A DNA stretch of 64,000 nucleotides. It comes from Rhodanobacter sp. T12-5 (lineage in GTDB: Bacteria > Pseudomonadota > Gammaproteobacteria > Xanthomonadales > Rhodanobacteraceae). The first letter of the stretch is position 1, and each line of letters starts with the position of its first letter. Both the position numbers and the translations under genes were made by a program. The DNA lies in assembly GCF_008329435.1 (NCBI RefSeq), contig NZ_NPKN01000008.1:62001-126000 (forward strand), given 5' to 3'. The notes under the pieces were generated by a model. It was not told the DNA's origin. It searched no databases and saw only the letters and a program-made list of their open reading frames with translations. This document shows positions 1 to 64,000 of the stretch, one piece after another.

Positions 1-21
1 CGCGTGTAGGGTATGGCCTAT

Positions 22-342
22 CTAGCGTCCCGTTGCTGGCGTCGGATGCGCGTCGGGATACGTCGGCGTCGTGTCCCAACCTGGGACACTCCGGGATCGG
101 ATGTCGTCGCCTATCCGGATGCGTTCCCACATCCCAAGCTCGCGGACATCGAAGCTCCCGATCGCGATGCCGTACCAACCTTGGCGATGCGCCAGCGCGC
201 CGGTGGTGCCTTCAAGTGTCACAGTGCCGTGGTAGATCCAGCCGTGCACATTGCGAGACGCGTCCGGCGGCGCAGCGTGAGGTCGCCAGTCGGCCAGCAG
301 ATCGTAAGAGAAGGACTTCGCGCGATGAACCTTGCGGGCCAT
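22..342 (-). CDS. Hypothetical protein, partner of SRAP gene
   Basis: A 106-residue basic protein that I cannot assign to a family. It begins with a basic stretch (MARKVHRAK), has a Trp/Tyr-rich middle (WIYHGTVTLEG, WYGIAIGSFDVREL), and no signal peptide or membrane segment. It starts 3 bp downstream of the stop of the SRAP-family gene on the same strand, so the two are probably co-transcribed and translationally coupled. The C-terminal part is proline-rich and may be disordered. The opposite strand is also open here, but this frame is preferred because of the tight coupling to a recognisable gene. A role linked to DNA damage is only an association by neighbourhood. Confidence 0.55.
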   Translation of the reverse strand: MARKVHRAKSFSYDLLADWRPHAAPPDASRNVHGWIYHGTVTLEGTTGALAHRQGWYGIAIGSFDVRELGMWERIRIGDDIRSRSVPGWDTTPTYPDAHPTPATGR

Positions 343-345
343 CGC

Positions 346-1323
346 CTAAGCCGCCACTTGGTGTTCGTAATACGGCCGCTCGCGGTCGTCGAGGATGCCT
401 ATCTGCGCCGACAAGTTCATCGCGTCCGGATTTAACCAGGCGTCAATGTTCTCCTGTCGAAGCGGAACGATGCAGCGGTCGTGCCCCACAGCGGCCACCT
501 CCGGCGGTGGCTCATCTGTTATGGCTGCGAACGTGTAGAACCCAGGATTGTCACCAGCCGCCTCGACATATGTCCACAAACAGGCGACGAAGAGCTCTTG
601 GCGGGTCGAAGGCGTGAACATCACTTCAATATTCTGCTCGCGCTCCCCGGGCACCAGTGCCCGCTGTTGCAGGTCGTGCAGATGCACACTCTCATAAAAG
701 CGATCCACAACCATGACGCCGTGGCCGTAGCCGAACACGTTGCGCCAGACCGTCGATAGCTTGTCTCGACGCGCGTTGTACGTACCCGGCTTCTCGATCT
801 CATCCGCTTCCGTCCAACCCGGCAGGCGGCAGCGATAGCGCATCGGGACAATCATGCGCTCGCCGCTTTCCGGATCGCAAATAAGCACCGGCGCGAAATG
901 GCCAGGCCAAATGCGGTCGACACCGTCCGCCGGCGAGGGCGACGCCATGTCCTCAAGCTTCTTCTTTCCGGCCTCGATCTTGTTGGTTGCCACTCTGCGA
1001 TCGTACTCGGCTTTCTTGGTTGGCTTGGGCGACGCAAGCTTGGCGTTGGCCTCGACCAAGCGTGCCTCCTGAACCCCAATCTCCGACGCGATCAAGGCGA
1101 TCGCCTCCGTATCGGCAGCTCGTGCCGCACTTATAGTTTCGACGTCCAATGTGCCGCTGGCGGCATCGGTGATGGCGCTCCGCATGGCCTTCGGGACGAC
1201 CTTGATCCACGAGCCCTTTTGCTTGGTCCAGCCGACTAATTTGGCAAACTCTTTGATATTGAGCTTGCCGCCGAAGCGCGCGTATTTTGTAAAGTCATCC
1301 CAGATTTGCGCCGAATAACACAT
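346..1323 (-). CDS. SOS response-associated peptidase (SRAP/YedK-like), enlarged
   Basis: The SRAP family (YedK/HMCES) forms thiazolidine DNA-protein crosslinks with abasic sites in single-stranded DNA through a cysteine exposed after removal of Met1. The protein starts MCYSA, giving that Cys2. The other key residues are visible: Asn in the YNAR motif, Glu in RFYESV and His in GHDRCIVPL, corresponding to the Asn, Glu and His of the YedK active site. At 325 residues it is about 100 longer than a typical YedK. The extra length lies mainly at residues 30-150, is Lys/Glu/Ala-rich and predicted helical (around KKAEYDRRVATNKIEAGKK), and separates Cys2 from the rest of the core. The gene leads a two-gene leftward unit with the unknown 106-residue protein. 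Confidence 0.85.
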   Translation of the reverse strand: MCYSAQIWDDFTKYARFGGKLNIKEFAKLVGWTKQKGSWIKVVPKAMRSAITDAASGTLDVETISAARAADTEAIALIASEIGVQEARLVEANAKLASPKPTKKAEYDRRVATNKIEAGKKKLEDMASPSPADGVDRIWPGHFAPVLICDPESGERMIVPMRYRCRLPGWTEADEIEKPGTYNARRDKLSTVWRNVFGYGHGVMVVDRFYESVHLHDLQQRALVPGEREQNIEVMFTPSTRQELFVACLWTYVEAAGDNPGFYTFAAITDEPPPEVAAVGHDRCIVPLRQENIDAWLNPDAMNLSAQIGILDDRERPYYEHQVAA

Positions 1324-1603
1324 GGGACTGCCCGCCGCCTCCGAAGTTGGTGGTCAGGATAACGGCGACCCGTCTCACGCGCTCGGATTGTTGACGCATG
1401 GTTCCGCCAGCCGACCTGATCATTGGCGGCAGCCGCCTTCGAAAGTTGAAGCTAAAGGAACGCAGTACGAATAAACCGTCAGCGTTGAACCGAAACCTAA
1501 GCGGGCGGTTGGACGCGCGAAAATTTCACAGAAGCTTGAGACACGAGGAGCTAAAGTCCAAGCCCTTTTTCTCCACTGTATCCTTGAGCTCCTCGGGGGC
1601 CTC

Positions 1604-2248
1604 ATGAGACACGCAGTATTGGTCTTAAGCTGCATCTTGGCTGCAACATTGAGTGCTTGCAGCAACGGCGTAAGGAGGGGCCAACGACCAGGGGACCAAG
1701 GGGGCGGTCAGACGTCGAAAATCGCGCCGTACAGTTGCCAAAATCCGAAATGTGATGACGCAGATGCCCTTGCAGCGCTCGATCTTGCGCTTAAGACCTG
1801 CACTTCAACCCAAAACCTATACGAAAAGCGCGGGTTTAATTCCAAGCGATTTCACTTCGGCATCGCCCTAGTAGGGGCTTTAGCCGGAGCAGTTGCGGCA
1901 CCTTTGGCAAAAGGGTCCGGAACGGCTGCTTGGTCGGGCGTTTCCGGCGCAGCGAACGGCATTCAATCCCAGTTTGATGAGCAGTTCTCTTACGCGATCA
2001 CCGTACAGGAGCGTGCCGCTATCGCCGATGCCATGACGGCCGGCACGGCAACCTTTCAGAAGGACCACGACAGTTCTTCTCGCGTAGCGGACGCGAACAT
2101 CATGGCTAACAACTGTCGTGTAGCTTCCTCCAAGGCAGACAAGGCCGTGCTCGATGCCATCTCCTCGGCGGCAGCAAAGGTCCAAGAGTCAGACAAAAGA
2201 ATTATCGATGCGCAGCGCGGCAGCACGCAGTCCAAAAATATTCCTTAG
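1604..2248 (+). CDS. Putative lipoprotein, unknown function
   Basis: A 214-residue protein with a type II signal peptide: a short basic N-terminus, a hydrophobic stretch (VLVLSCILAATL) and a lipobox ending LSAC, so the mature protein should be lipid-anchored at Cys19. After the anchor come a Gly/Arg-rich linker, a Cys pair (CQNPKCDDAD), a Gly/Ala-rich helical segment (GIALVGALAGAVAAPLAKG), which resembles the glycine-zipper stretches of envelope proteins, and an Ala/Asp/Lys-rich helical tail. No family was recognised. It lies 64 bp upstream of a secreted GH19-like gene on the same strand, so a shared envelope or lysis role is possible. Codon use is less GC-biased than in the housekeeping genes to the right. 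Confidence 0.65.
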   Translation: MRHAVLVLSCILAATLSACSNGVRRGQRPGDQGGGQTSKIAPYSCQNPKCDDADALAALDLALKTCTSTQNLYEKRGFNSKRFHFGIALVGALAGAVAAPLAKGSGTAAWSGVSGAANGIQSQFDEQFSYAITVQERAAIADAMTAGTATFQKDHDSSSRVADANIMANNCRVASSKADKAVLDAISSAAAKVQESDKRIIDAQRGSTQSKNIP

Positions 2249-2312
2249 CAAGAATAGCGAGGTAATTGGTCTCGCGCCTCCTAATACCGTTTTTGATCAA
2301 GGAGTGCCTACG

Positions 2313-3128
2313 ATGAACGTGAACCTTTGTGTCGTCGGGGTGTGGATGTCGCTGGCGGTATCCGGGATTGCTCTCGCAGAGGAACCGGCCTGTCGAATCG
2401 ATCACCTCAACACGGTGCCCGTTGACCGTGTAAAGCAAGACTTCGTGAAAAATTTCTGCGCGCATAGTAAAAACTGTTCGGCGCGATGGAAGAATTTTAG
2501 CTGGCTGCTTGATAAGGTCTTGAACGATGCAGAAGTGCCGAACGTTGGCACCGCTGCCTACTTGCTCGCCACTGCGGTAGGTGAAACAGCGGTGATTGAC
2601 TTTACGCCAGGTCACGAAATTCAAGGGCACGCCAACGCGGATAGTGACTACATGAAACCTATTGGAGGCACGATATACAAGGGTCGAGGCTGGGTGCAGC
2701 TCACCGGTTACTATAGGTACGATAAGATTGGCAAGATGCTGGGCATAGACCTCCTTCACAACGCAGATCTCGCGACAAAACCAGAGATCGCATACACCAT
2801 TCTGGCGAAAGGGATGATTAAGGGGTGGTTCGAACCATATCGAACCGATGCCGCGGGCGGCGTGACTAAACCCGAAACCCCAATTTTGATTAGCGATTTT
2901 ATCACTGACACCGAGGTCGACTACGATCGTTCGCGTGCTGTGATCAACGCCAACTGTCGAAAGGCAGTTCGCAAGCGCAGCCAGTGCGCGATACCCGATA
3001 CTCCATTCAAGACGGGGCTTTACATCCCTAAGGCAAGTGAACTCAATCGCGCGAAAGAGATCGGGGGCTACGCGAGGCAGCTGGAGAGGATGTTGTGCGA
3101 CGCAAGTAGGGGAACCCGGGCAATCTAG
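2313..3128 (+). CDS. Secreted GH19/chitinase-like endolysin-type protein
   Basis: 271 residues, using the ATG at 2313, which has a good AAGGAG ribosome-binding site 8 bases upstream and is followed by a signal peptide (hydrophobic core VVGVWMSLAVSGIALA, cleavage near ALA-EE). The mature part resembles the glycoside hydrolase family 19/endolysin fold, which cleaves chitin or peptidoglycan. Key stretches are AAYLLATAVGETA, with the candidate catalytic Glu, and KGRGWVQLTGYYRYDKIG, followed by LLHNADLATKPEIAYTILAKGM, the usual 'GRG-QLTGR-NY...NPDLA..P..A' pattern of this family. The Cys-containing N- and C-terminal extensions suggest disulphides in the periplasm or medium. A longer reading frame begins at 2154 but overlaps the upstream gene and lacks a signal peptide. 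A cell-wall or competitor-lysis role is inferred. Confidence 0.75.
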   Translation: MNVNLCVVGVWMSLAVSGIALAEEPACRIDHLNTVPVDRVKQDFVKNFCAHSKNCSARWKNFSWLLDKVLNDAEVPNVGTAAYLLATAVGETAVIDFTPGHEIQGHANADSDYMKPIGGTIYKGRGWVQLTGYYRYDKIGKMLGIDLLHNADLATKPEIAYTILAKGMIKGWFEPYRTDAAGGVTKPETPILISDFITDTEVDYDRSRAVINANCRKAVRKRSQCAIPDTPFKTGLYIPKASELNRAKEIGGYARQLERMLCDASRGTRAI

Positions 3129-3478
3129 TTCCCGTTATCTTCTTACTCGATTACGTAGACGGCCATGTGCACCGCAATACAGATGATGTGGTCGCCCTGC
3201 TTCGTCGGTTCCGCCTGACTTCCCGATGTCGGCAAACGCCTGGCGTCTAGTCGGTTTGTTGTTCCTGACTCACAGAGCGGCCCTAGGATCGCGTCCAACC
3301 CATATTTGCTAAAGCGGATATCACCTTGGCAACAAGTAGGGGATGCCTGATCCGCCATGTGGTCTGAAGCGTTAATCCTTTTCCTACACGATGTCACGCC
3401 CCAAGCCTGCAGTAGACCACTGATACGATTTCCATGCCGCCATTGGGGCGGCTTTTTTTTTAAGACAAGGAGAGTTTC
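3129..3478. other. Intergenic region, no supported gene
   Basis: This 350-bp stretch holds no convincing gene. The only open frame of note (3143-3397, minus strand) has no ribosome-binding site and no recognisable composition. At its right end sits a terminator-like hairpin, described separately, which comes immediately before the ribosome-binding site of the next gene. Confidence 0.5.
3436..3461 (+). terminator. Intrinsic-terminator hairpin immediately before a start codon
   Basis: The arms GCCGCC (3436-3441) and GGCGGC (3447-3452) enclose a 5-base loop and are followed by nine T residues, a textbook intrinsic terminator. It is 100% paired but ends only 17 bases before the ATG at 3479, and the AAGGAG site (3467-3472) follows the T-run directly. 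It may end transcription from the left, or act as a leader hairpin or attenuator of the downstream gene. Confidence 0.75.
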
Positions 3479-3964
3479 ATGGCTTATGACAATCGCGTCG
3501 ATGCAGTCCTATCAGATGAAGACGTGACCACTATCCAGACAGCACTGACCAGCATCCGCGGCGTATTGCCATTCTTGGTAACTCTGTCCGGACAGGAGCG
3601 GCGCGAACTGGCGAAGATGGGGCCGAAGTCCGTGGGTTTTGATGAGAAGTGCGCGACTTACATGAACAATCGCCCTGAGTTTGCACCAGGCTTCGTCGAT
3701 GTCGCTGAGGTACAAAAGGTTCGGGCGCTTCGCTCGCAGCTACTTCGCTTCACGATGGAACTTCAAACGCTGTCCAGTTGCGCCGACGATACCCTGCAAC
3801 TGGTGTCCAGTGAGGTTTGGCTGGCTGACCTGGACTATTACAAAGGCGTCCGCGAAGCGGCCAAAACCGGGCAAGCTGGGGCACAGGATGCCTATGACGA
3901 TCTTCGCGTGCGCTTTCCTGGACCACGGGGCAATCGTACCGCGCCAGCTTCAGTAGCGGCCTGA
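3479..3964 (+). CDS. Conserved protein of unknown function
   Basis: 161 residues, start supported by AAGGAG 6 bases upstream. No signal peptide or membrane segment. It opens with MAYDNRVDAVLSDEDVTTIQ and has a probably all-helical body with the stretches LPFLVTLSGQERRELAKMG, VGFDEKCATYM and GVREAAKTGQAGAQDAYDDL. The arrangement resembles a widespread small cytosolic family of unknown function that I know mainly from Bacteroidetes and scattered proteobacteria; that match is from memory. The C-terminal RFPGPRGNRTAPAS tail looks disordered. It stands alone between a terminator-like hairpin and the 42-bp repeat block, so expression probably depends on a very short leader. Confidence 0.7.
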   Translation: MAYDNRVDAVLSDEDVTTIQTALTSIRGVLPFLVTLSGQERRELAKMGPKSVGFDEKCATYMNNRPEFAPGFVDVAEVQKVRALRSQLLRFTMELQTLSSCADDTLQLVSSEVWLADLDYYKGVREAAKTGQAGAQDAYDDLRVRFPGPRGNRTAPASVAA

Positions 3965-4030
3965 CGGACATGCCGGCGGATCCACGCCTCGCGTACCCGC
4001 CGGCGTCTTCGGGTCGAATTTCGCGTCCAT

Positions 4031-4340
4031 GCGCGCTACATGGACGACGTGTAATTTTTCATGGCCGTTCTATCAAGCCACTTGGACGGCCAGTGGCTCT
4101 TCATGAACGTTCTATTGCGCCACATGGACGGCCAGAGTTTCTTCATGAACGTTCTATTTCGCGACGTGGACGCCCAGTGATTCTTCATGGACGTTCTATC
4201 TAGCCAGATGGATGCCCATCTATTTTTCATGAACGTTCTATTGCGCCACAAGGGCGGCCACTGAATTTTCATCGATGTTCTATTGCGCTACATAGCCGTC
4301 CAGTAATTCTTCATGAGCGTTCTGTTGCGCTACGTGGACA
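4031..4340. repeat. 42-bp tandem repeat, about 7 copies
   Basis: A GTTCTAT (last copy GTTCTGT) anchor recurs at 4067, 4109, 4151, 4193, 4235, 4277 and 4319, exactly every 42 bases. Each unit also carries a TTCATG(A/G)A-like stretch before the anchor and a GCGC.ACATGGACG-like stretch after it. In the better conserved copies, TTCATGAA and GAACGTTC form overlapping palindromes. Because 42 is a multiple of 3, both strands stay open and give artefactual 14-residue repeat peptides. Copies differ by scattered substitutions but not by indels. Spacers are not unique, so this is not a CRISPR array. Confidence 0.9.
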
Positions 4341-4462
4341 CTGATCCGGGCAACCCTACGCAAACTCCCTCGACACGCTAGCTTCCCTTGCAGGCGCCGG
4401 GAGTTGCGCGATTCAACCCGCGCTGCATCGCGCTCAAAGCGGCTGCAAACGGGTCACGTCGC

Positions 4463-5971
4463 TCACCTCACCCCGTGCATCAGCTTGTTGATCAACGGCG
4501 CAAGTACGAACAACAGCACACCGCCGCCGAGCAGAATCCAGAAGCCCATGGTGTAGCCGGACAGCGCCGAGTCCACCGTCATGCCGCTCTCGCCGCTGAC
4601 GTGACCGGCGAACAGGCCGGACAGGTTGTTGCCGATGGCGGTGGACAGGAACCAGCCGCCCATGCCGAGGCCGACCAGGCGCACCGGGGCCAGCTTGGTC
4701 ACCATCGACAGGCCGATCGGGGACAGGCACAGCTCGCCGGCGGTCTGCAGCACGTAGCACAGCACCAGCGTCCATAGCGGGATCAGCCCGTCGCCGCCGA
4801 CCAGGTGGGACAGCGCGTACATCAGCACGGCGAAGCCGAGCGCGTTGCCGATCAGGCCCAGGCCGAACTTGCGCGGGATCGACGGCTCGATGCGGCGCTT
4901 GTCCAGCCACGCCCACACCAGGGTGACCAGCGGCGCGAGCAGCACGATGGCCACCGGGTTGACCGACTGGAACCAGCCGATCGGGAACTCCCAGCCGCCC
5001 AGGTTGCGGTCGACGATGTGCTGCGCCAGGAAGTTGAACGAGCTGCCGGCCTGCTCGAAGAACATCCAGAACAGCACGTTGAAGGCGAAGATGATCAGCA
5101 TCGCGATCACCCGCTGGATCTGCACGCGGCCGGTGCGGATCGCCTCGACCACCAGCATCACGCCCACGCCGACGAACAGCACGGTCAGCAGCCACTGGAT
5201 CGCCACCGCGCCGGCCTTGTCCATCAGCAGGTAGACCAGCGGGATCGCCACCAGCACGCCGAGCGCCACGTACACCACGCGCATGCGGCTGGACTGCTCC
5301 GGGGCCGGACGACCGACCGGGCCGAGCTGACGGCGACCGAACCAGAACCACACCAGGCTGATCAGCATGCCCACGCCGGAGGCGGCGAACACCACGTTGT
5401 AGCTGTGGTGGCCGGGCGTGCCGAACACCTTGTTGGCGAGGATGCTGGTCAGCACCGGCGCGATCAGCGCGCCGGCGTTGATGCCCATGTAGAACAGGGT
5501 GAAGCCGCGGTCGCGGCGCGAGTCGCCCTGCGTGTAGAGCTGGCCCACCATCGAGGAGATGTTCGGCTTGAACAGGCCGTTGCCGACGATGATCGTGGCC
5601 AGCCCGAGCATGAATACCTCGTGGATCGGCACCATGATCATGAACAGGCCGGCCGCCATCACCACCGCGCCGAGCAGGATCGAGCGCTGGTAGCCGAGGA
5701 TCTTGTCGGCCACGTAGCCGCCGAACACCGCGGTGGCGTAGACCAGCGCCAGGTACGCACCGTAGGTGCGGCTGGCATCCGCCTGGCCGGCGACGTCGCC
5801 GTTGTAGAACTGCGCCACGATGTACAGCGTGAGCGCCCAGCGCATGCCGTAGAACGCGAAGCGCTCCCAGAACTCCGACATGAACAGCATCCACAACGGA
5901 CGCGGATGGCCGAGCAGTTGCGGGTAGTCGGGTAGTGCGCCGATGGCGTCGGGACGTGCGGTGTTGCCCAT
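4463..5971 (-). CDS. POT/PTR-family peptide MFS transporter (copy 1)
   Basis: A proton-coupled oligopeptide transporter of the inner membrane that imports di- and tripeptides (Dtp/PepT type). The start chosen at 5971 (MGNTARPDAIG) gives 502 residues; the frame extends to 6004. Family signatures are clear: EFWERFAFYGMR (the ExxERF motif of helix 1 used for proton coupling), GGYVADKILGYQRSI (first PTR2 signature) and FTLFYMGINAGAL (second PTR2 signature, FYxxINxG). About 14 hydrophobic segments run along the sequence, as in bacterial POT proteins with the extra HA/HB helix pair. A close paralogue lies at 7829-9334 on the same strand, with the heme/TIR pair in between. Confidence 0.93.
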   Translation of the reverse strand: MGNTARPDAIGALPDYPQLLGHPRPLWMLFMSEFWERFAFYGMRWALTLYIVAQFYNGDVAGQADASRTYGAYLALVYATAVFGGYVADKILGYQRSILLGAVVMAAGLFMIMVPIHEVFMLGLATIIVGNGLFKPNISSMVGQLYTQGDSRRDRGFTLFYMGINAGALIAPVLTSILANKVFGTPGHHSYNVVFAASGVGMLISLVWFWFGRRQLGPVGRPAPEQSSRMRVVYVALGVLVAIPLVYLLMDKAGAVAIQWLLTVLFVGVGVMLVVEAIRTGRVQIQRVIAMLIIFAFNVLFWMFFEQAGSSFNFLAQHIVDRNLGGWEFPIGWFQSVNPVAIVLLAPLVTLVWAWLDKRRIEPSIPRKFGLGLIGNALGFAVLMYALSHLVGGDGLIPLWTLVLCYVLQTAGELCLSPIGLSMVTKLAPVRLVGLGMGGWFLSTAIGNNLSGLFAGHVSGESGMTVDSALSGYTMGFWILLGGGVLLFVLAPLINKLMHGVR

Positions 5972-6241
5972 GCGGTGAAACCCCTGGTTGTGGGTGAATC
6001 GCAAGATATTGCGAACGGCCAGATGTAACCGGAGGCAGCGCGCCCGTCAAATGCGCTGCAGCACGCGACCGGGCGCAGTGAGCTGCGCCAGTGATGGCGA
6101 CATGAAAAGTGCAGTCTTGCCGGCGCGTTGGGGGCATAATCGCGGCGGATGGCGCCCTGCGGGCGCCAGCGTGGTTCCAGCGACAGTGAACACGGTCGGA
6201 TCGAGGCCCGGGGACCCGCGCTCCCGCCATCGGAGTCTGGT

Positions 6242-7105
6242 GTGCTGCTGCGGATCAACCTGATATTGCTTGTCGCCTTCGCGCTCGGCATGTTCGCGAT
6301 CTCCATCGTCGTGACCTCGACGTTGCAGGAAAACGCCACGCGCGAGGTGCTTGCCCAAGCCGGTTTGATGCTGGACAGCGCCGCGGCCATCCGCTCCTAC
6401 ACGGAAACCGAGATCGGGCCGCTGCTCGACGAGAAGATGGTCACCGCGTTTCGCCCGCAGAGCGTGCCGTTCTATGCCGCGACGCAGAACTTCCTCACCT
6501 TGCACAAGAAGCATCCCGACTACTCCTACAAGGAAGCGACGCTCAACCCGACCAATCCACGCGACCGCGCGACCGACTGGGAGGCGGACATCGTGCAGCG
6601 CTTCCGCAACGACTCCGCCGCCCGGCAAGTGAGTGGAACACGCGACACCCCGATCGGCAGAGTCCTCTACATGGCGCGCCCGATTCACGTCGAGACCGGA
6701 TGCCTGGGCTGTCACGGCCTGCCTTCGGCGGCACCGGCAACGATGCTCGCGCGCTATGGCAGCGACAACGGCTTCGGCTGGCAGGCCAACGAGATCGTCG
6801 GTGCGCAAATCGTCTCGGTGCCGTTCGCCGACGCAGAGTCGAGCGCCGGACGCGTGCGCCGTAACGTGCTGACCGCCATCGCCGCGATGCTTGTTTGCGT
6901 ACTGCTGGTCGTCAATGCCTCGCTCTATGTGCTGGTCATCCGCCCGGTGCGCCGGATCGCACGGATCGCCGACCAGGTCAGCCTCGGCGATACCTCGGCC
7001 GCGGAATTTCCGAGCGGCGGCGGACGCGAGGTGGCGGCGCTGTCGGCTTCCTTCAACCGCATGCGCAAGAGCCTGGACAAGGCGCTGCGGATGCTTGGCG
7101 ACTGA
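6242..7105 (+). CDS. DUF3365 c-type heme sensor with HAMP domain
   Basis: 287 residues from a GTG start at 6242, supported by GGAG 6 bases upstream; an upstream ATG at 6149 lacks such support. Order of parts: an N-terminal transmembrane helix (INLILLVAFALGMFAISIVV); a periplasmic DUF3365/Tll0287-like domain with the family stretches RSYTETEIGPLL, YKEATLNPTNPRDRA and a covalent heme motif CLGCH (Cys154, Cys157, His158); a second membrane helix; and a C-terminal HAMP linker (VIRPVRRIARIADQVSLGD). It ends after HAMP, with no kinase, cyclase or methyl-accepting domain. Such proteins are thought to sense redox state or a gas. The TIR gene begins 3 bases after the stop, so it may provide the missing output. 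Confidence 0.85.
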   Translation: MLLRINLILLVAFALGMFAISIVVTSTLQENATREVLAQAGLMLDSAAAIRSYTETEIGPLLDEKMVTAFRPQSVPFYAATQNFLTLHKKHPDYSYKEATLNPTNPRDRATDWEADIVQRFRNDSAARQVSGTRDTPIGRVLYMARPIHVETGCLGCHGLPSAAPATMLARYGSDNGFGWQANEIVGAQIVSVPFADAESSAGRVRRNVLTAIAAMLVCVLLVVNASLYVLVIRPVRRIARIADQVSLGDTSAAEFPSGGGREVAALSASFNRMRKSLDKALRMLGD

Positions 7106-7108
7106 GCC

Positions 7109-7789
7109 GTGACACACATATTCGTCAGCTATTCGCAGCCGGACCGGGAAGCCGCTTTCGTTCTCGTGCAGCGCCTGGAGGCGCGTGGCATCGGCGTGTG
7201 GATCGCGCCGCGCGACGTGTCCCCGGCGGCCGACTGGGCTGCCGAAATCATCGACGCGATTTCCAGTGCGCGCCTCATGGTTCTGGTTTTCTCCGGCAGC
7301 AGCAACGACTCGGGCCAGGTGCGCCGCGAGGTCGAGCGGGCCGTGCACAAGCAGTTGCCGATCCTGCCGTTCCGGATCGAGGATGTACTGCCATCGAAGA
7401 GCCTGGAGTATTTCCTCAGCGCACAGCACTGGATGGACGCGTTCCCGCCACCCATCGAGCCGCACATCGATCGCCTGTGCGATTACCTCGACACGGCCCT
7501 GGGCAGATCCGTCGCGCGCGACCTGCCAGTGGAACAGCGGCCATTGCGAGGCACCGGCCCGGCCGACATCGCCCATCCGGCCGCCGGTGTCGATGCCGCG
7601 CACTTGCGCCTGCTGGAGGTCGAACTCGCCAGGCGCATCGGACCACTGGCCGGGCACCTGATACGTCGGGCCGCGCAGGAGGGCGGCGATCTGGATGCCA
7701 TGGCGCAGCGCCTTGCACCGGAAATCGATGGCGAGTCGGAACGACGGCTGTTCCTCGCAGCCTGCTGGCGGATCGGCAAGGGCACCTAG
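7109..7789 (+). CDS. TIR-domain protein
   Basis: 226 residues from a GTG start 3 bases after the heme/HAMP gene, so very likely co-translated with it. Residues 1-130 form a TIR domain: FVSYSQPDREAA, the GVWIAPRDVSPAADW loop, Glu46 in AAEIIDAI at the position of the catalytic glutamate of NAD-consuming TIRs, and VRREVERAVH. No signal peptide or membrane segment, so it is cytosolic. The C-terminal part (LARRIGPLAGHLIRRAA...SERRLFL) resembles a short module I recall at the C-termini of bacterial Ser/Thr kinases and cyclases. This TIR subtype is common in signalling proteins; NADase activity or a defence role is not shown by sequence alone. Confidence 0.87.
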   Translation: MTHIFVSYSQPDREAAFVLVQRLEARGIGVWIAPRDVSPAADWAAEIIDAISSARLMVLVFSGSSNDSGQVRREVERAVHKQLPILPFRIEDVLPSKSLEYFLSAQHWMDAFPPPIEPHIDRLCDYLDTALGRSVARDLPVEQRPLRGTGPADIAHPAAGVDAAHLRLLEVELARRIGPLAGHLIRRAAQEGGDLDAMAQRLAPEIDGESERRLFLAACWRIGKGT

Positions 7790-7828
7790 CGGCCGGGGCT
7801 ATCGTGCCCGCCCCGCGCTTGGCGCCGC

Positions 7829-9334
7829 TCAGCGCACCCCGTGCATCAGCCGGTTGATCAGCGGCGAAACCAGCAGCAGCAACACGCCGGCACCGGCCAG
7901 CAGCCAGAAGCTGAAACTGAAACCCGAAAGCGCCGACGCCGCGGTCATGCCGCTGTTGCCGCTGATGCGCCCGGCCAGCAGGCCGGACAGGTTGCCGCCC
8001 ACCGCCAGCGACAGGAACCAGCCGCCCATCGCCAGCCCGACCAGCCGCGGCGGCGCCAGCTTGGTCACCATCGACAGGCCGATCGGCGACAGGCACAGCT
8101 CGCCCACCGTCTGCAGCACGTAGCACAGCACCAGCGGCCAGAACGGAATCAGCCCCTGCGCATCGAGCAGGCGCGCCAGCGCATACATCAGCACCGCGAA
8201 ACCCAGCCCGTTGAAGATCAGGCCCAGGCCGAACTTGCGCGGGATCGACGGCTCGCTCCGGCGCGCGGCCAGCAGGCTCCAGATCATGGCAACGAGCGGC
8301 GCCAGCACGATGATCGCCAGCGGGCTCACCGACTGGAACCAGCCCACCGGGAAGATCCAGCCGCCGAACATCTGCCGGTCGACCAGGTTCTCGGCGAGGA
8401 AATTGAACGAGGTGCCGAGCTGGAAGTAGAACATCCAGAACAGGATGTTGAAGGCGAAGATGATCAGCATCGCCACCACGCGATCGACCTGCACCCGGCC
8501 ATGCCTGACCGCCTCGACCAGCAGCATCACGGCGGCGGCGGCAAACAGCACGCCGAGCACCCACGACAGGCCCTTGGTGACGAACGCCAGCAGCAGGTAC
8601 ACCAGTGGCACCGCGACCAGCATGCCCAGCACGACCCACACCACGCGCATGCGGCTGGCGGCCTCCGGCGCAGGTCGGCCCACGCCCTTCAGGCCACGCC
8701 GGCCGAACCAGAACCAGAACAGGCTGAGCAGCATGCCGACGCCGGCGGCACCGAACACGATCCGGTAGTTCTGCTGCATCGGCGTGTCGGTGAAATAACC
8801 GGCCATCCAGCCGGTCAGCAGCGGCGCCAGCAGCGCACCGCCGTTGATGCCCATGTAGAACAGGGTGAAGCCGCGATCGCGACGCGGGTCGTCGCGCCCG
8901 TACAGCTGCCCGACCATGGTGGAAATGTTCGGTTTGAACAGGCCGTTGCCGACGATCACCATCGCCAGACCGATCAGGAAGACTTCGCGGCTGGGCAGCA
9001 TCACCACGAACAGGCCCAGCGCCATCATCAGCGCGCCGAGCAGGATCGAGCGCTGGTAGCCGATGATCTTGTCCGCCACGTAGCCACCAAAAATGGCGGA
9101 AGCGTAGATCAGCGCGGTATACGCACCGAAGATGCTGCTGGCCCAGGCCTGGCCGGAAGCGTCGCCGTGGTAGAAGTGCGCCACGATGTACAACGCCAGC
9201 GCCCAGCTCACGCTGTAGAACGCGAAGCGCTCCCAGAACTCGGTCATGAACAGCATCCACAACGGACGCGGGTGACCGAGCATTTGCGGGTAGGTCGGCG
9301 CGTCGGCCGGCGCGGTATCGATGCTTTGACTCAT
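7829..9334 (-). CDS. POT/PTR-family peptide MFS transporter (copy 2)
   Basis: 501 residues, paralogous to the transporter at 4463-5971 along its whole length. It carries EFWERFAFYSVSW (ExxERF), GGYVADKIIGYQRSI and FTLFYMGINGGALLAP, the three hallmarks of proton-coupled oligopeptide symporters, and the same C-terminal ending (PLINRLMHGVR). The two copies differ mainly in loops, which suggests divergence in peptide preference after a tandem duplication. The gene converges on the TIR gene, with only 39 bp between the stops. Its start is followed on the left flank by a short leader region and a REP doublet (9387-9458). Confidence 0.93.
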   Translation of the reverse strand: MSQSIDTAPADAPTYPQMLGHPRPLWMLFMTEFWERFAFYSVSWALALYIVAHFYHGDASGQAWASSIFGAYTALIYASAIFGGYVADKIIGYQRSILLGALMMALGLFVVMLPSREVFLIGLAMVIVGNGLFKPNISTMVGQLYGRDDPRRDRGFTLFYMGINGGALLAPLLTGWMAGYFTDTPMQQNYRIVFGAAGVGMLLSLFWFWFGRRGLKGVGRPAPEAASRMRVVWVVLGMLVAVPLVYLLLAFVTKGLSWVLGVLFAAAAVMLLVEAVRHGRVQVDRVVAMLIIFAFNILFWMFYFQLGTSFNFLAENLVDRQMFGGWIFPVGWFQSVSPLAIIVLAPLVAMIWSLLAARRSEPSIPRKFGLGLIFNGLGFAVLMYALARLLDAQGLIPFWPLVLCYVLQTVGELCLSPIGLSMVTKLAPPRLVGLAMGGWFLSLAVGGNLSGLLAGRISGNSGMTAASALSGFSFSFWLLAGAGVLLLLVSPLINRLMHGVR

Positions 9335-9386
9335 GGAATCTCCTCAAGAGCTGTCGTGCCGACGGCACCACCCCGAGCCCCATTAT

Positions 9387-9458
9387 GTAGGAGCCCGCTG
9401 GCGGGCGATGCCTTTCCGAATTCCGCCCAAAGAGCATCGCCCGCGAGCGGGCTCCTAC
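9387..9458. repeat. REP doublet (REPIN) 1
   Basis: Two REP-like units in inverted orientation, GTAGGAGCCCGC...GCGATGC on the left and GCATCGCCCGC...GGGCTCCTAC on the right, separated by about 20 bases. Each half has its own short internal GC palindrome. It lies 7 bp beyond the kynA stop and upstream of the POT copy 2 start. Such doublets are mobilised by REP-associated tyrosine transposases (RAYT); no RAYT gene is in this window. Confidence 0.85.
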
Positions 9459-9465
9459 GAAAGAG

Positions 9466-10314
9466 TCAGCTGCCCAGCACGGTGCGCACGTCGAGCAGCT
9501 CGGGGAAGAATTCCAGGTCGAGCGCCTTCTTCAGGAAGCTCACGCCGGACGAACCGCCGGTGCCGCGGCGGTGGCCGATGATGCGCTCCACCGTCTTCAT
9601 GTGGCGGAAGCGCCACAGCTGGAAGCTCTCTTCCACGTCCACCAGCTGTTCGCACATGTGGTATTCCGGCCAGAACTCTGCGCGCTGCTCGTAGATGCGC
9701 TTGAGCACCGGCAGCAGCGCCTCGTTGCGCCGGTAGGCCTGGGTCCAGTCGCGCTGCAGCAGTTCGGCCGGCACGGCGTGGCCGCGCCGCGCCAGGTAGC
9801 GCAGGAACTCGTCGTACAGGCTCGGCGCCTCCAGCACCGCGCGCAGTTCGGCCTGCGCCGGCGGATCGTGCGCGAATACCTTGAGCATGTCGGCATTCTT
9901 GTTGCCGAGCAGGAATTCGATCTTGCGGTACTGCAGCGACTGGAAGCCGGACGACGGCCCCAGCACGCCGCGGAACTCCAGGTATTCCGACGGTGTCAGC
10001 GTCTCCAGCACCGCCCACTGCTCGAACAGCTGGCGCTGCACCTGCTTCACCCGCGCCAGGATCTTCAGGCAGGCGTCGATGTCGTCCGCCTGCAGGTAGG
10101 CCACCGCCGCCTTCAATTCATGGATCAGCAGCTTCATCCACAACTCGGAGACATGGTGCTGCACGATGAACAGCATCTCGTCGTGATGCGGCGGATCGCT
10201 CAACGGCTGCTGCGCGGACAGCAGCGTGTCCAGATGCAGATAGCCGCCATAGGTGATCTGTCCGTTGAGATCGGTCTGGATGCCCGCTTCGAGATCGCGC
10301 TGGTTGTCGCTCAT
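9466..10314 (-). CDS. kynA: Tryptophan 2,3-dioxygenase
   Basis: The heme enzyme that opens the indole ring of L-tryptophan to N-formylkynurenine, the first step of the kynurenine pathway, acting in the cytosol. Its 282 residues match bacterial TDOs. Visible hallmarks are the N-terminal [11 protein letters not shown], the active-site [16 protein letters not shown], the [20 protein letters not shown] segment and the heme-ligand region [24 protein letters not shown] (the proximal His in RFRH and the substrate-binding GTGGSSG loop). It stands alone on the minus strand, divergent from pdhA, with a REP doublet on either side. No other kynurenine-pathway gene is visible here. Confidence 0.97.
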
Positions 10315-10453
10315 GCTGGTCCATCACGTAATTTCGAGAACGGTCATGGTAACGGTTGAGCCCCGATCAAATCTTGACCCAGGACATGGGCGGCGAGCAG
10401 ATGTGGAGAAGCGGAGAAGTGCCCGATCCCCCAGACCGTGTCGATCGCCCCGC

Positions 10454-10531
10454 GCAGGAGCCCGCTTGCAGGCGATGCTCTTGCGATTTCGGGTCCCATG
10501 AGAAAAGCATCGCCCGCGAGCGGGCTCCTGC
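10454..10531. repeat. REP doublet (REPIN) 2
   Basis: The same element as at 9387-9458, in the same orientation: left arm GCAGGAGCCCGCTTGC..., right arm GCATCGCCCGCGAGCGGGCTCCTGC-like, with about 30 bases between. The right half is the better conserved in both copies. It occupies the middle of the 419-bp divergent region between kynA and pdhA, where nothing else was recognised; promoters of both genes must lie on either side of it. Confidence 0.83.
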
Positions 10532-10733
10532 CGGTGGCGGTCGAAAAGACCCGGTGGAATGCGCCTTGGCGCTCTTCCGCCGCAGGTAAAACCCGCTCCC
10601 CATACGCCCTCGAATGCTGCACCGTACCTTGCAGCGCAACATGCCCGCCTGTTATCAAGCGCGGTCTTGTTCGGTCGTTTGTGCGTTTCGGCGCACGCCA
10701 CCGCCAACCCTTTTCCTCAATCCGGAGCGAGTC

Positions 10734-11819
10734 GTGACCATCGCCGCCAAGTTTGAAATCGAATACCTGCAATACCTCGATGCCGAGGGCAAGCAGGTCC
10801 GTGATGACCTGCCCGAGTTCGCGAAAGACCTCGGCCACATGGTCGAGCTGTACAAGCTGATGCTGTCCACGCGCGTGTTCGACGCCAAGTCGATCGCGCT
10901 GCAGCGCACCGGCAAGCTGGGCACCTATGCCAGCTGCCTCGGCCACGAAGCGGCGCATGTCGGTATCGGCAGCGCGATGAAACCCGAGGACGTGTACGCG
11001 CCGAGCTACCGCGAATACGGCGCGCAGCTCTATCGCGGCGTACAGCCGCGCGAGGTGTACATGTACTGGGGTGGCGACGAACGCGGCAACGATTACCAGA
11101 AGGAACCGGCGCGGCACGACTTTGCCTGGTCGGTGCCGATCGCCACGCAGTGCCTGCATGCCGCAGGCAGCGCGCTGGCGTTCAAGATCCGCGGCGAGAA
11201 GCGCGTGGCGGTGTGCACGATCGGCGACGGCGGCTCGTCCAAGGGCGACTTCTACGGCGCCATCAACATCGCCGGCGCACAGAACCTGCCGCTGGTCTGC
11301 GTCATCGTCAACAACCAGTGGGCGATCTCGGTGCCGCGCAAGATCCAGTCCGGCGCCCCGACGCTGGCGCAGAAGGGCATCGCCGCCGGCCTGTTCTCGA
11401 TCCAGGTGGACGGCAACGACATCATCGCCGTGCGCAAGGCGATGGAGGATGCGCTGGAGCGCGCCCGCAGCGGCAAGGGCGGCAGCGTGATCGAGGCGGT
11501 CACCTACCGCCTCGGCGACCACACCACCGCCGACGACGCGCGCCGCTACCGCGGCGAGCAGGAAGTGAAGGACGGCTGGGACAAGGAGCCGATGAAGCGC
11601 CTGCGCAACTGGCTGGTGGCCAAGGGCGTGTGGGACGACGCGAAGGAAGAAGCCTGGAAGGCCGAGTGCGACGAGTGGATGGACAACGAGGTCAACGCCT
11701 ACCTCGAAACCAAGACGCAGCCGGTCTCGGCGATGTTCGACTACATCTTCGCCGAAGTCCCCGCCGATCTCGCCAAGCAGCGCGATTACGTCCTCTCGCT
11801 TGAAACCAAGGGCCACTAA
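10734..11819 (+). CDS. pdhA: Pyruvate dehydrogenase E1 component, alpha subunit
   Basis: Thiamine-diphosphate-dependent E1 alpha subunit that, with E1 beta, decarboxylates a 2-oxoacid and acetylates the E2 lipoyl group. A GTG start at 10734 with GGAG 6 bases upstream gives 361 residues; an in-frame extension to 10614 has no support. The TPP/Mg motif GDGGSSKGDFYGAINIAGAQ ends about 30 residues later at NN (VIVNNQWAISVP). SCLGHEAAHVGIG and SYREYGAQLYRG match the N-terminal alpha-subunit region, and YRLGDHTTADDARRYR contains the phosphorylation-loop-type segment. It is first in a pdhA-pdhB-pdhC operon. A branched-chain 2-oxoacid substrate cannot be excluded from sequence. Confidence 0.92.
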   Translation: MTIAAKFEIEYLQYLDAEGKQVRDDLPEFAKDLGHMVELYKLMLSTRVFDAKSIALQRTGKLGTYASCLGHEAAHVGIGSAMKPEDVYAPSYREYGAQLYRGVQPREVYMYWGGDERGNDYQKEPARHDFAWSVPIATQCLHAAGSALAFKIRGEKRVAVCTIGDGGSSKGDFYGAINIAGAQNLPLVCVIVNNQWAISVPRKIQSGAPTLAQKGIAAGLFSIQVDGNDIIAVRKAMEDALERARSGKGGSVIEAVTYRLGDHTTADDARRYRGEQEVKDGWDKEPMKRLRNWLVAKGVWDDAKEEAWKAECDEWMDNEVNAYLETKTQPVSAMFDYIFAEVPADLAKQRDYVLSLETKGH

Positions 11820-11822
11820 GTC

Positions 11823-12803
11823 ATGGCACAAATCACTCTCATCGAAGCGGTCACCCAGGCGCTTGCCTACGAAATGGCGCACGACGACAGCGTCGTGGTG
11901 CTGGGCGAGGACGTCGGCGTCAACGGCGGCGTGTTCCGCGCCACTCAGGGCCTGCAGGAAAAATTCGGCGAGCTGCGCGTGCTCGACACGCCGCTGGACG
12001 AAACCACCATCGCCGGCGTCACCGTGGGCCTGGCCGTACAAGGCATGAAGCCGGTCGCCGAGGCGCAGTTCGAAGGCTTCATCTACCCGATGATGGAACA
12101 GATCGCCTGCCACGCCGCACGCATGCGCAACCGCACCCGCGGCCGCCTCACCGTGCCGGCCGTGTGGCGCGCGCCATGGGGCGGCGGCATCCGCGCCCCG
12201 GAGCACCACTCCGAGGCGAACGAGCACCTGTTCACCAACATCCCCGGCCTGCGCGTGGTGATGCCGTCCTCGCCGGCGCGCGCCTACGGCCTGCTGCTGG
12301 CCGCGATCCGCGATCCCGACCCGGTGATGTTCTTCGAGCCCAAGCGCATCTACCGCCAGTACAAGGAGGAAGTGCCGGACGACGGCGAGGCATTGCCGCT
12401 GGACGTGTGCTTCGTGCTGCGCGACGGCACCGACGTGACCCTGGTGACCTGGGGCGCACAGGTGAAGGAAGCGCTGGAAGCGGCCGATGAACTGGCCAGC
12501 CAGGGCATCAGCGCCGAAGTGATCGACGTCGCCACGCTGACCCCGCTGGACTTCGACACCATCGCCGAATCAGTGCAGAAGACCGGCCGCTGCGTGATCG
12601 TGCACGAGGCGCCGAAGACCGCCGGCTTCGGCGCCGAGATCGCCGCGCGCCTGGCCGAGGAATGCATGTACGACCTGCTCGCGCCGGTCGAGCGCGTCAC
12701 CGGTTTCGACACGCACATCCCGCTGTTCCGCCTGGAAATGAAATACCTGCCGAGCGTGGAGCGCGTCGTTGACGCGGCGAAGCGTACGCTGGCGGCAAGC
12801 TGA
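11823..12803 (+). CDS. pdhB: Pyruvate dehydrogenase E1 component, beta subunit
   Basis: 326-residue E1 beta subunit, the partner of PdhA in an alpha2beta2 heterotetramer. Typical parts are LIEAVTQALAYEMAHDDSVVVLGEDVG (Glu of the TPP site), the DTPLDETTIAGVTVGLAVQGM segment, GGGIRAPEHHSE with the active-site His pair, and the C-terminal transketolase domain (TWGAQVKEALEAADEL...VIDVATLTPLDFDTI...VHEAPKTAGFGAEIAARL). It begins 3 bp after pdhA, so the two subunits are coupled. About 100 bp with a large inverted repeat separates it from the E2 gene. Confidence 0.94.
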   Translation: MAQITLIEAVTQALAYEMAHDDSVVVLGEDVGVNGGVFRATQGLQEKFGELRVLDTPLDETTIAGVTVGLAVQGMKPVAEAQFEGFIYPMMEQIACHAARMRNRTRGRLTVPAVWRAPWGGGIRAPEHHSEANEHLFTNIPGLRVVMPSSPARAYGLLLAAIRDPDPVMFFEPKRIYRQYKEEVPDDGEALPLDVCFVLRDGTDVTLVTWGAQVKEALEAADELASQGISAEVIDVATLTPLDFDTIAESVQKTGRCVIVHEAPKTAGFGAEIAARLAEECMYDLLAPVERVTGFDTHIPLFRLEMKYLPSVERVVDAAKRTLAAS

Positions 12804-12811
12804 TCTGGCCT

Positions 12812-12891
12812 GGGGAACGGGGAACAGGGAACGGGGAACATCAAGTCCTCGCGCACCCAAACCCGTTCCCTGTTCCCCGTTTCCCGTTCCC
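12812..12891. repeat. GGGGAAC-rich inverted repeat between pdhB and pdhC
   Basis: The left part holds several GGGGAACGG/GGGAACAGG units and the right part their complement (GTTCCCTGTTCCCC, then TTTCCCGTTCCC), with a spacer of about 25 bases, so the transcript could fold into a long G/C-rich hairpin. It fills most of the pdhB-pdhC gap without a T-run. Similar 'GGGAA' intergenic repeats are common in Xanthomonadales. It may tune E1:E2 mRNA ratio or be a neutral repeat. Confidence 0.75.
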
Positions 12892-12903
12892 GGATAAAAA
12901 CTC

Positions 12904-14289
12904 ATGGCTGATATCAAGACGTTCTACCTGCCCGACCTCGGCGAAGGCCTGCCCGACGCGACCGTCGTCGAGTGGCACGTGAAGGTGGGCGACAGCATCA
13001 AGCTCGACGCGCCGCTGTGCTCGATGGAAACCGCCAAGGCGGTGGTCGACGTGCCCTCGCCGTACACCGGCAAGGTCGTCAAGCTGCACGGCGCACCCGG
13101 CGACATCGTCGAGACCGGCGCCGCGCTGGCCGACTTCGAACCCGATCCGAACGCGAAGCAGCGCGCCGAGTCGCAGGAAACCGGCCATCACCATGGCCCG
13201 AAGAAGAGCGTCGGCAGCCCGGCGCCCGACGATGGCGGCAAGGTGGTCGCCTCGGACGAAGGTGGCGAGGTCGAGAGCAACGGCAAGGCCGATCGCGAAG
13301 ACGAAGGCACCGTGGTTGGCGCGATGGTCAGCGGCAGCCACGTGCACGTCGAACAGGCCGCCAGCATCGGCGGCGTGAAAGCCGTGCCGGCCGTGCGCGC
13401 GCTGGCGAAGAAGCTCAAGGTCGACCTCGGCCGCGTGCGTCCGAGCGGCGCCGATGGCGTGGTGACGATGAAGGACGTCAAGGACGCCGCCGCGAACGGT
13501 TCGGCCGCGCTCGGCGCTGCCCCGGCGCGCAGCGTGCCGGCTTCCGCCGGCCGTCACCTTGCACCCGAACTGCCGCAGCCCGAGCCGAGCCGCGGCCCGG
13601 TGTCGCTCGCCGGCAAGCCGGTGCGCACCGCACCGCCGTCGCAAACGGCCAGCGGCCAGCCGGAACAGTTGAAGGGCGTGCGTCGCAACATGGCCCGCGT
13701 GATGGCCGACGCACATGCCCAGGTCGTGCCGACCACCCTGGTCGACGACGCCGACCTGCACGCATGGATCGGCAAGCAGGACATCACCGCGCGCCTGATC
13801 CGCGCGATCGTTTCGGCCTGCAAGACGGTGCCGGCGCTGAACGCCTGGTTCGACGGCAAGAACCTCACCCGTACCCTGCATCCGCAGGTCGACATCGGCA
13901 TCGCGGTCGACACCGACGACGGCCTGTTCGTGCCGGCGCTGCGCAACGCCGACGTGCTCGACGCCGCCGGCGTGCGCGCCGCGATCAAGCGCCTGCGCAC
14001 GCAGGTCGAGGAGCGCACGATTCCGGCCTCGGAGCTGTCCGGCTACACCATCAGCCTGTCGAACTTCGGCATGTTCGCCGGCCGTTACGCCACGCCGGTG
14101 GTGGTGCCGCCGACCGTCGCCATCGTCGGTGCCGGCAAGCTCAGCCACGACGTGGTCGCGGTGATCGGCGGCATCGAAGTGCACCGCCGCATGCCGCTGT
14201 CGCTGACCTTCGACCACCGCGCCGCCACCGGCGGCGAAGCGGCAAGGTTCCTCAAGGCGATGCTGGACGATCTGTCCCTGCCGAACTGA
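12904..14289 (+). CDS. pdhC: Dihydrolipoamide acetyltransferase (E2)
   Basis: 461 residues. Order of parts: one N-terminal lipoyl domain with the lipoylated Lys45 in METAKAVVDV; a long charged Gly/Asp/Glu/Lys linker; a peripheral subunit-binding domain (AVPAVRALAKKLKVDLGRV.PSGADGVVTMKDV) that docks E1 or E3; an Ala/Pro linker; and the C-terminal catalytic acyltransferase domain. The active-site signature reads DHRAATGG: His438 is present, but the position usually held by Asp (HxxxDG), or Asn in some pseudomonad-type E2s, is Thr442. It transfers the acyl group to CoA and forms the core of the complex. No E3 gene is in the window. A strong terminator follows. Confidence 0.92.
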   Translation: MADIKTFYLPDLGEGLPDATVVEWHVKVGDSIKLDAPLCSMETAKAVVDVPSPYTGKVVKLHGAPGDIVETGAALADFEPDPNAKQRAESQETGHHHGPKKSVGSPAPDDGGKVVASDEGGEVESNGKADREDEGTVVGAMVSGSHVHVEQAASIGGVKAVPAVRALAKKLKVDLGRVRPSGADGVVTMKDVKDAAANGSAALGAAPARSVPASAGRHLAPELPQPEPSRGPVSLAGKPVRTAPPSQTASGQPEQLKGVRRNMARVMADAHAQVVPTTLVDDADLHAWIGKQDITARLIRAIVSACKTVPALNAWFDGKNLTRTLHPQVDIGIAVDTDDGLFVPALRNADVLDAAGVRAAIKRLRTQVEERTIPASELSGYTISLSNFGMFAGRYATPVVVPPTVAIVGAGKLSHDVVAVIGGIEVHRRMPLSLTFDHRAATGGEAARFLKAMLDDLSLPN

Positions 14290-14314
14290 TCCAGCCGGCG
14301 GTCATGGCGGATGG

Positions 14315-14349
14315 AAAAGCGGGCGCCCTGCGGGCGTCCGCTTTTTTTT
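14315..14349 (+). terminator. Intrinsic terminator after the pdh operon
   Basis: Arms AAAGCGGGCGCCC and GGGCGTCCGCTTT pair with a single mismatch around a tiny loop and run into a stretch of eight T. It lies 26 bp after the pdhC stop and should end the pdhABC transcript. Confidence 0.88.
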
Positions 14350-14531
14350 GCGGGTGCGTGAAGTCGCCTGCATTCCGCGGGGCGATGCTGCCACTCGCCA
14401 CCCGCGCTACGCAGCCTGTCGCCTTCCCACGCCCTTCAATGATCTGGAACCGTCGTCCGTCATTTCGCGCTTCCCAGGCTGATCAGCCGCCGGCAACACT
14501 GTTCAGGAACTCATGACTGGGACTGGTTCCG

Positions 14532-15431
14532 ATGCCTCACCCGATCGATGCGGCAACCCTCATCGCCGATTCCATCCCGTCGACCGGTTTCAGCACGGCG
14601 ACGCCCCGCCCCGTTGTCCTCTCTCGGCAGGGCCGTTCGTCCAGCCGGGCGAAATCGACACTGCAGGCGGCGGTCACGGGTTGGTTTGTGGTCGCCGGAC
14701 TCGGCCAGTTGATGTTCGTTGCCTATCTGTTCGGCTTCTACGGACGCACGGCAGTCCTGGGCCGATTCGAAGCCTGGAACCAGGTTTTCCAACGCGCCCA
14801 CGTCGCCGGTGACACCGGGCACAACGCCGTCGTGGCCATGCATCTGGCGTTCGCCGCACTGATCACCGTCGGCGGACTGCTCCAATTGATCACCGGAGTG
14901 CGCCGGTGGTTTCCCCGGTTTCATCGCTGGAACGGTCGAGCCTATCTGGTCTCGGCCTTCGTGATGGGGCTGGGCGGACTGGCGATGGTATGGACGGGGA
15001 CCAACGTGGGCGATATTTCACAGCAGATCGCCATCAGCATCAATGCCGTGCTGATCATGCTGTGTGCGGTCATGGTGTTGCGCCATGCACTGACACGCCG
15101 CTTCGCCCTGCATCGGCGCTGGGCGTTGCGTCTGTTCCTGGTGGTGAGCGGCGTGTGGTTCTTCCGCATCGGCTTGGCGCTCTGGATCATGGTGAACCAG
15201 GGTCCGGCGGGTTTCGACCCGGACACGTTCACCGGACCGGCACTCACCGTCATCGCGTTTGCCCAGTACCTGCTGCCGCTGGCCATGCTCCAGCTCTACT
15301 TCCACACGCAGGACCGTGCAGGGTCGCACGGCCGCATGGCCATGAGTGCAGGTTTGTTCGCGTCAACGCTGGTTACGGCAGCCGGCATCGTCGCGGCCTC
15401 GATGATGCTGTGGCTGCCGCATCTGCGCTAG
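14532..15431 (+). CDS. DUF2306 family membrane protein
   Basis: 299 residues, with a Ser/Arg-rich N-terminal extension of about 45 residues followed by seven to eight hydrophobic helices. It has the features I associate with DUF2306: a GHNAVVAMHLAFAALITVGGLLQL helix, RRWFPRFHRWNGRAYL (Arg/His-rich loop at a membrane edge), and FALHRRWALRLFLVVSGVWFFRIGLALW. Conserved His residues facing the membrane suggest a redox or heme-like role, but no function is established for the family. The true start may be internal. It lies 43 bp before a DUF4386 gene on the same strand. Confidence 0.75.
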   Translation: MPHPIDAATLIADSIPSTGFSTATPRPVVLSRQGRSSSRAKSTLQAAVTGWFVVAGLGQLMFVAYLFGFYGRTAVLGRFEAWNQVFQRAHVAGDTGHNAVVAMHLAFAALITVGGLLQLITGVRRWFPRFHRWNGRAYLVSAFVMGLGGLAMVWTGTNVGDISQQIAISINAVLIMLCAVMVLRHALTRRFALHRRWALRLFLVVSGVWFFRIGLALWIMVNQGPAGFDPDTFTGPALTVIAFAQYLLPLAMLQLYFHTQDRAGSHGRMAMSAGLFASTLVTAAGIVAASMMLWLPHLR

Positions 15432-15474
15432 CAGGACGAGTCTCCCGCGATATCCATTCATCAAGGACGGAGCC

Positions 15475-16182
15475 ATGCCAGAAGCCCTTGCAGCCAACGC
15501 CAGGATCCGATATGCCCGGATAGCCGGCTTCATTTACCTGTTGCTGATCGTGTTGTTCATGAGTGGGCAATTCGCGATCTCCCACGTCGTCGGCGAGGAA
15601 AACTTCGCCGACGACGTACAACACATCGTTGCCGGCGAACGGCTATACCGGGTTGCGTTATCGCTCCAGATGCTTGCCTCGGTGCTCACGGTGCTGTTGG
15701 CTTATGCGCTGTATGCGACGCTGCGGTCGGTAAATGAGGACCTTGCCCGGATGGCCATGTACTGGCGGCTGGGCGAAGCTTTCATTGGTGGTGCCGCAGC
15801 CATGATCGATTTCGCCACCCTGAACCTTTACGCCGATCCGAAGTATCTGGAGCTCCTCGGTGCGGACAAGCTGCAGGCCGTCATCGGGTTGGCCCGCAGC
15901 GTGGGATTCGCGAGCTTCAACATCACCACCACTTTCTTCTCCGTCGGCTCCACGCTGTTCTTCTACCTGTTTCTCGCATCACGCTGCATTCCGCGGGTGC
16001 TTTCGGCGCTGGGAGTGTTCGCTTCTATCGTCGTGCTGTTCACCAGCCTCGGGAATCTGGTACTGCCGGCCCACGCCGACGTGATCCAGTTCGGGTGGGC
16101 GCCGATCTTTGTTGCCGAGATCGGCACGGGCCTCTGGCTGTGGGTACGAGGTGTGAAAACTTCCCCCGACTCCGGACCCTGA
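15475..16182 (+). CDS. DUF4386 family membrane protein
   Basis: 235 residues with about six transmembrane helices and an ACGGAG ribosome-binding site before the ATG. The family pattern is seen in RYARIAGFIYLLLIVLFMSGQF at the N-terminus, IVAGERLYRVALSLQMLASVLTVLLAYALY, and GSTLFFYLFLASRCIPRVLSALGVFAS in the second half. The family has no known biochemical role. It is preceded by the DUF2306 gene and followed after 60 bp by the sensor kinase, so the four genes to 18101 may share a transcript; membrane-protein/LytTR neighbourhoods often reflect regulation of transporters or envelope functions. Confidence 0.8.
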   Translation: MPEALAANARIRYARIAGFIYLLLIVLFMSGQFAISHVVGEENFADDVQHIVAGERLYRVALSLQMLASVLTVLLAYALYATLRSVNEDLARMAMYWRLGEAFIGGAAAMIDFATLNLYADPKYLELLGADKLQAVIGLARSVGFASFNITTTFFSVGSTLFFYLFLASRCIPRVLSALGVFASIVVLFTSLGNLVLPAHADVIQFGWAPIFVAEIGTGLWLWVRGVKTSPDSGP

Positions 16183-16242
16183 TCGCCACGGCGGCACGCT
16201 CGGCCACCCGTCGCGTGCCGCAACCGCTACCATCGCTCCTGC

Positions 16243-17322
16243 ATGCCCACTGACATCCCAGCCAAGCCACGAGGCGTTCAGCGAGTGCTGGGCTGGCGAC
16301 GCGTGCGCTATCCGTCCGGCGCGGCGGTACTGCTGGGGCTGCTGCTCATGCCGGGCTGGAAGGACCACTACTGGATCCTGTTCGCACGCCTGCTCTTCGT
16401 CGCGCTGACCGCCACGCTTGCCTTCGGCCTGTTCGAAAAATGGCCGACGCGTCAGCCGCGGTGGATCGCGCGCTGGGTCCTCCAGATCGCCGCGGTGGCG
16501 ATCGTGATTCCACTCGCGGCATGGGTGGCCTATTTCGCGACCACTCAAAGCGATCCCGTGCCGTTCTGGCGGGACAGCGATCGCCTCATGGGCTTCGGCT
16601 TCATGACCTTCGTGGGCGTGTTGCTGGCGCCGTGGATGGCGGTGTCGGCGCTGATCGGCCAGATCAATGGCGAGGCGCAGCGGCAGTCGCTCTCCTTCGA
16701 GCTCGAACGCAGCGAGCTGGAACGCAAGGCGCTGGATGCGCGCATGCGATTGCTGCAGGCGCAGGTCGAACCGCACTTCCTGTTCAACACGCTGGCGAAC
16801 GTGCGCGAACTGGTGGATTCCGGTTCGCCACACGCATCGGTGGTGCTTGGCAGCCTGATCGCCTACCTGCGCGCCGCGGTGCCTCGCCTGCACAATCCGG
16901 CCACCACACTGGCGCAGGAAATCGACCTGGTGCGCGCGTATCTCGAAGTGATGCACATGCGCATCCCTGACCGCCTGCAGTACACGCTGCATGTCGAGGA
17001 GGCCGCCCTCGTGCTGCTTTGCCCGCCGATGACGCTGTTGACCTTGGTCGAGAATGCCGTGCGTCACGGCATCGATCCCGGCGAGGATGGCGGCCGGATC
17101 GAAGTTCGCGTGACGCTGCGCCAAGGCCGGTGTCTCGCCCAGGTCATCGATACCGGCGTCGGCCTGCAGCCCGCTGGCGACAGTCTGGGTACCGGGCTGA
17201 CGACACTGCGCGAACGCCTGCAGCTGACCTTTGGCCACGATGCGCAACTGCGACTGAGCGAAGTCGTTCCGCATGGCGTCTGCGCCGAGCTGGAATTCCC
17301 CGCACGCATGGAGGCTGCATGA
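16243..17322 (+). CDS. LytS/YehU-family sensor histidine kinase
   Basis: 359 residues. The N-terminal half has about four transmembrane helices with no recognisable ligand domain. A coiled linker (LSFELERSELERKALDARMRLL) leads to the His_kinase domain, with the phosphoacceptor His178 in VEPHFLFNTLANV, as in the LytS/AgrC-like class. The ATP-binding half has LVENAVRHGI (N box), VIDTGVGL (G1) and GTGLTTLRERLQL (G2). It signals to the LytTR regulator encoded next, whose start codon overlaps its stop (ATGA), so the pair is translated together. The signal is unknown. Confidence 0.92.
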   Translation: MPTDIPAKPRGVQRVLGWRRVRYPSGAAVLLGLLLMPGWKDHYWILFARLLFVALTATLAFGLFEKWPTRQPRWIARWVLQIAAVAIVIPLAAWVAYFATTQSDPVPFWRDSDRLMGFGFMTFVGVLLAPWMAVSALIGQINGEAQRQSLSFELERSELERKALDARMRLLQAQVEPHFLFNTLANVRELVDSGSPHASVVLGSLIAYLRAAVPRLHNPATTLAQEIDLVRAYLEVMHMRIPDRLQYTLHVEEAALVLLCPPMTLLTLVENAVRHGIDPGEDGGRIEVRVTLRQGRCLAQVIDTGVGLQPAGDSLGTGLTTLRERLQLTFGHDAQLRLSEVVPHGVCAELEFPARMEAA

Positions 17323-18101
17323 TCGCGCGAAACCCGAGCGCCCTGATTGCCGACGACGAGCCGTTGTTGCGCAAGGCACTGGCGCGCCTGCTGGCGCAGG
17401 CCTGGCCGGAACTCGAGGTCGTGGCGCAGGCGCGCAATGGCCGCGAGGCGGTCGAGCAGTTCGAGGCCCGGCGACCGGACATCTGCTTTCTCGATGTGCA
17501 GATGCCCGGGCTGTCGGGCGTGGAGGCGGCGCGTCATATCGGCCGGCGAGCTCACATCGTGTTTGTCACGGCGTTCGACCAGTACGCCGTGCAGGCCTTC
17601 GAACACGGCGCACTCGACTATCTGGTCAAGCCGGTGGAGCCGGCACGCCTGGCCGACACGGTGACGCGGCTGCGTGAGCGATGGCTCACCGCGCAACCCG
17701 CGATCGATGCCGAGACGCTGATCGAACAACTCGCGACGCGTCTTCGCAAGGACAGCGCGCCCGCTGCTCTGCAATGGATTCGCGCCTCGGTGGGATCAAC
17801 GGTGCGGATGATCGCGGTCGGCGACATCGACTTTCTTCGCTCCGACGAGAAATACACGCGAATTGCCTGGCGCGACGAGGGCAAGCCGGTCGAAGCGCTC
17901 ATCCGCGCGCCATTGAAGGAACTGGTGGCCCAGCTCGACGCCACGCAGTTCGCGCAGGTGCATCGCGCCGTGGTGGTGAACCTTCACGCCATCAGCCACG
18001 TGACGCGAGGTGAGAACGAAACCGCACGGATTCACCTGAAGGCACGCGACGACGTGCTGCCGGTAAGCCGCCACTACCTGCACCTCTTTCGCCAGATGTG
18101 A
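17319..18101 (+). CDS. LytTR-family response regulator
   Basis: 260 residues from an ATG that overlaps the kinase stop. The receiver domain covers residues 7-120, with acidic residues Asp12/Asp13, phosphoacceptor Asp59 in ICFLDVQMPG, Thr in FVTAFDQYAV and Lys in YLVKPVEP. A linker follows, then a LytTR DNA-binding domain (residues about 155-258) with IDFLRSDEKYTRI, QVHRAVVVNLHAI and LPVSRHYLHLF. It would bind direct repeats upstream of its target genes. The DUF2306/DUF4386 membrane genes just upstream are candidate targets by position. Confidence 0.93.
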   Translation: MIARNPSALIADDEPLLRKALARLLAQAWPELEVVAQARNGREAVEQFEARRPDICFLDVQMPGLSGVEAARHIGRRAHIVFVTAFDQYAVQAFEHGALDYLVKPVEPARLADTVTRLRERWLTAQPAIDAETLIEQLATRLRKDSAPAALQWIRASVGSTVRMIAVGDIDFLRSDEKYTRIAWRDEGKPVEALIRAPLKELVAQLDATQFAQVHRAVVVNLHAISHVTRGENETARIHLKARDDVLPVSRHYLHLFRQM

Positions 18102-18143
18102 CCCGGGGTCGACCGAGGTCTTCCACCGGGCCGGAACGCCTTG

Positions 18144-18794
18144 TCAGTAATCGCGCACGTCGAGCAGCATGAAACAGCGCGCGCTGTAGTCCCCGCCACG
18201 CGGCCAGGCCACTTCGTTCAGCGCCAGCGTGCCGGCCGTCCACAGCTCGTTGTCGAGCAGCGCTTTGCAGCGCGAGTCGCCCTCTTCGGCATGGCTGTGC
18301 ACCAGGCGCAGCCAGTGCAGCTCGGGGCTGAGCGCTTCGCGTTTCAATGCGGCCTCGATCGACGTCAGCGCTTCGGCCGGCATGTTCGCGGCGTCCGCGC
18401 CGCGCGCGCTGAACGGGCCGATGAACACGTCCCAGGTGCGCACGCCGATCTCCCACGCCGCGATCCGCACCTTGCGGTCGTCGGTGACGTACCAGCACGC
18501 GGCCAGCAGCGGGTGGAACACGCTCTGCTCGAACGTGTGCAACGCATTGCGACAACCGGCTTCGCCGGCACCCATGCCGGCGAAGCTCTCCTCGATGCGG
18601 CGTTCCTCGCCAAGCACCACGTCGACATCGAGCCGGCCCGGCCCGCCCACGGCGCCTTCGTGCCATTCGGCGCGGATGGCCGGGAAGTCGCCATCGGTCA
18701 CCAGCCAGCCGTCTTCATCGGCTTCCAGCTCGACATCGTGCCGTTCGAACAAGCGGAGCAGGTATTTTTGTAGCGCCACACTGTCCATCGTCAT
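18144..18794 (-). CDS. DUF6348-like protein
   Basis: 216 residues from the ATG at 18794, which overlaps the stop of the upstream metallopeptidase gene by 4 bp (ATGA), so the two are coupled; the frame itself extends upstream to 18896. It is cytosolic, acidic and Trp-rich: EADEDGWLVTDGDFPAIRAEW, VDVVLGEERRIEESFAGMG, HPLLAACWYV and WDVFIGPFSARG. The architecture matches what I recall as DUF6348, a family of unknown role, possibly an immunity-like or SUKH-like protein; that last point is speculation. It ends convergently with the LytTR regulator. Confidence 0.65.
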   Translation of the reverse strand: MTMDSVALQKYLLRLFERHDVELEADEDGWLVTDGDFPAIRAEWHEGAVGGPGRLDVDVVLGEERRIEESFAGMGAGEAGCRNALHTFEQSVFHPLLAACWYVTDDRKVRIAAWEIGVRTWDVFIGPFSARGADAANMPAEALTSIEAALKREALSPELHWLRLVHSHAEEGDSRCKALLDNELWTAGTLALNEVAWPRGGDYSARCFMLLDVRDY

Positions 18795-19309
18795 TCCCGT
18801 GGGTTCGCGTCGATCGTCGAGGGCAACTCGCGCCAGGTCAGGTACACGCGCAGGTCGAACTCCAGTTGGTGATAGTCCGCCAGCATGTACGTGCACAGCT
18901 GGTAGAACGCCTTGTTGTGGTCCATCTCTTTCAGGTGGGCCAGTTCGTGCACCACGATCATGCGCAGGAATTCCGGCGCGGCGGCCTTGAACAGCGTCGC
19001 CACGCGGATCTCCTTCTTCGCCTTGAGCTTGCCGCCCTGCACGCGCGAGATCGCCGTGTGCAGACCGAGTGCATTGCGCACGACATCGAGCTTGCTGTCG
19101 TACAGCACCTTGTCGATGCCGGGCGCGTTTTTCAGGTGCTGCTGTTTCAACGCCGCCGTATAGGCGTACAGCGCCTTGTCACTCTGCACCTCGTGGCGCC
19201 CCGGATAACGCCTGGCCAGGTGCTCGCCGAGGCGCTCCTGCGCAATCAGCTCGCGCACCTTGTCCTGCAAGGTGACGGGATAGGCCTGAAGGTATTTCAG
19301 CGGGATCAT
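18791..19309 (-). CDS. YgjP-like zinc metallopeptidase (M48/DUF45)
   Basis: 172 residues from the ATG at 19309 (MIPLKYLQ), preferred over an upstream ATG at 19363 that would overlap the divergent VOC gene. The zinc-protease signature HELAHLKEMDHNKAFY has the HExxH pair and a third ligand in DH, typical of YgjP/DUF45 proteins. The basic middle (TAALKQQHLKNAPGIDKVLYDSKL, GGKLKAKKEIRVATL) is also typical. The family is of uncertain physiological role and probably acts on cytosolic peptides. It is first in a two-gene leftward unit with the DUF6348-like gene. Confidence 0.85.
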   Translation of the reverse strand: MIPLKYLQAYPVTLQDKVRELIAQERLGEHLARRYPGRHEVQSDKALYAYTAALKQQHLKNAPGIDKVLYDSKLDVVRNALGLHTAISRVQGGKLKAKKEIRVATLFKAAAPEFLRMIVVHELAHLKEMDHNKAFYQLCTYMLADYHQLEFDLRVYLTWRELPSTIDANPRE

Positions 19310-19361
19310 GCGCGTATTCTCGCACTGCGCCGATTCGCGCGCCGTCCAGCGGAGACGATCC

Positions 19362-19745
19362 ATGCATCACAGCCGACTCAGCACCCTCGTCATCGACTGC
19401 CAGGTCGACGACCTCGCCACGGCCACGGCATTCTGGAGCCAGGCCCTGGGCAAGCCGGTCGCCGATCCCGACCAGGATGGCGACGGCAGATACGCGGAAC
19501 TGCGGACCGCCGCGGACGAGCCGATCATCCTGCTGCAAAAGGTGGATCACGCCAGCCGCGTGCACCTGGATATCGAGACGGACGACCTCGATGCGGAAGT
19601 GGCGCGGCTGGAGCAACTCGGCGCGCAGCGCGTGGCGTTCGTGCGGGAGCGCTGGTGGGTCATGGAAGCACCCACCGGTCATCGCTTCTGCGTGGTGCGG
19701 CCACAGCGCGAGGTACCCGGGCGGCACCTCAATCGCTGGGAATGA
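19362..19745 (+). CDS. VOC-family (glyoxalase/dioxygenase fold) protein
   Basis: 127 residues from the ATG at 19362. A single VOC module with paired beta-alpha-beta-beta-beta halves: VIDCQVDDLATATAFWSQALG in the first and VHLDIETDDLDAEVARLEQLGAQRV...WWVMEAPTGHRFCVV in the second. Candidate metal residues are the His of VHLDIE and the Glu of VMEAP. The family also covers glyoxalases, bleomycin-resistance proteins and dioxygenases, so the substrate cannot be named. It is divergent from the YgjP-like gene, with 52 bp between starts. Confidence 0.8.
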   Translation: MHHSRLSTLVIDCQVDDLATATAFWSQALGKPVADPDQDGDGRYAELRTAADEPIILLQKVDHASRVHLDIETDDLDAEVARLEQLGAQRVAFVRERWWVMEAPTGHRFCVVRPQREVPGRHLNRWE

Positions 19746-19749
19746 TGAG

Positions 19750-21978
19750 CTAGATGTCGAAGCGATAGCTCAGCTTGACCAGCAATTGTTCGTCGTCGCG
19801 CAGCGCGAAGCTGTTGCTGAACACGTCGCCGGTGGTACGCGCATAGCCATCCATGGCATAGCCACCGCGTCCGTAGACCACGTACAGGTAGGACAGCGGC
19901 GCCAGCTCGTAGCGGTAACGGATCTGCAGGCCGAGATTGCGCACGCTGAAGTCGCCGACATCGTCGGCGCTGGCCACGGCACGGCCATTGGCGTCGACGC
20001 GATAGCCGCCGCGTGACCGCGCATCCAACCCGATCGCCTGCAGTTTCAGGCGCAGCTCCTGGCGGTCGTCGATGCTCCAGTCGAAGCCGGCATCCAGCTG
20101 CAGGGTGTGTTCGTCGAAGCGGCCGATCAGGTTGTCGTGCTGCCATACCAGCCAGTCCGGAATGTGCTCGTAGTAGGGGCCGGCATACACGCTGAACGCG
20201 TCGCTGATGAAATAGGTCGGGATGAACTTGATGTTGTAGCCGATCTGGCGGTTGCCGCCGAGGCCGCCGCTGAGCATTTCCGCATCCAGCTTGAACGCCC
20301 AGTCGCCGTGGCGCGGGCTGATCCGTTCGTAGAAGAAGTCGAGCGATGGCGGAAGGAACAGTGCGCCGTGCCCGCGCGTGAGCAGGTCATCCCAGCCGGC
20401 ACTGTTGATGTTGATCTGCGCATCCTCAGTGGCGCCGTCGCGCAGCTCGCTGGTGCGCCGGATGCGCAGCTGGCGACGCAGGCGCAGGCCGTGGTCGTTG
20501 TCCAGCGCGTCGATGCGGAAATGCCAGTCGTGCGAACTGTAGGCGGAATCCGCCGGCAACGCCGTGTTGCGCTTGCGCACTTCCCAATGCGCGTAGTTGA
20601 AATTGTTGCGCGGGAGATAACCGAAATCGTTGATCTGCAACTGATCGCCGAAATGCATGCCCAGCCATTGCTGGCGCCAGCCGCCGCCCATCTCGTAATC
20701 GGCAATCAAGGTCGCGCCGCTGTCGCGCGTGCGCGTGCCGGACTGCAGGATGTCGCTGCCGACCACGTTGGTCGCGATGGTCAGCTTCGGCGTCGGCTGC
20801 CAATGATGGTCGACGCCGAGCACGGTCGCCTGTCGATCCAGCCATGGCCGGTCGACCCGGGTCAGCAGCATGCCCAGGCTCTGCGAGCCGAAATCATGGG
20901 TCACCCGCGCCGCGCCGAAGAAACGGCCGGCCTCGCCGTCCTCGTCCGCCGCCAGTACGCCGTAACTGGTGCTGCCGACACTGCCGTTGAGCTTCACCGC
21001 GGCATTGATGTCGGCGGCGCCGTGGCCGTCGTCGGAGGGGCCGCCGACACGTCGGGTGTAGACCAGCTGGCTGTTGTCGTCCAGCAGGCTGAAATCGAAG
21101 ATGCCCTGGTTCTCGGTGAAGAACGGCCGCTTGTCGCTGACATAGGTTTCGGTGGCACCGAAGTTGACCACCAGATCGTCGCTCTCGACCTGGCCGAAAT
21201 CCGGATTCAGCGCCGCGGTCAGCTGGAACTGGCCACTCGGCTTCCACAGGATGTCGGCGCCCTCCTGCACGTGGCTGCGGCCACGCACATGATCGTACAG
21301 GCCGGACACATAGGGTGTGATCGCCAGCAATGACTGGCTGTACGTGGGCACCTCGACCGGGTTGAAATCCGACAGGAAGCGCGAGCGCATGAAGCTGGCC
21401 ACCGGCCACGCATCGCGCTCGCCGGTCGAGCCCGTCACGCGGTCGAGGTAGATGCCGAGCGTGCGCTTGCCGTCCTGCGCGATGTGCATCGGCGCGGTGT
21501 ACCACGGGATCAGTATCTCGACCGTCCAGCCGGCGGCGTCTTCGCTCACCGCATGCTGCCAGTTGCCGTCCCAGTCGGTATTGAAGTTGGATTCGTTCGT
21601 AACCACGGCGTCGTTGATGCCGCCGGTGGAGCTGACCACGAAGTCGTAGCCGGTGCGACCGTTGCCGTCGAAGTCGACCATCAGGTTCACGCGGTCGACC
21701 TGATCCTTGAAGTCGCGCTGCACGCGCTGTCGCGTGCGCGGGACGTCGGCCGGTTGCTCGCAGCGAAAGGCCACGGCCAGCCCGTCCGGCGTAGCCAGAA
21801 TCCAGGCCTCGGTCGGCAGCGAGGAGGGTTTGCCGGTGAGCGGCTGGGTCTGCCGAAAGTCGGTGACATGCCGTGCCCCCGCCCATTCGCCGGGGCTTAG
21901 ATGGCCGTCGATCTCGACGGCAAACACGGGTGCCGACAATGCGGCAAGAACAAGAAACAACAGGCATGCCATGCGCAT
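19750..21978 (-). CDS. DUF5916 outer-membrane protein with CBM9-like domain
   Basis: 742 residues from the ATG at 21978; the frame extends upstream without support. There is a signal peptide (MACLLFLVLAALSAPVFA, cleavage before VEIDG). Residues 20-200 form a CBM9-like/DOMON-type beta-sandwich (VEIDGHLSPGEW, VAFRCEQP, VDFDGNGRTGYDFVVSSTGG, WTVEILIPWYT). Residues about 210-742 have alternating amphipathic strands ending in YRFDI, consistent with a beta-barrel in the outer membrane (DUF5916). The family's role is unknown; carbohydrate or glycan contact is suggested by the CBM9-like part. It is last in the leftward series from arginase. Confidence 0.85.
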   Translation of the reverse strand: MRMACLLFLVLAALSAPVFAVEIDGHLSPGEWAGARHVTDFRQTQPLTGKPSSLPTEAWILATPDGLAVAFRCEQPADVPRTRQRVQRDFKDQVDRVNLMVDFDGNGRTGYDFVVSSTGGINDAVVTNESNFNTDWDGNWQHAVSEDAAGWTVEILIPWYTAPMHIAQDGKRTLGIYLDRVTGSTGERDAWPVASFMRSRFLSDFNPVEVPTYSQSLLAITPYVSGLYDHVRGRSHVQEGADILWKPSGQFQLTAALNPDFGQVESDDLVVNFGATETYVSDKRPFFTENQGIFDFSLLDDNSQLVYTRRVGGPSDDGHGAADINAAVKLNGSVGSTSYGVLAADEDGEAGRFFGAARVTHDFGSQSLGMLLTRVDRPWLDRQATVLGVDHHWQPTPKLTIATNVVGSDILQSGTRTRDSGATLIADYEMGGGWRQQWLGMHFGDQLQINDFGYLPRNNFNYAHWEVRKRNTALPADSAYSSHDWHFRIDALDNDHGLRLRRQLRIRRTSELRDGATEDAQININSAGWDDLLTRGHGALFLPPSLDFFYERISPRHGDWAFKLDAEMLSGGLGGNRQIGYNIKFIPTYFISDAFSVYAGPYYEHIPDWLVWQHDNLIGRFDEHTLQLDAGFDWSIDDRQELRLKLQAIGLDARSRGGYRVDANGRAVASADDVGDFSVRNLGLQIRYRYELAPLSYLYVVYGRGGYAMDGYARTTGDVFSNSFALRDDEQLLVKLSYRFDI

Positions 21979-22148
21979 GTCGTGGGGACTTCCAGTGGGG
22001 ACTGTGCGGGATTGCGCCTGCGACGACGTACTCGCCGCAGCAGATAGATGCACAGATTGCCGTCAGGGTTTAGCTGTCGGCCAGAGCCATTGGTCACGCA
22101 CGCGTGATCACGCTTGTTCCTGGCCGATCGCGACCCCTCGCGTGCGCC

Positions 22149-22478
22149 TCACGGCAGTCGCTTGCGTCCCCAGACAAGGTGACGCAGCAGCATGGCCAGC
22201 ACCAGCACGACGGTGAACGCGCCGTAGCCGTAAAGCGCCGGCAACACCTGCTGCCAGATGGCGCCGCTGGCGCGGCCGAAGCCATCGACCGTGGGCAACT
22301 CGACCCTGTCGAAACCGATCACCGCACATTCCGCCGCGGCCAGCAGCGCCAGCGACAGGGCGACGACATCGAAAACGCGCCGGAACGACGTGCGCGGCAG
22401 ACTCTTCGGGTAGGCCCAGTAGCCCCAGCAAAGGATCAGCAGCCAGGGCGCGAGCAGCAGGATGGCGAGGTAACGCAT
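22149..22478 (-). CDS. Small membrane protein
   Basis: 109 residues with three hydrophobic segments: LAILLLAPWLLILCWGYWAY at the N-terminus, VFDVVALSLALLAAAECAVIGF, and YGYGAFTVVLVLAMLLRHLVW near the basic C-terminus. No family was recognised. It lies 33 bp after the trpS stop on the same strand and is likely co-transcribed with it. Confidence 0.7.
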   Translation of the reverse strand: MRYLAILLLAPWLLILCWGYWAYPKSLPRTSFRRVFDVVALSLALLAAAECAVIGFDRVELPTVDGFGRASGAIWQQVLPALYGYGAFTVVLVLAMLLRHLVWGRKRLP

Positions 22479-22511
22479 CGATCAATCACTCCGTTGGCGT
22501 GGTGCCGCGCG

Positions 22512-23876
22512 TCACTCCTGCGCGGCGAGTCGATCCAGCGCATCACGCAATTGCGCCAGCGCATCGTCACGTGCCTGCTCGTCGCGATAATCGGGAGTGC
22601 TGGCCACCGTCTCGCCATCCAGCGCCAGGCTCATGCCAAGGGGACGGATCTGCAGCTCGGCAGCGCCCGCACCCAACGACCTGATCTGCTTCTGCAGCGC
22701 ACCGGCCGCCTTCGGATCGGCAAACGACCGGGACAGCAGCAACTCCTCGCCGTCCGCGGAAAACAGGCGAAAGCGGAAGTTACCATCGGCGTCGCGGAAA
22801 CTGGCGAAGCGCGGCAATTTGCCCTGCTTCGACGGGACCTTCGGCCGACCGGCAGGCGTTGGCGCCGTGGTCATCGCGCGCAAACCCAGCACCTCGCGCA
22901 ATGCGGCCAGCTTCGGCGTGGCGACCGCGCGCGCCTTCTGCGCACCCTGTTGCAGGATCGTCTCGATCGCGGCGGGGTCGGCCATCAGCGCCTCGTAGCG
23001 TTCGCGCATCGGCGCCACGTCGGCTTCGATGCGCTCGTACAACACCTGCTTCGCTTCGCCCCAGCCGATGCCGTCGAGCAAGGCCTGGCGGAACGCCGCC
23101 GTCTCCACTTCGCTGGCGAATGCGCGAAAGAGGGTGAACACCGCGCAGTTTTCCGGATTCTTCGGCTCGCCGGGCAGCCGCGAGTCGGTGACGATGCGCA
23201 TGATCGCCTCGCGCAACTGCCGGCTGCCGCCAGCGAACAGCGGGATCGTGTTGTCGTAGCTCTTCGACATCTTGCGCCCGTCCAGGCCGGGCAGCGTGGC
23301 CACCTGGTCCTCGATCAACGCCTCCGGCAGCACGAAGAACGCATGGCCGTGGAGGTGATTGAAGCGCTGACCGAGATCGCGCGCCATCTCGATATGCTGG
23401 ATCTGGTCACGACCCACCGGCACCTGGTTCGCATCGAACGCCAGGATGTCGGCCGCCATCAGTACCGGATACATGTACAGGCCGGCGGTGATGCCGGCAT
23501 CCGCGTCATCGCCGATTTCCGTATTGCGATCCACGGCGGCCTTGTAGGCATGCGCACGGTTGAGCATGCCTTTGGAGGCGATGCAGGTAAGGAACCAGGT
23601 CAGTTCCGGGATCTCCGGAATATCCGACTGCCGGTAGAGCGTCACCCGCTGCGGGTCGAGGCCCGCAGCCAACCAGCTCGCGGCGATCTCCAGCCGCGAC
23701 CGCTCGATGCGCGAGGCATCGTCGCTCTTGATCAGCGCATGGTAGTCGGCCATGAAATAGAACGCGTCGACCTCATCGCGGCGGCTCGCCTCGATGGCCG
23801 GGCGGATCGCGCCGACGTAGTTGCCCAGGTGAGGAGTGCCGGTGGTGGTGATGCCGGTGAGTACACGAGTCTGCAT
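22512..23876 (-). CDS. trpS: Tryptophan--tRNA ligase
   Basis: Class I aminoacyl-tRNA synthetase that charges tRNA-Trp. From the ATG at 23876 it has 454 residues, against about 330-340 for most bacterial TrpS. The HIGH-equivalent TPHLGNYVG lies near the N-terminus and the KMSKS loop is intact in GRKMSKSYDNTIPLF; GRDQIQHIEMARDLGQRFN is the usual central segment. After about residue 345 a Pro/Lys linker leads to an extra domain (FASFRDADGNFRFRLFSADGEELL.SRSFADPKAAGALQKQIRSLG) that resembles DUF1508/YegP units. Long TrpS forms occur in Xanthomonadales. It starts 30 bp after the arginase stop. Confidence 0.95.
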   Translation of the reverse strand: MQTRVLTGITTTGTPHLGNYVGAIRPAIEASRRDEVDAFYFMADYHALIKSDDASRIERSRLEIAASWLAAGLDPQRVTLYRQSDIPEIPELTWFLTCIASKGMLNRAHAYKAAVDRNTEIGDDADAGITAGLYMYPVLMAADILAFDANQVPVGRDQIQHIEMARDLGQRFNHLHGHAFFVLPEALIEDQVATLPGLDGRKMSKSYDNTIPLFAGGSRQLREAIMRIVTDSRLPGEPKNPENCAVFTLFRAFASEVETAAFRQALLDGIGWGEAKQVLYERIEADVAPMRERYEALMADPAAIETILQQGAQKARAVATPKLAALREVLGLRAMTTAPTPAGRPKVPSKQGKLPRFASFRDADGNFRFRLFSADGEELLLSRSFADPKAAGALQKQIRSLGAGAAELQIRPLGMSLALDGETVASTPDYRDEQARDDALAQLRDALDRLAAQE

Positions 23877-23906
23877 GGGGTTTCGCTTGGGTTCGAGACG
23901 CTGCAA

Positions 23907-24821
23907 TCAGCGGATGAGCGTGGACTTGCCGAACAGCGATTCGACCAGGTCCACCGCCAGCTTGCCGGTCTGGTTGCGCTTGTCGTAGGCCGGATTCAGC
24001 TCGACGATGTCCAGCGATGCCATGCGACCCGTGTCGGCGATCATCTCCATGCACAGCTGCGCTTCGCGGTAATTCGGACCGCCGCGCACGGTGGTGCCGA
24101 CGCCGGGTGCAATGCTGGGGTCGAGAAAGTCGACGTCGAAGCTCACGTGCAGGTGCGTATTCTCGTCCATGCCGGCCAGGGCTTCTTCCATCACGCGCTT
24201 CATGCCGATCTCGTCGATGTGGCGCATGTCGTGGACCTGCATGTTCGCCTCGCGCACCAGCCGCTTCTCGCCCTCGTCGACCGAGCGAATGCCGATGTAG
24301 CGGAACACGTCCGGCGTGGTTGCCGGCGAGCTGCCGGTGAGCCCGGCAAGTTCGGCCGGACCGTTGCCACACAGGCAAGCCACCGGCATGCCGTGGATAT
24401 TGCCCGATGGCGTCGCATCGGCGGTATTGAAATCCGTATGCGCATCCAGCCACAACACGCGCAGCCGCTTGCCCTCGTCGAGGCAATAGCGGGCCACTGC
24501 CGAAATCGAGCCGATCGCCAGACAGTGGTCGCCACCGAGCATGATCGGCAGGCGGCCCGACTGCAACTCCTGGTGAACGGCCGTATAGACGGCCGTATTC
24601 CAAGCAACCACCTCGTCCAGATGGCGATAACCCTGTTCGGGCGGTTGCCACGGATTGAGCGGCCCCTGCAGGTTGCCGCGATCGATCACCGTTCGCCCGC
24701 AGCGCTCCAGTTTCGCGGCGAGGTTGGCCACCCGCAATGCCTCCGGCCCCATCGCGGCGCCACGATGGCCGGCGCCGATATCGGTGGGAACGCCGATCAG
24801 TGAAACGGGCTGTTTGCTCAT
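23907..24821 (-). CDS. rocF: Arginase
   Basis: Manganese hydrolase that converts L-arginine to ornithine and urea. From the ATG at 24821 (MSKQPVSLIGVP) it has 304 residues, the usual length; an in-frame extension to 24941 has no family similarity. The binuclear Mn ligands are all visible: GGDHCLAIG, WLDAHTDFNT and SFDVDFLDPSIAPG, with HGMPVACL as the substrate loop. The family is near agmatinase, but the length and HGMP loop fit arginase. It heads a leftward group with trpS, a small membrane protein and the DUF5916 gene. The 309-bp divergent region to the next gene holds its promoter, which I could not pin down. Confidence 0.93.
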   Translation of the reverse strand: MSKQPVSLIGVPTDIGAGHRGAAMGPEALRVANLAAKLERCGRTVIDRGNLQGPLNPWQPPEQGYRHLDEVVAWNTAVYTAVHQELQSGRLPIMLGGDHCLAIGSISAVARYCLDEGKRLRVLWLDAHTDFNTADATPSGNIHGMPVACLCGNGPAELAGLTGSSPATTPDVFRYIGIRSVDEGEKRLVREANMQVHDMRHIDEIGMKRVMEEALAGMDENTHLHVSFDVDFLDPSIAPGVGTTVRGGPNYREAQLCMEMIADTGRMASLDIVELNPAYDKRNQTGKLAVDLVESLFGKSTLIR

Positions 24822-25130
24822 AACTTGTTTACCTGCCTGTGGCATGTCGACTTCGCGCTGGCCGATCGCGCCGTCGAGATTCGGTGCGGCATTCGCCGGA
24901 TCGCGGCGCCATGCCGCCAACTCCGAACGAATCACCGCCATCCCTGTGAAAAAAACATTCGCGACACTACGTCGCAGACGGATTGAAGTTTACCGGAAAC
25001 AGCCCTTTCGGCGCCGGATCGCCTGCCGCTCGCGCGTTCGTGCTCGCACAATGCGCCGCTCCGGGCAGATAATCGCCCGGGCGTACATCAGCCTGGCGTC
25101 GGATGCGGGCCGCACTCAACGGAGAGCGCG

Positions 25131-25931
25131 ATGGAAGAGCAGATCTGTGTATTCGACGATGTCTATCACGAGGGCGCTGCGCATTCGCAGGCCGAGAAAG
25201 AAAAGGCACAGGCCTTCGGCATGCTCGCGCGGATGAAGGTGTGGGACCGGCCAAAGGATGCCGACATCACGCTGCATTCCACCGAGAAACGCTACGAGCC
25301 GTTCTGGCACCTCAGGGCGGTGCGCAAGACCCGTTACGACAAGAAGACCTGCTACAGCATCGCCTTGGCGAACCCGCATATCCAGAGCGTGGAGGTGCTC
25401 GGGCAATCCTGCGTGCCGGACGCCCGGCATATGCTGCAACTTGCCGCGATCGAGCATTGCAGCGGCGTGGTGACCCTGTCGGAGTATTTTGACGGCATGC
25501 AGCGGGAAACGCCCGGCAAGGTGCTGCTGGACTACGCCAATCATTTCGCGAACCACGTCATCGAGACCAGCAGCGAGCCGCACTTCATCGTGCCGGTAGT
25601 GACTGCTTCGTTCCTGATGCAGGAGATGAAGTCGCGGCTGATGAAACCGCTGGACGCCGACGAGATCCTGGAGGATCTCATCGAGGTGGAGTCGATCACC
25701 CTGTTCTACCGACCGATGTATGCGTTCGACTTCGTCTGGAAAGAACGCCACGGCGTCATCGAGATCGATGGCCTGAACGGCCGGGTCAACCGCGAGGGGC
25801 GCATGCTGAGCGGTAAATTGCGCGCGCTGGGTTCGCGTGATGCGCTGTTCGACCTGGGCGTCGAACTGGCCAGCGCGATCGTACCCGGCGGCGGCGTGTT
25901 GCTGCGGATGGTGGACAAGCTGGCGAAATGA
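25131..25931 (+). CDS. Conserved protein of unknown function
   Basis: 266 residues with GGAGAG before the ATG. No signal peptide; the C-terminus (LFDLGVELASAIVPGGGVLLRMVDKLAK) is amphipathic or weakly hydrophobic. The middle has RYEPFWHLRAVRKTRYDKKTCYSIAL, which recalls bacterial and archaeal proteins with a 'RY.PFWH' motif and a following 'Y.R...Y.V' strand, and a second such half may sit in ESITLFYRPMYAFDFVWKERHGVIEIDG, which would make the protein an internally repeated beta-fold. No function assigned. It stands alone, divergent from arginase. Confidence 0.6.
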   Translation: MEEQICVFDDVYHEGAAHSQAEKEKAQAFGMLARMKVWDRPKDADITLHSTEKRYEPFWHLRAVRKTRYDKKTCYSIALANPHIQSVEVLGQSCVPDARHMLQLAAIEHCSGVVTLSEYFDGMQRETPGKVLLDYANHFANHVIETSSEPHFIVPVVTASFLMQEMKSRLMKPLDADEILEDLIEVESITLFYRPMYAFDFVWKERHGVIEIDGLNGRVNREGRMLSGKLRALGSRDALFDLGVELASAIVPGGGVLLRMVDKLAK

Positions 25932-26166
25932 TGCGCGAGGCGCCTGCCACCGCATCGGCTTGACGCCAGCCGCTGATCAACAACCGGTACGACAACCCGA
26001 CGAAGACGCGTAGTCGGCCTGCGACTGTGGTGACTCCTGGCGACTTCGTGCCAGTTCGTCCTCGCGACGCGATCGCGCGCCTGAACACCATGAGACCAGT
26101 TCGTCGCGGCGATCCGTCACGGATCCGGACTCTGCGTGTCGAACGACTTTCGCCAACAGCATCCCT

Positions 26167-26217
26167 GCAAACGGCGACATTCCGCGCCAGAAGGCGGAAT
26201 GTGCGAGAAGCGTTTGC
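26167..26217. repeat. Long two-tier stem-loop in a 448-bp intergenic region
   Basis: Outer arms GCAAACG (26167-26173) and CGTTTGC (26211-26217) flank inner arms ACATTCCGC (26177-26185) and GCGGAATGT (26194-26202), with an 8-base terminal loop and a small asymmetric internal loop. All paired positions are exact. It lies in the otherwise gene-free stretch 25932-26379. It may be an RNA element, a degenerate repeat or a mobile-element end. Confidence 0.7.
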
Positions 26218-26379
26218 ATGTCAGTTTACCCTCGGCTACCCCTGCAACCAATGGGCTGATCCTAACAAGTTTTTTGCGCGAAATGCACATCCCGGACCCA
26301 CGCAGTTTTCGTGCCAGCGAGTCGATGATGGCCAACGGCGCTCTCGTTGACTTGACGGTCCTGCGATTCGAGGATCCGC

Positions 26380-26631
26380 TCAACCGGCCTGACGCAGGCT
26401 CTGCTGTTCGGGATGAGGCACGCGACCGTATTTGGCGAGGATCACCGGTTCGGAATATTCGCCGCGATCGGCATCCGCCGCCTGCGCATAGACGAGCACC
26501 CCATCGCGCTCTTCTGCCAGCAATTCGGCGCGATGGCGCGCAAGTTGCTCCATCCCGTGCAGGATGGGTTTGTCGGCGACCACGTCACCGTCGACCTCAT
26601 GAAAACACTGCACCACATAAAGCGTTCCCAT
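26380..26631 (-). CDS. Small conserved hypothetical protein
   Basis: 83 residues from the ATG at 26631 (MGTLYVVQCFHEVDG). The pattern 'MGTLYVVQ.F....G..VAD.P......E.A.R....LA......VVVY....D...GEY.EP.ILA.YG.VP' fits a small conserved family of unknown function. It is cytosolic with no motif of known role. The frame remains open upstream to 26769, but without family similarity. Confidence 0.6.
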   Translation of the reverse strand: MGTLYVVQCFHEVDGDVVADKPILHGMEQLARHRAELLAEERDGVLVYAQAADADRGEYSEPVILAKYGRVPHPEQQSLRQAG

Positions 26632-26907
26632 GACGGGCAACCTCGCATTTTCCGGAGATTCGAGCGTGCTCAAGCAGAAGTTCAAGAATCGCGATGGTCC
26701 GGTTAAGTGTGGTCGGCAGCGTTCAGATTCCCGTGCTGCAGGGGCTTCGCAGCCTCGCGAGCCCTCCACCGGGGCCTGTTTTTCTTCAGACCGTGATGGA
26801 AATCACAAAACCACCTCGGCCAACATGAGTAAATGTGATCGGTATCACCTCTGTTGGTTCCCCCGCCGTGAGGCGCACCGTCCCAAGCCCTCCCCCGGCA
26901 CAGATGG

Positions 26908-26936
26908 AAAAAAAGCCCGCTTCGGCGGGCTTTTTT
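26908..26936. terminator. Bidirectional intrinsic terminator
   Basis: Perfect hairpin AAAAGCCCGC / GCGGGCTTTT around a TTCG tetraloop, A-rich on the left and T-rich on the right, so it can end transcription in either direction. It sits at the left edge of the IS5-type remnant, where it could insulate its neighbours. Confidence 0.85.
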
Positions 26937-27350
26937 ATGCTTCATCGCGTACCTTTCCCGTCAGCATCAGCGTTCGTCGTGCCATCGCAGGTTCGACAAG
27001 GCGAACAGCGTCGGTATCTGTGCCGTGTTCTTGCCAAGCTCTTGAAGCGAACCTTCGGGAAAGCCGAACTGGCGTTTCACGACGCGAAACGGATGTTCGA
27101 CCTTTGAGCGTACCGCTGCCTTCACGTGTTCCGTGTGCCTGACAACATCCTTGAGTTCGTCCTCGGGGATCGCCTTGACCACATCCGCTTGGCGGTGATG
27201 TGCCACGTGCGGCCGCGTTTGGGCGCGCGCTTCTCGGCACCGATATACCCGGCATCAGCGTAGACGGTCTTCTTCTCCTTGCCATGCAGCAGCTTGTCCG
27301 CGGCGATGTGTTGCGCCGACCGGTTGAATCCGCCTGCGTTGTTGGCAGTT
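26935..27350 (-). pseudogene. IS5-family transposase remnant (C-terminal part, frameshifted)
   Basis: Three overlapping minus-strand frames together spell the C-terminal half of an IS5-type DDE transposase: DKLLHGKEKKTVYADAGY plus IGAEKRAPKRGRTWH in one frame, then KAIPEDELKDVV...HVKAAVRSKVEHPFRVVKRQFGF...LGKNTAQIPTLFALSNL in the next, then MARRTLMLTGKVR in the third. At least two frameshifts separate them, and the N-terminal half with its first catalytic Asp is missing. No clear terminal inverted repeats were found. It is a dead remnant. Nothing could be assigned to the 200 bp to its right. Confidence 0.85.
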
Positions 27351-27564
27351 GCCGCGTAACACCGCCCTCTCCGCGGTCGCTGACTCAGCCACGCCTGCCA
27401 CAGCACTTCGGATCAGGGCGACGCACAAGCCTGCTGCATCGGACGCGTTGGCGCTACTACCGTGTTCCTCGCCATTGCCAGGTCACCTGGAAGGACACGC
27501 AGCAATGGTGGCGACATCAATGCTGATGGCAGCATCGCGTCGAGTTAGACGCAGAGCCGTTGCC

Positions 27565-28068
27565 TCATGGGGTCTTTCCGGACTTCCATCGATAGAATTC
27601 AATGATGTATCCACCTGGATCGAGCACGCGAAACTCCTCATAGTCTCCATGTGTCCGGATCTCATGTTTGAAATGTCGCGGATCCTCACCGTTATATGGA
27701 TACCATTCGATGCCGCTGATCTTGCTCATGTAGTCATGCCATTGTTCCAGTGCGCCAGTTTCAATTGCCAGCATGGCGCCTTTGTTCTTTACAGCCTTTA
27801 GCGCGCCCCTGGATGCATCGACCAACGCGATTTGCATGCCCTTGCCGACTTCCACGATAACCACCCAGCCATCGTCGTAGACGACCGGAAAACCTATCTC
27901 ATCCACATACCACGCTTTCGCGGCCGGCAAATTGTTGTAATAGAAATTGGTCACCACGGCCTTTACCGGCGGCGGCGTTTTAACCGATTGGCTGGCAAAC
28001 ACTGGCCACGTGAAAGCGGAGATCAGCATCCAGCACCCGGACCACAAGACGTTACGTACACGAATCAT
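27565..28068 (-). CDS. Exported VOC-family protein
   Basis: 167 residues from the ATG at 28068, supported by GAGGAG 10 bases upstream. A signal peptide (VLWSGCWMLISAFTWPVFAS) precedes a single VOC module: KAVVTNFYYNNLPAAKAWYVDEIGFPVVYD in the first half, and HEIRTHGDYEEFRVLDPGGYIIEFYRW with the C-terminal Glu in the second. An exported single-module VOC protein is uncommon; it may bind or open a small carbonyl or catechol compound in the periplasm. It is divergent from the first sortilin-like gene. Confidence 0.75.
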   Translation of the reverse strand: MIRVRNVLWSGCWMLISAFTWPVFASQSVKTPPPVKAVVTNFYYNNLPAAKAWYVDEIGFPVVYDDGWVVIVEVGKGMQIALVDASRGALKAVKNKGAMLAIETGALEQWHDYMSKISGIEWYPYNGEDPRHFKHEIRTHGDYEEFRVLDPGGYIIEFYRWKSGKTP

Positions 28069-28317
28069 CGTGGGTGATCTCCTCGAATGTACGGGGTGAA
28101 TCTGCTGGGTAAGCGTCGGGTCATTCTGCCATACGCTCATTACCCGGATGTTGACCATTTTTCATGGCTGCGCGTCGTCGCCAATCAGGTTCTCTTATGG
28201 TCCGATATGACCGAGCCGCGGCGCGCGCAAGAGCTATCGGCTGGCTACACAGTTTCTACACTGTTATGGTTTGAGATCAGGGAACTTCTCCATACAGCCT
28301 CAGCGAGTTGACCGCCG

Positions 28318-31300
28318 ATGTCGATTTCACGCCTGCTTGGTCTTGTCGCTTGTGGTTTCATTGGTGCCACCACTGCCTTTGTCTCGTTGCCTTCGGTCGC
28401 CAAGGCCGCATCCGGCAACACGCCCCAAGCTGATCAGTCCTCGAAGTATTACGCCGAGATGCACTGGCGAGAAATCGGGCCGACCCGAGGTGGCCGCGCC
28501 AGGGCACTGGACGGGGTTCCAAGTCAGCCGAACGTGTTCTATGCCGGCTACGACAATGGTGGCGTCTGGCGCTCGACCGACTACGGAGCGAACTGGGCGC
28601 CGCTGTTCGACAACGAACCGACCGGCTCGATAGGCGCCATCGCGGTGGCGCCCTCGGATCCGAGCATCATCTACGTGGGCACGGGCGCCGGCATCATCCG
28701 CCCGGACCTGTCCGTGGGTAATGGCGTGTACAAGTCCACGGACGCGGGCAAGACCTGGACCCACCTGGGCCTGCGCGACACGCAGATGATCGCGAACATC
28801 GCCGTCGACCCGCACGATCCGAACCGCGTGTTCGTCGCCGCGCTGGGCCATCCGTACGGACCAAATGAGCAACGCGGCATCTTCCGCTCCACCGACGGCG
28901 GCAAGACCTTCACCAAGGTCCTGTATAAAAGCCCGTATGTCAGCGGGAATGACGTGCGCATCGACCCGCAGAACCCGAACATTGTCTACGCCGGGCTGTG
29001 GCAGCAGCAGCAAAGCTATCTGGAAGGCCCTGAGTTCGGCGGCACGGAAGGCGGCATATTCAAGTCCACCGATGGCGGCAATACCTGGAAGGAGCTGACG
29101 AACGGCCTGCCCGCCGGCGTGATCGAGGCAAATCTCGGCATCGCCCCCAGCCAGCCGAGCACGATCTACGCGATGGTGGCCGGCACCGTCGGCAAGGTGC
29201 CAACATCACATGAAGGCACGACCGGAACGGTAAATTTCTACAAGTCGATCGACAGTGGTGAACACTGGCACCTCGCCGCGCGCGCTCCGGAAAATGTCGG
29301 CTCGTCACCGAACGCCGTACCGGATCCGCGGCCGGTCGTGCGCATCGGTGGCGGCGACCTGCCGACCCTGGCAGTGGACGGCAAGGACCCGAACGTCGTT
29401 TACAGCGCTTCGACCGTGTTCTGGCGTACCGAAGATGGCGGCGTGACCTGGGCTGCGGTTCGTGGCGGCCCGAACGGGGACGATTACCAGAAGCCGTGGG
29501 TCAATCCAAACAATCCTGACATCGTCTTCGTCGTTGCCGATCAGGGAGCGACGGTTTCGGCCAACCGCGGTGTGTCGTGGAGCAACTGGTACAACCAGCT
29601 CACCGGAGCGATGTATCACGTATCCACCGACGATGCGTTTCCCTACCGCGTGTGCAGCGGTCAGCAGGACTCGGGTTCGGCCTGCGTCGCCAGCCGCTCG
29701 ATGGACGGCCGCATCACGTTCCATGACTGGCACTCCGTGAGCATCCAGGAATACGGCATTGCGGCGAGCGACCCGAAAGATCCAGACCTGGTATTTGGGA
29801 GCGGACGCAACAACGTCACGCTGTACAACCGCAAGACCGGACAAACCACCTTGGTCGGACCATCGCGCGAACAGCGCGGCATCGATTACAACCGCAATGT
29901 GCGCACGATGCCCCTGCTCTGGTCGCCAAAGGATCCGAAGGTGCTGTTCTACGCATCGAACGTGGTCTGGAAGTCGTCCGACCAGGCCCACAGTTGGACG
30001 CGCATCAGCCCTGACCTTGCACGACAGACGTGGAAGATTCCGGCCTCCGTCGGCAAGTATGCAAACAAGGTCAAGCCAGGTCCCCAAGGCAGCATTACCG
30101 CGCTTTCGGCGTCCGCACTCGATGTGAACGTGCTCTGGGCGGGCACCGACGACGGTAACATCCAGGTGACCATGGACGGTGGCGCGCACTGGTCAAACGT
30201 GACTCCGCCACCGATCAAGCCATGGACACGCATCTACAACATCGAGGCCGGCCATTTCGATGCGAAAACCGCGTATGCGGCCGCCAACTCCATGCGCATC
30301 GACGACATGAACCCGCACTTGTGGCGTACGCATGACGGCGGCAAGACCTGGACCGAAATCAACAACGGCATCAGCCCGGGCGTATTGACCAACACGATTC
30401 GCGAAGACCCACGCAAGCCGGGACTACTTTACGCGGGCACGGATACCCAGGTATGGGTATCGTTCGACGATGGGGATCACTGGCAATCGCTGCGGCTCGA
30501 CATGCCGGCGATTTCGGTGCGCGACCTGCAGGTGAAGGACGATGCCAAATGCGGATGTGCCGACCTCATTGCCGGCACGCATGGCCGCGGCTTCTACATC
30601 CTCGACGACGTGACGCCCTTGCGACAGGTGGCCGATGCACGCAAGGCCGGGGCCGCCTATCTGTTCAAGCCGCAAACGGCTACGCGCGTACGACTGGTGA
30701 CCTACGATTCGATGCCGTTCCCTCCGGAAGTCCCGTCCGGCGAAAATCCGCCAAACGGCGCCATCATCGATTATTACCTCGCTTCCGACGCCACCGGCCC
30801 GCTGACCATCGACATTCTGGATCAAGCAGGCAGTGTCGTGCGGACGTATTCGAGCGAACTCAAGCGCAATCCGGACCCCGCCGTGGACCCCGCTGCGTAC
30901 AACAAGATTTGCCAGGCCAAACCCGATTCACCGGACTGCAGCATCCCGCTGTATTGGCCCTCGCCGATCAAGTCCATGCCGACCAGCGCCGGCATGCATC
31001 GCATCAGCTGGAGCCTGCGCTACCAGCCGCTTGCGCAGGAACGTTCTCCCATCCAGCGTCCGATCGTGATCCCGCATCGCAGCTCAGTGCTGCCGAGCTC
31101 ACCGTGGGCGCCTCCGGGGAAATACACGGTGCGCCTCGCGGTCGATGGCAAGACGTATACACAGCCGCTGACGGTGCGCCTTGATCCGCGGGTGACCACA
31201 CCTGCTGCCGCTCTGGCCCAGTCAGAGAAGCTCTCGGTTGAAATATACGAGCTGGCGCGCAGCACGCTCATGGCCTATGGGCAGGCCCGGGAGCTTGCCC

Positions 31301-31701
31301 AGGAAGTGGGCAAGCTGGAGTCGATCGAACCAGCTGCCAGCAAATCGTTCAAGGCCAGCGTCGATGCCGTGGCGCAGAGCACAGGTCCGCGCGGGTATGG
31401 CTTGCCCTACCCGACACCCGCCACGTTGAAGGACGTCAGCGATGCCGCGTTGGCTGCTTCGCTGGCACTGGAGACGGCGGACACCGCACCCACGGCGGCG
31501 CAGATCGAAGCCTGCAGCCAGGCACGTCAAAACGTGCAAGCAGTGATGGCCAAGTGGGACAAGGTGAAGGGCACGGGCCTGTCGGAGTTCAACGCCAGGC
31601 TCACGAGCAAGGGCCATCCGACGCTGGCATTGCCACTGCTCAGAATGCCTGCCCCGCCGCCCAGCGACGAAAACGGCAACCTGATGGAGCGCGAACGATA
31701 G
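28318..31701 (+). CDS. VPS10/sortilin-like BNR-repeat exported protein A
   Basis: 1127 residues. A signal peptide (LLGLVACGFIGATTAFVSLPSVAKA) precedes many Asp-box motifs of the S.D.G.TW type (RSTDYGANW, KSTDAGKTW, RSTDGGKTF, RTEDGGVTW, RTHDGGKTW), as expected for beta-propeller blades of the VPS10/sortilin-sialidase-like class. Shared landmarks with the other four copies are IGPTRGGRARAL, NGGVWRSTDYG, IGAIAVAPSDP, YVGTGAG and the 'SRDL...THGRGFYILDD' exit. A beta-sandwich and helical tail with TVRLAVDGKTYTQPLTVRLDPRVT ends the protein. Databases often label such proteins glycosyl hydrolases, but I see no catalytic residues. It is nearly co-linear with copy D (52218-55607). Confidence 0.9.
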   Translation: MSISRLLGLVACGFIGATTAFVSLPSVAKAASGNTPQADQSSKYYAEMHWREIGPTRGGRARALDGVPSQPNVFYAGYDNGGVWRSTDYGANWAPLFDNEPTGSIGAIAVAPSDPSIIYVGTGAGIIRPDLSVGNGVYKSTDAGKTWTHLGLRDTQMIANIAVDPHDPNRVFVAALGHPYGPNEQRGIFRSTDGGKTFTKVLYKSPYVSGNDVRIDPQNPNIVYAGLWQQQQSYLEGPEFGGTEGGIFKSTDGGNTWKELTNGLPAGVIEANLGIAPSQPSTIYAMVAGTVGKVPTSHEGTTGTVNFYKSIDSGEHWHLAARAPENVGSSPNAVPDPRPVVRIGGGDLPTLAVDGKDPNVVYSASTVFWRTEDGGVTWAAVRGGPNGDDYQKPWVNPNNPDIVFVVADQGATVSANRGVSWSNWYNQLTGAMYHVSTDDAFPYRVCSGQQDSGSACVASRSMDGRITFHDWHSVSIQEYGIAASDPKDPDLVFGSGRNNVTLYNRKTGQTTLVGPSREQRGIDYNRNVRTMPLLWSPKDPKVLFYASNVVWKSSDQAHSWTRISPDLARQTWKIPASVGKYANKVKPGPQGSITALSASALDVNVLWAGTDDGNIQVTMDGGAHWSNVTPPPIKPWTRIYNIEAGHFDAKTAYAAANSMRIDDMNPHLWRTHDGGKTWTEINNGISPGVLTNTIREDPRKPGLLYAGTDTQVWVSFDDGDHWQSLRLDMPAISVRDLQVKDDAKCGCADLIAGTHGRGFYILDDVTPLRQVADARKAGAAYLFKPQTATRVRLVTYDSMPFPPEVPSGENPPNGAIIDYYLASDATGPLTIDILDQAGSVVRTYSSELKRNPDPAVDPAAYNKICQAKPDSPDCSIPLYWPSPIKSMPTSAGMHRISWSLRYQPLAQERSPIQRPIVIPHRSSVLPSSPWAPPGKYTVRLAVDGKTYTQPLTVRLDPRVTTPAAALAQSEKLSVEIYELARSTLMAYGQARELAQEVGKLESIEPAASKSFKASVDAVAQSTGPRGYGLPYPTPATLKDVSDAALAASLALETADTAPTAAQIEACSQARQNVQAVMAKWDKVKGTGLSEFNARLTSKGHPTLALPLLRMPAPPPSDENGNLMERER

Positions 31702-31712
31702 CGTCCCGACAT

Positions 31713-31748
31713 CATGGCAGCGGAGACTTGAAGTGTTCCGCTGCCATG
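31713..31748. terminator. Perfect 12-bp hairpin between convergent genes
   Basis: CATGGCAGCGGA (31713-31724) pairs exactly with TCCGCTGCCATG (31737-31748) around a 12-base loop. It lies 11 bp after the stop of sortilin-like copy A and before the convergent end of the AKR-Rid gene. There is no T-run, so it is more likely a stabilising or bidirectional 3'-end hairpin than a classic terminator. Confidence 0.65.
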
Positions 31749-31907
31749 CCAGATCAAGGTGCATCAGTACTTGCTGGCGCCCAAGAACGGCGACAAGTGC
31801 TCCGCAGCGATGCAGGATACACAGTGGCTGATGGTCAGCGGCAAGACGCATTGCCGCAGCAAGGGCCGTGCAGGGACCTTGATATCGGCGGCCAGGCGAA
31901 CACTTTT

Positions 31908-33383
31908 TCAAGCTGCGGGAAGCGTCCTTTGAGGCAGCACCGCTTCCGCTTCCATTTCCACGAGGTACTCTTCCCCAATCAGTTCGGCACCGATCATCGT
32001 ATTGGCAGGCTGGATTCCCCTGAATCGCTCACCATGTACGCGGGCAATCTGTTCCCAGTCTGAGATGTTTTTCACGAAGACCCGGGTGCGCACGACATCC
32101 TGCAGGCTGCCTCCCAAGGACTGGATGGCGCCTTCGATCTTGTCGATCACGAAGTGCATCTGCGATGCTGGGTCCGAGCCGCCGATGTGTCGGGTGCCCA
32201 GCGTGGCGGTGGTTCCCGAGACCAGAATTCGATCCGCCACGCGCACCGCCCTGCTGAAGCCGGCCACTTCTTCCCATGTCGTCCCCGTGAGCACTTTTTG
32301 CCGTCCGTCAGTGCCAGAAGACTGGCACGCATAGGGCGTGACTGCTGCATCCATGTGATGGCTCAAGTCGCCGGACGCGGTCAGGAACGGAGGCTTTCGG
32401 TATTCATCGCCGCAATCGCCGGGTATCGGGCTCATTCCCGATACGGCCTTTCGAATCTTGCTCTTGCTGGCGTCGTCCAGCGGCTGCGTCAGCAACGCCT
32501 TGTTTTCTGCGATGTGCTCACTCCGACCCAGCCGTGCGCCAACGATCACGCCGACCACGCCGTGTTGTTCGAGTATGTAACGGCTGGCCAAATTGGCGAT
32601 TGACATGCCGCTTGTCAGACTCACCTCGTGAAGCACCTGCAAAAGTTGCTGGAACCTTGTCCAGCCACCGGCCGTGTCGATGAAGCGCTTGTACTTCATC
32701 TGCGACCACGTGAGTGCATCGTCGAGACGCGGCTCGCTTTGGTTCAGCCATTTCCCGGAGAGAAAGCCGCCGGCAACCGTTCCGAACGCAAGCAGCTTGA
32801 CGCCGTGGCGTAGGCACGCCGCGGTCATCGACCCGGACGCGCGCTGGTCGAGCAAGGAGTAACACACCTGGTTCGAAAACACCTCGATACCGCTGTGCAC
32901 AACCATTTCCAGATGTGCGGTATCGAAATTGGTCAGTCCCAGGTGGGCGATGAGCCCTTCCGCCTTCAGTTCATTCAGCCAGTACAGGCAGTCCAGCCAA
33001 GCCGGGTCCGCATAGTTCCAGCTGTGAAACTGCAGCAGGTCTATCCGCTCGGATTGCAGACGCCGCAATGACTTCTGCACTGCTGCGCGGACATCTTGTT
33101 TTGTGATCACGCCCGGCGCGGGCACCCATTTGGTCAGCAACTGCGCGTCGCTTCCCCCGAAACGTGCGTGAAACACACCGGCTATGTCTTCGGCCGATCC
33201 GTAGTGGTCGGCCATGTCGAACGTGGTCAATCCGGCATCCAGATACTCCTTCATGGACAGCGCGGCCTGCGCAGGATCGAGCACGCATCCGTCGCGCTCG
33301 AGGTCGGCAACTTGCCACAGGCCTGTGACGACCGGACAGACCACCAGACCCGGGGATGGCTCGCGGCTTGCGTTGTTGTTCAT
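31908..33383 (-). CDS. Aldo/keto reductase fused to a Rid-family (YjgF) domain
   Basis: 491 residues. Residues 1-335 form an NAD(P)H-dependent aldo/keto reductase with the full tetrad: Asp56 and Tyr61 in TFDMADHYG, Lys85 in LLTKWV and His120 in LLQFHSWNY; the IVGARLGRSEHIAENKALL stretch is the cofactor-phosphate region. After a linker, residues about 365-488 are a Rid/YjgF domain (VSGTTAT, DIVRTRVF-like VVRTRVFVKNISDWEQIARVHGERF, VEMEAEAV). The Arg used by RidA imine deaminases (PARS) is Asn here (PANTM), so it belongs to the non-RidA Rid groups. It is cytosolic and pairs with the permease gene 9 bp upstream. The fusion would couple carbonyl reduction to handling of a reactive intermediate. 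Confidence 0.88.
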   Translation of the reverse strand: MNNNASREPSPGLVVCPVVTGLWQVADLERDGCVLDPAQAALSMKEYLDAGLTTFDMADHYGSAEDIAGVFHARFGGSDAQLLTKWVPAPGVITKQDVRAAVQKSLRRLQSERIDLLQFHSWNYADPAWLDCLYWLNELKAEGLIAHLGLTNFDTAHLEMVVHSGIEVFSNQVCYSLLDQRASGSMTAACLRHGVKLLAFGTVAGGFLSGKWLNQSEPRLDDALTWSQMKYKRFIDTAGGWTRFQQLLQVLHEVSLTSGMSIANLASRYILEQHGVVGVIVGARLGRSEHIAENKALLTQPLDDASKSKIRKAVSGMSPIPGDCGDEYRKPPFLTASGDLSHHMDAAVTPYACQSSGTDGRQKVLTGTTWEEVAGFSRAVRVADRILVSGTTATLGTRHIGGSDPASQMHFVIDKIEGAIQSLGGSLQDVVRTRVFVKNISDWEQIARVHGERFRGIQPANTMIGAELIGEEYLVEMEAEAVLPQRTLPAA

Positions 33384-33392
33384 CGGGATCCT

Positions 33393-34877
33393 TCAACCTT
33401 GGGGCAGTCTGGAAAAGCGTTCGGCCGTATCCACGCCTGAAGCGCGGAGCCTTCTCCAGTAGTACAGGAAAATGACCGAGGCGATCAGCATCACGAGAAG
33501 CCACGGAACTGTCGAGTGGAAATACCACGCGCTCACTGTCGTTCCAAGGTCGCTGACAATGTGGACAATCAGCAGGAGCGAAAGACATGAAATTCCGCCA
33601 ACGGCCAGCGAACGCTGCAAAGAGATAGATCGCACCACCGTGACTCTCGCTGCGATCTCCGGGTTGTTCCGTGGCAACCACAGGACCGACACGCACATCA
33701 ACAGGTAATTGACCAGCATCGAGGTGACCATGATGTCGATGCCGAGAAAGAAATCGCCAGCGAAATGGCTGCCCAGGACACCGACGGTCGCCATGAATCC
33801 GCTCAGGAGGATGGCCATGTATGGCGTGTGGTACGTGGGGTGGATCGACGCCATGGGTGCGGGGAATATCCCGTCCTCGGCCCACGCGAACATGAGCCTC
33901 GACACCGACAGGATCATTGCGGGCAGATCGTTCAACAATGCGATGGAAGCACCGAGAACGATGGGCACGGCCCAACCCGAAGACAGCACGTAGCCCAGCA
34001 GGCCAGGCGCGGTAACGTCTCCGCTGCGCGCCTGCTCGGCTACAAAACTCCAGGGAACCGTGTGGTAGACCGAGAACGTGAACGCGACATAGAAAAGCGT
34101 GACCGCGACGATCGCTATGCCAATCGCCCGCGGCAGTGCGCGCGATGGGTCCTTCGCTTCACCTCCCGCTTGCGCAATCGAGTCGAAGCCGATGAAACTC
34201 GAGAACAAGACGGCGGAACCGGCGGCCAGTGTAGACCAGTGAAACGCGGCGTCCGTCGGCGCAAGGGTCCGGTTTTCCTTGTGCAGGATCGCTGCAGCAA
34301 AATCCTGATGATTGAAGGACAGTCCGGCCACTATCACGACGCCGCCCAACAGGAACATCAAGATCATGAGCGGTATCACGATCCGCTCATACAGCTTGAC
34401 TCCCCGAATGTTCAGCCAGACGAACGTCCACAGGATGAACAGCGCGACGGTGACGCGGACCGCTCCCCTGTCCAGTACACCAGCGAGCTGGTTCAGAGCA
34501 AGCAAGCTCGCGACATCGCGAAAAAACGGCACGACCAGATAGGCCACCACCCCGATCGCAATGGACAAGCCAAACCATTGCGAGAAGCTGGCCACGAAGC
34601 CGAAGTAGGGTCCGAGTGCGCGGCTCGCGTACACGTAGCTCCCGCCGGCGCGCGGCATGGCCGAGGCGAGAATCGCGTAAGCAAAGGCCGCAAGTGCAGC
34701 GGGAATCGCAGCAAGCAGGAACGCCGGCAAGACATAGGGACCGATCCCCGGCACGTTCCGCTGGATCATGAACGGAATCACGTAGATCGAGGCGCCCACC
34801 ATCGAGCAGATACCGGTGGCAGCCAGACCCACGAGGCCAAGTCTGCGTTCGAGCGACGTTGCCAACGTGGATGTCAT
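33393..34877 (-). CDS. APC-family amino acid permease
   Basis: 494 residues with about 12-14 membrane helices. It shows the APC superfamily hallmarks in helix 1 (GLAATGICSMVGASIYVIPF, with the broken GxG-type helix that binds the amino-acid carboxylate), and in AYAILASAMPRAGGSYVYASRALGPYFGF and SSFIGFDSIAQAGGEAKDPSRALPRAIG. It resembles cationic or neutral amino-acid transporters; the substrate cannot be read from sequence. It ends 9 bp before the AKR-Rid gene starts, so both are one transcript from the promoter at 34989-35017, and the import substrate probably feeds that enzyme. Confidence 0.9.
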   Translation of the reverse strand: MTSTLATSLERRLGLVGLAATGICSMVGASIYVIPFMIQRNVPGIGPYVLPAFLLAAIPAALAAFAYAILASAMPRAGGSYVYASRALGPYFGFVASFSQWFGLSIAIGVVAYLVVPFFRDVASLLALNQLAGVLDRGAVRVTVALFILWTFVWLNIRGVKLYERIVIPLMILMFLLGGVVIVAGLSFNHQDFAAAILHKENRTLAPTDAAFHWSTLAAGSAVLFSSFIGFDSIAQAGGEAKDPSRALPRAIGIAIVAVTLFYVAFTFSVYHTVPWSFVAEQARSGDVTAPGLLGYVLSSGWAVPIVLGASIALLNDLPAMILSVSRLMFAWAEDGIFPAPMASIHPTYHTPYMAILLSGFMATVGVLGSHFAGDFFLGIDIMVTSMLVNYLLMCVSVLWLPRNNPEIAARVTVVRSISLQRSLAVGGISCLSLLLIVHIVSDLGTTVSAWYFHSTVPWLLVMLIASVIFLYYWRRLRASGVDTAERFSRLPQG

Positions 34878-34988
34878 GGCGCGAAATTCCGCAAGAGGTG
34901 CTCATGATGCAGCGGGTGCGAGTCGGCCGTTCGTGCCGTCTGCCCGCGGTCATCTCGAAGGTCGCACAAACTCGGACGAATGGCCGGC

Positions 34989-35017
34989 AATATAGTGGGG
35001 TGCGATGGTTGAATCAA
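34989..35017 (-). promoter_or_regulatory. Sigma-70-type promoter for the permease, overlapping a palindrome
   Basis: On the minus strand, TTGATT (-35), a 17-base spacer and TATATT (-10), about 110 bp upstream of the permease start. The -35 is embedded in the 11-bp palindrome GTTGATTCAAC (35009-35019), a possible operator for a repressor or activator. The rest of the 490-bp divergent region (34878-35367) shows no gene; no equally good promoter was found for the MFS gene. Confidence 0.6.
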
Positions 35018-35367
35018 CGAAGCGTCATCGGCTGGCTCCGCCAGTGAATACCTTGCGCTGCCGGTGCCGCTCTGCCGGAACCCGACAGCCTCGGGGGATC
35101 TTCTCCGGCCTCGCGGGTGAAGAGCCGCTGTTCCAGCACAACAGGCCACCGTGACTTACGACGGGGTAAGAAAGCCGAGGTTCCCTGTCGCTTTCCGACG
35201 AGCGCAACCGATGTATTCAGTCGTAGACTGTTACGCAACTGCACTGCCATCGATATTCAAAAAGCCGCCGCCATCGCCAGCAACCAGCCAAAGCCGGGCA
35301 ATCCCTGCCACCCATGTGCCATACGGGTGGGTGCTGCATCTTGCGCCGAAATCGAGCCGGTCGCCGA

Positions 35368-36666
35368 ATGACACTTTCCACTCAGACCACTGCACCCTAT
35401 CCGAGCCTCGCTCGCGCCTGCACCGTCGTATTGATCCTGTTTGCCACAGCGGTACTCGCGTACACCGACCGTCAGGTACTCAGCCTGCTGGTCGATCCGA
35501 TCCGGCACGATCTGCACATCAGCGATACGCAGATGAGCCTGTTGCTGGGTACTGCGTTTGCCGCGATCTACGGGGTCGCGGGGGTTCCGCTGGGGTTTCT
35601 TGCCGACCGCACGTCGCGCCGCAATCTGATCGTTGCCGGTGTGCTGATCTGGAGCGTGGGCACGCTCATGTGTGCCGTGGCGCCTTCGTTTGCAATGTTG
35701 TTCGTGGGGCGGGTCGTAGTCGGTCTTGGCGAGGCCGTGCTCTCGCCGGCAGCCATCTCCCTCATCAGCGATACGTTCGAGCCCAAGCGGCGCGGACTCG
35801 CGGTCGGCACGTTCTTCACCGGCATCGCGGTCGGGATCGGCGGCTCGATCCTGATCGGCGGTGGCGTACTTGACCTGGTGCGCGATGGCTTGTTTGCAGC
35901 AACGCCGGTTGCACACTGGGCGCAATGGCGGCTCGTGCTTCTGGCAGTGGGCCTGCCCAGCATGCTGTGGGCCCTGCTTCTGCTTGTCATCAAGGAGCCG
36001 GTACGCAGGCACGATCAGGTTTTCGAGGAGAACTTGCCGCCTGCCGCGGGCCAGAACTCGCTGTTCCCGATCCTGCGAAGGATGGCGCCGGTGTTTCTGG
36101 TCGTTGCCGTGGCATCCATGGTCGACAATGCCGTTGGCGCGTGGGCGCCTTCGCTGTTGATACGGCAATTTGGTATGGATCCGGCCAAGGTTGGCGTTGA
36201 ACTCGGACTGCTGCTGATGCTCGGCTACGGTGGCGGCATGCTGGCGGGTGGCGCCCTGGCCGACCGCTTCGCCATCTGGCGCGGACGGAACGGCAAGATC
36301 GAACTGTGTTGTCTGGCCGTGGTGGCCACCTTGCCGGCCGCAGTGATGATAAACAGCCACAGCGCATCCGGCGTCATGTTTGCCGTTCCCATCTATTTCG
36401 CGCTTTCGGCCGTGGTCACCGCATCTGGCCTGTCCGCGATCCTCGACGCAACACCCAATCGCATGCGCGGGCGGGCAATGGCGATCAGCTTCTTTCTCAA
36501 CGTGGCGATCGGCGCAGGCTTTGGCCCGACTGCAGTCGCACTCGCAGGAGACCATGTGTTCGGGCCGGGCGCCGGGCTTGGGCCCGCGATCAGCTTTACA
36601 GTAGTCGTTTCCTACCTGTTGGCAGCGCTGGTGCTGGCAGCCGCCATCCGAACACGGAGATCCTGA
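35368..36666 (+). CDS. MFS transporter (spinster-like)
   Basis: 432 residues from the ATG at 35368, with 12 transmembrane helices. The helix 2-3 loop reads GFLADRTSRRNLI, the MFS A-motif GxLaDrxxrR, and the helix 1 end has the TDRQVLSLLVDPIRHDLHISDTQMSLL stretch found in bacterial 'spinster'-like transporters. The C-half has the matching GGALADRFAIWRGRNGKIE. Spinster-like bacterial proteins carry organic or aromatic acids or lipids; the substrate here is unknown. Its stop overlaps the TIGR04076 start by one base (TGATG), so it leads a three-gene rightward unit. It is divergent from the permease arm. Confidence 0.88.
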   Translation: MTLSTQTTAPYPSLARACTVVLILFATAVLAYTDRQVLSLLVDPIRHDLHISDTQMSLLLGTAFAAIYGVAGVPLGFLADRTSRRNLIVAGVLIWSVGTLMCAVAPSFAMLFVGRVVVGLGEAVLSPAAISLISDTFEPKRRGLAVGTFFTGIAVGIGGSILIGGGVLDLVRDGLFAATPVAHWAQWRLVLLAVGLPSMLWALLLLVIKEPVRRHDQVFEENLPPAAGQNSLFPILRRMAPVFLVVAVASMVDNAVGAWAPSLLIRQFGMDPAKVGVELGLLLMLGYGGGMLAGGALADRFAIWRGRNGKIELCCLAVVATLPAAVMINSHSASGVMFAVPIYFALSAVVTASGLSAILDATPNRMRGRAMAISFFLNVAIGAGFGPTAVALAGDHVFGPGAGLGPAISFTVVVSYLLAALVLAAAIRTRRS

Positions 36667-37016
36667 TGCAACCATCCGACGAAGACACCTTTGAGCTGTA
36701 CGACCTGCGGGTCGAAGTGGTGGCCCCGCCCGGCGCCAAGCTGTACTGCTCGGCCACGGTGGGCGACAGTTTCGAGCTGCGCGGTGAACTGCTCCATCTT
36801 CCGGACGGGCAGGGATTTTCCATTTATTCGCTGGCAGCAGTACTCCCGCTGCTGGCTGCCAAGCAGCGGGTGACCGATGCGAACGACTGGATGAGCACCG
36901 ACGCCGAAGTGGCCTGCCCCGATCCGGGCTGTCCATCGCGCCTGCGCATCACCCGGCTCGGCCGCCGGCGCTTCCATCACGATGAGGTCACTGCCGTGCG
37001 GACTTCCGCGCCATGA
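36666..37016 (+). CDS. TIGR04076 family protein
   Basis: 116 residues from an ATG overlapping the MFS stop. It fits the TIGR04076 pattern of a small, cytosolic beta-rich protein: VEVVAPPGAKLYCSATVGDSFELRG, AVLPLLAAKQRV, and a C-terminal CPDPGCPSRLRITRLGRR with Cys residues that may bind metal. The family occurs in gene neighbourhoods with reductases and radical or flavin enzymes but has no known function. Its stop overlaps the next aldo/keto reductase start (ATGA), indicating tight coupling. Confidence 0.82.
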   Translation: MQPSDEDTFELYDLRVEVVAPPGAKLYCSATVGDSFELRGELLHLPDGQGFSIYSLAAVLPLLAAKQRVTDANDWMSTDAEVACPDPGCPSRLRITRLGRRRFHHDEVTAVRTSAP

Positions 37017-38092
37017 CGCTGTCGGAAACTTGCGAAATCAAGCCGGGCTATGTCATCTCGCGGATCATTCGCGGCGGCTGGCAACTGGCCGGTGGACACG
37101 GCACGGTCGAACGCGATGGGGTGACCCGGGATCTCGCGGCCTTTTACGATGCTGGCGTGACCACGTTTGATTGCGCCGATATCTACACCGGCGTCGAGGA
37201 AATGATTGGCGACTTCCGCGCGGCCATGTTGCAGAGTCGCGGCTCGCACGCACTGGACCGACTCAAGGTCCACACCAAGTTTGTCCCGGACATCGACCTG
37301 TTGCCGACAATCACCGCTCAGGACGTGCGCCGCATCATCAATCGCTCCCTGCGGCGCTTGCGCATGGAACGCCTTGACCTGGTGCAGTTCCATTGGTGGG
37401 ATTACACCCAACCGCGCTATGTCGATACCGCCTTGCATCTGCGCGACCTGCAGGCCGAGGGCAAGATCGATCTGATCAGTGGAACCAATTTCGACGCCGG
37501 TCACGTACAGCAGATTGCTGATGCGGGCGTCACCTTTGCCACGTTGCAAGTCCAGTACTCGCTGCTCGATCATCGACCTGCAGGGGGCCTGACTGACACC
37601 TGCAGGCAATTGGGAACCAGGTTGCTTTGCTACGGCACGCTCGCCGGCGGCTTCCTCAGCGAAAGCTGGCTTGGCAAGGCGGAGCCGACCGATGTGCTGA
37701 CGAATCGCTCACGCGTCAAATACAAACTCATCATCGACGAATTCGGTGGCTGGGATCTGTTCCAGGGCCTGCTGGAAACACTCAGGCGGGTGGCCGAGCG
37801 CCACGGTGCCAGCATCGCCAATGTCGCTTCCCGCTATGTGCTGGAACTGCCGCTGGTCGCCGGGGTGATCGTGGGCGCAAGCCACGCCGGCCACCTGGAA
37901 GACACGATTCGACTGGGCACACTCAAGCTGACTGCGCAGGACCGGGAGGCGATTGAGTTGATCCTCGCCCAGCGGCGCGGCCCGAGTGGAGAGGTGTATG
38001 CACTGGAACGCGATCGCGCCGGCCCGCACGGCGCCATCATGAAGTACAACCTCGGAAATACACCAGCTTCAAATCACCCGGCGGAGTCGTAG
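37013..38092 (+). CDS. Aldo/keto reductase
   Basis: 359 residues, paralogous to the reductase half of the AKR-Rid fusion. Catalytic tetrad: Asp53 and Tyr58 in TFDCADIYTG, Lys89 in KVHTKFVP and His127 in DLVQFHWWDY; the C-terminal VIVGASHAGHLEDTIRL is the cofactor-phosphate region. It lacks the Rid domain and instead has a polar tail (RDRAGPHGAIMKYN). It starts on the ATGA overlap with the TIGR04076 gene, so MFS-TIGR04076-AKR form one operon. NAD(P)H-dependent reduction of an aldehyde or ketone is expected; the substrate is unknown. Confidence 0.88.
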   Translation: MTLSETCEIKPGYVISRIIRGGWQLAGGHGTVERDGVTRDLAAFYDAGVTTFDCADIYTGVEEMIGDFRAAMLQSRGSHALDRLKVHTKFVPDIDLLPTITAQDVRRIINRSLRRLRMERLDLVQFHWWDYTQPRYVDTALHLRDLQAEGKIDLISGTNFDAGHVQQIADAGVTFATLQVQYSLLDHRPAGGLTDTCRQLGTRLLCYGTLAGGFLSESWLGKAEPTDVLTNRSRVKYKLIIDEFGGWDLFQGLLETLRRVAERHGASIANVASRYVLELPLVAGVIVGASHAGHLEDTIRLGTLKLTAQDREAIELILAQRRGPSGEVYALERDRAGPHGAIMKYNLGNTPASNHPAES

Positions 38093-38435
38093 TGCAAGTT
38101 GAATCGGCTCGCGCGTGCGCGTGCTGGCCGCATGCCTCTGAAATGCTCAGACCACGCGCGTTTCGCCTTTGCTACATCATTCGCCTCGATCCCGGCGCCG
38201 CCCATGCCGGCAACGCGCAGTGACCAATTGAAGTGTCGGCCCGGTAGCCTTTCGAACTTGGCAAGCCGCGGGAATTTCCAGAGAGGAAAAGGCGGGCCTT
38301 GGGTGGAGCCAGGTATCAGGAGGTTCGTCGGCCGGTGTCGCGTCTCGCGCGCGAGCCGATGCTGATTTCAGGCAGACAGTACCTGGGGCCCGTGACGACC
38401 AGAAGCCAACAGCGCGAACTTGCACATGCGTCAGG

Positions 38436-38469
38436 CGATGAGAGGTACCGGAGAAGGCACCTCTCATCG
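38436..38469. terminator. Perfect 11-bp hairpin between convergent genes
   Basis: CGATGAGAGGT pairs exactly with ACCTCTCATCG around a 12-base loop, without a T-run. It lies in the 416-bp stretch between the AKR stop (38092) and the convergent esterase stop (38509), where no gene is supported. It probably marks a transcript end. Confidence 0.65.
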
Positions 38470-38508
38470 ACCAACCGGGGCCGTGTCTCGCTGCCGCGAT
38501 TTGACCAG

Positions 38509-40224
38509 TCAGTATTTCCAGCTGGTGAGGTCTGCTCCCTTCGGCGCCGTATCTTCCATCTGCTTCAGAATGGTGGGCAGATACATCGTGTTGTAATGCA
38601 GGCGGCCCAGCGCGTTGGGACTTTCGCCGTTCCAGCAGTGCTCGGCGCGATCACCGTACTCCACCACCCCCTCGTAGGCTGGCTTGGCGTTCTTCAGGAA
38701 GTCCTCCGTCAGATACACGGCGTCGTTGAGATAATAGTTGTCCATGTCGCCGACGAAGATGTGGATCTTGCCCTTTAGCTTCGGTGCAAGCGTCTGCCAG
38801 TCGCGTTCCATGATGTGGCGCAGGTCGTAATTATCCTGCCAGTACTTGGCGACCGTGGGGTTGATCTCGCCGGTACGCTTGTTCCACAACGGATTGACAT
38901 AGCCATCGTCGCCCATCGGCGAGAACACGGCATCCCAGACATCCCATTGGCCGCCGGAACGGTTCTTGTCGCCCAACACCAACTCCAGGTGGTTCTCGTC
39001 CTGGATCGTGTACTGAACCTCGCCGAGATAGTTGCGGTGAGCCGGGCGCTGGACGTTGTTGAATGTGCCGATGTTGTAATACATGTTCTTGTCGGTGTAG
39101 ATGTTGGTCAGCATCATCTTGCGGAAATCGATCGGATCCGGACAGGCGGCGAACGCACCGTTGTACTGGTCCGGATACTTCACCTGTACGCCGAGCGCCT
39201 CCCAGCCGCCGGTCGAACCACCGTAGAGGAAACGCGCCCAGCCCTGGCCGAGGCCGTGGAATTTCTTCTCGAGCGCGGGGATGAATTCATACGTGATCGC
39301 ATCGCCGTACGGGCCGAGGTTTTCCGAATTGACGGCGTATGAGTCGTCGTAATACGGATTGGAATGGTCGATCTCCACGACCAGGTAGCGCGGAAAATCA
39401 TCCGAGATCCACTTCTGGTAGAACTTGTACGCTTCTTCCTGCTCCATGCGGTTGTAGCAGGGCAAGTTGAAGCGCTCGCTGTACTCACACTTCAGGTTCT
39501 TGTCGGGTGGCGTGGTGCGAAAGCCACCTACCGTCATCGGGAAGTGTCCCTGGTTGACCATGAGCGGGTAGCGTGCATTCGGGTGTTCGTCGAACCCCTT
39601 CGGCACCAGTACGTGCCCGGTGATATAGGTGTCGCGCCCCCAGAACCTGGACAGCTTCTCGCTGCGGAACTTGAAGTGGCGAATATATTTCGTGTCCTTC
39701 TCGGCCACGATCGGCGGGTTGACCTTGTCGAGGGTAATGTTGATCTCGCCGCTCTTGGCTGGATCGAAGCTGACCTGCTGCGGCGTGCTGACCAGGTTGC
39801 CGGGCTCCATTCGCCAGTTTTGACCTGCGCCGCGGGCCGCAGGCAACTTCACTGTCTTCCCGTTGCCCAGATGATAGGTGTCATAGCGGTGCAGCACCGC
39901 CTGGACAAAATAGCGTCCGGCAGGCACCTGTTTCAGGTCTTCCTTTGGATAGCCAAAGGTACTGGTGTCGATTTCCGCACTTTGCCCCGCTTTGAGGCCA
40001 TCCACGGTAACGCCGAATATCTGCGCGGCCTTTACGCCCGGGACGACCTGCTCGCGTGGTTCAGTCGCGCCGTTGGGGGTCAGGATGAGGATGACCCGGC
40101 CATCAAAAGGACCCTTGGCGGCCGTTGACGGGATGGTTACACGAAAAGTTTCGGCTGTTGCGGATGTTGCCAGAAGCGCAAGTCCCGTGGTCGCCAGTTT
40201 GACTAGTGTCTTGTGCATGGTCAT
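38509..40224 (-). CDS. Exported esterase (alpha/beta hydrolase, esterase-D-like)
   Basis: 571 residues. A signal peptide (LVKLATTGLALLATSATA) is followed by a beta-rich N-terminal domain of about 200 residues (FRVTIPSTAAKGPFDGRVILILTPNG, KAGQSAEID...YPKEDLKQVPAGRYFVQAVLHRYDTYH) and then an alpha/beta hydrolase catalytic domain with the nucleophile Ser337 in LYGGSTGGWEALGVQ and a late His in YGDRAEHCWNG. It resembles enterochelin-esterase/esterase-D type proteins, periplasmic here. It is downstream of the M24 peptidase on the same strand with a 28-bp gap, so both are co-expressed. It may cleave ester or amide links of peptide-derived substrates. Confidence 0.85.
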   Translation of the reverse strand: MTMHKTLVKLATTGLALLATSATAETFRVTIPSTAAKGPFDGRVILILTPNGATEPREQVVPGVKAAQIFGVTVDGLKAGQSAEIDTSTFGYPKEDLKQVPAGRYFVQAVLHRYDTYHLGNGKTVKLPAARGAGQNWRMEPGNLVSTPQQVSFDPAKSGEINITLDKVNPPIVAEKDTKYIRHFKFRSEKLSRFWGRDTYITGHVLVPKGFDEHPNARYPLMVNQGHFPMTVGGFRTTPPDKNLKCEYSERFNLPCYNRMEQEEAYKFYQKWISDDFPRYLVVEIDHSNPYYDDSYAVNSENLGPYGDAITYEFIPALEKKFHGLGQGWARFLYGGSTGGWEALGVQVKYPDQYNGAFAACPDPIDFRKMMLTNIYTDKNMYYNIGTFNNVQRPAHRNYLGEVQYTIQDENHLELVLGDKNRSGGQWDVWDAVFSPMGDDGYVNPLWNKRTGEINPTVAKYWQDNYDLRHIMERDWQTLAPKLKGKIHIFVGDMDNYYLNDAVYLTEDFLKNAKPAYEGVVEYGDRAEHCWNGESPNALGRLHYNTMYLPTILKQMEDTAPKGADLTSWKY

Positions 40225-40252
40225 ACAGCCTCTAGGTTGTTGATCATGAAAT

Positions 40253-41659
40253 TCAGGAGTCCGAGGGAATCAGCGTGAACCTGGTTTGCCGACCATCCAG
40301 GAAATGCACTTTCTCGCCGTCGAACCAGGCATCTTCTTCCTGGCGGAACTCCGCCCTCTCGCCGTCCCATTCCGGGACACCCTTGTAGGCGACCAGCTCG
40401 ATCGACCAAGTTGTATTGGCATGTACCGGATATTCGCCGTGATCGTCGCCATTCTGGTTGTCCCACATGCCAATCGCCGATCCAGCTGCATGACCGTGGT
40501 AGCCGGTCGGGTGCGAGTAGATCGAAGGGTCGAGTCCGTTGGCGATCGCCCTTTTGCGTGCAGCAGCAAGTATCGAGTTGCCGCTGGCGCCGGCCTTGAA
40601 CGAGGAGAGCAAAGCGTCCTGCACACCATTGACTGCCTTCAGGCCAGCGCGCAGTCCGGCCGGTGCGTCCGTCTCGCCCGGCCTGAGCACATAGGCGAGG
40701 TGTTGCGTGTCGGTGTTGAGGCGCAGGTAGGTGATGCCGAAGTCCGTCCACAGCATGTCACCCGGCTGGATCACCGTGTCTCCCTCCAGCATCTTCTTCG
40801 CCCCTTTGCGCTGGACCGCGATGGACGGCTGAAACCAGGTATCGATGCCGAGATTCGCCATGCGCTGGCGGTAATACCAGACGACGTCGTTGGTGGTGGT
40901 CTTGCCCGGGGTGATCGCCTTGCGCGAGAACGCTTCGGCAATAAGCGCGTGGGCGACGCGCACGATGCCCGGATAGATTCGGAGCTCGGTCGGCGTGCGT
41001 GCTTCGAGCCAGCCAATGGCCAGAGGCTCGGCGGAGACGACACGGGAGCGATATTTTTGCGGCAATGCCGCCATCATCTCCTTGTGCTGACTCACGGTCA
41101 TCCCGTCCGCGAACGCGAACATGCTGGACGTGTTGATCGCGATGTTCGCCGGATCACGCGCCTCGACAATCTCGGCTACCGCTTTCCACTGGTCAGGCTG
41201 CTTGTCGGGATCCCAAGCCGGCTTGAACAATCCGCCAACTCCGTAGCGACTGACCGTCAGCCTCTCGATTGGCTGGCCGTTGCCGGGATTGTAGAAAATC
41301 AGGATGGTGCGCCGGCGGGCATGCAGGCTTTCCGCATCAAGCATGGTCGCCACGACAGGCTCTTCGAAATACTCCCGTGCCATCAGTATCCACATGCTGG
41401 CATTGTTGTCGCGCATCAGTTTCGGCACGACCGTATCCAGGCGCTCGGCCAGAATTTCGTTGACGACCTTGGCGCGATCCCGAAGCGGCAGAATCACCGG
41501 CAACTCCGGATTGGCCTGCTCGGTATCGCTCATGGGCGCGACCAACGGCTTCGTTGCTGTCTGCGCGACCGCAGGCATGGACATAAAAAAAGCGGCAGTC
41601 GCAAAGACTGCCGCATATAGGTGCTTGTCGAATCTCGTGCAATCGGCAGGTCGTTTCAT
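40253..41659 (-). CDS. Exported M24-family peptidase (Xaa-Pro-like)
   Basis: 468 residues from the ATG at 41659; an in-frame extension to 41860 lacks a signal peptide. Signal peptide: HLYAAVFATAAFFMSMPAVAQ. The N-terminal creatinase-like domain (RRTILIFYNPGNGQPIERLTVSRYG) leads to the pita-bread domain, whose metal ligands are visible: Asp in MLWTDFGITY, Asp in NTDTQHLAYV, His in YHGHAAG, Glu in WSIELVAY and Glu in RQEEDAWFD. These are the five ligands of M24B aminopeptidases, which remove residues next to proline. An exported form is unusual for M24 but common in this type of cluster. It is followed by the esterase. Confidence 0.88.
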   Translation of the reverse strand: MKRPADCTRFDKHLYAAVFATAAFFMSMPAVAQTATKPLVAPMSDTEQANPELPVILPLRDRAKVVNEILAERLDTVVPKLMRDNNASMWILMAREYFEEPVVATMLDAESLHARRRTILIFYNPGNGQPIERLTVSRYGVGGLFKPAWDPDKQPDQWKAVAEIVEARDPANIAINTSSMFAFADGMTVSQHKEMMAALPQKYRSRVVSAEPLAIGWLEARTPTELRIYPGIVRVAHALIAEAFSRKAITPGKTTTNDVVWYYRQRMANLGIDTWFQPSIAVQRKGAKKMLEGDTVIQPGDMLWTDFGITYLRLNTDTQHLAYVLRPGETDAPAGLRAGLKAVNGVQDALLSSFKAGASGNSILAAARKRAIANGLDPSIYSHPTGYHGHAAGSAIGMWDNQNGDDHGEYPVHANTTWSIELVAYKGVPEWDGERAEFRQEEDAWFDGEKVHFLDGRQTRFTLIPSDS

Positions 41660-42618
41660 GGCGGCCCCAGGTTTGATCGATGCCGTTCGATAGTGGATGA
41701 GATTTTTGATGTTTGTCAACCGAGGGTCGACGCATGCATCAGCGCGCCAGAACGTCTGGACATGCAATGTGCGCGGGCCGACGGATCGGGGCCAGAAACA
41801 AGTGGCTGGCTGGCGAGCGGGCGCACTGCTCAAAGCCGGACCAGTCAGCGTTCGCTGCACTTTGATGTCGTGACAATACCCTCGGGACCGCCACGTGTCA
41901 GATCATTTTCAGGCCTGATGGACAGCTATTTTCGACCCAGCCTCCTTGCAGCAGTCATGCGTATGGAAATGACTGTTGCGTCGAAGCTTCCACGAGTGAA
42001 CTGAGCTTGCGGCGTGGTCAGCGGACACGCACCAAGCACCAGCGAAGGAGATGCACGCATGAACCGCGATTCACCGTTGCCTTGCCCGCCTGTTCGAAAG
42101 ATGCAGTTGGTGCTGAGATGCTTCGCCGATGTTCCGGCATCTTCACAGAACCGGGCATCGCGTCACGAGCCAGCCAGCAGGCCCGGGTGGCGCAAGCGGG
42201 TATTCGTGCCCGACATAAAGGCACGCGCCAGATGAATCACCCGGACGCCTGCCGTGGATCGGAGAACCCCGGACTTCGGCTTCGGATTTTGTGCTTTAAT
42301 CTTCGGAGGTCTGCAATCGACTTGACCGTGACTCCGGTTTTTGTGGGATACGTGGTGCACTTCAACTGGGAATGGCGCCCGCTGGTTTAGCCCAGCGGCG
42401 ATGGCTTGAGCGTCCGTTTGGCTAAGTCCAGTCGTGTCATGGACATGCAATTGCGCCGAGGCGAGGGGATGCGTCCATGTTGGTATGGCTGATCTTGCCG
42501 GCGCCATCTGAGCACCGCCCCTGAAGAGCACTGCTTTGTTTGAGATTCCTGTTCGGCGGTGAACTGTGAGCTGTCTGTCCGATAACCCGTACCTTCATCA
42601 TCAACCCGGAGCGAGACC
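41660..42618. other. Gene-free 959-bp region between M24 and M28 genes
   Basis: No frame here has a convincing start, family resemblance or ribosome-binding site; several short open frames overlap on both strands. It is divergent territory that must hold promoters of the M24/esterase unit (leftward) and the M28 gene (rightward). I could not identify a clear -35/-10 pair. It may also contain an untranslated leader for the M28 gene. Confidence 0.5.
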
Positions 42619-44919
42619 ATGATTCGAATGACGACCAAGCCACTGCTCTTGGTGGCTTGCCTGGTGACTGCCCTGGGTGCGGCCTCTACGGCCAACGGCG
42701 ATCAGTCAGCGGGCAACATGCTCGGATTCAGCGCGAATACCGCGGCCAGCCAGCAAAAGCTGGAAGAGAGCTTTGACGCCCAGTTGCAGGCGTCGGACAT
42801 CAAGAGCTGGCTGAAGAGCATGTCCTCGGAGCCGAACCAGGTGGGTTCGCCGCATGACAAGGCGAATGCCGAGTTCGTGCTCGCGAAGTTCAAGGAGTTT
42901 GGCTGGGACGCACGTATCGAGACTTTCAGCGTGTTGTATCCGACCCCGAAAAAGGTGCAACTGCAGCTGATCGCCCCTACCCACTATGACGCCGTGTTGC
43001 GTGAGCCGCCGATTCCGGGCGATCCGTCGACCGACATCACCAAGAATGTGTTGCCGCCCTACAACGCTTACGGCGGCGACGGCGATGTGACTGGCGAATT
43101 GGTCTACGCCAATTACGGATTGCCGGACGATTACGCTGAATTGGCCAGGCATGGCATCGACGTACGCGGCAAGATTGTCATCACGCGCTACGGCGGCGGC
43201 TGGCGCGGTCTCAAGCCGGAACTCGCACAGGAACACGGCGCGATAGGTTGTCTCATCTATTCCGACCCACATGAAGATGGCTACTTCAAGGGGGATGTCT
43301 ACCCCAAGGGCAGCTGGCGTCCGGACCAGGGTGTGCAACGTGGTTCAGTCGCCAAGATGCAGGTACATCCGGGTGATCCGCTGACGCCGAATATCGGCTC
43401 GACCAAGGATGCCAAGCGTCTGGCGATCAAGGATGCCAAGACGATCCTGAAGATACCCGTGCTGCCGATTTCCTATGGCGATGCCACGCCGCTGCTTGAG
43501 GCGCTTGGCGGACCGATCGCCCCGGACAGCTGGCGCGGTTCGCTGCCGATGGCGTACCACATGGGTAGCGGCCCGGCCAAGGTGCACATGGTGGTCGAGT
43601 CGGACTGGGATCAAAAGACAATCTACGACGTGATCGCCAAGCTCAAGGGCTCGACGATGCCCGACCAGTGGATCATACGTGGCAATCATCGCGACGGTTG
43701 GGTGTTTGGCACAGAGGATCCGTTGTCCAGCCACGTGGCCATGCTGGAAGAGGCGAAGGTACTCGGCGCCATGTACAAGAAGGGCTGGCGGCCGCAACGC
43801 ACAATCGTCTACGGCAGTTGGGATGGCGAAGAACCCGGCCTGCTCGGTTCGACCGAGTGGGTCGAGACGCATGCCAAGGAACTGAGCCAGAAAGCGGTCC
43901 TGTACATCAACACGGACGGCACCTCCCGCGGTTTTCTAGGCGCTGGCGGCAGCCACTCGTTGCAACATCTGGTCAACCAGGTAGCAGCAGACGTCACCGA
44001 TCCGGAAACCAACGTGAGCGTCGAGAAACGATTGCGTGCTCACTTGATGACAACTGGCCATGAAGGCGGCTCTGCCGAAGCCAAGGCCCAGGCCAAGGCC
44101 GCGGCCTCGGGCGGTGACCTGCCAATCGAGGCCCTGGGATCAGGCTCGGATTTCACCCCGTTCCTGCAACACCTCGGTATTGCATCGCTTAATGTCGGTT
44201 TTGGCGGCGAAGGCGGCGGCGGTGTTTACCACTCTGCTTACGATACGTTCGACCATTACGCGCGCTTCAGTGACCCGAAGTTCGAATACGGGGTGACCCT
44301 GGCCAAGGTCGTTGGTCGACTGGTCATGCGGATGGCCGATGCAGACGTCTTGCCGATGCGCTTCAGCGATTTCAGCGCCAAGCTCACCGAATACATGGGC
44401 GAGTTGCATCAACTTGTCGCCAAGACGCGCGCGGCCACGGAGCAGCAGCACCGGTTGCTGGACAGCGACGCGTTCAAGCTTGCGGCAGATCCGTTGGATC
44501 CGGTCGCTCCTCCGGTGCGCGAATCCGACATGCCGCAAATTGACCTGAAGCCGCTGGATGAGTCGATCAAGAAGCTGGCGCGGAGCATGCAAGCCTATGA
44601 TGCGGCCTACAAGAAGGTGCAGGATGCCGGCTACCGGATGCCGAAGGGTCAGGAGCGGCAGTTGAATGAATTGATCGGGCGCATGGAGGCGTCGTTGACC
44701 GATCCTGCCGGCCTTCCCGGACGGACCTGGTTCAAGCACATGGTCTATGCACCTGGCATGCTCACCGGCTATGGAGTGAAGACCCTGCCGGGTGTACGTG
44801 AAGCCCTCGAGGCGCGCCGCTGGAACGAGGCGAATGAGTACGCTGGCGTCACCGCCAAGGTTATCGACGGTTATCGGGCGCAAATTGAAAAGGCCACGGC
44901 ACTCCTCAACAAGTCGTAA
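42619..44919 (+). CDS. Exported M28 peptidase, glutamate carboxypeptidase II-like
   Basis: 766 residues with the layout of PSMA/transferrin-receptor-type proteins: signal peptide (PLLLVACLVTALGAASTANG), an M28 peptidase domain interrupted by a PA (protease-associated) insertion (residues about 140-300, with LVYANYGLPDDYAELARHGIDVRGKIVITRYGG), and a C-terminal helical dimerisation domain. The two-zinc site is complete: His357 in NHRDGW, Asp367 in TEDP, Glu404 and Glu405 in WDGEEPG, Asp433 in NTDGTS and His538 in YHSAYDTF. A ribosome-binding site CCGGAGCGAG lies 5-6 bases upstream. It would release C-terminal acidic or other residues from peptides outside the cytoplasm, giving amino acids for uptake. 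Confidence 0.93.
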   Translation: MIRMTTKPLLLVACLVTALGAASTANGDQSAGNMLGFSANTAASQQKLEESFDAQLQASDIKSWLKSMSSEPNQVGSPHDKANAEFVLAKFKEFGWDARIETFSVLYPTPKKVQLQLIAPTHYDAVLREPPIPGDPSTDITKNVLPPYNAYGGDGDVTGELVYANYGLPDDYAELARHGIDVRGKIVITRYGGGWRGLKPELAQEHGAIGCLIYSDPHEDGYFKGDVYPKGSWRPDQGVQRGSVAKMQVHPGDPLTPNIGSTKDAKRLAIKDAKTILKIPVLPISYGDATPLLEALGGPIAPDSWRGSLPMAYHMGSGPAKVHMVVESDWDQKTIYDVIAKLKGSTMPDQWIIRGNHRDGWVFGTEDPLSSHVAMLEEAKVLGAMYKKGWRPQRTIVYGSWDGEEPGLLGSTEWVETHAKELSQKAVLYINTDGTSRGFLGAGGSHSLQHLVNQVAADVTDPETNVSVEKRLRAHLMTTGHEGGSAEAKAQAKAAASGGDLPIEALGSGSDFTPFLQHLGIASLNVGFGGEGGGGVYHSAYDTFDHYARFSDPKFEYGVTLAKVVGRLVMRMADADVLPMRFSDFSAKLTEYMGELHQLVAKTRAATEQQHRLLDSDAFKLAADPLDPVAPPVRESDMPQIDLKPLDESIKKLARSMQAYDAAYKKVQDAGYRMPKGQERQLNELIGRMEASLTDPAGLPGRTWFKHMVYAPGMLTGYGVKTLPGVREALEARRWNEANEYAGVTAKVIDGYRAQIEKATALLNKS

Positions 44920-44968
44920 TACGGGTCATTGCGCCCGTTTGCGATGGAGCCGGATGTTCGACGTGACC

Positions 44969-45011
44969 CCGCAGTGCATTGACGCCCGCAAGAGCCGCCA
45001 ATGCACTGCGG
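44969..45011. terminator. Perfect 13-bp hairpin after the M28 gene
   Basis: CCGCAGTGCATTG (44969-44981) pairs exactly with CAATGCACTGCGG (44999-45011) around a 17-base loop, without a T-run. It follows the M28 stop by 49 bp in a 430-bp gene-free gap between convergent genes. A second perfect palindrome, CATGCTTGCGCAAGCATG, lies at 45298-45315 close to the end of the convergent sortilin-like gene. Confidence 0.65.
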
Positions 45012-45349
45012 TCGGATCGGGTTCCTGGTCAGAGTTCGTGGCCCCGCGACTGTTGGCTGACGCCGTTGTGACCGGCTTGCGGGGCAACAACACCGCACGC
45101 GGTTTCATAACGCCTGAAGACGCCCCAAGGCGGCTGTCTCGCCAACTGCCCGATCGCCCTGCCTTCGTCGTCGCCATCTGCAAGGCTGGTTGTTTTGACG
45201 GCGGCTACGATCAATTTATGCAAGCAGCAAATCGGGAAACCGGGTTCATCTGGTCTTCGGGCAGCGGGCCCGCTTCCTGTTTGCTAATCGAGACGGCCAT
45301 GCTTGCGCAAGCATGCGTCCGCTGCCATCGCCGCTCGCCACACTGCACG

Positions 45350-48300
45350 TCAGTGGGCGTGGTCGACCTCCGGTAGTCCGGCCAGGCGCAGCTTGACGTC
45401 CAGTTGCGCCACATCCTTGGTCTTGAACTGGTCCCAGCGAGCAATGGTCGCGCTGACGATCTGCCTCACCTTGTCCAGGCCGGAGACTCTTGCCGCGGTG
45501 GGCGCGCCGCTGCTCTCCTGGGTTGTTTTCGAGATTCCATCCAGAATCTGTGCAAGTCCCATCAAGCTGTTCGTGGCCGGTGCCGCATCACCCACACCGG
45601 TCGTATCCGGGAGCGGCGGCGGGGCATGGCCCTCGATCTCGCGTGCGTGCTTGTCCACCACAGCGATCTCAGCCGCAATTCCCTTCTTGCCTGACGCCTG
45701 CCGCCGCAGCTTCTGAAGTTGCGTGCGCAAATGTGCCACATCGATTTGTGCCTCGGCCACCTCGGTTTGCAGACCAATGATCTGCTGCATCATCCGGGTT
45801 TGCGCCTGAAGTGCGGCCGGATCCTGTCGGGTGCCGGCATGCTGTTCGACTGTCAACGGCTGGGTATAACTGTTCCCGTCCACGGTCAGTTTGACCGTGT
45901 ACTCACCGGGCAGAACCCGGTAGCCGCCGAAGCCGTGCGCTCCCGTGGCCACGGCGCGCAGATCCCAACTGAAGCGATGCATGCCGGACGCAGCCGGCAA
46001 CGGCGGCGGATTGCTTCGCCAGATCGCCGGCACGTTCAGGCTCTTCGGATCTACCTCGGGATACGTCGTGTCACTCGAGTAGTGCCGGATGACCTTGCCG
46101 CCCGCATCGAGGATGTCCAGCATGACTGGGCCTTTGGTCGCGGACTTCAGGTAGTAGTCCAGCAGCGCGCCCTTCATGCGCGGCGCACCCGAAGCGATGT
46201 CGAGTGGGGTCAGGTTGGTGGCTACGACCAGGTTTGTGTCTCGGTTGGGATGGTCGTCGCCCGGCCGGAGGATCGCCACTTCCGGCTTGAACAGGTGGAC
46301 GTTCGACCGGGCAATGGCGCTGTCGAGCTGATGCAGCGGGCTCAGGTCGTCCAGAATCCACAGCGAACGGCCGAAGGTGGCGATCGCAACGGAATTGGCA
46401 TGAAAGGCGAAATCCCGGATTTCCACCACCGGCATGTTCAATCGCAATGACTGCCACTGATTGCCGTCATCGAAGGATACGTAGACGCCGATGGACGTAC
46501 CGGCAAACAGCAGGCCCTTGCGATCGGGGTCCTCCCGGACCGCCTGTACGTAAGCATGTGCAGGAAGGCCCTTGGTCACTTCCTGCCAGGTCTTGCCCGC
46601 GTCACGCGTGCGCAACACATGTGGCGTGAAGTCGTTTAGGCGATGCCGATCAATCGCCGCATAAACGGTGTTCGCATCGAAATGCGAAGCGTCCATCATG
46701 ATCACCTTGCTCCAGGCGGTGACCTCGCGTGGCGTGACGTTTTGCCAATGATCTCCGCTGTCACGGGTAATCCAGATCTGGCCGTCATCGGTACCTGCCC
46801 AGACTGTGTCCGCCTGCAGTGGCGACGGCGCAATCGCGTAGATCACACCCCAGTGCGAGTCACCGGTTTTTTGCAGGTAGCTGGTATCGGCCGCAGTGGC
46901 CGGATCCAGATTGGCGGGGACACCGGGGTGTGCCCGGGTCAGGTCCGGGCTGATCTTTTTCCAGTGTTCCCCCTTATCGATGCTCTTGAACAGGAACTGG
47001 TTGGAGAAGTACAACGCGTGCCCTTCCGCCAGCGAGAATACCGTTGGCAAGGTCCACGTATGCCGGAATGCCACGCCCGGATAGGCCTGCCACGGCGTCA
47101 CGACTTTCTTCACGCCGGTGATCTGGTTGCAGCGCGTCAGCGTGTTGTCATTGAGATCGTAGAGCAGCGTGGTGGCGTAGAGGTCCGCCTTGCTGTCCGG
47201 ATCCATGGCGAACATGTCGCTTTCACCTCCGGTGCAGGTACGCGCCCACTGGCGGTAGGTTATGCGCCCCTCGGGTACGTCCGTGACCACACCCCAGGAG
47301 CCGCTATCCTGTTGCGCGCCATACACCCAGAACGGATCACGGTTGTCGGCAATCACGTGATAGAACTGGCCAGTGGGCTGGTTATGCCAATCGCTCCAGT
47401 TGCGCGTGCCGTTCACACTCACGATGGTGCCCTGGTCACTGCTGAGGGCCATGCGGTCCGGATCGTCGGGATTGATCCACAGGCGATGATAATCATCGCC
47501 ACCGGCGGTGCCCTTGATCGCATCGAAACTCTTGCCGCCGTCGGTCGAACGGTAAACCGACGTGTTCATGATGTAGAGCTTGTCCTGGTTTTTAGGATCC
47601 ACCGTGACGCGATCGAAGTACCAGCCACGGCCCCAGATGCGGGCCTCGCCATCGGCCAGTTTCCAGGTCGCACCCGCATCATCGGAGCGATAGAGACCAC
47701 CCTGGTCGGCATCAAGAATGGCGTAGACACGATTGCTGTTGGTCGGTGCCACGGCCAGTCCGATCTTGCCCAGGCCGGCAGTCGGCAAACCGTTGGTGAG
47801 ATGCGTCCAGTTCGCGCCGCCGTCGGTGGATTTGTAGACACCGCTGCCGGGTCCATTCGCGGGCGGGTACACATTCCACGGCGGACGGCGTGTTGCCCAC
47901 AGCGCCGCGTAAATCACCTGGGCGTTGTCCGGCGCGAACGTGACATCGATAGCGCCCACGTCCGGATTCTTGTACAGCACCTTTTGCCATGAGCTGCCGC
48001 CGTCGTTCGAGCGGTAGATTCCCCGCTCCGGATTGGCGGCATACAGGTTTCCAAGTACCGCAACGAACAGACGATCCGGATTGGCCGGGTCCACGATGAT
48101 GTGGCTTATGTGCATGCTCCGGTCCAGGCCGATATGCGTCCAGCTCTTGCCCGCATCGGTGGATCTGTACATGCCGTCGCCGTAGGAAATCTGCGAGCGC
48201 GGATCGGACTCGCCCGTGCCCACATAGATGATGTCGGGATTGGACGGCGCCACCGCGATCGCGCCAATCGAGGCAATCGGCGCATCATCGAAGATCGGGT

Positions 48301-48559
48301 CCCAGGTGATGCCCGCGTTGTCGGTCTTCCATACACCACCGTCGACTGCCCCGGAATAAAAGACGTTGGGCTGACTGCGGACCCCCGCCACGGCCACGGT
48401 GCGGCCGGCGCGGAATGGTCCGAGCAAACGCCACTGCAGGCCGGAAAGGAGGCTGGGGTCGTATTTCTGGGCACTGACGGTCACCGGGAGCATCGTGGCA
48501 ACCATGGCAGCGGCCGATGCAATCCACAGCAAGCGCCGCGCGCGGGGCCAAATAATCAT
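45350..48559 (-). CDS. VPS10/sortilin-like BNR-repeat exported protein B
   Basis: 1069 residues from the ATG at 48559, with GGGAG 7-8 bases upstream and a signal peptide (LLWIASAAAMVATMLPVTVSA). Asp-boxes recur: KTDNAGITW, RSTDAGKSW, RSNDGGSSW, KSTDGGANW, RSDDAGATW, RSTDGGKSF, ITRDSGDHW, RTRDAGKTW. Distinctive segments are VVEIRDFAFHANSVAIATFGRSLWILDD near residue 750 and a C-terminal coiled region (TRMMQQIIGLQTEVAEAQIDVAHLRTQLQKL). It is divergent in sequence from copies A and D. Together with copy C it forms a leftward pair with a 192-bp gap. Confidence 0.9.
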   Translation of the reverse strand: MIIWPRARRLLWIASAAAMVATMLPVTVSAQKYDPSLLSGLQWRLLGPFRAGRTVAVAGVRSQPNVFYSGAVDGGVWKTDNAGITWDPIFDDAPIASIGAIAVAPSNPDIIYVGTGESDPRSQISYGDGMYRSTDAGKSWTHIGLDRSMHISHIIVDPANPDRLFVAVLGNLYAANPERGIYRSNDGGSSWQKVLYKNPDVGAIDVTFAPDNAQVIYAALWATRRPPWNVYPPANGPGSGVYKSTDGGANWTHLTNGLPTAGLGKIGLAVAPTNSNRVYAILDADQGGLYRSDDAGATWKLADGEARIWGRGWYFDRVTVDPKNQDKLYIMNTSVYRSTDGGKSFDAIKGTAGGDDYHRLWINPDDPDRMALSSDQGTIVSVNGTRNWSDWHNQPTGQFYHVIADNRDPFWVYGAQQDSGSWGVVTDVPEGRITYRQWARTCTGGESDMFAMDPDSKADLYATTLLYDLNDNTLTRCNQITGVKKVVTPWQAYPGVAFRHTWTLPTVFSLAEGHALYFSNQFLFKSIDKGEHWKKISPDLTRAHPGVPANLDPATAADTSYLQKTGDSHWGVIYAIAPSPLQADTVWAGTDDGQIWITRDSGDHWQNVTPREVTAWSKVIMMDASHFDANTVYAAIDRHRLNDFTPHVLRTRDAGKTWQEVTKGLPAHAYVQAVREDPDRKGLLFAGTSIGVYVSFDDGNQWQSLRLNMPVVEIRDFAFHANSVAIATFGRSLWILDDLSPLHQLDSAIARSNVHLFKPEVAILRPGDDHPNRDTNLVVATNLTPLDIASGAPRMKGALLDYYLKSATKGPVMLDILDAGGKVIRHYSSDTTYPEVDPKSLNVPAIWRSNPPPLPAASGMHRFSWDLRAVATGAHGFGGYRVLPGEYTVKLTVDGNSYTQPLTVEQHAGTRQDPAALQAQTRMMQQIIGLQTEVAEAQIDVAHLRTQLQKLRRQASGKKGIAAEIAVVDKHAREIEGHAPPPLPDTTGVGDAAPATNSLMGLAQILDGISKTTQESSGAPTAARVSGLDKVRQIVSATIARWDQFKTKDVAQLDVKLRLAGLPEVDHAH

Positions 48560-48751
48560 GTGAGCACTCCCGATGGAATTACGTACAAAGGCTGGCCCAC
48601 ACAGAAATCGGTTTGCACGCCAGCGGCGGGCAACAGCCAGTAGCCGCACATCGATGCATGCTGCCGCCTGGACCGGTTCTTCCGTGACGCGCAAAGCACT
48701 GACCGATTTCCCGCGTATCCCGGAAAAGGAAACATGCGGAACGCGCTGCGG

Positions 48752-51736
48752 TCAGTGGCCAAGCGCGGCGAGCACCTGTCGATGCAGGTCCGCAGCCGTC
48801 GACATCTGCTGCGTCGTTGGTGGCGCCAAGGCCGACACGGCACCATATTGACCGCCATAAATGGAGCTGTAGGCTGCGCCAAGTGCCGAATTCAGTTTCC
48901 GCAAGGCATCGACCTTGCTGCCCTTGGCCTTTGCTTCCTGCAACGCGTCAAACGTGCGGTTCATGTCGTCGACGAGCTGGGTCGCCACGTCGAATTGCTG
49001 CGCAAGCCCTGCGATCGGTGTATCGACTCGCGGGTCCATGCGCAGCGTCAGTGGCTGCGTCTGGGTTTTGCCGTCCACGGTGAGCTTGACGGTGTATTCG
49101 CCCGGCACGGCCGAGGGCCCGGGAGGTCCAAGCGGCGTGTCATGCAGGATCACTGAAATCGGCGCGCTCCGGCGCAACGACTTCGGCGCCGGATAGTTCA
49201 GGTCCCAGACGATGCGGTGCATGCCTGCGTTCGACGGGAGTGCCAGAGGCGGACGCAGCCAATAGGTGGGGAAGTTGAGAGTGCCGGGATCAACCGGCTT
49301 GGGCTGATCTGCCGAGGACAGGTGGAAGGCGAGCCTGCCGGCCGCGTCGTAGACCTCCAGTGTCACCGGTCCACGGGTATCTGCTTTCAGGTAATAGTCG
49401 AGGATCGCACCGTCCGGCGGATTCTGGCCTGCGGGGGTCTCCTTCGGCATCTGGGTGTCGGTATAGGTGTTGCGCAAAACCTGGTAGGCAGCAGCCGGTT
49501 TGTAGAGATAGCCAGGATCGGCGGCCTCGGCTGCGGCGATCTGGCGCAGCGGGGTGATGTCGTCGAGAATCCAGAACGAACGGCCATGCGTGCCCAGCAC
49601 CACATCGTTGTCGTGGATCACCAGGTCGCGCATCGAAGTCTGTGGCAGGTTGAGCTGCAGCGATTGCCAGTGATCGCCATCATCCGTCGAATACCACACG
49701 GCGCGTTCCGTTCCCGCGATCAGCAGCCCCTTCTGTTCGGGATCCTCGCGCACCACGTTCGCCGAGGCGTTGTCGGGCAAGCCATTGACGATCAGCTTCC
49801 AGGTCTTGCCGCCATCGTGGGTGCGGTAGATGTACGGTTTCAGATCGTCCAGGCGGAAGCGGTTGACGGCGGCGTACGCGGTCTGGTCGTCGAAATGCGA
49901 AGCGACCAGCATCGACACCTTGCTCCACGGTGTCATGGCCTTGGGCGTGACATTGGCCCAATGCTTGCCGGCGTCGCGGGTGATCCAGATGAGGCCGTCA
50001 TCGGTACCGACCCAGATCGTATCCACGTTCTTGAAAGACGGCCCGATGCTGTAGATCACGCCGCGGTGATGGAGCGGGTTCTCATGGCTGCCGAACACTC
50101 CCAGCGTGGATGGCAACCCCGGGTTGGAGCGTGACAGGTCGGGGCTGATCTTCTGCCAGCTCTGGCCGCCATTGGTGGTCTTGAACAGGACGTTCATCCC
50201 GTAATACAGCAGGTGCGGATCGGCCGGTGAGAACAACAGGGGCGCCGTTCGGTTGGTACGGTACTGGTCCCCGACAACTTGCGGGCCTACAAACTGGCTC
50301 TGCCCGGTGACCCAGTCGTAACGGGTGACATCACCGCCATAGACGATGTTCGGATCCAGAGGGTCGGGTGCCACGTACGCATGCTCCCCCGCGCCGACCG
50401 GATGCCAGTCGCGAAGTGTGATCTGACCGTCATTGCTCCGGCTCGAACTTCCCACCGAGCCACTGTCCTGCTGGGAGCTGTAGACGCGGTAAGGAAAGAC
50501 GTTATCGGTAATGATGTGGTACGAGGAGGCGGTTGGCTGGTTGTACCAGGAGCTCCAGGTCTGGCCGCCGTCAACCGTCAGCGTGGCGCCCTGGTCCACG
50601 CCCAGCAGGATGATCTTCGGGTTCGAGGGGTTGATCCAGATGCGGTGATAGTCATCTCCACCGGGCGCACCCTTGATGGCGCTGAAGCTCTTTCCTGCAT
50701 CCATCGAGCGATAGAAAGACGTGCTGGCCACATAAATCTCGTCGGGATTGTCGGGCGCGACGGCGACTTCGGCGAAGTCTGCTCCGCGACCGTAGATGCG
50801 TTCCTCGTGGTTGACGCGATGGAAGGTCTGGCCCGCGTCGTCGGAAAGATATGTTCCACCAAAGTCGGGCGGAGCCTGCACCTGTGCATAGACGCGCATG
50901 GGATCGCTTGGCGCGATGCCGATACCAATCCGGCCAAGGCCCTGCGCCACGCTCGGCAGGCCCTGTCCGATCTGATTCCAGGTGTTGCCGCCATCAGTGG
51001 ACTTGAACACGCCGCTGCCAGGACCATTGATGGAGGTATTCTCTGACTTCATCGACCACGGCGGCGTGCGTCCGGCCCACAACACGGCGTAGACAATCTG
51101 CGCATTTTTCGGGTCCAGCGCGACCTGTACCGCTCCGACATTCGGATTCTTGTACAACACCTTCTCGAACGACTTGCCGCCATCGGTCGAGCGGAACACG
51201 CCGCGCTCCGGATTCGGGCCGTAGGGATGCCCGAGTACGGCCACGAACAAGCGGTTGGCATCATGGGGATCCACTACCACCGAAGCGATTTGCTGACTAT
51301 CGCGAAGGCCGAGGTGCACCCAGGTCTTGCCGGCGTCCGTGGATTTGTACATCCCGTCGCCAGTGGAAAGATCCGGCCGCAACAGGCCTTCGCCGGAGCC
51401 CACGTAGATCACGTTCGGATCCGACGGCGCCACTTCAAGATCGCCCACCGAATTGTTTTCATCGCCCTTGAACAGCGGCTCCCAGGTCACACCATAGTTT
51501 TCGGACTTCCATACCCCGCCATTGTTGGGCGCCATGTAGAAGACATTCGGCTGCATTGCCGTGCCGGAAACCCCCACCGTGCGGCCTCCCCGAAACGGCC
51601 CAATCAACCGCCACTGCATCCCGCTTTGCTCGTCTGGTCCCGGGTGCTGAGCCCACACGGGAAGTGCCAGCAGGGTCAGCGTCGAAAGCAGCAACGCGGA
51701 ACACAGCTTTATCGCGGGGTTGCGTGTTGCTTGCAT
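48752..51736 (-). CDS. VPS10/sortilin-like BNR-repeat exported protein C
   Basis: 994 residues. A signal peptide (LCSALLLSTLTLLALPVWA) is followed by the shared opening SGMQWRLIGPFRGGRTVGVSG, NNGGVWKSENYGVTW and Asp-boxes KSTDAGKTW, RSTDGGKSF, KSTDGGNTW, TTNGGQSW, ITRDAGKHW and RTHDGGKTW. It ends with VVLGTHGRSFWILDD, the beta-domain GEYTVKLTVDGKTQTQPLTLRMDPRVD and a short helical tail; shorter at the C-terminus than A and D. GAGG precedes the ATG. It is upstream of copy B on the same strand and divergent from copy D across 481 bp. Confidence 0.9.
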   Translation of the reverse strand: MQATRNPAIKLCSALLLSTLTLLALPVWAQHPGPDEQSGMQWRLIGPFRGGRTVGVSGTAMQPNVFYMAPNNGGVWKSENYGVTWEPLFKGDENNSVGDLEVAPSDPNVIYVGSGEGLLRPDLSTGDGMYKSTDAGKTWVHLGLRDSQQIASVVVDPHDANRLFVAVLGHPYGPNPERGVFRSTDGGKSFEKVLYKNPNVGAVQVALDPKNAQIVYAVLWAGRTPPWSMKSENTSINGPGSGVFKSTDGGNTWNQIGQGLPSVAQGLGRIGIGIAPSDPMRVYAQVQAPPDFGGTYLSDDAGQTFHRVNHEERIYGRGADFAEVAVAPDNPDEIYVASTSFYRSMDAGKSFSAIKGAPGGDDYHRIWINPSNPKIILLGVDQGATLTVDGGQTWSSWYNQPTASSYHIITDNVFPYRVYSSQQDSGSVGSSSRSNDGQITLRDWHPVGAGEHAYVAPDPLDPNIVYGGDVTRYDWVTGQSQFVGPQVVGDQYRTNRTAPLLFSPADPHLLYYGMNVLFKTTNGGQSWQKISPDLSRSNPGLPSTLGVFGSHENPLHHRGVIYSIGPSFKNVDTIWVGTDDGLIWITRDAGKHWANVTPKAMTPWSKVSMLVASHFDDQTAYAAVNRFRLDDLKPYIYRTHDGGKTWKLIVNGLPDNASANVVREDPEQKGLLIAGTERAVWYSTDDGDHWQSLQLNLPQTSMRDLVIHDNDVVLGTHGRSFWILDDITPLRQIAAAEAADPGYLYKPAAAYQVLRNTYTDTQMPKETPAGQNPPDGAILDYYLKADTRGPVTLEVYDAAGRLAFHLSSADQPKPVDPGTLNFPTYWLRPPLALPSNAGMHRIVWDLNYPAPKSLRRSAPISVILHDTPLGPPGPSAVPGEYTVKLTVDGKTQTQPLTLRMDPRVDTPIAGLAQQFDVATQLVDDMNRTFDALQEAKAKGSKVDALRKLNSALGAAYSSIYGGQYGAVSALAPPTTQQMSTAADLHRQVLAALGH

Positions 51737-52217
51737 GAATCTGTCCTCAATCCGGGTGTGGTACGCCCTGCGACACGAACGCCACGAACATCAAGATAGT
51801 GATTGCAGGAAATTGCCGAAAACCTGAAGCGAGCCCCCTGCCGGACCAACCAACGCGCCTCAAGATTCCGAATGCCCCGGCAAGGGCGAAGCAACGCGCA
51901 TCCAAGGAATCACACCGTCGCCCACGCCGCGAAGTGCCTTGACCCCCGGCCCCGCCCGATGGTCGTGCACAGTATGTCCCTTGCACAATATGCCGGAAGT
52001 CCTCCAATCCGGAGTGGCGCGGCACGCGGACCGGTCCACCAGCGGAGTCGGCTACGCGGCCATCAGCGTTACGGCCCCGGAACATTCTCTGGCTTGCTGT
52101 TGCTCACCCTGCGCAGCCGTCATGGGTCCTCGAAAAGGCGGCAGGTTGGCCGCTCCACCTTTCGATGCTAGTGTTCCGCGACAAACCCGCCCCCAACTGA
52201 AGCCGAAGGCAAGACCC
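51737..52217. other. Divergent promoter region between sortilin-like copies C and D
   Basis: This 481-bp stretch lies between the starts of the leftward copy C and the rightward copy D and has no supported gene; a frame open from 51939 into copy D lacks a signal peptide and family similarity before 52218. It should contain promoters for both genes, but no strong -35/-10 pair could be singled out. Confidence 0.45.
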
Positions 52218-55200
52218 ATGTCTATTCTCCGCTCGTTTACGGCTGCCTCGATCGGCTTGATCGCCACCGCATTTGGCCTGCTCGCGTTGCCGTCGGTAAC
52301 CACAGCGCAACCCGGGAAGGCGAGTGCGACAACCCAGTCCACCAAGCTGTACGGGGAAATGCATTGGAGGGGTATCGGACCGACTCGCGGCGGTCGTGCC
52401 CGCGCGTTGTCTGGCGTTCCCAGCCAGCCAAACGTGTTCTATGCAGGTTACGACAATGGTGGCGTCTGGCGTTCGACAGACTACGGCGCCAACTGGGTGC
52501 CACTGTTTGACGATCAGCCAACCAGCTCGATAGGGGCCATCGCGGTGGCACCTTCCGATCCCAACATCATTTACGTGGGAACTGGCGCGGGGATCATCCG
52601 TCCGGATCTCGCGGTAGGTGACGGAGTCTACAAATCGACCGACGCCGGCAAGACCTGGACCCACCTGGGTCTGCGCGACAGTCAGATGATTGCGAACATC
52701 GTGGTGGATCCCGGGAATCCCGACCGCCTGTTCGTCGCTGCCCTGGGTCATCCGTATGGGCCGAATCCGGAGCGCGGGATTTTCCGCTCCACCGATGGTG
52801 GCAAGACATTTACCAAGGTGCTGTACAAAAACGAGTATGTCAGTGGCAATGACGTGCGGATTGATGCGAGCAATCCGAACATTGTCTACGCCGCGTTGTG
52901 GCAGCAGCAGCAGAGTTATCTCGAAGGCGCCGAATTCGGCGGAACCGAAGGCGGGATCTTCAAGTCCACCGACGGCGGCAGCACGTGGAAGCAACTGAGC
53001 AACGGATTGCCCTCCGGCGTCATCGAAGCGAACCTCAGCCTCTCGTTGAGCGACCCGGGCACGATCTACGCGATGGTCGCCGGCACCGTCGGGAAAGTTG
53101 CCACGGCCAAGGAGGGTACGACGGGGACGGTCAATCTCTACAAGTCGACGGACGCTGGCGAGCATTGGTATCTTGCCGCACACGACCCGCACACGTCCGC
53201 CGCATCGCCGACTGCGACGGTGGATCCCCGCCCGACCATACGCATTGGTGGCGGTGATCTGCCGACGATAGCCGTCGATCCGAAAAATTCCAACGTTGTG
53301 TACAGCGACTCCACTGTACTCTGGCGCACCGAGGACGGTGGTGTGACCTGGAATGCCGTGCGCGGCGCTCCCGGCGGTGACGATTACCAGAACATCTGGA
53401 TCAATCCAAACGACACCAACATCATTTTCGTCGTCGCGGATCAAGGCGCCGTTGTCTCAGGAAATCGTGGGGTATCCTGGAGCAACTGGTACAACCAGTT
53501 GACGGCCGCGATGTATCACGTTTCGACCGACAACGCATTTCCCTATCGCGTCTGCGGTGGGCAGCAGGATTCCGGGTCGGCCTGTGTGGCCAGTCGTTCG
53601 ATGGACGGCAGGATCACCTTCCACGACTGGCATCCGGTGAATATCCAGGAATACGGCATTGCCGCCAGTGATCCGAGTGATCCCGATCTGGTCTTCGGCA
53701 GCCAGCGCAGCAACGTCTCCTTGTACAACCGCAAGACCGGCCAGACCACCGAGGTAGGTCCCGATGCCGAAGCACGCGGTACCAAATTCAACCGCAACGT
53801 GCGTACGATGCCCCTGCTCTGGTCACCGGTGGATCCGACGGTGCTGTACTACACCTCCAACGTGGTGTGGAAATCCACCGACAAGGCGCACAGTTGGACC
53901 CGGATCAGCCCTGACCTCGCCCGCCAGACCTGGAAGGCGCCCGCCACCACGGGAAAGTATGCGAGCGACGTCAAACCCGCGGCTGCAGGCAGCATCACTG
54001 CGCTCTCCGCTTCGCCGCGTGACGTCAACGTCCTGTGGGCGGGTACTGACGACGGTCAAATACAGGTGACGAGGGACGGCGGCGCCAAGTGGTCCAACGT
54101 GACCCCCGCCGCCATCAAGCCGTGGACGCGCATTTTCAACATCGAAGCCGGTCATTTCGACACGCAGACCGCCTACGCGGCGGCCAACACCATGCGAATC
54201 GACGACATGAATCCGCATCTGTGGCGCACCCGTGATGGCGGCAAGACGTGGACTGAAATCAACCACGGCATAGCACCGGGGGCGGTGACCAACACCATCC
54301 GCGAAGACCCGCGTAAGCCCGGGTTGTTGTACGCGGGCACCGATACGCAGGTCTGGGTCTCGTTCGACGATGGCGACAACTGGCAGTCGCTCCGGCTCGA
54401 CATGCCGGCAATATCGGTGCGCGACCTTGAACTGAAGGACGATGCTACCTGCATGTGTTCAGACCTGATCGCTGCCACCCACGGCCGCGGCTTCTACATC
54501 CTCGACGATGTCACTCCCCTGCGCCAGATGGCTGAAGCGCGCAGCGCCAAGGCAGCTTATCTGTTCAAGCCACAGACAGCGGTGCGCCTGCGCATGGGTA
54601 CCAACGATCCGACACCGTGGCCGCCGGAATTGCCGGCCGGTGAGAATCCGCCGAACGGCGCCATCCTCGACTATTACCTTGCTGCCGACATGAAGGGCCC
54701 CCTGACGATCGACATCCTGGATGGCGCAGGCAAGGTCGTGCGGACCTATTCGAGCGAACTCAAGCGCGATCCCGACCCCGCCGTGGATTCGGCTGCCTAC
54801 GACAAGGTCTGTCATGCCGGGCCGCACTCCCCCGACTGCTCCGTGCCGCTGTATTGGCCGGCCCGCATCCGCTCCATGCCGACCAGCGCCGGGATGCACC
54901 GCATCAGCTGGAACCTCCGCTATCAACCGCTGGCTGCGGAACGCCAGGAAGTCGACGCTACAGGTGCCGTGCCAAAGCGAAGCTCGCCGCCACCCAGTTC
55001 GCCGTGGGCTCCTGCCGGCCAGTACACGGTGCGTCTCACAGTCGACGGACAAAGCTACACGCAGCCACTGACGCTGCGCCTGGATCCGCGCGTCACCACC
55101 TCCGCGTCCGATCTGGCGCAGAACAACAAGTTGTCCATGGAGATGTACGAGCTCGCGCGCGACGCCCGCTTGGCATATGGGCAGGCACACGATCTCGGCC

Positions 55201-55607
55201 AGGAAATCGCGAAGCTGGGATCGGCTCAGGGCGCGCCCGCTGTTTCACTCAAGGCCAAGATCGATGCCCTGGCTCCGGACGAGAAGCGTGGGTTCCGTGG
55301 ATTCGGCAGGGGCTACCAGGCGGCAACGACGCTGAACGGCGTGAGCGATGCAGCACTTGCCGCGCTGATGTCGCTGCAATCTGCAGACACTGCACCCACC
55401 GCCGCGCAAACCGCGGCAACCGTGCGCGCCAAGGCCCAGGCGCAAGCGGTGATGGCGAAGTGGGATGAAGTGAAGACCAGGGAGCTCCCTGCATTCAACG
55501 CGACTCGCACCAGCACGGGTCAGCCTGCTCTCGCACTACCGCCGTTGAGGATGCCCGCGGCTCTGCCCAGTGACGAGAACGGCAACGAGAACGAGAACGA
55601 GGGATAG
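52218..55607 (+). CDS. VPS10/sortilin-like BNR-repeat exported protein D
   Basis: 1129 residues from the ATG at 52218, with a signal peptide (FTAASIGLIATAFGLLALPSVTTA). It is co-linear with copy A over its full length: EMHWRGIGPTRGGRARALSG, DNGGVWRSTDYGANW, QQQQSYLEGAEFGGTEGG, ASRSMDGRITFHDWH, MPTSAGMHRISWNLRYQPL and the ending ALPPLRMPAALPSDENGN. Asp-boxes recur at the same places. A Cys-containing stretch (KDDATCMCSDLIAATHGRGF) is shared with copy A only. It ends in a short Asn-Glu run encoded by an AACGAG repeat, absent from copy A. A and D are clearly a recent duplicate pair. Confidence 0.9.
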   Translation: MSILRSFTAASIGLIATAFGLLALPSVTTAQPGKASATTQSTKLYGEMHWRGIGPTRGGRARALSGVPSQPNVFYAGYDNGGVWRSTDYGANWVPLFDDQPTSSIGAIAVAPSDPNIIYVGTGAGIIRPDLAVGDGVYKSTDAGKTWTHLGLRDSQMIANIVVDPGNPDRLFVAALGHPYGPNPERGIFRSTDGGKTFTKVLYKNEYVSGNDVRIDASNPNIVYAALWQQQQSYLEGAEFGGTEGGIFKSTDGGSTWKQLSNGLPSGVIEANLSLSLSDPGTIYAMVAGTVGKVATAKEGTTGTVNLYKSTDAGEHWYLAAHDPHTSAASPTATVDPRPTIRIGGGDLPTIAVDPKNSNVVYSDSTVLWRTEDGGVTWNAVRGAPGGDDYQNIWINPNDTNIIFVVADQGAVVSGNRGVSWSNWYNQLTAAMYHVSTDNAFPYRVCGGQQDSGSACVASRSMDGRITFHDWHPVNIQEYGIAASDPSDPDLVFGSQRSNVSLYNRKTGQTTEVGPDAEARGTKFNRNVRTMPLLWSPVDPTVLYYTSNVVWKSTDKAHSWTRISPDLARQTWKAPATTGKYASDVKPAAAGSITALSASPRDVNVLWAGTDDGQIQVTRDGGAKWSNVTPAAIKPWTRIFNIEAGHFDTQTAYAAANTMRIDDMNPHLWRTRDGGKTWTEINHGIAPGAVTNTIREDPRKPGLLYAGTDTQVWVSFDDGDNWQSLRLDMPAISVRDLELKDDATCMCSDLIAATHGRGFYILDDVTPLRQMAEARSAKAAYLFKPQTAVRLRMGTNDPTPWPPELPAGENPPNGAILDYYLAADMKGPLTIDILDGAGKVVRTYSSELKRDPDPAVDSAAYDKVCHAGPHSPDCSVPLYWPARIRSMPTSAGMHRISWNLRYQPLAAERQEVDATGAVPKRSSPPPSSPWAPAGQYTVRLTVDGQSYTQPLTLRLDPRVTTSASDLAQNNKLSMEMYELARDARLAYGQAHDLGQEIAKLGSAQGAPAVSLKAKIDALAPDEKRGFRGFGRGYQAATTLNGVSDAALAALMSLQSADTAPTAAQTAATVRAKAQAQAVMAKWDEVKTRELPAFNATRTSTGQPALALPPLRMPAALPSDENGNENENEG

Positions 55608-55617
55608 AAAGCACCGG

Positions 55618-55651
55618 GCTCTGGCGCCGACGACGACGCCGGGGCCAGAGC
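55618..55651. terminator. Perfect 8-bp hairpin between convergent genes D and E
   Basis: GCTCTGGC (55618-55625) pairs with GCCAGAGC (55644-55651) around an 18-base, partly self-complementary loop (GCCG...CGGG), 11 bp after the stop of copy D. No T-run. The rest of the 360-bp convergent gap to 55967 shows nothing else. Confidence 0.65.
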
Positions 55652-55967
55652 GCGAGCCTGCAACAGACGCGGGAGATCTTCACCGGCCTCCCCGACAGAT
55701 GATGCAATACGGTTCGTCGCAAATAACTACCCGGAACGACCTTCGCGCAAAGGCTAATGCAACCGGAAGTCGGTGAAACCGAACTTCTTGAAAGCTGCCC
55801 TGGTCCGGCAAGGAGTCAGTTCACGCTCCAAGTACGTTCGAGGTGCGCACAAAGCACCAATTCCACGCGACATCCACCATGAGTCGGGATCCCAGCGTTC
55901 CCGTGTACTCGAGGGCTCCCCGAGACACCTGCTTCCGGGAGGCCCGTCGACCGTACCAGCGCGCTTC

Positions 55968-58900
55968 CTACTGAACCTGCACCGGCGCATCCGGCATCCG
56001 CTCATCCGGACCATTCGCAATGGCTACCACCGGCAACTGACTTGCCTGCAGCTTCGCGTTTAGCGCTTTCATGTCATGCGACTTGAGGTATTGCCAACGC
56101 TGGGCTACGGACTTCATGGACTGATCGTACTCATCGTATTCCTCGTAGAGCTGCGCGGTCGGCGCGTTGGCCGACATCACGTTGATCTCGTTGGACAAAT
56201 AGGCGATGCGCTCATTCAGCCGAACGGGATAGTTGAGCAGCCCCACACCGGTCTTCGCCTTGTATTGATACAGCTCACCTTGCAGCGCGAGTGCTTTTGC
56301 GTCCAGACCGGCAAGCAGCTTCTGCAGGCTCGTGCTCGCGCTCGCCTTCTTCTCCAAGGTCTTCAACTGCTGGCGTACGTCAAGAACCTGGTTGATGACG
56401 GCATGATTCTGCCACAGCAGATTCTGTGCCTTGTTGCCCAGGTTGAACTGTTTGACGAGATCAGCCTGCGTGGCACTGGAGCGCGGGTCGTTTTTTACGG
56501 TCAACGTCTGCCGATAAGTGTTGCCACCCACCGCGAGAACGACCTTGTAAATGCCTGGCAAGACATACGCCCCATTAGGCCCCCGGCCCTCGTTGTAAGC
56601 CACCATGTCATGAATCGGCGGTGCCGCGGGGAAGCTCAGATCCCACACAAACCGGTTGATGCCGCGATGACCCGTCAGCATGGTGTCTCCAACGGGACTG
56701 CGCATGAAACCACCCTTGTTCGACTTCCATGAGGCGTCGTCGACATTGTTGAACGAATTGACCAGATTGCCGGCGGAATCGTAGATCGTCAGGGTGATTT
56801 TGCCGGTCGGCTTGTCCTTCAAGTAGTAGGAAATCACATCGTTGGGAGGATTCTTGCCCACCTGGTTTCCCACCGAGGCGCGCCGGCCAGCTTGCATGCG
56901 CAGGATGAATGCCGGCGCGGATTTGAACAGGTGGGCCGGACTCTGCATGACTTCCGCGCTCATCTCACGCAGCGCGGATATGTCGTCCATGCCCCAGGCC
57001 GAACGCCCGTGGGTTGCCACCAGGAGGTCAGCGCCCTTGATCGCGATGTCGCGTACTTCGGCGGTGGGCAGATTCAGCTGCAGTGACTGCCACTGCTGCC
57101 CGCCGTTGAATGACACAGCTATGCCATTGGCCGTACCGGCGAACAGCAGATCCTTGTTCACCGTGTCCTGCCTGACCACATAGACATAGTTGGGCGCGGC
57201 AAGGCCATCGACGATGCTCGACCAGGTTGCGCCGAAGTCATGGGTCACGAAGACATAAGGCGTACTGTCACCCATTTTGTGCTTGTCGACGGCGACAAAG
57301 GCAGTGCCTGGGTCGAAATGCGATGCCTCGATGGCATTGACGCGACCCCACTCCGGCATCTTCGGCGGCGTGATTTTCTTGTAGGTCTTGCCGGCATCAA
57401 GCGTCAACCAGACCAATCCATCGTCGGTTCCCAGCCAGATTTCACCTTTGCGCAGTGGCGACGGCGCAATCGCGTAGATCACGTCGTAGTATTCGACGCT
57501 CGCATTGTCCTGGGTAATGGGACCGCCGGATGATTGCTGCTTGGACTTGTCATTGCGGGTCAGATCCTTGCTGATGACGGTCCAGCTCTTGCCGCTGTCC
57601 TTGCTCGCCATGAGGTACTGCGAGCCCAGGTACAGCGGATGCGAATCCTCCCCGTCCCAAGACGCAAACGCAAACGGATCAGTCCAGGTAAAGCGGTACT
57701 TCACGTCCTTCGCGGCGTATCCACTGTTCGCATTCGACCACGGCGCAATGTCCTGTATCGTCTCGGTACGCATGCTGTAACGCGTCAAGCCGCCCGAATA
57801 TCCTCCTTCAACAATGTAATCGGGATCATTTGGGTCGGCGAACACGTATCCTGACTCGCCATCATCGCCGCCAACAACAAAAACATCCTTGGCGGAAATG
57901 CCGCCCAGGCCACGGCTTGCCGTGCCAAACGCACATCCGGACGGACAATCCTGAATAGACGCATAGATGTTGTAAGGAAAACGATCATCCGTCGAAATGT
58001 GATAAAGCTGGCCAATGGGCAGGTTGTAGTACTTGCCCCAGGTCTTGCCACCATCCACGCTCGTGACGACGCCCTGGTCATGGCCCTGGATCATCAGATC
58101 GGGGTGCAAAGGGTTCATCCAGAACGCGTGATTGTCGCCCCCGGGAAGCACAACCGCGTTCCAGGTGCCTCCGCCGTCAGTGGATTTGAAGAACCCGGTA
58201 TTCGTCGCGTACAGGGTGTTCGCGTTCGTCGGGTCGGCAAACACGTTGGTGAAATACCACGCGCGTCCACGAATGCGCTGGTCGGCGCTGATCAGTTTCC
58301 AGTCCGCACCGGCGTTGTCCGAGCGAAACAGACCGCCGTCCGCGGCCTCGATGAGCGCATAGACGACCTGTCCATGCGAGTTCCCGCCCGCCACGGCAAC
58401 ACCGATTTTCCCCAGGACACCCGAGGGCAGGCCGTGGCCTTGCAGGCGGACCCAGGTCTTGCCCTGGTCCGTCGACTTGAACAATCCGTCGCCTTCACCG
58501 CCGCTCGACATGTGCCAAGGCTTGCGGTACATCGTCCACATACCTGCGTACACCACCGACGCATCCGAGGGGTCCATCGACAGGTCGATGCCGCCGGTCT
58601 GATCATTCACATACAGCGTCTTGTCCCAGGTCTTTCCGCCATCGGTGGAGCGGAAGATGCCGCGATCCTTGCTCGGGCTGTAGATGCGCCCGAGCGCCGC
58701 CACCATCACCACGTTCGGATCTTTTGGGTCCACCACAATCTTGGCGATATGTCGCGTGTTCTTCAGACCCATGTTGGTCCAGTGCTTGCCCCCATCGGTT
58801 GACTTGTATACGCCATCGCCAAAAGTGGCGTCGCTGCGCGGGTCCGCCTCACCCGTGCCGACATAGACAATATTCGGGTCGGAGGGGGCCACCGCGATGG

Positions 58901-59192
58901 CACCGATGGAGGACACCGGTTCGTGATTGAAAATCGGCTCCCAGGACAAACCGGAGTTGGTTGTTTTCCAGACCCCGCCGTTGGCGCTGCCAAAGTAGAA
59001 CGTGCGCGGTTGGGTCGGAACACCGGCTACCGCCAGGACGCGGCCGCCATCAAAAGGGCCTATCAGTCGCCAGCTCATGTGGGCATACATGTCGGGCGCC
59101 ACGGTTTGCGCCGCGGCACTGACGAAAATCATGAGGAGCAAAACGCCGACGCCAGACAGGGCTCTCGCTCTGGCGGTAATGTTCAAGACCAT
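55968..59192 (-). CDS. VPS10/sortilin-like BNR-repeat exported protein E
   Basis: 1074 residues; AGGGGA lies before the ATG. Signal peptide: GVGVLLLMIFVSAAAQ. Shared opening MSWRLIGPFDGGRVLAVAGVP and SANGGVWKTTNSGLSW; Asp-boxes KSTDGGKHW, RSTDGGKTW, KSTDQGKTW, RSDNAGADW, KSTDGGGTW and VDGGKTW. The exit reads LLVATHGRSAWGMDD. The C-terminus is the longest helical tail of the set (LAGLDAKALALQGELYQYKA...YEEYDEYDQSMKSVAQRWQYL). It is the most divergent of the five. Its promoter must lie in the 376-bp region upstream. The five-member set is discussed under findings. Confidence 0.9.
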   Translation of the reverse strand: MVLNITARARALSGVGVLLLMIFVSAAAQTVAPDMYAHMSWRLIGPFDGGRVLAVAGVPTQPRTFYFGSANGGVWKTTNSGLSWEPIFNHEPVSSIGAIAVAPSDPNIVYVGTGEADPRSDATFGDGVYKSTDGGKHWTNMGLKNTRHIAKIVVDPKDPNVVMVAALGRIYSPSKDRGIFRSTDGGKTWDKTLYVNDQTGGIDLSMDPSDASVVYAGMWTMYRKPWHMSSGGEGDGLFKSTDQGKTWVRLQGHGLPSGVLGKIGVAVAGGNSHGQVVYALIEAADGGLFRSDNAGADWKLISADQRIRGRAWYFTNVFADPTNANTLYATNTGFFKSTDGGGTWNAVVLPGGDNHAFWMNPLHPDLMIQGHDQGVVTSVDGGKTWGKYYNLPIGQLYHISTDDRFPYNIYASIQDCPSGCAFGTASRGLGGISAKDVFVVGGDDGESGYVFADPNDPDYIVEGGYSGGLTRYSMRTETIQDIAPWSNANSGYAAKDVKYRFTWTDPFAFASWDGEDSHPLYLGSQYLMASKDSGKSWTVISKDLTRNDKSKQQSSGGPITQDNASVEYYDVIYAIAPSPLRKGEIWLGTDDGLVWLTLDAGKTYKKITPPKMPEWGRVNAIEASHFDPGTAFVAVDKHKMGDSTPYVFVTHDFGATWSSIVDGLAAPNYVYVVRQDTVNKDLLFAGTANGIAVSFNGGQQWQSLQLNLPTAEVRDIAIKGADLLVATHGRSAWGMDDISALREMSAEVMQSPAHLFKSAPAFILRMQAGRRASVGNQVGKNPPNDVISYYLKDKPTGKITLTIYDSAGNLVNSFNNVDDASWKSNKGGFMRSPVGDTMLTGHRGINRFVWDLSFPAAPPIHDMVAYNEGRGPNGAYVLPGIYKVVLAVGGNTYRQTLTVKNDPRSSATQADLVKQFNLGNKAQNLLWQNHAVINQVLDVRQQLKTLEKKASASTSLQKLLAGLDAKALALQGELYQYKAKTGVGLLNYPVRLNERIAYLSNEINVMSANAPTAQLYEEYDEYDQSMKSVAQRWQYLKSHDMKALNAKLQASQLPVVAIANGPDERMPDAPVQVQ

Positions 59193-59568
59193 GATCGTTC
59201 CCCTGCGCTAGTGTCTGTGCCAATGCAGAACTTGGTTCGGTGCATCAATCGACCGCGAACCCGAGTCAAACCAACCGTTTGGTTTTTTGCCAAACCCGGT
59301 TTTTGAACTCCGAATTTTATTGTTTGAGGAAGACGCGGCCGCCGCAATCTCTGGCCACATTGGTCAAGACCCAATCCCCCGTTGATATTACGCAGCACGC
59401 CGGATGGATGCAAAGCGCGCAAGGCGTGCGCGCCAAAATGGCGCCCGAGTCGAGCAAGTGAATCGTAGCCTTAAGACCCAAGCCTGTGAAATTGATTCAC
59501 ATCCATTCGATTTTCGGCAGGGTCCATCGCGGCGGAAGGCGAAGTCTCCGTGCGATGGTCCGCGAGGG
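59193..59568. other. Intergenic region with inverted repeat upstream of copy E
   Basis: No gene supported. The inverted repeat AAACCAA (59268-59274)/TTGGTTT (59279-59285) with a 4-base spacer lies in an AT-rich patch about 80 bp upstream of the copy E start, so it could be an operator or part of its promoter; T-rich sequence follows it. The region also ends the leftward 2OG oxygenase gene's neighbourhood to the right. Confidence 0.4.
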
Positions 59569-60129
59569 TCAGCTGACAGCCGGCTGCAGCTTGAAGGCCA
59601 GCGTGTAGCGCGGGGCGTAACAGATCCTGTTGGGTGGCCGCCCTACGTGCGGGATGCCGCCGTCGAACACTACCAACCGGCCGGGTTTGGGCGTGACCAC
59701 AACCTCGGCGTCCATTTGCGAGTTGTAGAATAACGTCTCACCGCCCCATTCGGCATTCCACTCGGGAGCGATATACCACAAGGCAGTCAGCCCTTTCTCG
59801 CCAGGTTGGATATCGGTGTGAATGAATAGCATGTCGCCGTAGGCAGCGTGGTTGCAGTAGCTGCGGCAGACCCGGTAATCAGCACCATCTTCGAAATCGC
59901 GCACAGCCTGCAGGGTCGGCTGATAAACCATCAATTGCGGTGCGGTTTCCAATGGAATGTTCAATTCCCAGTGGCGAAACCCGGCGGTATCAGCGCGAGC
60001 GACTTCATCCCGAACGAAGTTGGCGCCCATGAACGCGTCAGTGAGCTGCTTGACGTGCGGCAACGCCACCAAGCCGTCATACACACGGATCGGGCGGCCT
60101 TCGACCAGCACGGATCGAGTCATTGGCAT
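59569..60129 (-). CDS. Fe(II)/2-oxoglutarate-dependent oxygenase
   Basis: 186 residues, a stand-alone double-stranded beta-helix oxygenase of the prolyl-4-hydroxylase-like (2OG-FeII_Oxy_3) type. Iron ligands His104 and Asp106 in LFIHTDIQ and His161 in GIPHVGRPP; Arg174 in PRYTLAFKL is placed to bind 2-oxoglutarate. Other family stretches are GLTALWYIAPEWNAEWGGETLFY and VTPKPGRLVVFDGG. No signal peptide, so cytosolic. It hydroxylates an unknown substrate. It is 137 bp from the TPR-sulfotransferase gene on the same strand, a pairing I recall from other Xanthomonadales. Confidence 0.87.
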   Translation of the reverse strand: MPMTRSVLVEGRPIRVYDGLVALPHVKQLTDAFMGANFVRDEVARADTAGFRHWELNIPLETAPQLMVYQPTLQAVRDFEDGADYRVCRSYCNHAAYGDMLFIHTDIQPGEKGLTALWYIAPEWNAEWGGETLFYNSQMDAEVVVTPKPGRLVVFDGGIPHVGRPPNRICYAPRYTLAFKLQPAVS

Positions 60130-60266
60130 GGCAATGCTTCCCGGATACTGAAAAGAGAATAGGTGGGCCCTGCGGCACGATCAAGCATTGTTCTTTTGAC
60201 CCGGTATCCTCCCATGCGCCGCCCCTGATCTTGAGCCCGCGCTTGCTCCGATAATGCCGCAGACGA

Positions 60267-62105
60267 TCACTTGTGGGGTGTCGGCCCGCTGTCGTAACCC
60301 CAGTGGGCCAGCATGGGCTGCAGGATCGGAAGGACCGGTTCGAAATAGCGCGCGTAGTGCCGCCAGTGGTCCACGCCCTTGGCGCTGATCGGCTCGATCA
60401 CCTGGGTGTAACTTGGCGTGCGGATGTGGCCCTTCTGCCGCGCACGCTCGGCGAATCCCAGCATCGCTTCAGCATCGCCGAGCTCGAGAAATGCCGCGAT
60501 CTTGGCCGTCTGAGCCGGAGGATCGGCGACCAGATCTTCATAGCGCGAAACAAACACATCGGGGTGGAACAGCGCTGCATGATGCAACCAGTTGTTCATC
60601 GCGGCCACGTAGGCGTGGGCAAGATTCTCCAGCGACCTGCAGGCGGCGACCAACGGTGCGGAACGGAAATTCTGCAGGTAGCAACTGAGGATGACGTCGC
60701 ACGGATGACGCACGACGAGGATGAATTTCGCCTGCGGAAAAATGCGGTGGATCATCGGCAGCCAGGACATGTTCAGCGGATTCTTGTCCACCAGCCGCGT
60801 ACCCCACTGCCGCGCCACTTTCCCGCAGGCCAGGACGACATAACCCTTGCGCAGTTCATCACAATCGCTTTGTACGAGCTTGTGCAGGTCCCGCGGAACC
60901 TCCAGGCCAACGCTTTCCAATTGACCGGCCAGGATGTTCAGGAACGGGCGCTCGTCCATCGACTGCAGATCCGGGTGCGCATCCAGCATCTGCTCGAGGA
61001 GCGTGGTGCCCGAGCGGGGGAATCCCACCACGAATACCGGCGACTGGCTGCGGTCGGGCGCCTTCAACTCCGGCCAACCGCGATAGTCGTCCTCACTCAC
61101 GCGATCGTCGACGTGTGGCAGCAGCGGTGCATCCGCTTCCAGCAGGTACGGATTGGACAAACGCAGTTGCCGGATCTGGATGGCATGTGCCGTCTCCAGC
61201 GCCCGCATGGTCGCTGCTGCATCACCGAGCCGATCGCAGGCGCTGGCCAGCGCGAAATAATATGCGTCATGGGCTTCATGGCCAGGGCCAACCTTTTCGA
61301 GCAGCGCGCGCGCGGAAGCGTATGACCCCCGGCGCATGGCAAGCTGGGCCTGCTGGCTTTCCACTTCGCGGCCGATGCCGGGATCGGCGTCAATCGGTAA
61401 CGTTGCAAGCACCGCTTGCAACTTGGCCTGTGCCTGGCCCAGCCGATTGACACGTTCGTATACCCTCGCCAGCAATAGTTGCGCGGACCAATCGTCGGGC
61501 GTACGTCCCACCAGGTCCTCCAGCAGTTCAATACTGTCACCGAGTTCGCCGACCTGGACCAGCAGCTTGGCCAACTCCCCCAGCAGATCGTCTGAAAGGG
61601 GCAACCATTCGCGCCACGTTTGCAGCAACTCATCGGCTCGGTGATCCCGACAGGCCAGGCACGCCCGCGCTGCGTGGAGGCGGATCACGACGGAATCGGG
61701 TGCCAGCTCGTGCGCGCGCATCAAGGTAGTCTGCGCAGCCATCGGCTTGCCGTTTTGAAGCTGCAGAAGGCCAAGCTCCTCCAGCCTCTCGGGATCGCCA
61801 GGCGCGAAGTGAACTGCAGTTTCCGCCGCCCTCTCCGCAGTTTCCCGGTCGCCGACGCGATCCAGCGCCGAGGCATAGTTGGACCAGTGCACGCTATCCT
61901 CGGGGCACAACTCGACGAGACGGGCAAAAATCCCCACCGCATCGCGTTGCCGCCCCTGTCGATGCAGACCGAGCCCGAGCAAAAGCAAAATGTCGGGTTC
62001 ATCGGGGGCTAGTTCCAGCGCGGTACGGCAGCGGTGTTCCGCGGCGACCAGATCACCAGATTGCAAGGCAGCCACAATGGGGGGAATCAGAATGTCATCG
62101 GCCAT
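60267..62105 (-). CDS. TPR-repeat sulfotransferase
   Basis: 612 residues from the ATG at 62105 (MADDILIPP); an ATG at 62114 is also possible. Residues about 1-330 are tetratricopeptide-type helical repeats (AEHRCRTALELAPDEPDILLLLGLGL and similar). The C-terminal sulfotransferase domain has the 5'-phosphosulfate loop VVGFPRSGTTLLEQML, the 3'-phosphate region VVRHPCDVILSCYLQNF, and DKNPLNMSWLPMIHRIFP between. It transfers sulfate from PAPS to an unknown acceptor, probably a protein or glycan recognised through the TPR part. It is divergent from the TPR-2OG gene, with 278 bp between. Confidence 0.9.
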   Translation of the reverse strand: MADDILIPPIVAALQSGDLVAAEHRCRTALELAPDEPDILLLLGLGLHRQGRQRDAVGIFARLVELCPEDSVHWSNYASALDRVGDRETAERAAETAVHFAPGDPERLEELGLLQLQNGKPMAAQTTLMRAHELAPDSVVIRLHAARACLACRDHRADELLQTWREWLPLSDDLLGELAKLLVQVGELGDSIELLEDLVGRTPDDWSAQLLLARVYERVNRLGQAQAKLQAVLATLPIDADPGIGREVESQQAQLAMRRGSYASARALLEKVGPGHEAHDAYYFALASACDRLGDAAATMRALETAHAIQIRQLRLSNPYLLEADAPLLPHVDDRVSEDDYRGWPELKAPDRSQSPVFVVGFPRSGTTLLEQMLDAHPDLQSMDERPFLNILAGQLESVGLEVPRDLHKLVQSDCDELRKGYVVLACGKVARQWGTRLVDKNPLNMSWLPMIHRIFPQAKFILVVRHPCDVILSCYLQNFRSAPLVAACRSLENLAHAYVAAMNNWLHHAALFHPDVFVSRYEDLVADPPAQTAKIAAFLELGDAEAMLGFAERARQKGHIRTPSYTQVIEPISAKGVDHWRHYARYFEPVLPILQPMLAHWGYDSGPTPHK

Positions 62106-62383
62106 CTTGCGCATGTCTCCGACATTGAAAAGCAGAGGCGGCAGCATACCCGGCTCGTCCTTGAAACTGCAGCCTCTGCTAGTTTGCAGCGAACGCCAGT
62201 TGGAACGCGAACGCCATGCCATCCAGGCACCGCCGACTCATCGTGCAAAGGTCGTCTGTCGGTTGGAGTGCAGATTGCGCCACGAGAGCGACTTGTCGTT
62301 GTTTGCAATATGCTGAAGAGCCTTGCGTGAACCGGGTGGCGCATGGGCTTTTGCAGTAACTCTCGTCAGGACAGGTTTACCAC

Positions 62384-64000
62384 ATGGCTGCGTCGTCCCC
62401 AACTCAAACTGTCACGGTGTTGCGAGCCGCCGCTGGCTTGTTCCAGGTGGGTCGACATACCGAAGCGCGGGAGCTTCTGCGCAGTCTGTTGCAGACCCAT
62501 CCGGGACTCGCCGAAGCGCATCGGATGATGGCGGGCTCCTTTTTTCAGACCGACGATTACACGCACGCGCAGCACGCCTTGAAGGCGTGGCTGCGGATAC
62601 AGCCGGACAATGTCGAAGCACACGTTTTGCTAGGTCGAGTGCTGGGCGAATCAGGGCATTCTGCCGAGGCCGAACGCGTCTTGCGACGAGGGTTGGACCT
62701 GGACCCGGGCAGTTTGCCGGCAGCATCCGCCCTGGCGCGCATGCTGCTGACTGCGGGCCGCTTCGGCGACGTACGCGAGTTGTTGGAACCGCTATTCCAG
62801 GCTCGCCGAGGCAACCCGGAGGTGCTAATGCTTTACGGTCATGCGCTGATGGCCCTGGGGCAGACCCTGCCGGCCGAGGCAGCGTTGCGCCGTTGGCTGC
62901 AACTTGAACCGAACAGTGATGACGCCCGCCTGCGACTGGCAGCGGTACTGGCCAACACTGACCGTTACGCGGAGGCCGCCGCCGAGGCGCGTGCGAGTAT
63001 CGCGACGGCCGGGAAGACACCCGAGGCAGGCTTCCTTCTGGCACGTGCCTTGATGGGCCAGTGCAGGTTCGAGGAGGCCGAGGCGGAGCTGCGACAGGTG
63101 GTGCGGGCACAGCCCGCCCACGCCATGGCGCAAGCCAATTTGTCTGAACTGGTGTGGATGCGCAGCGCTGACGCCGATGTCGCCTGTGCAGAACTGGACG
63201 CGGCGTTGCAACAGCAGCCGCAGTTGCACTCGTTGCGTATCTGCAAGGCGCGGTTGCTGCTGAGCGCGCAACGCGCCACGGATGCGCTCGCCACCATCGA
63301 GACCGGATTGCGGCTGGCGGAGGAAGATCCTGACCTGCTCAGAGCCGCCAGCACCATTGCACTCGACTTCGACGGTGCCCATGCTCTGGTTTGCGCCAAA
63401 CGCCTGGTTGCCATCGTGCCGGAGGATCACGACGCGCAAATGGCACTCGGCAACGCATTCCTGGCCACGGGAAGAGGCCAGGCTGCCCTCGAGGTGGCTG
63501 AATCCCTGCACCGGGCGAATCCCCTGGAAGGGCGGGCACTCGCGATCAAGGCGGACGCCTTGCGCATGCTGGGGGACTCGCGCTATCGGGACCTTCTTGA
63601 TTATCAGGGCCTGGTCCGCGCCACTTGCATCGATGTTCCGGATGGCTGGCCAGATCTTGCTGCCTACCTTGCTGACTTGGTCCGTGATCTGACGGAGGCT
63701 CATACGTTGCGCGCGCACCCGATCCGCAACTCACTGCGCGGCGGAAGCCAAGTGCAGTTGGTTCCGGGGGATTCCCCATCGCCCGCGATCCGTGCCTTCT
63801 CGCAGGCCATTGACGGACCGATCAGGCGTTACATGACGGCAATCGGCCGGGGCTCCGATCCCATGAGGTCTCGCAACACGAACCGCTACCAGGTCAGCGG
63901 GATGTGGTCCGTTCGGCTGCGTCCGCATGGGTTTCATGTCAATCATTACCACTCCGAAGGCTGGATTTCCTCAGCCTGTTATCTGCATCTACCGCCTGCA
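62384..64000 (+). CDS. TPR protein with putative 2OG-Fe(II) oxygenase domain (partial)
   Basis: Open from the ATG at 62384 to the window edge without a stop (539 codons seen). Residues about 1-400 are TPR-like helical repeats (AARELLRSLLQ-type units such as EARELLRSLLQTHPGLAEAHRMM and AEAERVLRRGLDLDPG). The last visible part, after about residue 490, reads YQVSGMWSVRLRPHGFHVNHYHSEGWISSACYLHLP, matching the start of a 2OG-FeII_Oxy_5-type domain, in which the HxN/HxH pair lies near the iron site. The catalytic end is outside the window. It pairs with the divergent TPR-sulfotransferase gene. Confidence 0.78.
   Translation, partial: MAASSPTQTVTVLRAAAGLFQVGRHTEARELLRSLLQTHPGLAEAHRMMAGSFFQTDDYTHAQHALKAWLRIQPDNVEAHVLLGRVLGESGHSAEAERVLRRGLDLDPGSLPAASALARMLLTAGRFGDVRELLEPLFQARRGNPEVLMLYGHALMALGQTLPAEAALRRWLQLEPNSDDARLRLAAVLANTDRYAEAAAEARASIATAGKTPEAGFLLARALMGQCRFEEAEAELRQVVRAQPAHAMAQANLSELVWMRSADADVACAELDAALQQQPQLHSLRICKARLLLSAQRATDALATIETGLRLAEEDPDLLRAASTIALDFDGAHALVCAKRLVAIVPEDHDAQMALGNAFLATGRGQAALEVAESLHRANPLEGRALAIKADALRMLGDSRYRDLLDYQGLVRATCIDVPDGWPDLAAYLADLVRDLTEAHTLRAHPIRNSLRGGSQVQLVPGDSPSPAIRAFSQAIDGPIRRYMTAIGRGSDPMRSRNTNRYQVSGMWSVRLRPHGFHVNHYHSEGWISSACYLHLPPA

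Follow-up and report, generated by a model that had tools for sequence, protein, structure and literature searches.

A crowded array of eight giant Asp-box proteins around and partly within a trans-4-hydroxyproline utilisation gene set of Rhodanobacter sp. T12-5

Results and Discussion

In the genome of Rhodanobacter sp. T12-5 (3.98 Mb, 19 contigs), eight genes encoding giant Asp-box proteins, referred to as giants A to H, were found within 50 kb on a single contig (NZ_NPKN01000008.1, in the following C18). The best explanation for this arrangement is an array that was built around, and partly into, a gene set for the utilisation of trans-4-hydroxyproline. Fold model, exclusive clustering, mixed ancestry and operon-like layout were obtained by computation, and export was judged by eye. 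For the giants themselves, the favoured reading, to which a probability of roughly 0.35 is given, is that they are extracytoplasmic proteins of the GH74 fold recruited to a locus using hydroxyproline- and proline-rich peptides or glycopeptides. Both binding and cutting of a ligand by the giants would be compatible with the best explanation. The window mentioned below is the stretch of 64,000 nucleotides that was analysed (C18:62001-126000); positions without the prefix C18 refer to it.

Giants and interleaved genes in the window

Five giants are located in the window. Giant A (28318..31701, plus strand, 1127 aa) is followed by giant B (45350..48694, minus strand), the open reading frame of which begins 57 nt after giant C and probably starts at the ATG at 48559, and by giant C itself (48752..51736, minus strand, 994 aa). 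Giant D is encoded on the plus strand by the frame 51939-55607, for which the ATG at 52218 is the likelier start (52218..55607), and giant E (55968..59192, minus strand) represents a separate deep branch of the giant family tree. An earlier note on this DNA had described five exported Asp-box proteins of about 1,000-1,130 residues, and these were recovered at their positions, all exceeding the Pfam cut-offs for PF15902 (Sortilin-Vps10; 99-120 bits, cut-off 33) and PF02012 (BNR; 30-49 bits, cut-off 27). Each of them contains seven to eight matches to the motif S-x-[DN]-x-G-x-x-[WFY] and, as judged by eye from the translations, a plausible signal peptide. Cysteines are absent from the mature chains of giants C, F and H, and two to seven scattered ones occur in those of the other giants. 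Furthermore, in their 5' regions giants A and D share a 300-nt direct repeat (28435-28734 and 52335-52634; 78% identity).

The genes reported to be interleaved with the giants were likewise found, one of them in refined form: the aldo/keto reductase encoded at 31908..33383 (minus strand) is fused to a RidA domain (AKR-RidA). It is followed by genes for an APC amino-acid permease (33393..34877, minus strand), an MFS transporter (35314..36666, plus strand) and a second aldo/keto reductase (37013..38092, plus strand). An exported alpha/beta-hydrolase annotated as an esterase (38509..40224, minus strand) matched its Pfam family weakly (23 bits, cut-off 22). Next to it lies the gene for an exported M24 metallopeptidase (40253..41860, minus strand), in which five putative metal ligands can be made out by eye. 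The exported M28 peptidase with PA and transferrin-receptor-dimer (TFR-dimer) domains (42619..44919, plus strand) is presumably of the glutamate carboxypeptidase II type. Within the window, no same-strand run combines a peptidase gene with a giant. The frame 35257-36936 (minus strand), antisense to the MFS gene, was rejected as spurious.

Beside giant E, genes encoding a 2OG-Fe(II) oxygenase (59569..60129, minus strand) and a TPR-sulfotransferase (60267..62222, minus strand) were identified. Together with further genes of these kinds (62384-64000 and C18:151629-153065), this pair (59569-62222) accompanies the TonB receptors of the locus. To the left of the giant locus, a DUF5916 protein is encoded at 19750-22053.

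Giants F to H and the hydroxyproline gene set

A search of the whole genome with PF15902 returned 27 stretches, all of them on C18 and in eight giant frames, and none on the other contigs. Giants F, G and H (C18:130519-139864, minus strand) are located just past the end of the window; TonB receptor 1 (C18:126538-129510) is encoded 3' of giant F at a distance of 1,008 nt. Upstream of these three giants and on the same strand, the hydroxyproline genes were found (C18:139987-147838). The gene order on this strand is epimerase, DAO, 2Fe-2S, FAD, DHDPS, ALDH and APC, followed by giants H, G and F, and no gap in the run from the epimerase to giant F is larger than the 122 nt that separate giant H from the APC gene.

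The set for trans-4-hydroxyproline is complete, comprising epimerase, D-hydroxyproline dehydrogenase, deaminase and semialdehyde dehydrogenase, with the DHDPS- and ALDH-family enzymes assigned by context. The 4-hydroxyproline epimerase keeps both catalytic Cys motifs and scored 413 bits, slightly under the NCBIfam cut-off of 442. The dehydrogenase, which we take to be of the heterotrimeric type, includes a 2Fe-2S subunit of 82 residues (Fer2_4). An AraC-type regulator is encoded divergently from the hydroxyproline genes. Of the 21 TonB-plug matches in the genome, two fall into this part of the locus, which lies beyond the window and also encodes another exported M24 peptidase, here with a signal of the Tat type. 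The first steps of the route from trans-4-hydroxyproline to alpha-ketoglutarate are described in PMC4364671. A search of the genome for M9 collagenases gave no match, and the control likewise matched nowhere.

The reading of the earlier note is supported in outline, the locus uniting exported peptidases and importers with the intracellular catabolism of an amino acid. The catabolic part is played by hydroxyproline degradation, encoded outside the window, and not by the aldo/keto reductases. The G+C content is 61% in the 26-59 kb region and 60% over the 20 kb that follow, as against 64-68% around them, with third-position values too close to decide on transfer. Further along the contig, a Baseplate_J-like protein is encoded at C18:166864-169980 (L030:6865-9981), so that the locus may be followed by a phage-tail-like region.

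Fold and active site of the giants

Structure prediction was carried out for one of the eight giants, giant C. The model (pLDDT 90) consists of two propellers (residues about 31-732), an Ig-like sandwich and a helical C-terminus. According to this model, giant C is predicted to form tandem seven-bladed propellers arranged as in GH74 instead of one ring of 10 blades, and thereby resembles the GH74 xyloglucanases (PDB 6p2k, 2cn2, 7kn8). In a Foldseek search, GH74 chains ranked first and sortilin was placed below 25 GH74 rows (3f6k, E 2.8e-12, TM 0.15-0.21). The closest solved sequences to the giants also belong to GH74, and alignment of the giants with four GH74 proteins by hhalign yielded an E-value of 9e-23 over 604 columns. 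The giants differ from the xyloglucanases in sequence, with 18% identity, and in the added Ig-like part and helical C-terminus. Comparison of the C-terminal region with the PDB gave nothing at E 0.001 and only weak matches to Ig-like parts.

In order to evaluate the active site, an alignment (A3) of 68 rows was used, representing 63 of 80 fetched loci and the five window giants; L108, which has an internal stop, and 16 others were left out. Both in a profile comparison and in the hhalign alignment with the four GH74 proteins, the Asp of 2cn2 that is Ala in 2cn3 corresponds to N71 of giant C; we take this Asp to be the GH74 catalytic base, D70. The respective column contains Asp in 2 of the 68 rows, namely window giants A and D, and otherwise V (32), N (12), T (11), A (7), C (3) or P (1), so that the base is absent in 66/68. 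As far as can be predicted from the sequences, the giants are not GH74 enzymes by the usual chemistry, A and D nevertheless keeping the base Asp. A conserved glycosidase active site, named in the earlier note as an argument against its peptide-binding proposal, was accordingly not seen with respect to GH74 chemistry.

Column 424 is acidic in 68/68 rows (D 46, E 22); it was set at the GH74 acid by motif position, in a region where the profile alignment is unreliable. Moreover, all 68 rows agree in D362, D381, Q423, E451 and R719. By hand assignment, the invariant polar residues sit in loops between strands 2-3 or 4-1, and the face carrying such loops is the functional one according to PMC2716378. 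Conserved polar columns show a modest excess in the top loops (BC and DA, 17/235) compared with the bottom loops (8/181; AB 1, CD 7, the latter being the Asp boxes), all loop classes having been assigned by hand.

Ancestry and crowding of the array

The giant family ranges over Acidobacteriota, Bacteroidota, Gemmatimonadota and others. A tree was calculated for 114 giants, namely the eight described here and 106 of 116 called giant frames (at least 900 aa, score above 800). The eight giants need six changes in this tree, all forced by well-supported branches, and the only sister pairs among them are A/D and C/F, giants A and D being recent paralogues. By tree distance, the nearest other sequence is a giant from the same family of bacteria for A/D; it is of Acidobacteriota for B, C/F and E, and G and H fall nearest to mixed groups. 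These results indicate that the array was drawn from several lineages, since its eight giants occupy at least six tree positions, and tandem duplication as its only origin is ruled out. The giants of T12-5 are somewhat more clustered than shuffled labels (6 changes compared with a mean of 7.8; 6 of 500 shuffles were as low).

Among 32 other giant-bearing genomes of the bacterial family, the densest cluster comprised four giants in 60 kb, with the best ten candidates scored per genome. All giant counts are lower bounds, based on the best ten candidates per genome in the family sample and the best three in the order sample.

Neighbours of giants in other genomes

The earlier note had proposed a conserved system of giants with M28, M24, APC and AKR proteins, and comparison across relatives spoke mostly against such co-occurrence. 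In a scan of 109 giant-bearing loci (tblastn, E 1e-15, half of the query), homologues of the window M28, M24, esterase and AKR genes were present in 0/109, and the same applied to the epimerase, dehydrogenase, deaminase, ALDH and second APC genes. The window APC permease and the MFS transporter each had a homologue in one locus, the exported M24 peptidase from beyond the window in two, and TonB receptor 2 in seven. Flanks were about 1.5 kb long at 29 loci and up to 10 kb at 80, many of these on short contigs, so neighbour homologues are undercounted. Receptors 70-89% identical to TonB receptor 2 adjoin or are flanked by giants in genomes of the same family (L146, L149, L150, L158-L160, L182). 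Two or three giants occur together in 11 of the 80 loci from the named collection.

In other phyla, a Pfam tally of 112 of 142 neighbour frames, obtained with a simple ORF caller and considering the best 25 of 169 families, revealed no recurrent non-giant family: the highest values were DAO 5, SurE 4 and OMP barrel 3, followed in lower rows by TonB barrel, S9 and S10 with 2 each. Carbohydrate genes were not recurrent giant neighbours in this tally either.

Viewed from the peptidase, a homologue of the window M24 gene was found in 36/151 genomes of the order, T12-5 being the only one of its family, and a giant lies within 10 kb in 2 of 8 such loci read, which is the part of the comparison in favour of the proposal. 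The AKR-RidA gene is present in 6/151 order genomes including that of T12-5 and adjoins an APC permease in all five others, none from the same family. Taken over the giant-bearing loci, the neighbour tally and the M24 loci, a conserved giant-peptidase neighbourhood is not supported, the genes for peptidases, AKR and esterase being seldom, if at all, found with giants.

Hydroxyproline genes and giants across genomes

The epimerase was found in 36/220 order genomes and giants in at least 106/220. Both occur together in at least 8/220 at the cut-offs used, and they are close in T12-5 and in G080. In the family sample, both are present in 14/78 genomes and close in two, T12-5 and G070. Among the 13 others of these 14, one is linked compared with 0.23 expected from a uniform-placement estimate, which is not significant as evidence of a family-wide link; 12 show no link, and in seven the epimerase and giants are on different contigs.

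In G070, the order epimerase, APC permease and giant of T12-5 is repeated with the full gene set at 55-77% identity. In G055, a giant of the same branch lies beside the same APC permease, with no epimerase match there, and G024, from the same genus as G070, carries the equivalent giant away from hydroxyproline genes. In G080, which belongs to another family, a giant is located about 3.2 kb past the ALDH-type gene of an epimerase-deaminase-ALDH group and 4.6 kb from the epimerase. The giants of G070 and G055 form one branch and that of G080 another, both distant from giants H, G and F. Proximity of a giant to hydroxyproline genes thus recurs in two other lineages, which is suggestive and not significant; the placement of different giant branches at comparable sites hints at a function, although numbers are small. 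In 12 hydroxyproline loci of the same order (L165-L176), no giant was found, ten of these loci coming from genomes without a giant match, and an M24 peptidase gene lies beside ALDH in 10/12.

Proposed function and alternatives

From the joint presence of peptidases, importers and hydroxyproline catabolism in one locus, the best guess is a diet of proline- and hydroxyproline-rich protein. In the favoured reading, the giants would act outside the cytoplasm on such proteins or glycoproteins, either collagen-like or plant cell-wall hydroxyproline-rich glycoproteins (HRGP), and would supply the exported M24 and M28 peptidases with the products. Uptake of peptides or amino acids may then proceed via the TonB receptors and the APC permease, and hydroxyproline would be converted to alpha-ketoglutarate via epimerase, D-hydroxyproline dehydrogenase, deaminase and semialdehyde dehydrogenase.

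Doubtful yet deserving attention is the alternative in which the giants, crowded at a hotspot of insertion and duplication, have nothing to do with hydroxyproline and are exported proteins for binding or assembly in general. Their spread over several phyla without recurrent non-giant neighbours and the scattered tree positions with two sister pairs are in line with it, as is the separation of the modules elsewhere, where APC goes with AKR-RidA and giants with a TonB receptor. However, none of the eight giants resides elsewhere in the genome, and the APC-giant order recurs in another genus. It appears rather unlikely that the giants are catalytic. They would then be glycan hydrolases or lyases that have the GH74 fold and an altered catalytic pair, and might strip O-glycans from hydroxyproline-rich glycoproteins and so open the peptide to peptidases. 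The nearest folds and solved sequences, the acidic column 424 and the five invariant residues argue for such enzymes; the rarity of the GH74 base Asp, the unreliable alignment of column 424 to the GH74 acid and the missing recurrence of carbohydrate-gene neighbours argue against them. A more specific version would be a long shot: a divergent GH74-fold battery with rewired active site, in which every member has its own substrate among hydroxyproline-linked glycans or collagen-type glycopeptides and feeds the exported prolidase-type peptidases and the hydroxyproline genes, some members being co-transcribed with the latter, in a locus undescribed so far.

The earlier idea of sortilin-like receptors presenting peptides to peptidases is very improbable. 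Vps10-domain receptors such as sortilin share Asp-box repeats and the Pfam name with the giants, and the M24 loci with a nearby giant would fit. In sortilin, the propeller is followed by a cysteine-rich 10CC domain and a membrane anchor, whereas the giants are devoid of such a cysteine-rich domain and three of them of any cysteine in the mature chain. The sortilin propeller is a single 10-bladed ring, as stated in PMC2716378, and the analogy is unsupported because the modelled fold shows tandem propellers of the GH74 type. The giants may nevertheless bind peptides. The giants' profile also matched the Dispase autolysis-inducing protein (PDB 6fhp, E 7.9e-15), which comprises only 342 residues.

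That protein is presumably a propeller interacting with a protease. Among described systems, HypR regulons for hydroxyproline and proline resemble the present locus and agree with the guessed diet: according to section 11 of PMC5343134, they share the enzymes from epimerase to alpha-ketoglutarate, to which some species add proline peptidases, collagenases and, for transport, a TonB receptor and a COG531 permease. In contrast to the locus of T12-5 with its AraC-type regulator, the secreted partners named in that section are collagenases, the regulator is of the GntR type, and such giants are not mentioned.

In the open-licence literature, no functional description of the bacterial giant family was found; it occurs in several phyla and is named only after its repeats. 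Copies located inside a defined catabolic gene run provide a testable substrate class for this family. If the favoured reading is true, a glycosidase fold would be used with its canonical base removed, and the locus would perhaps represent a route into hydroxyproline-rich proteins without the collagenases of known HypR regulons.
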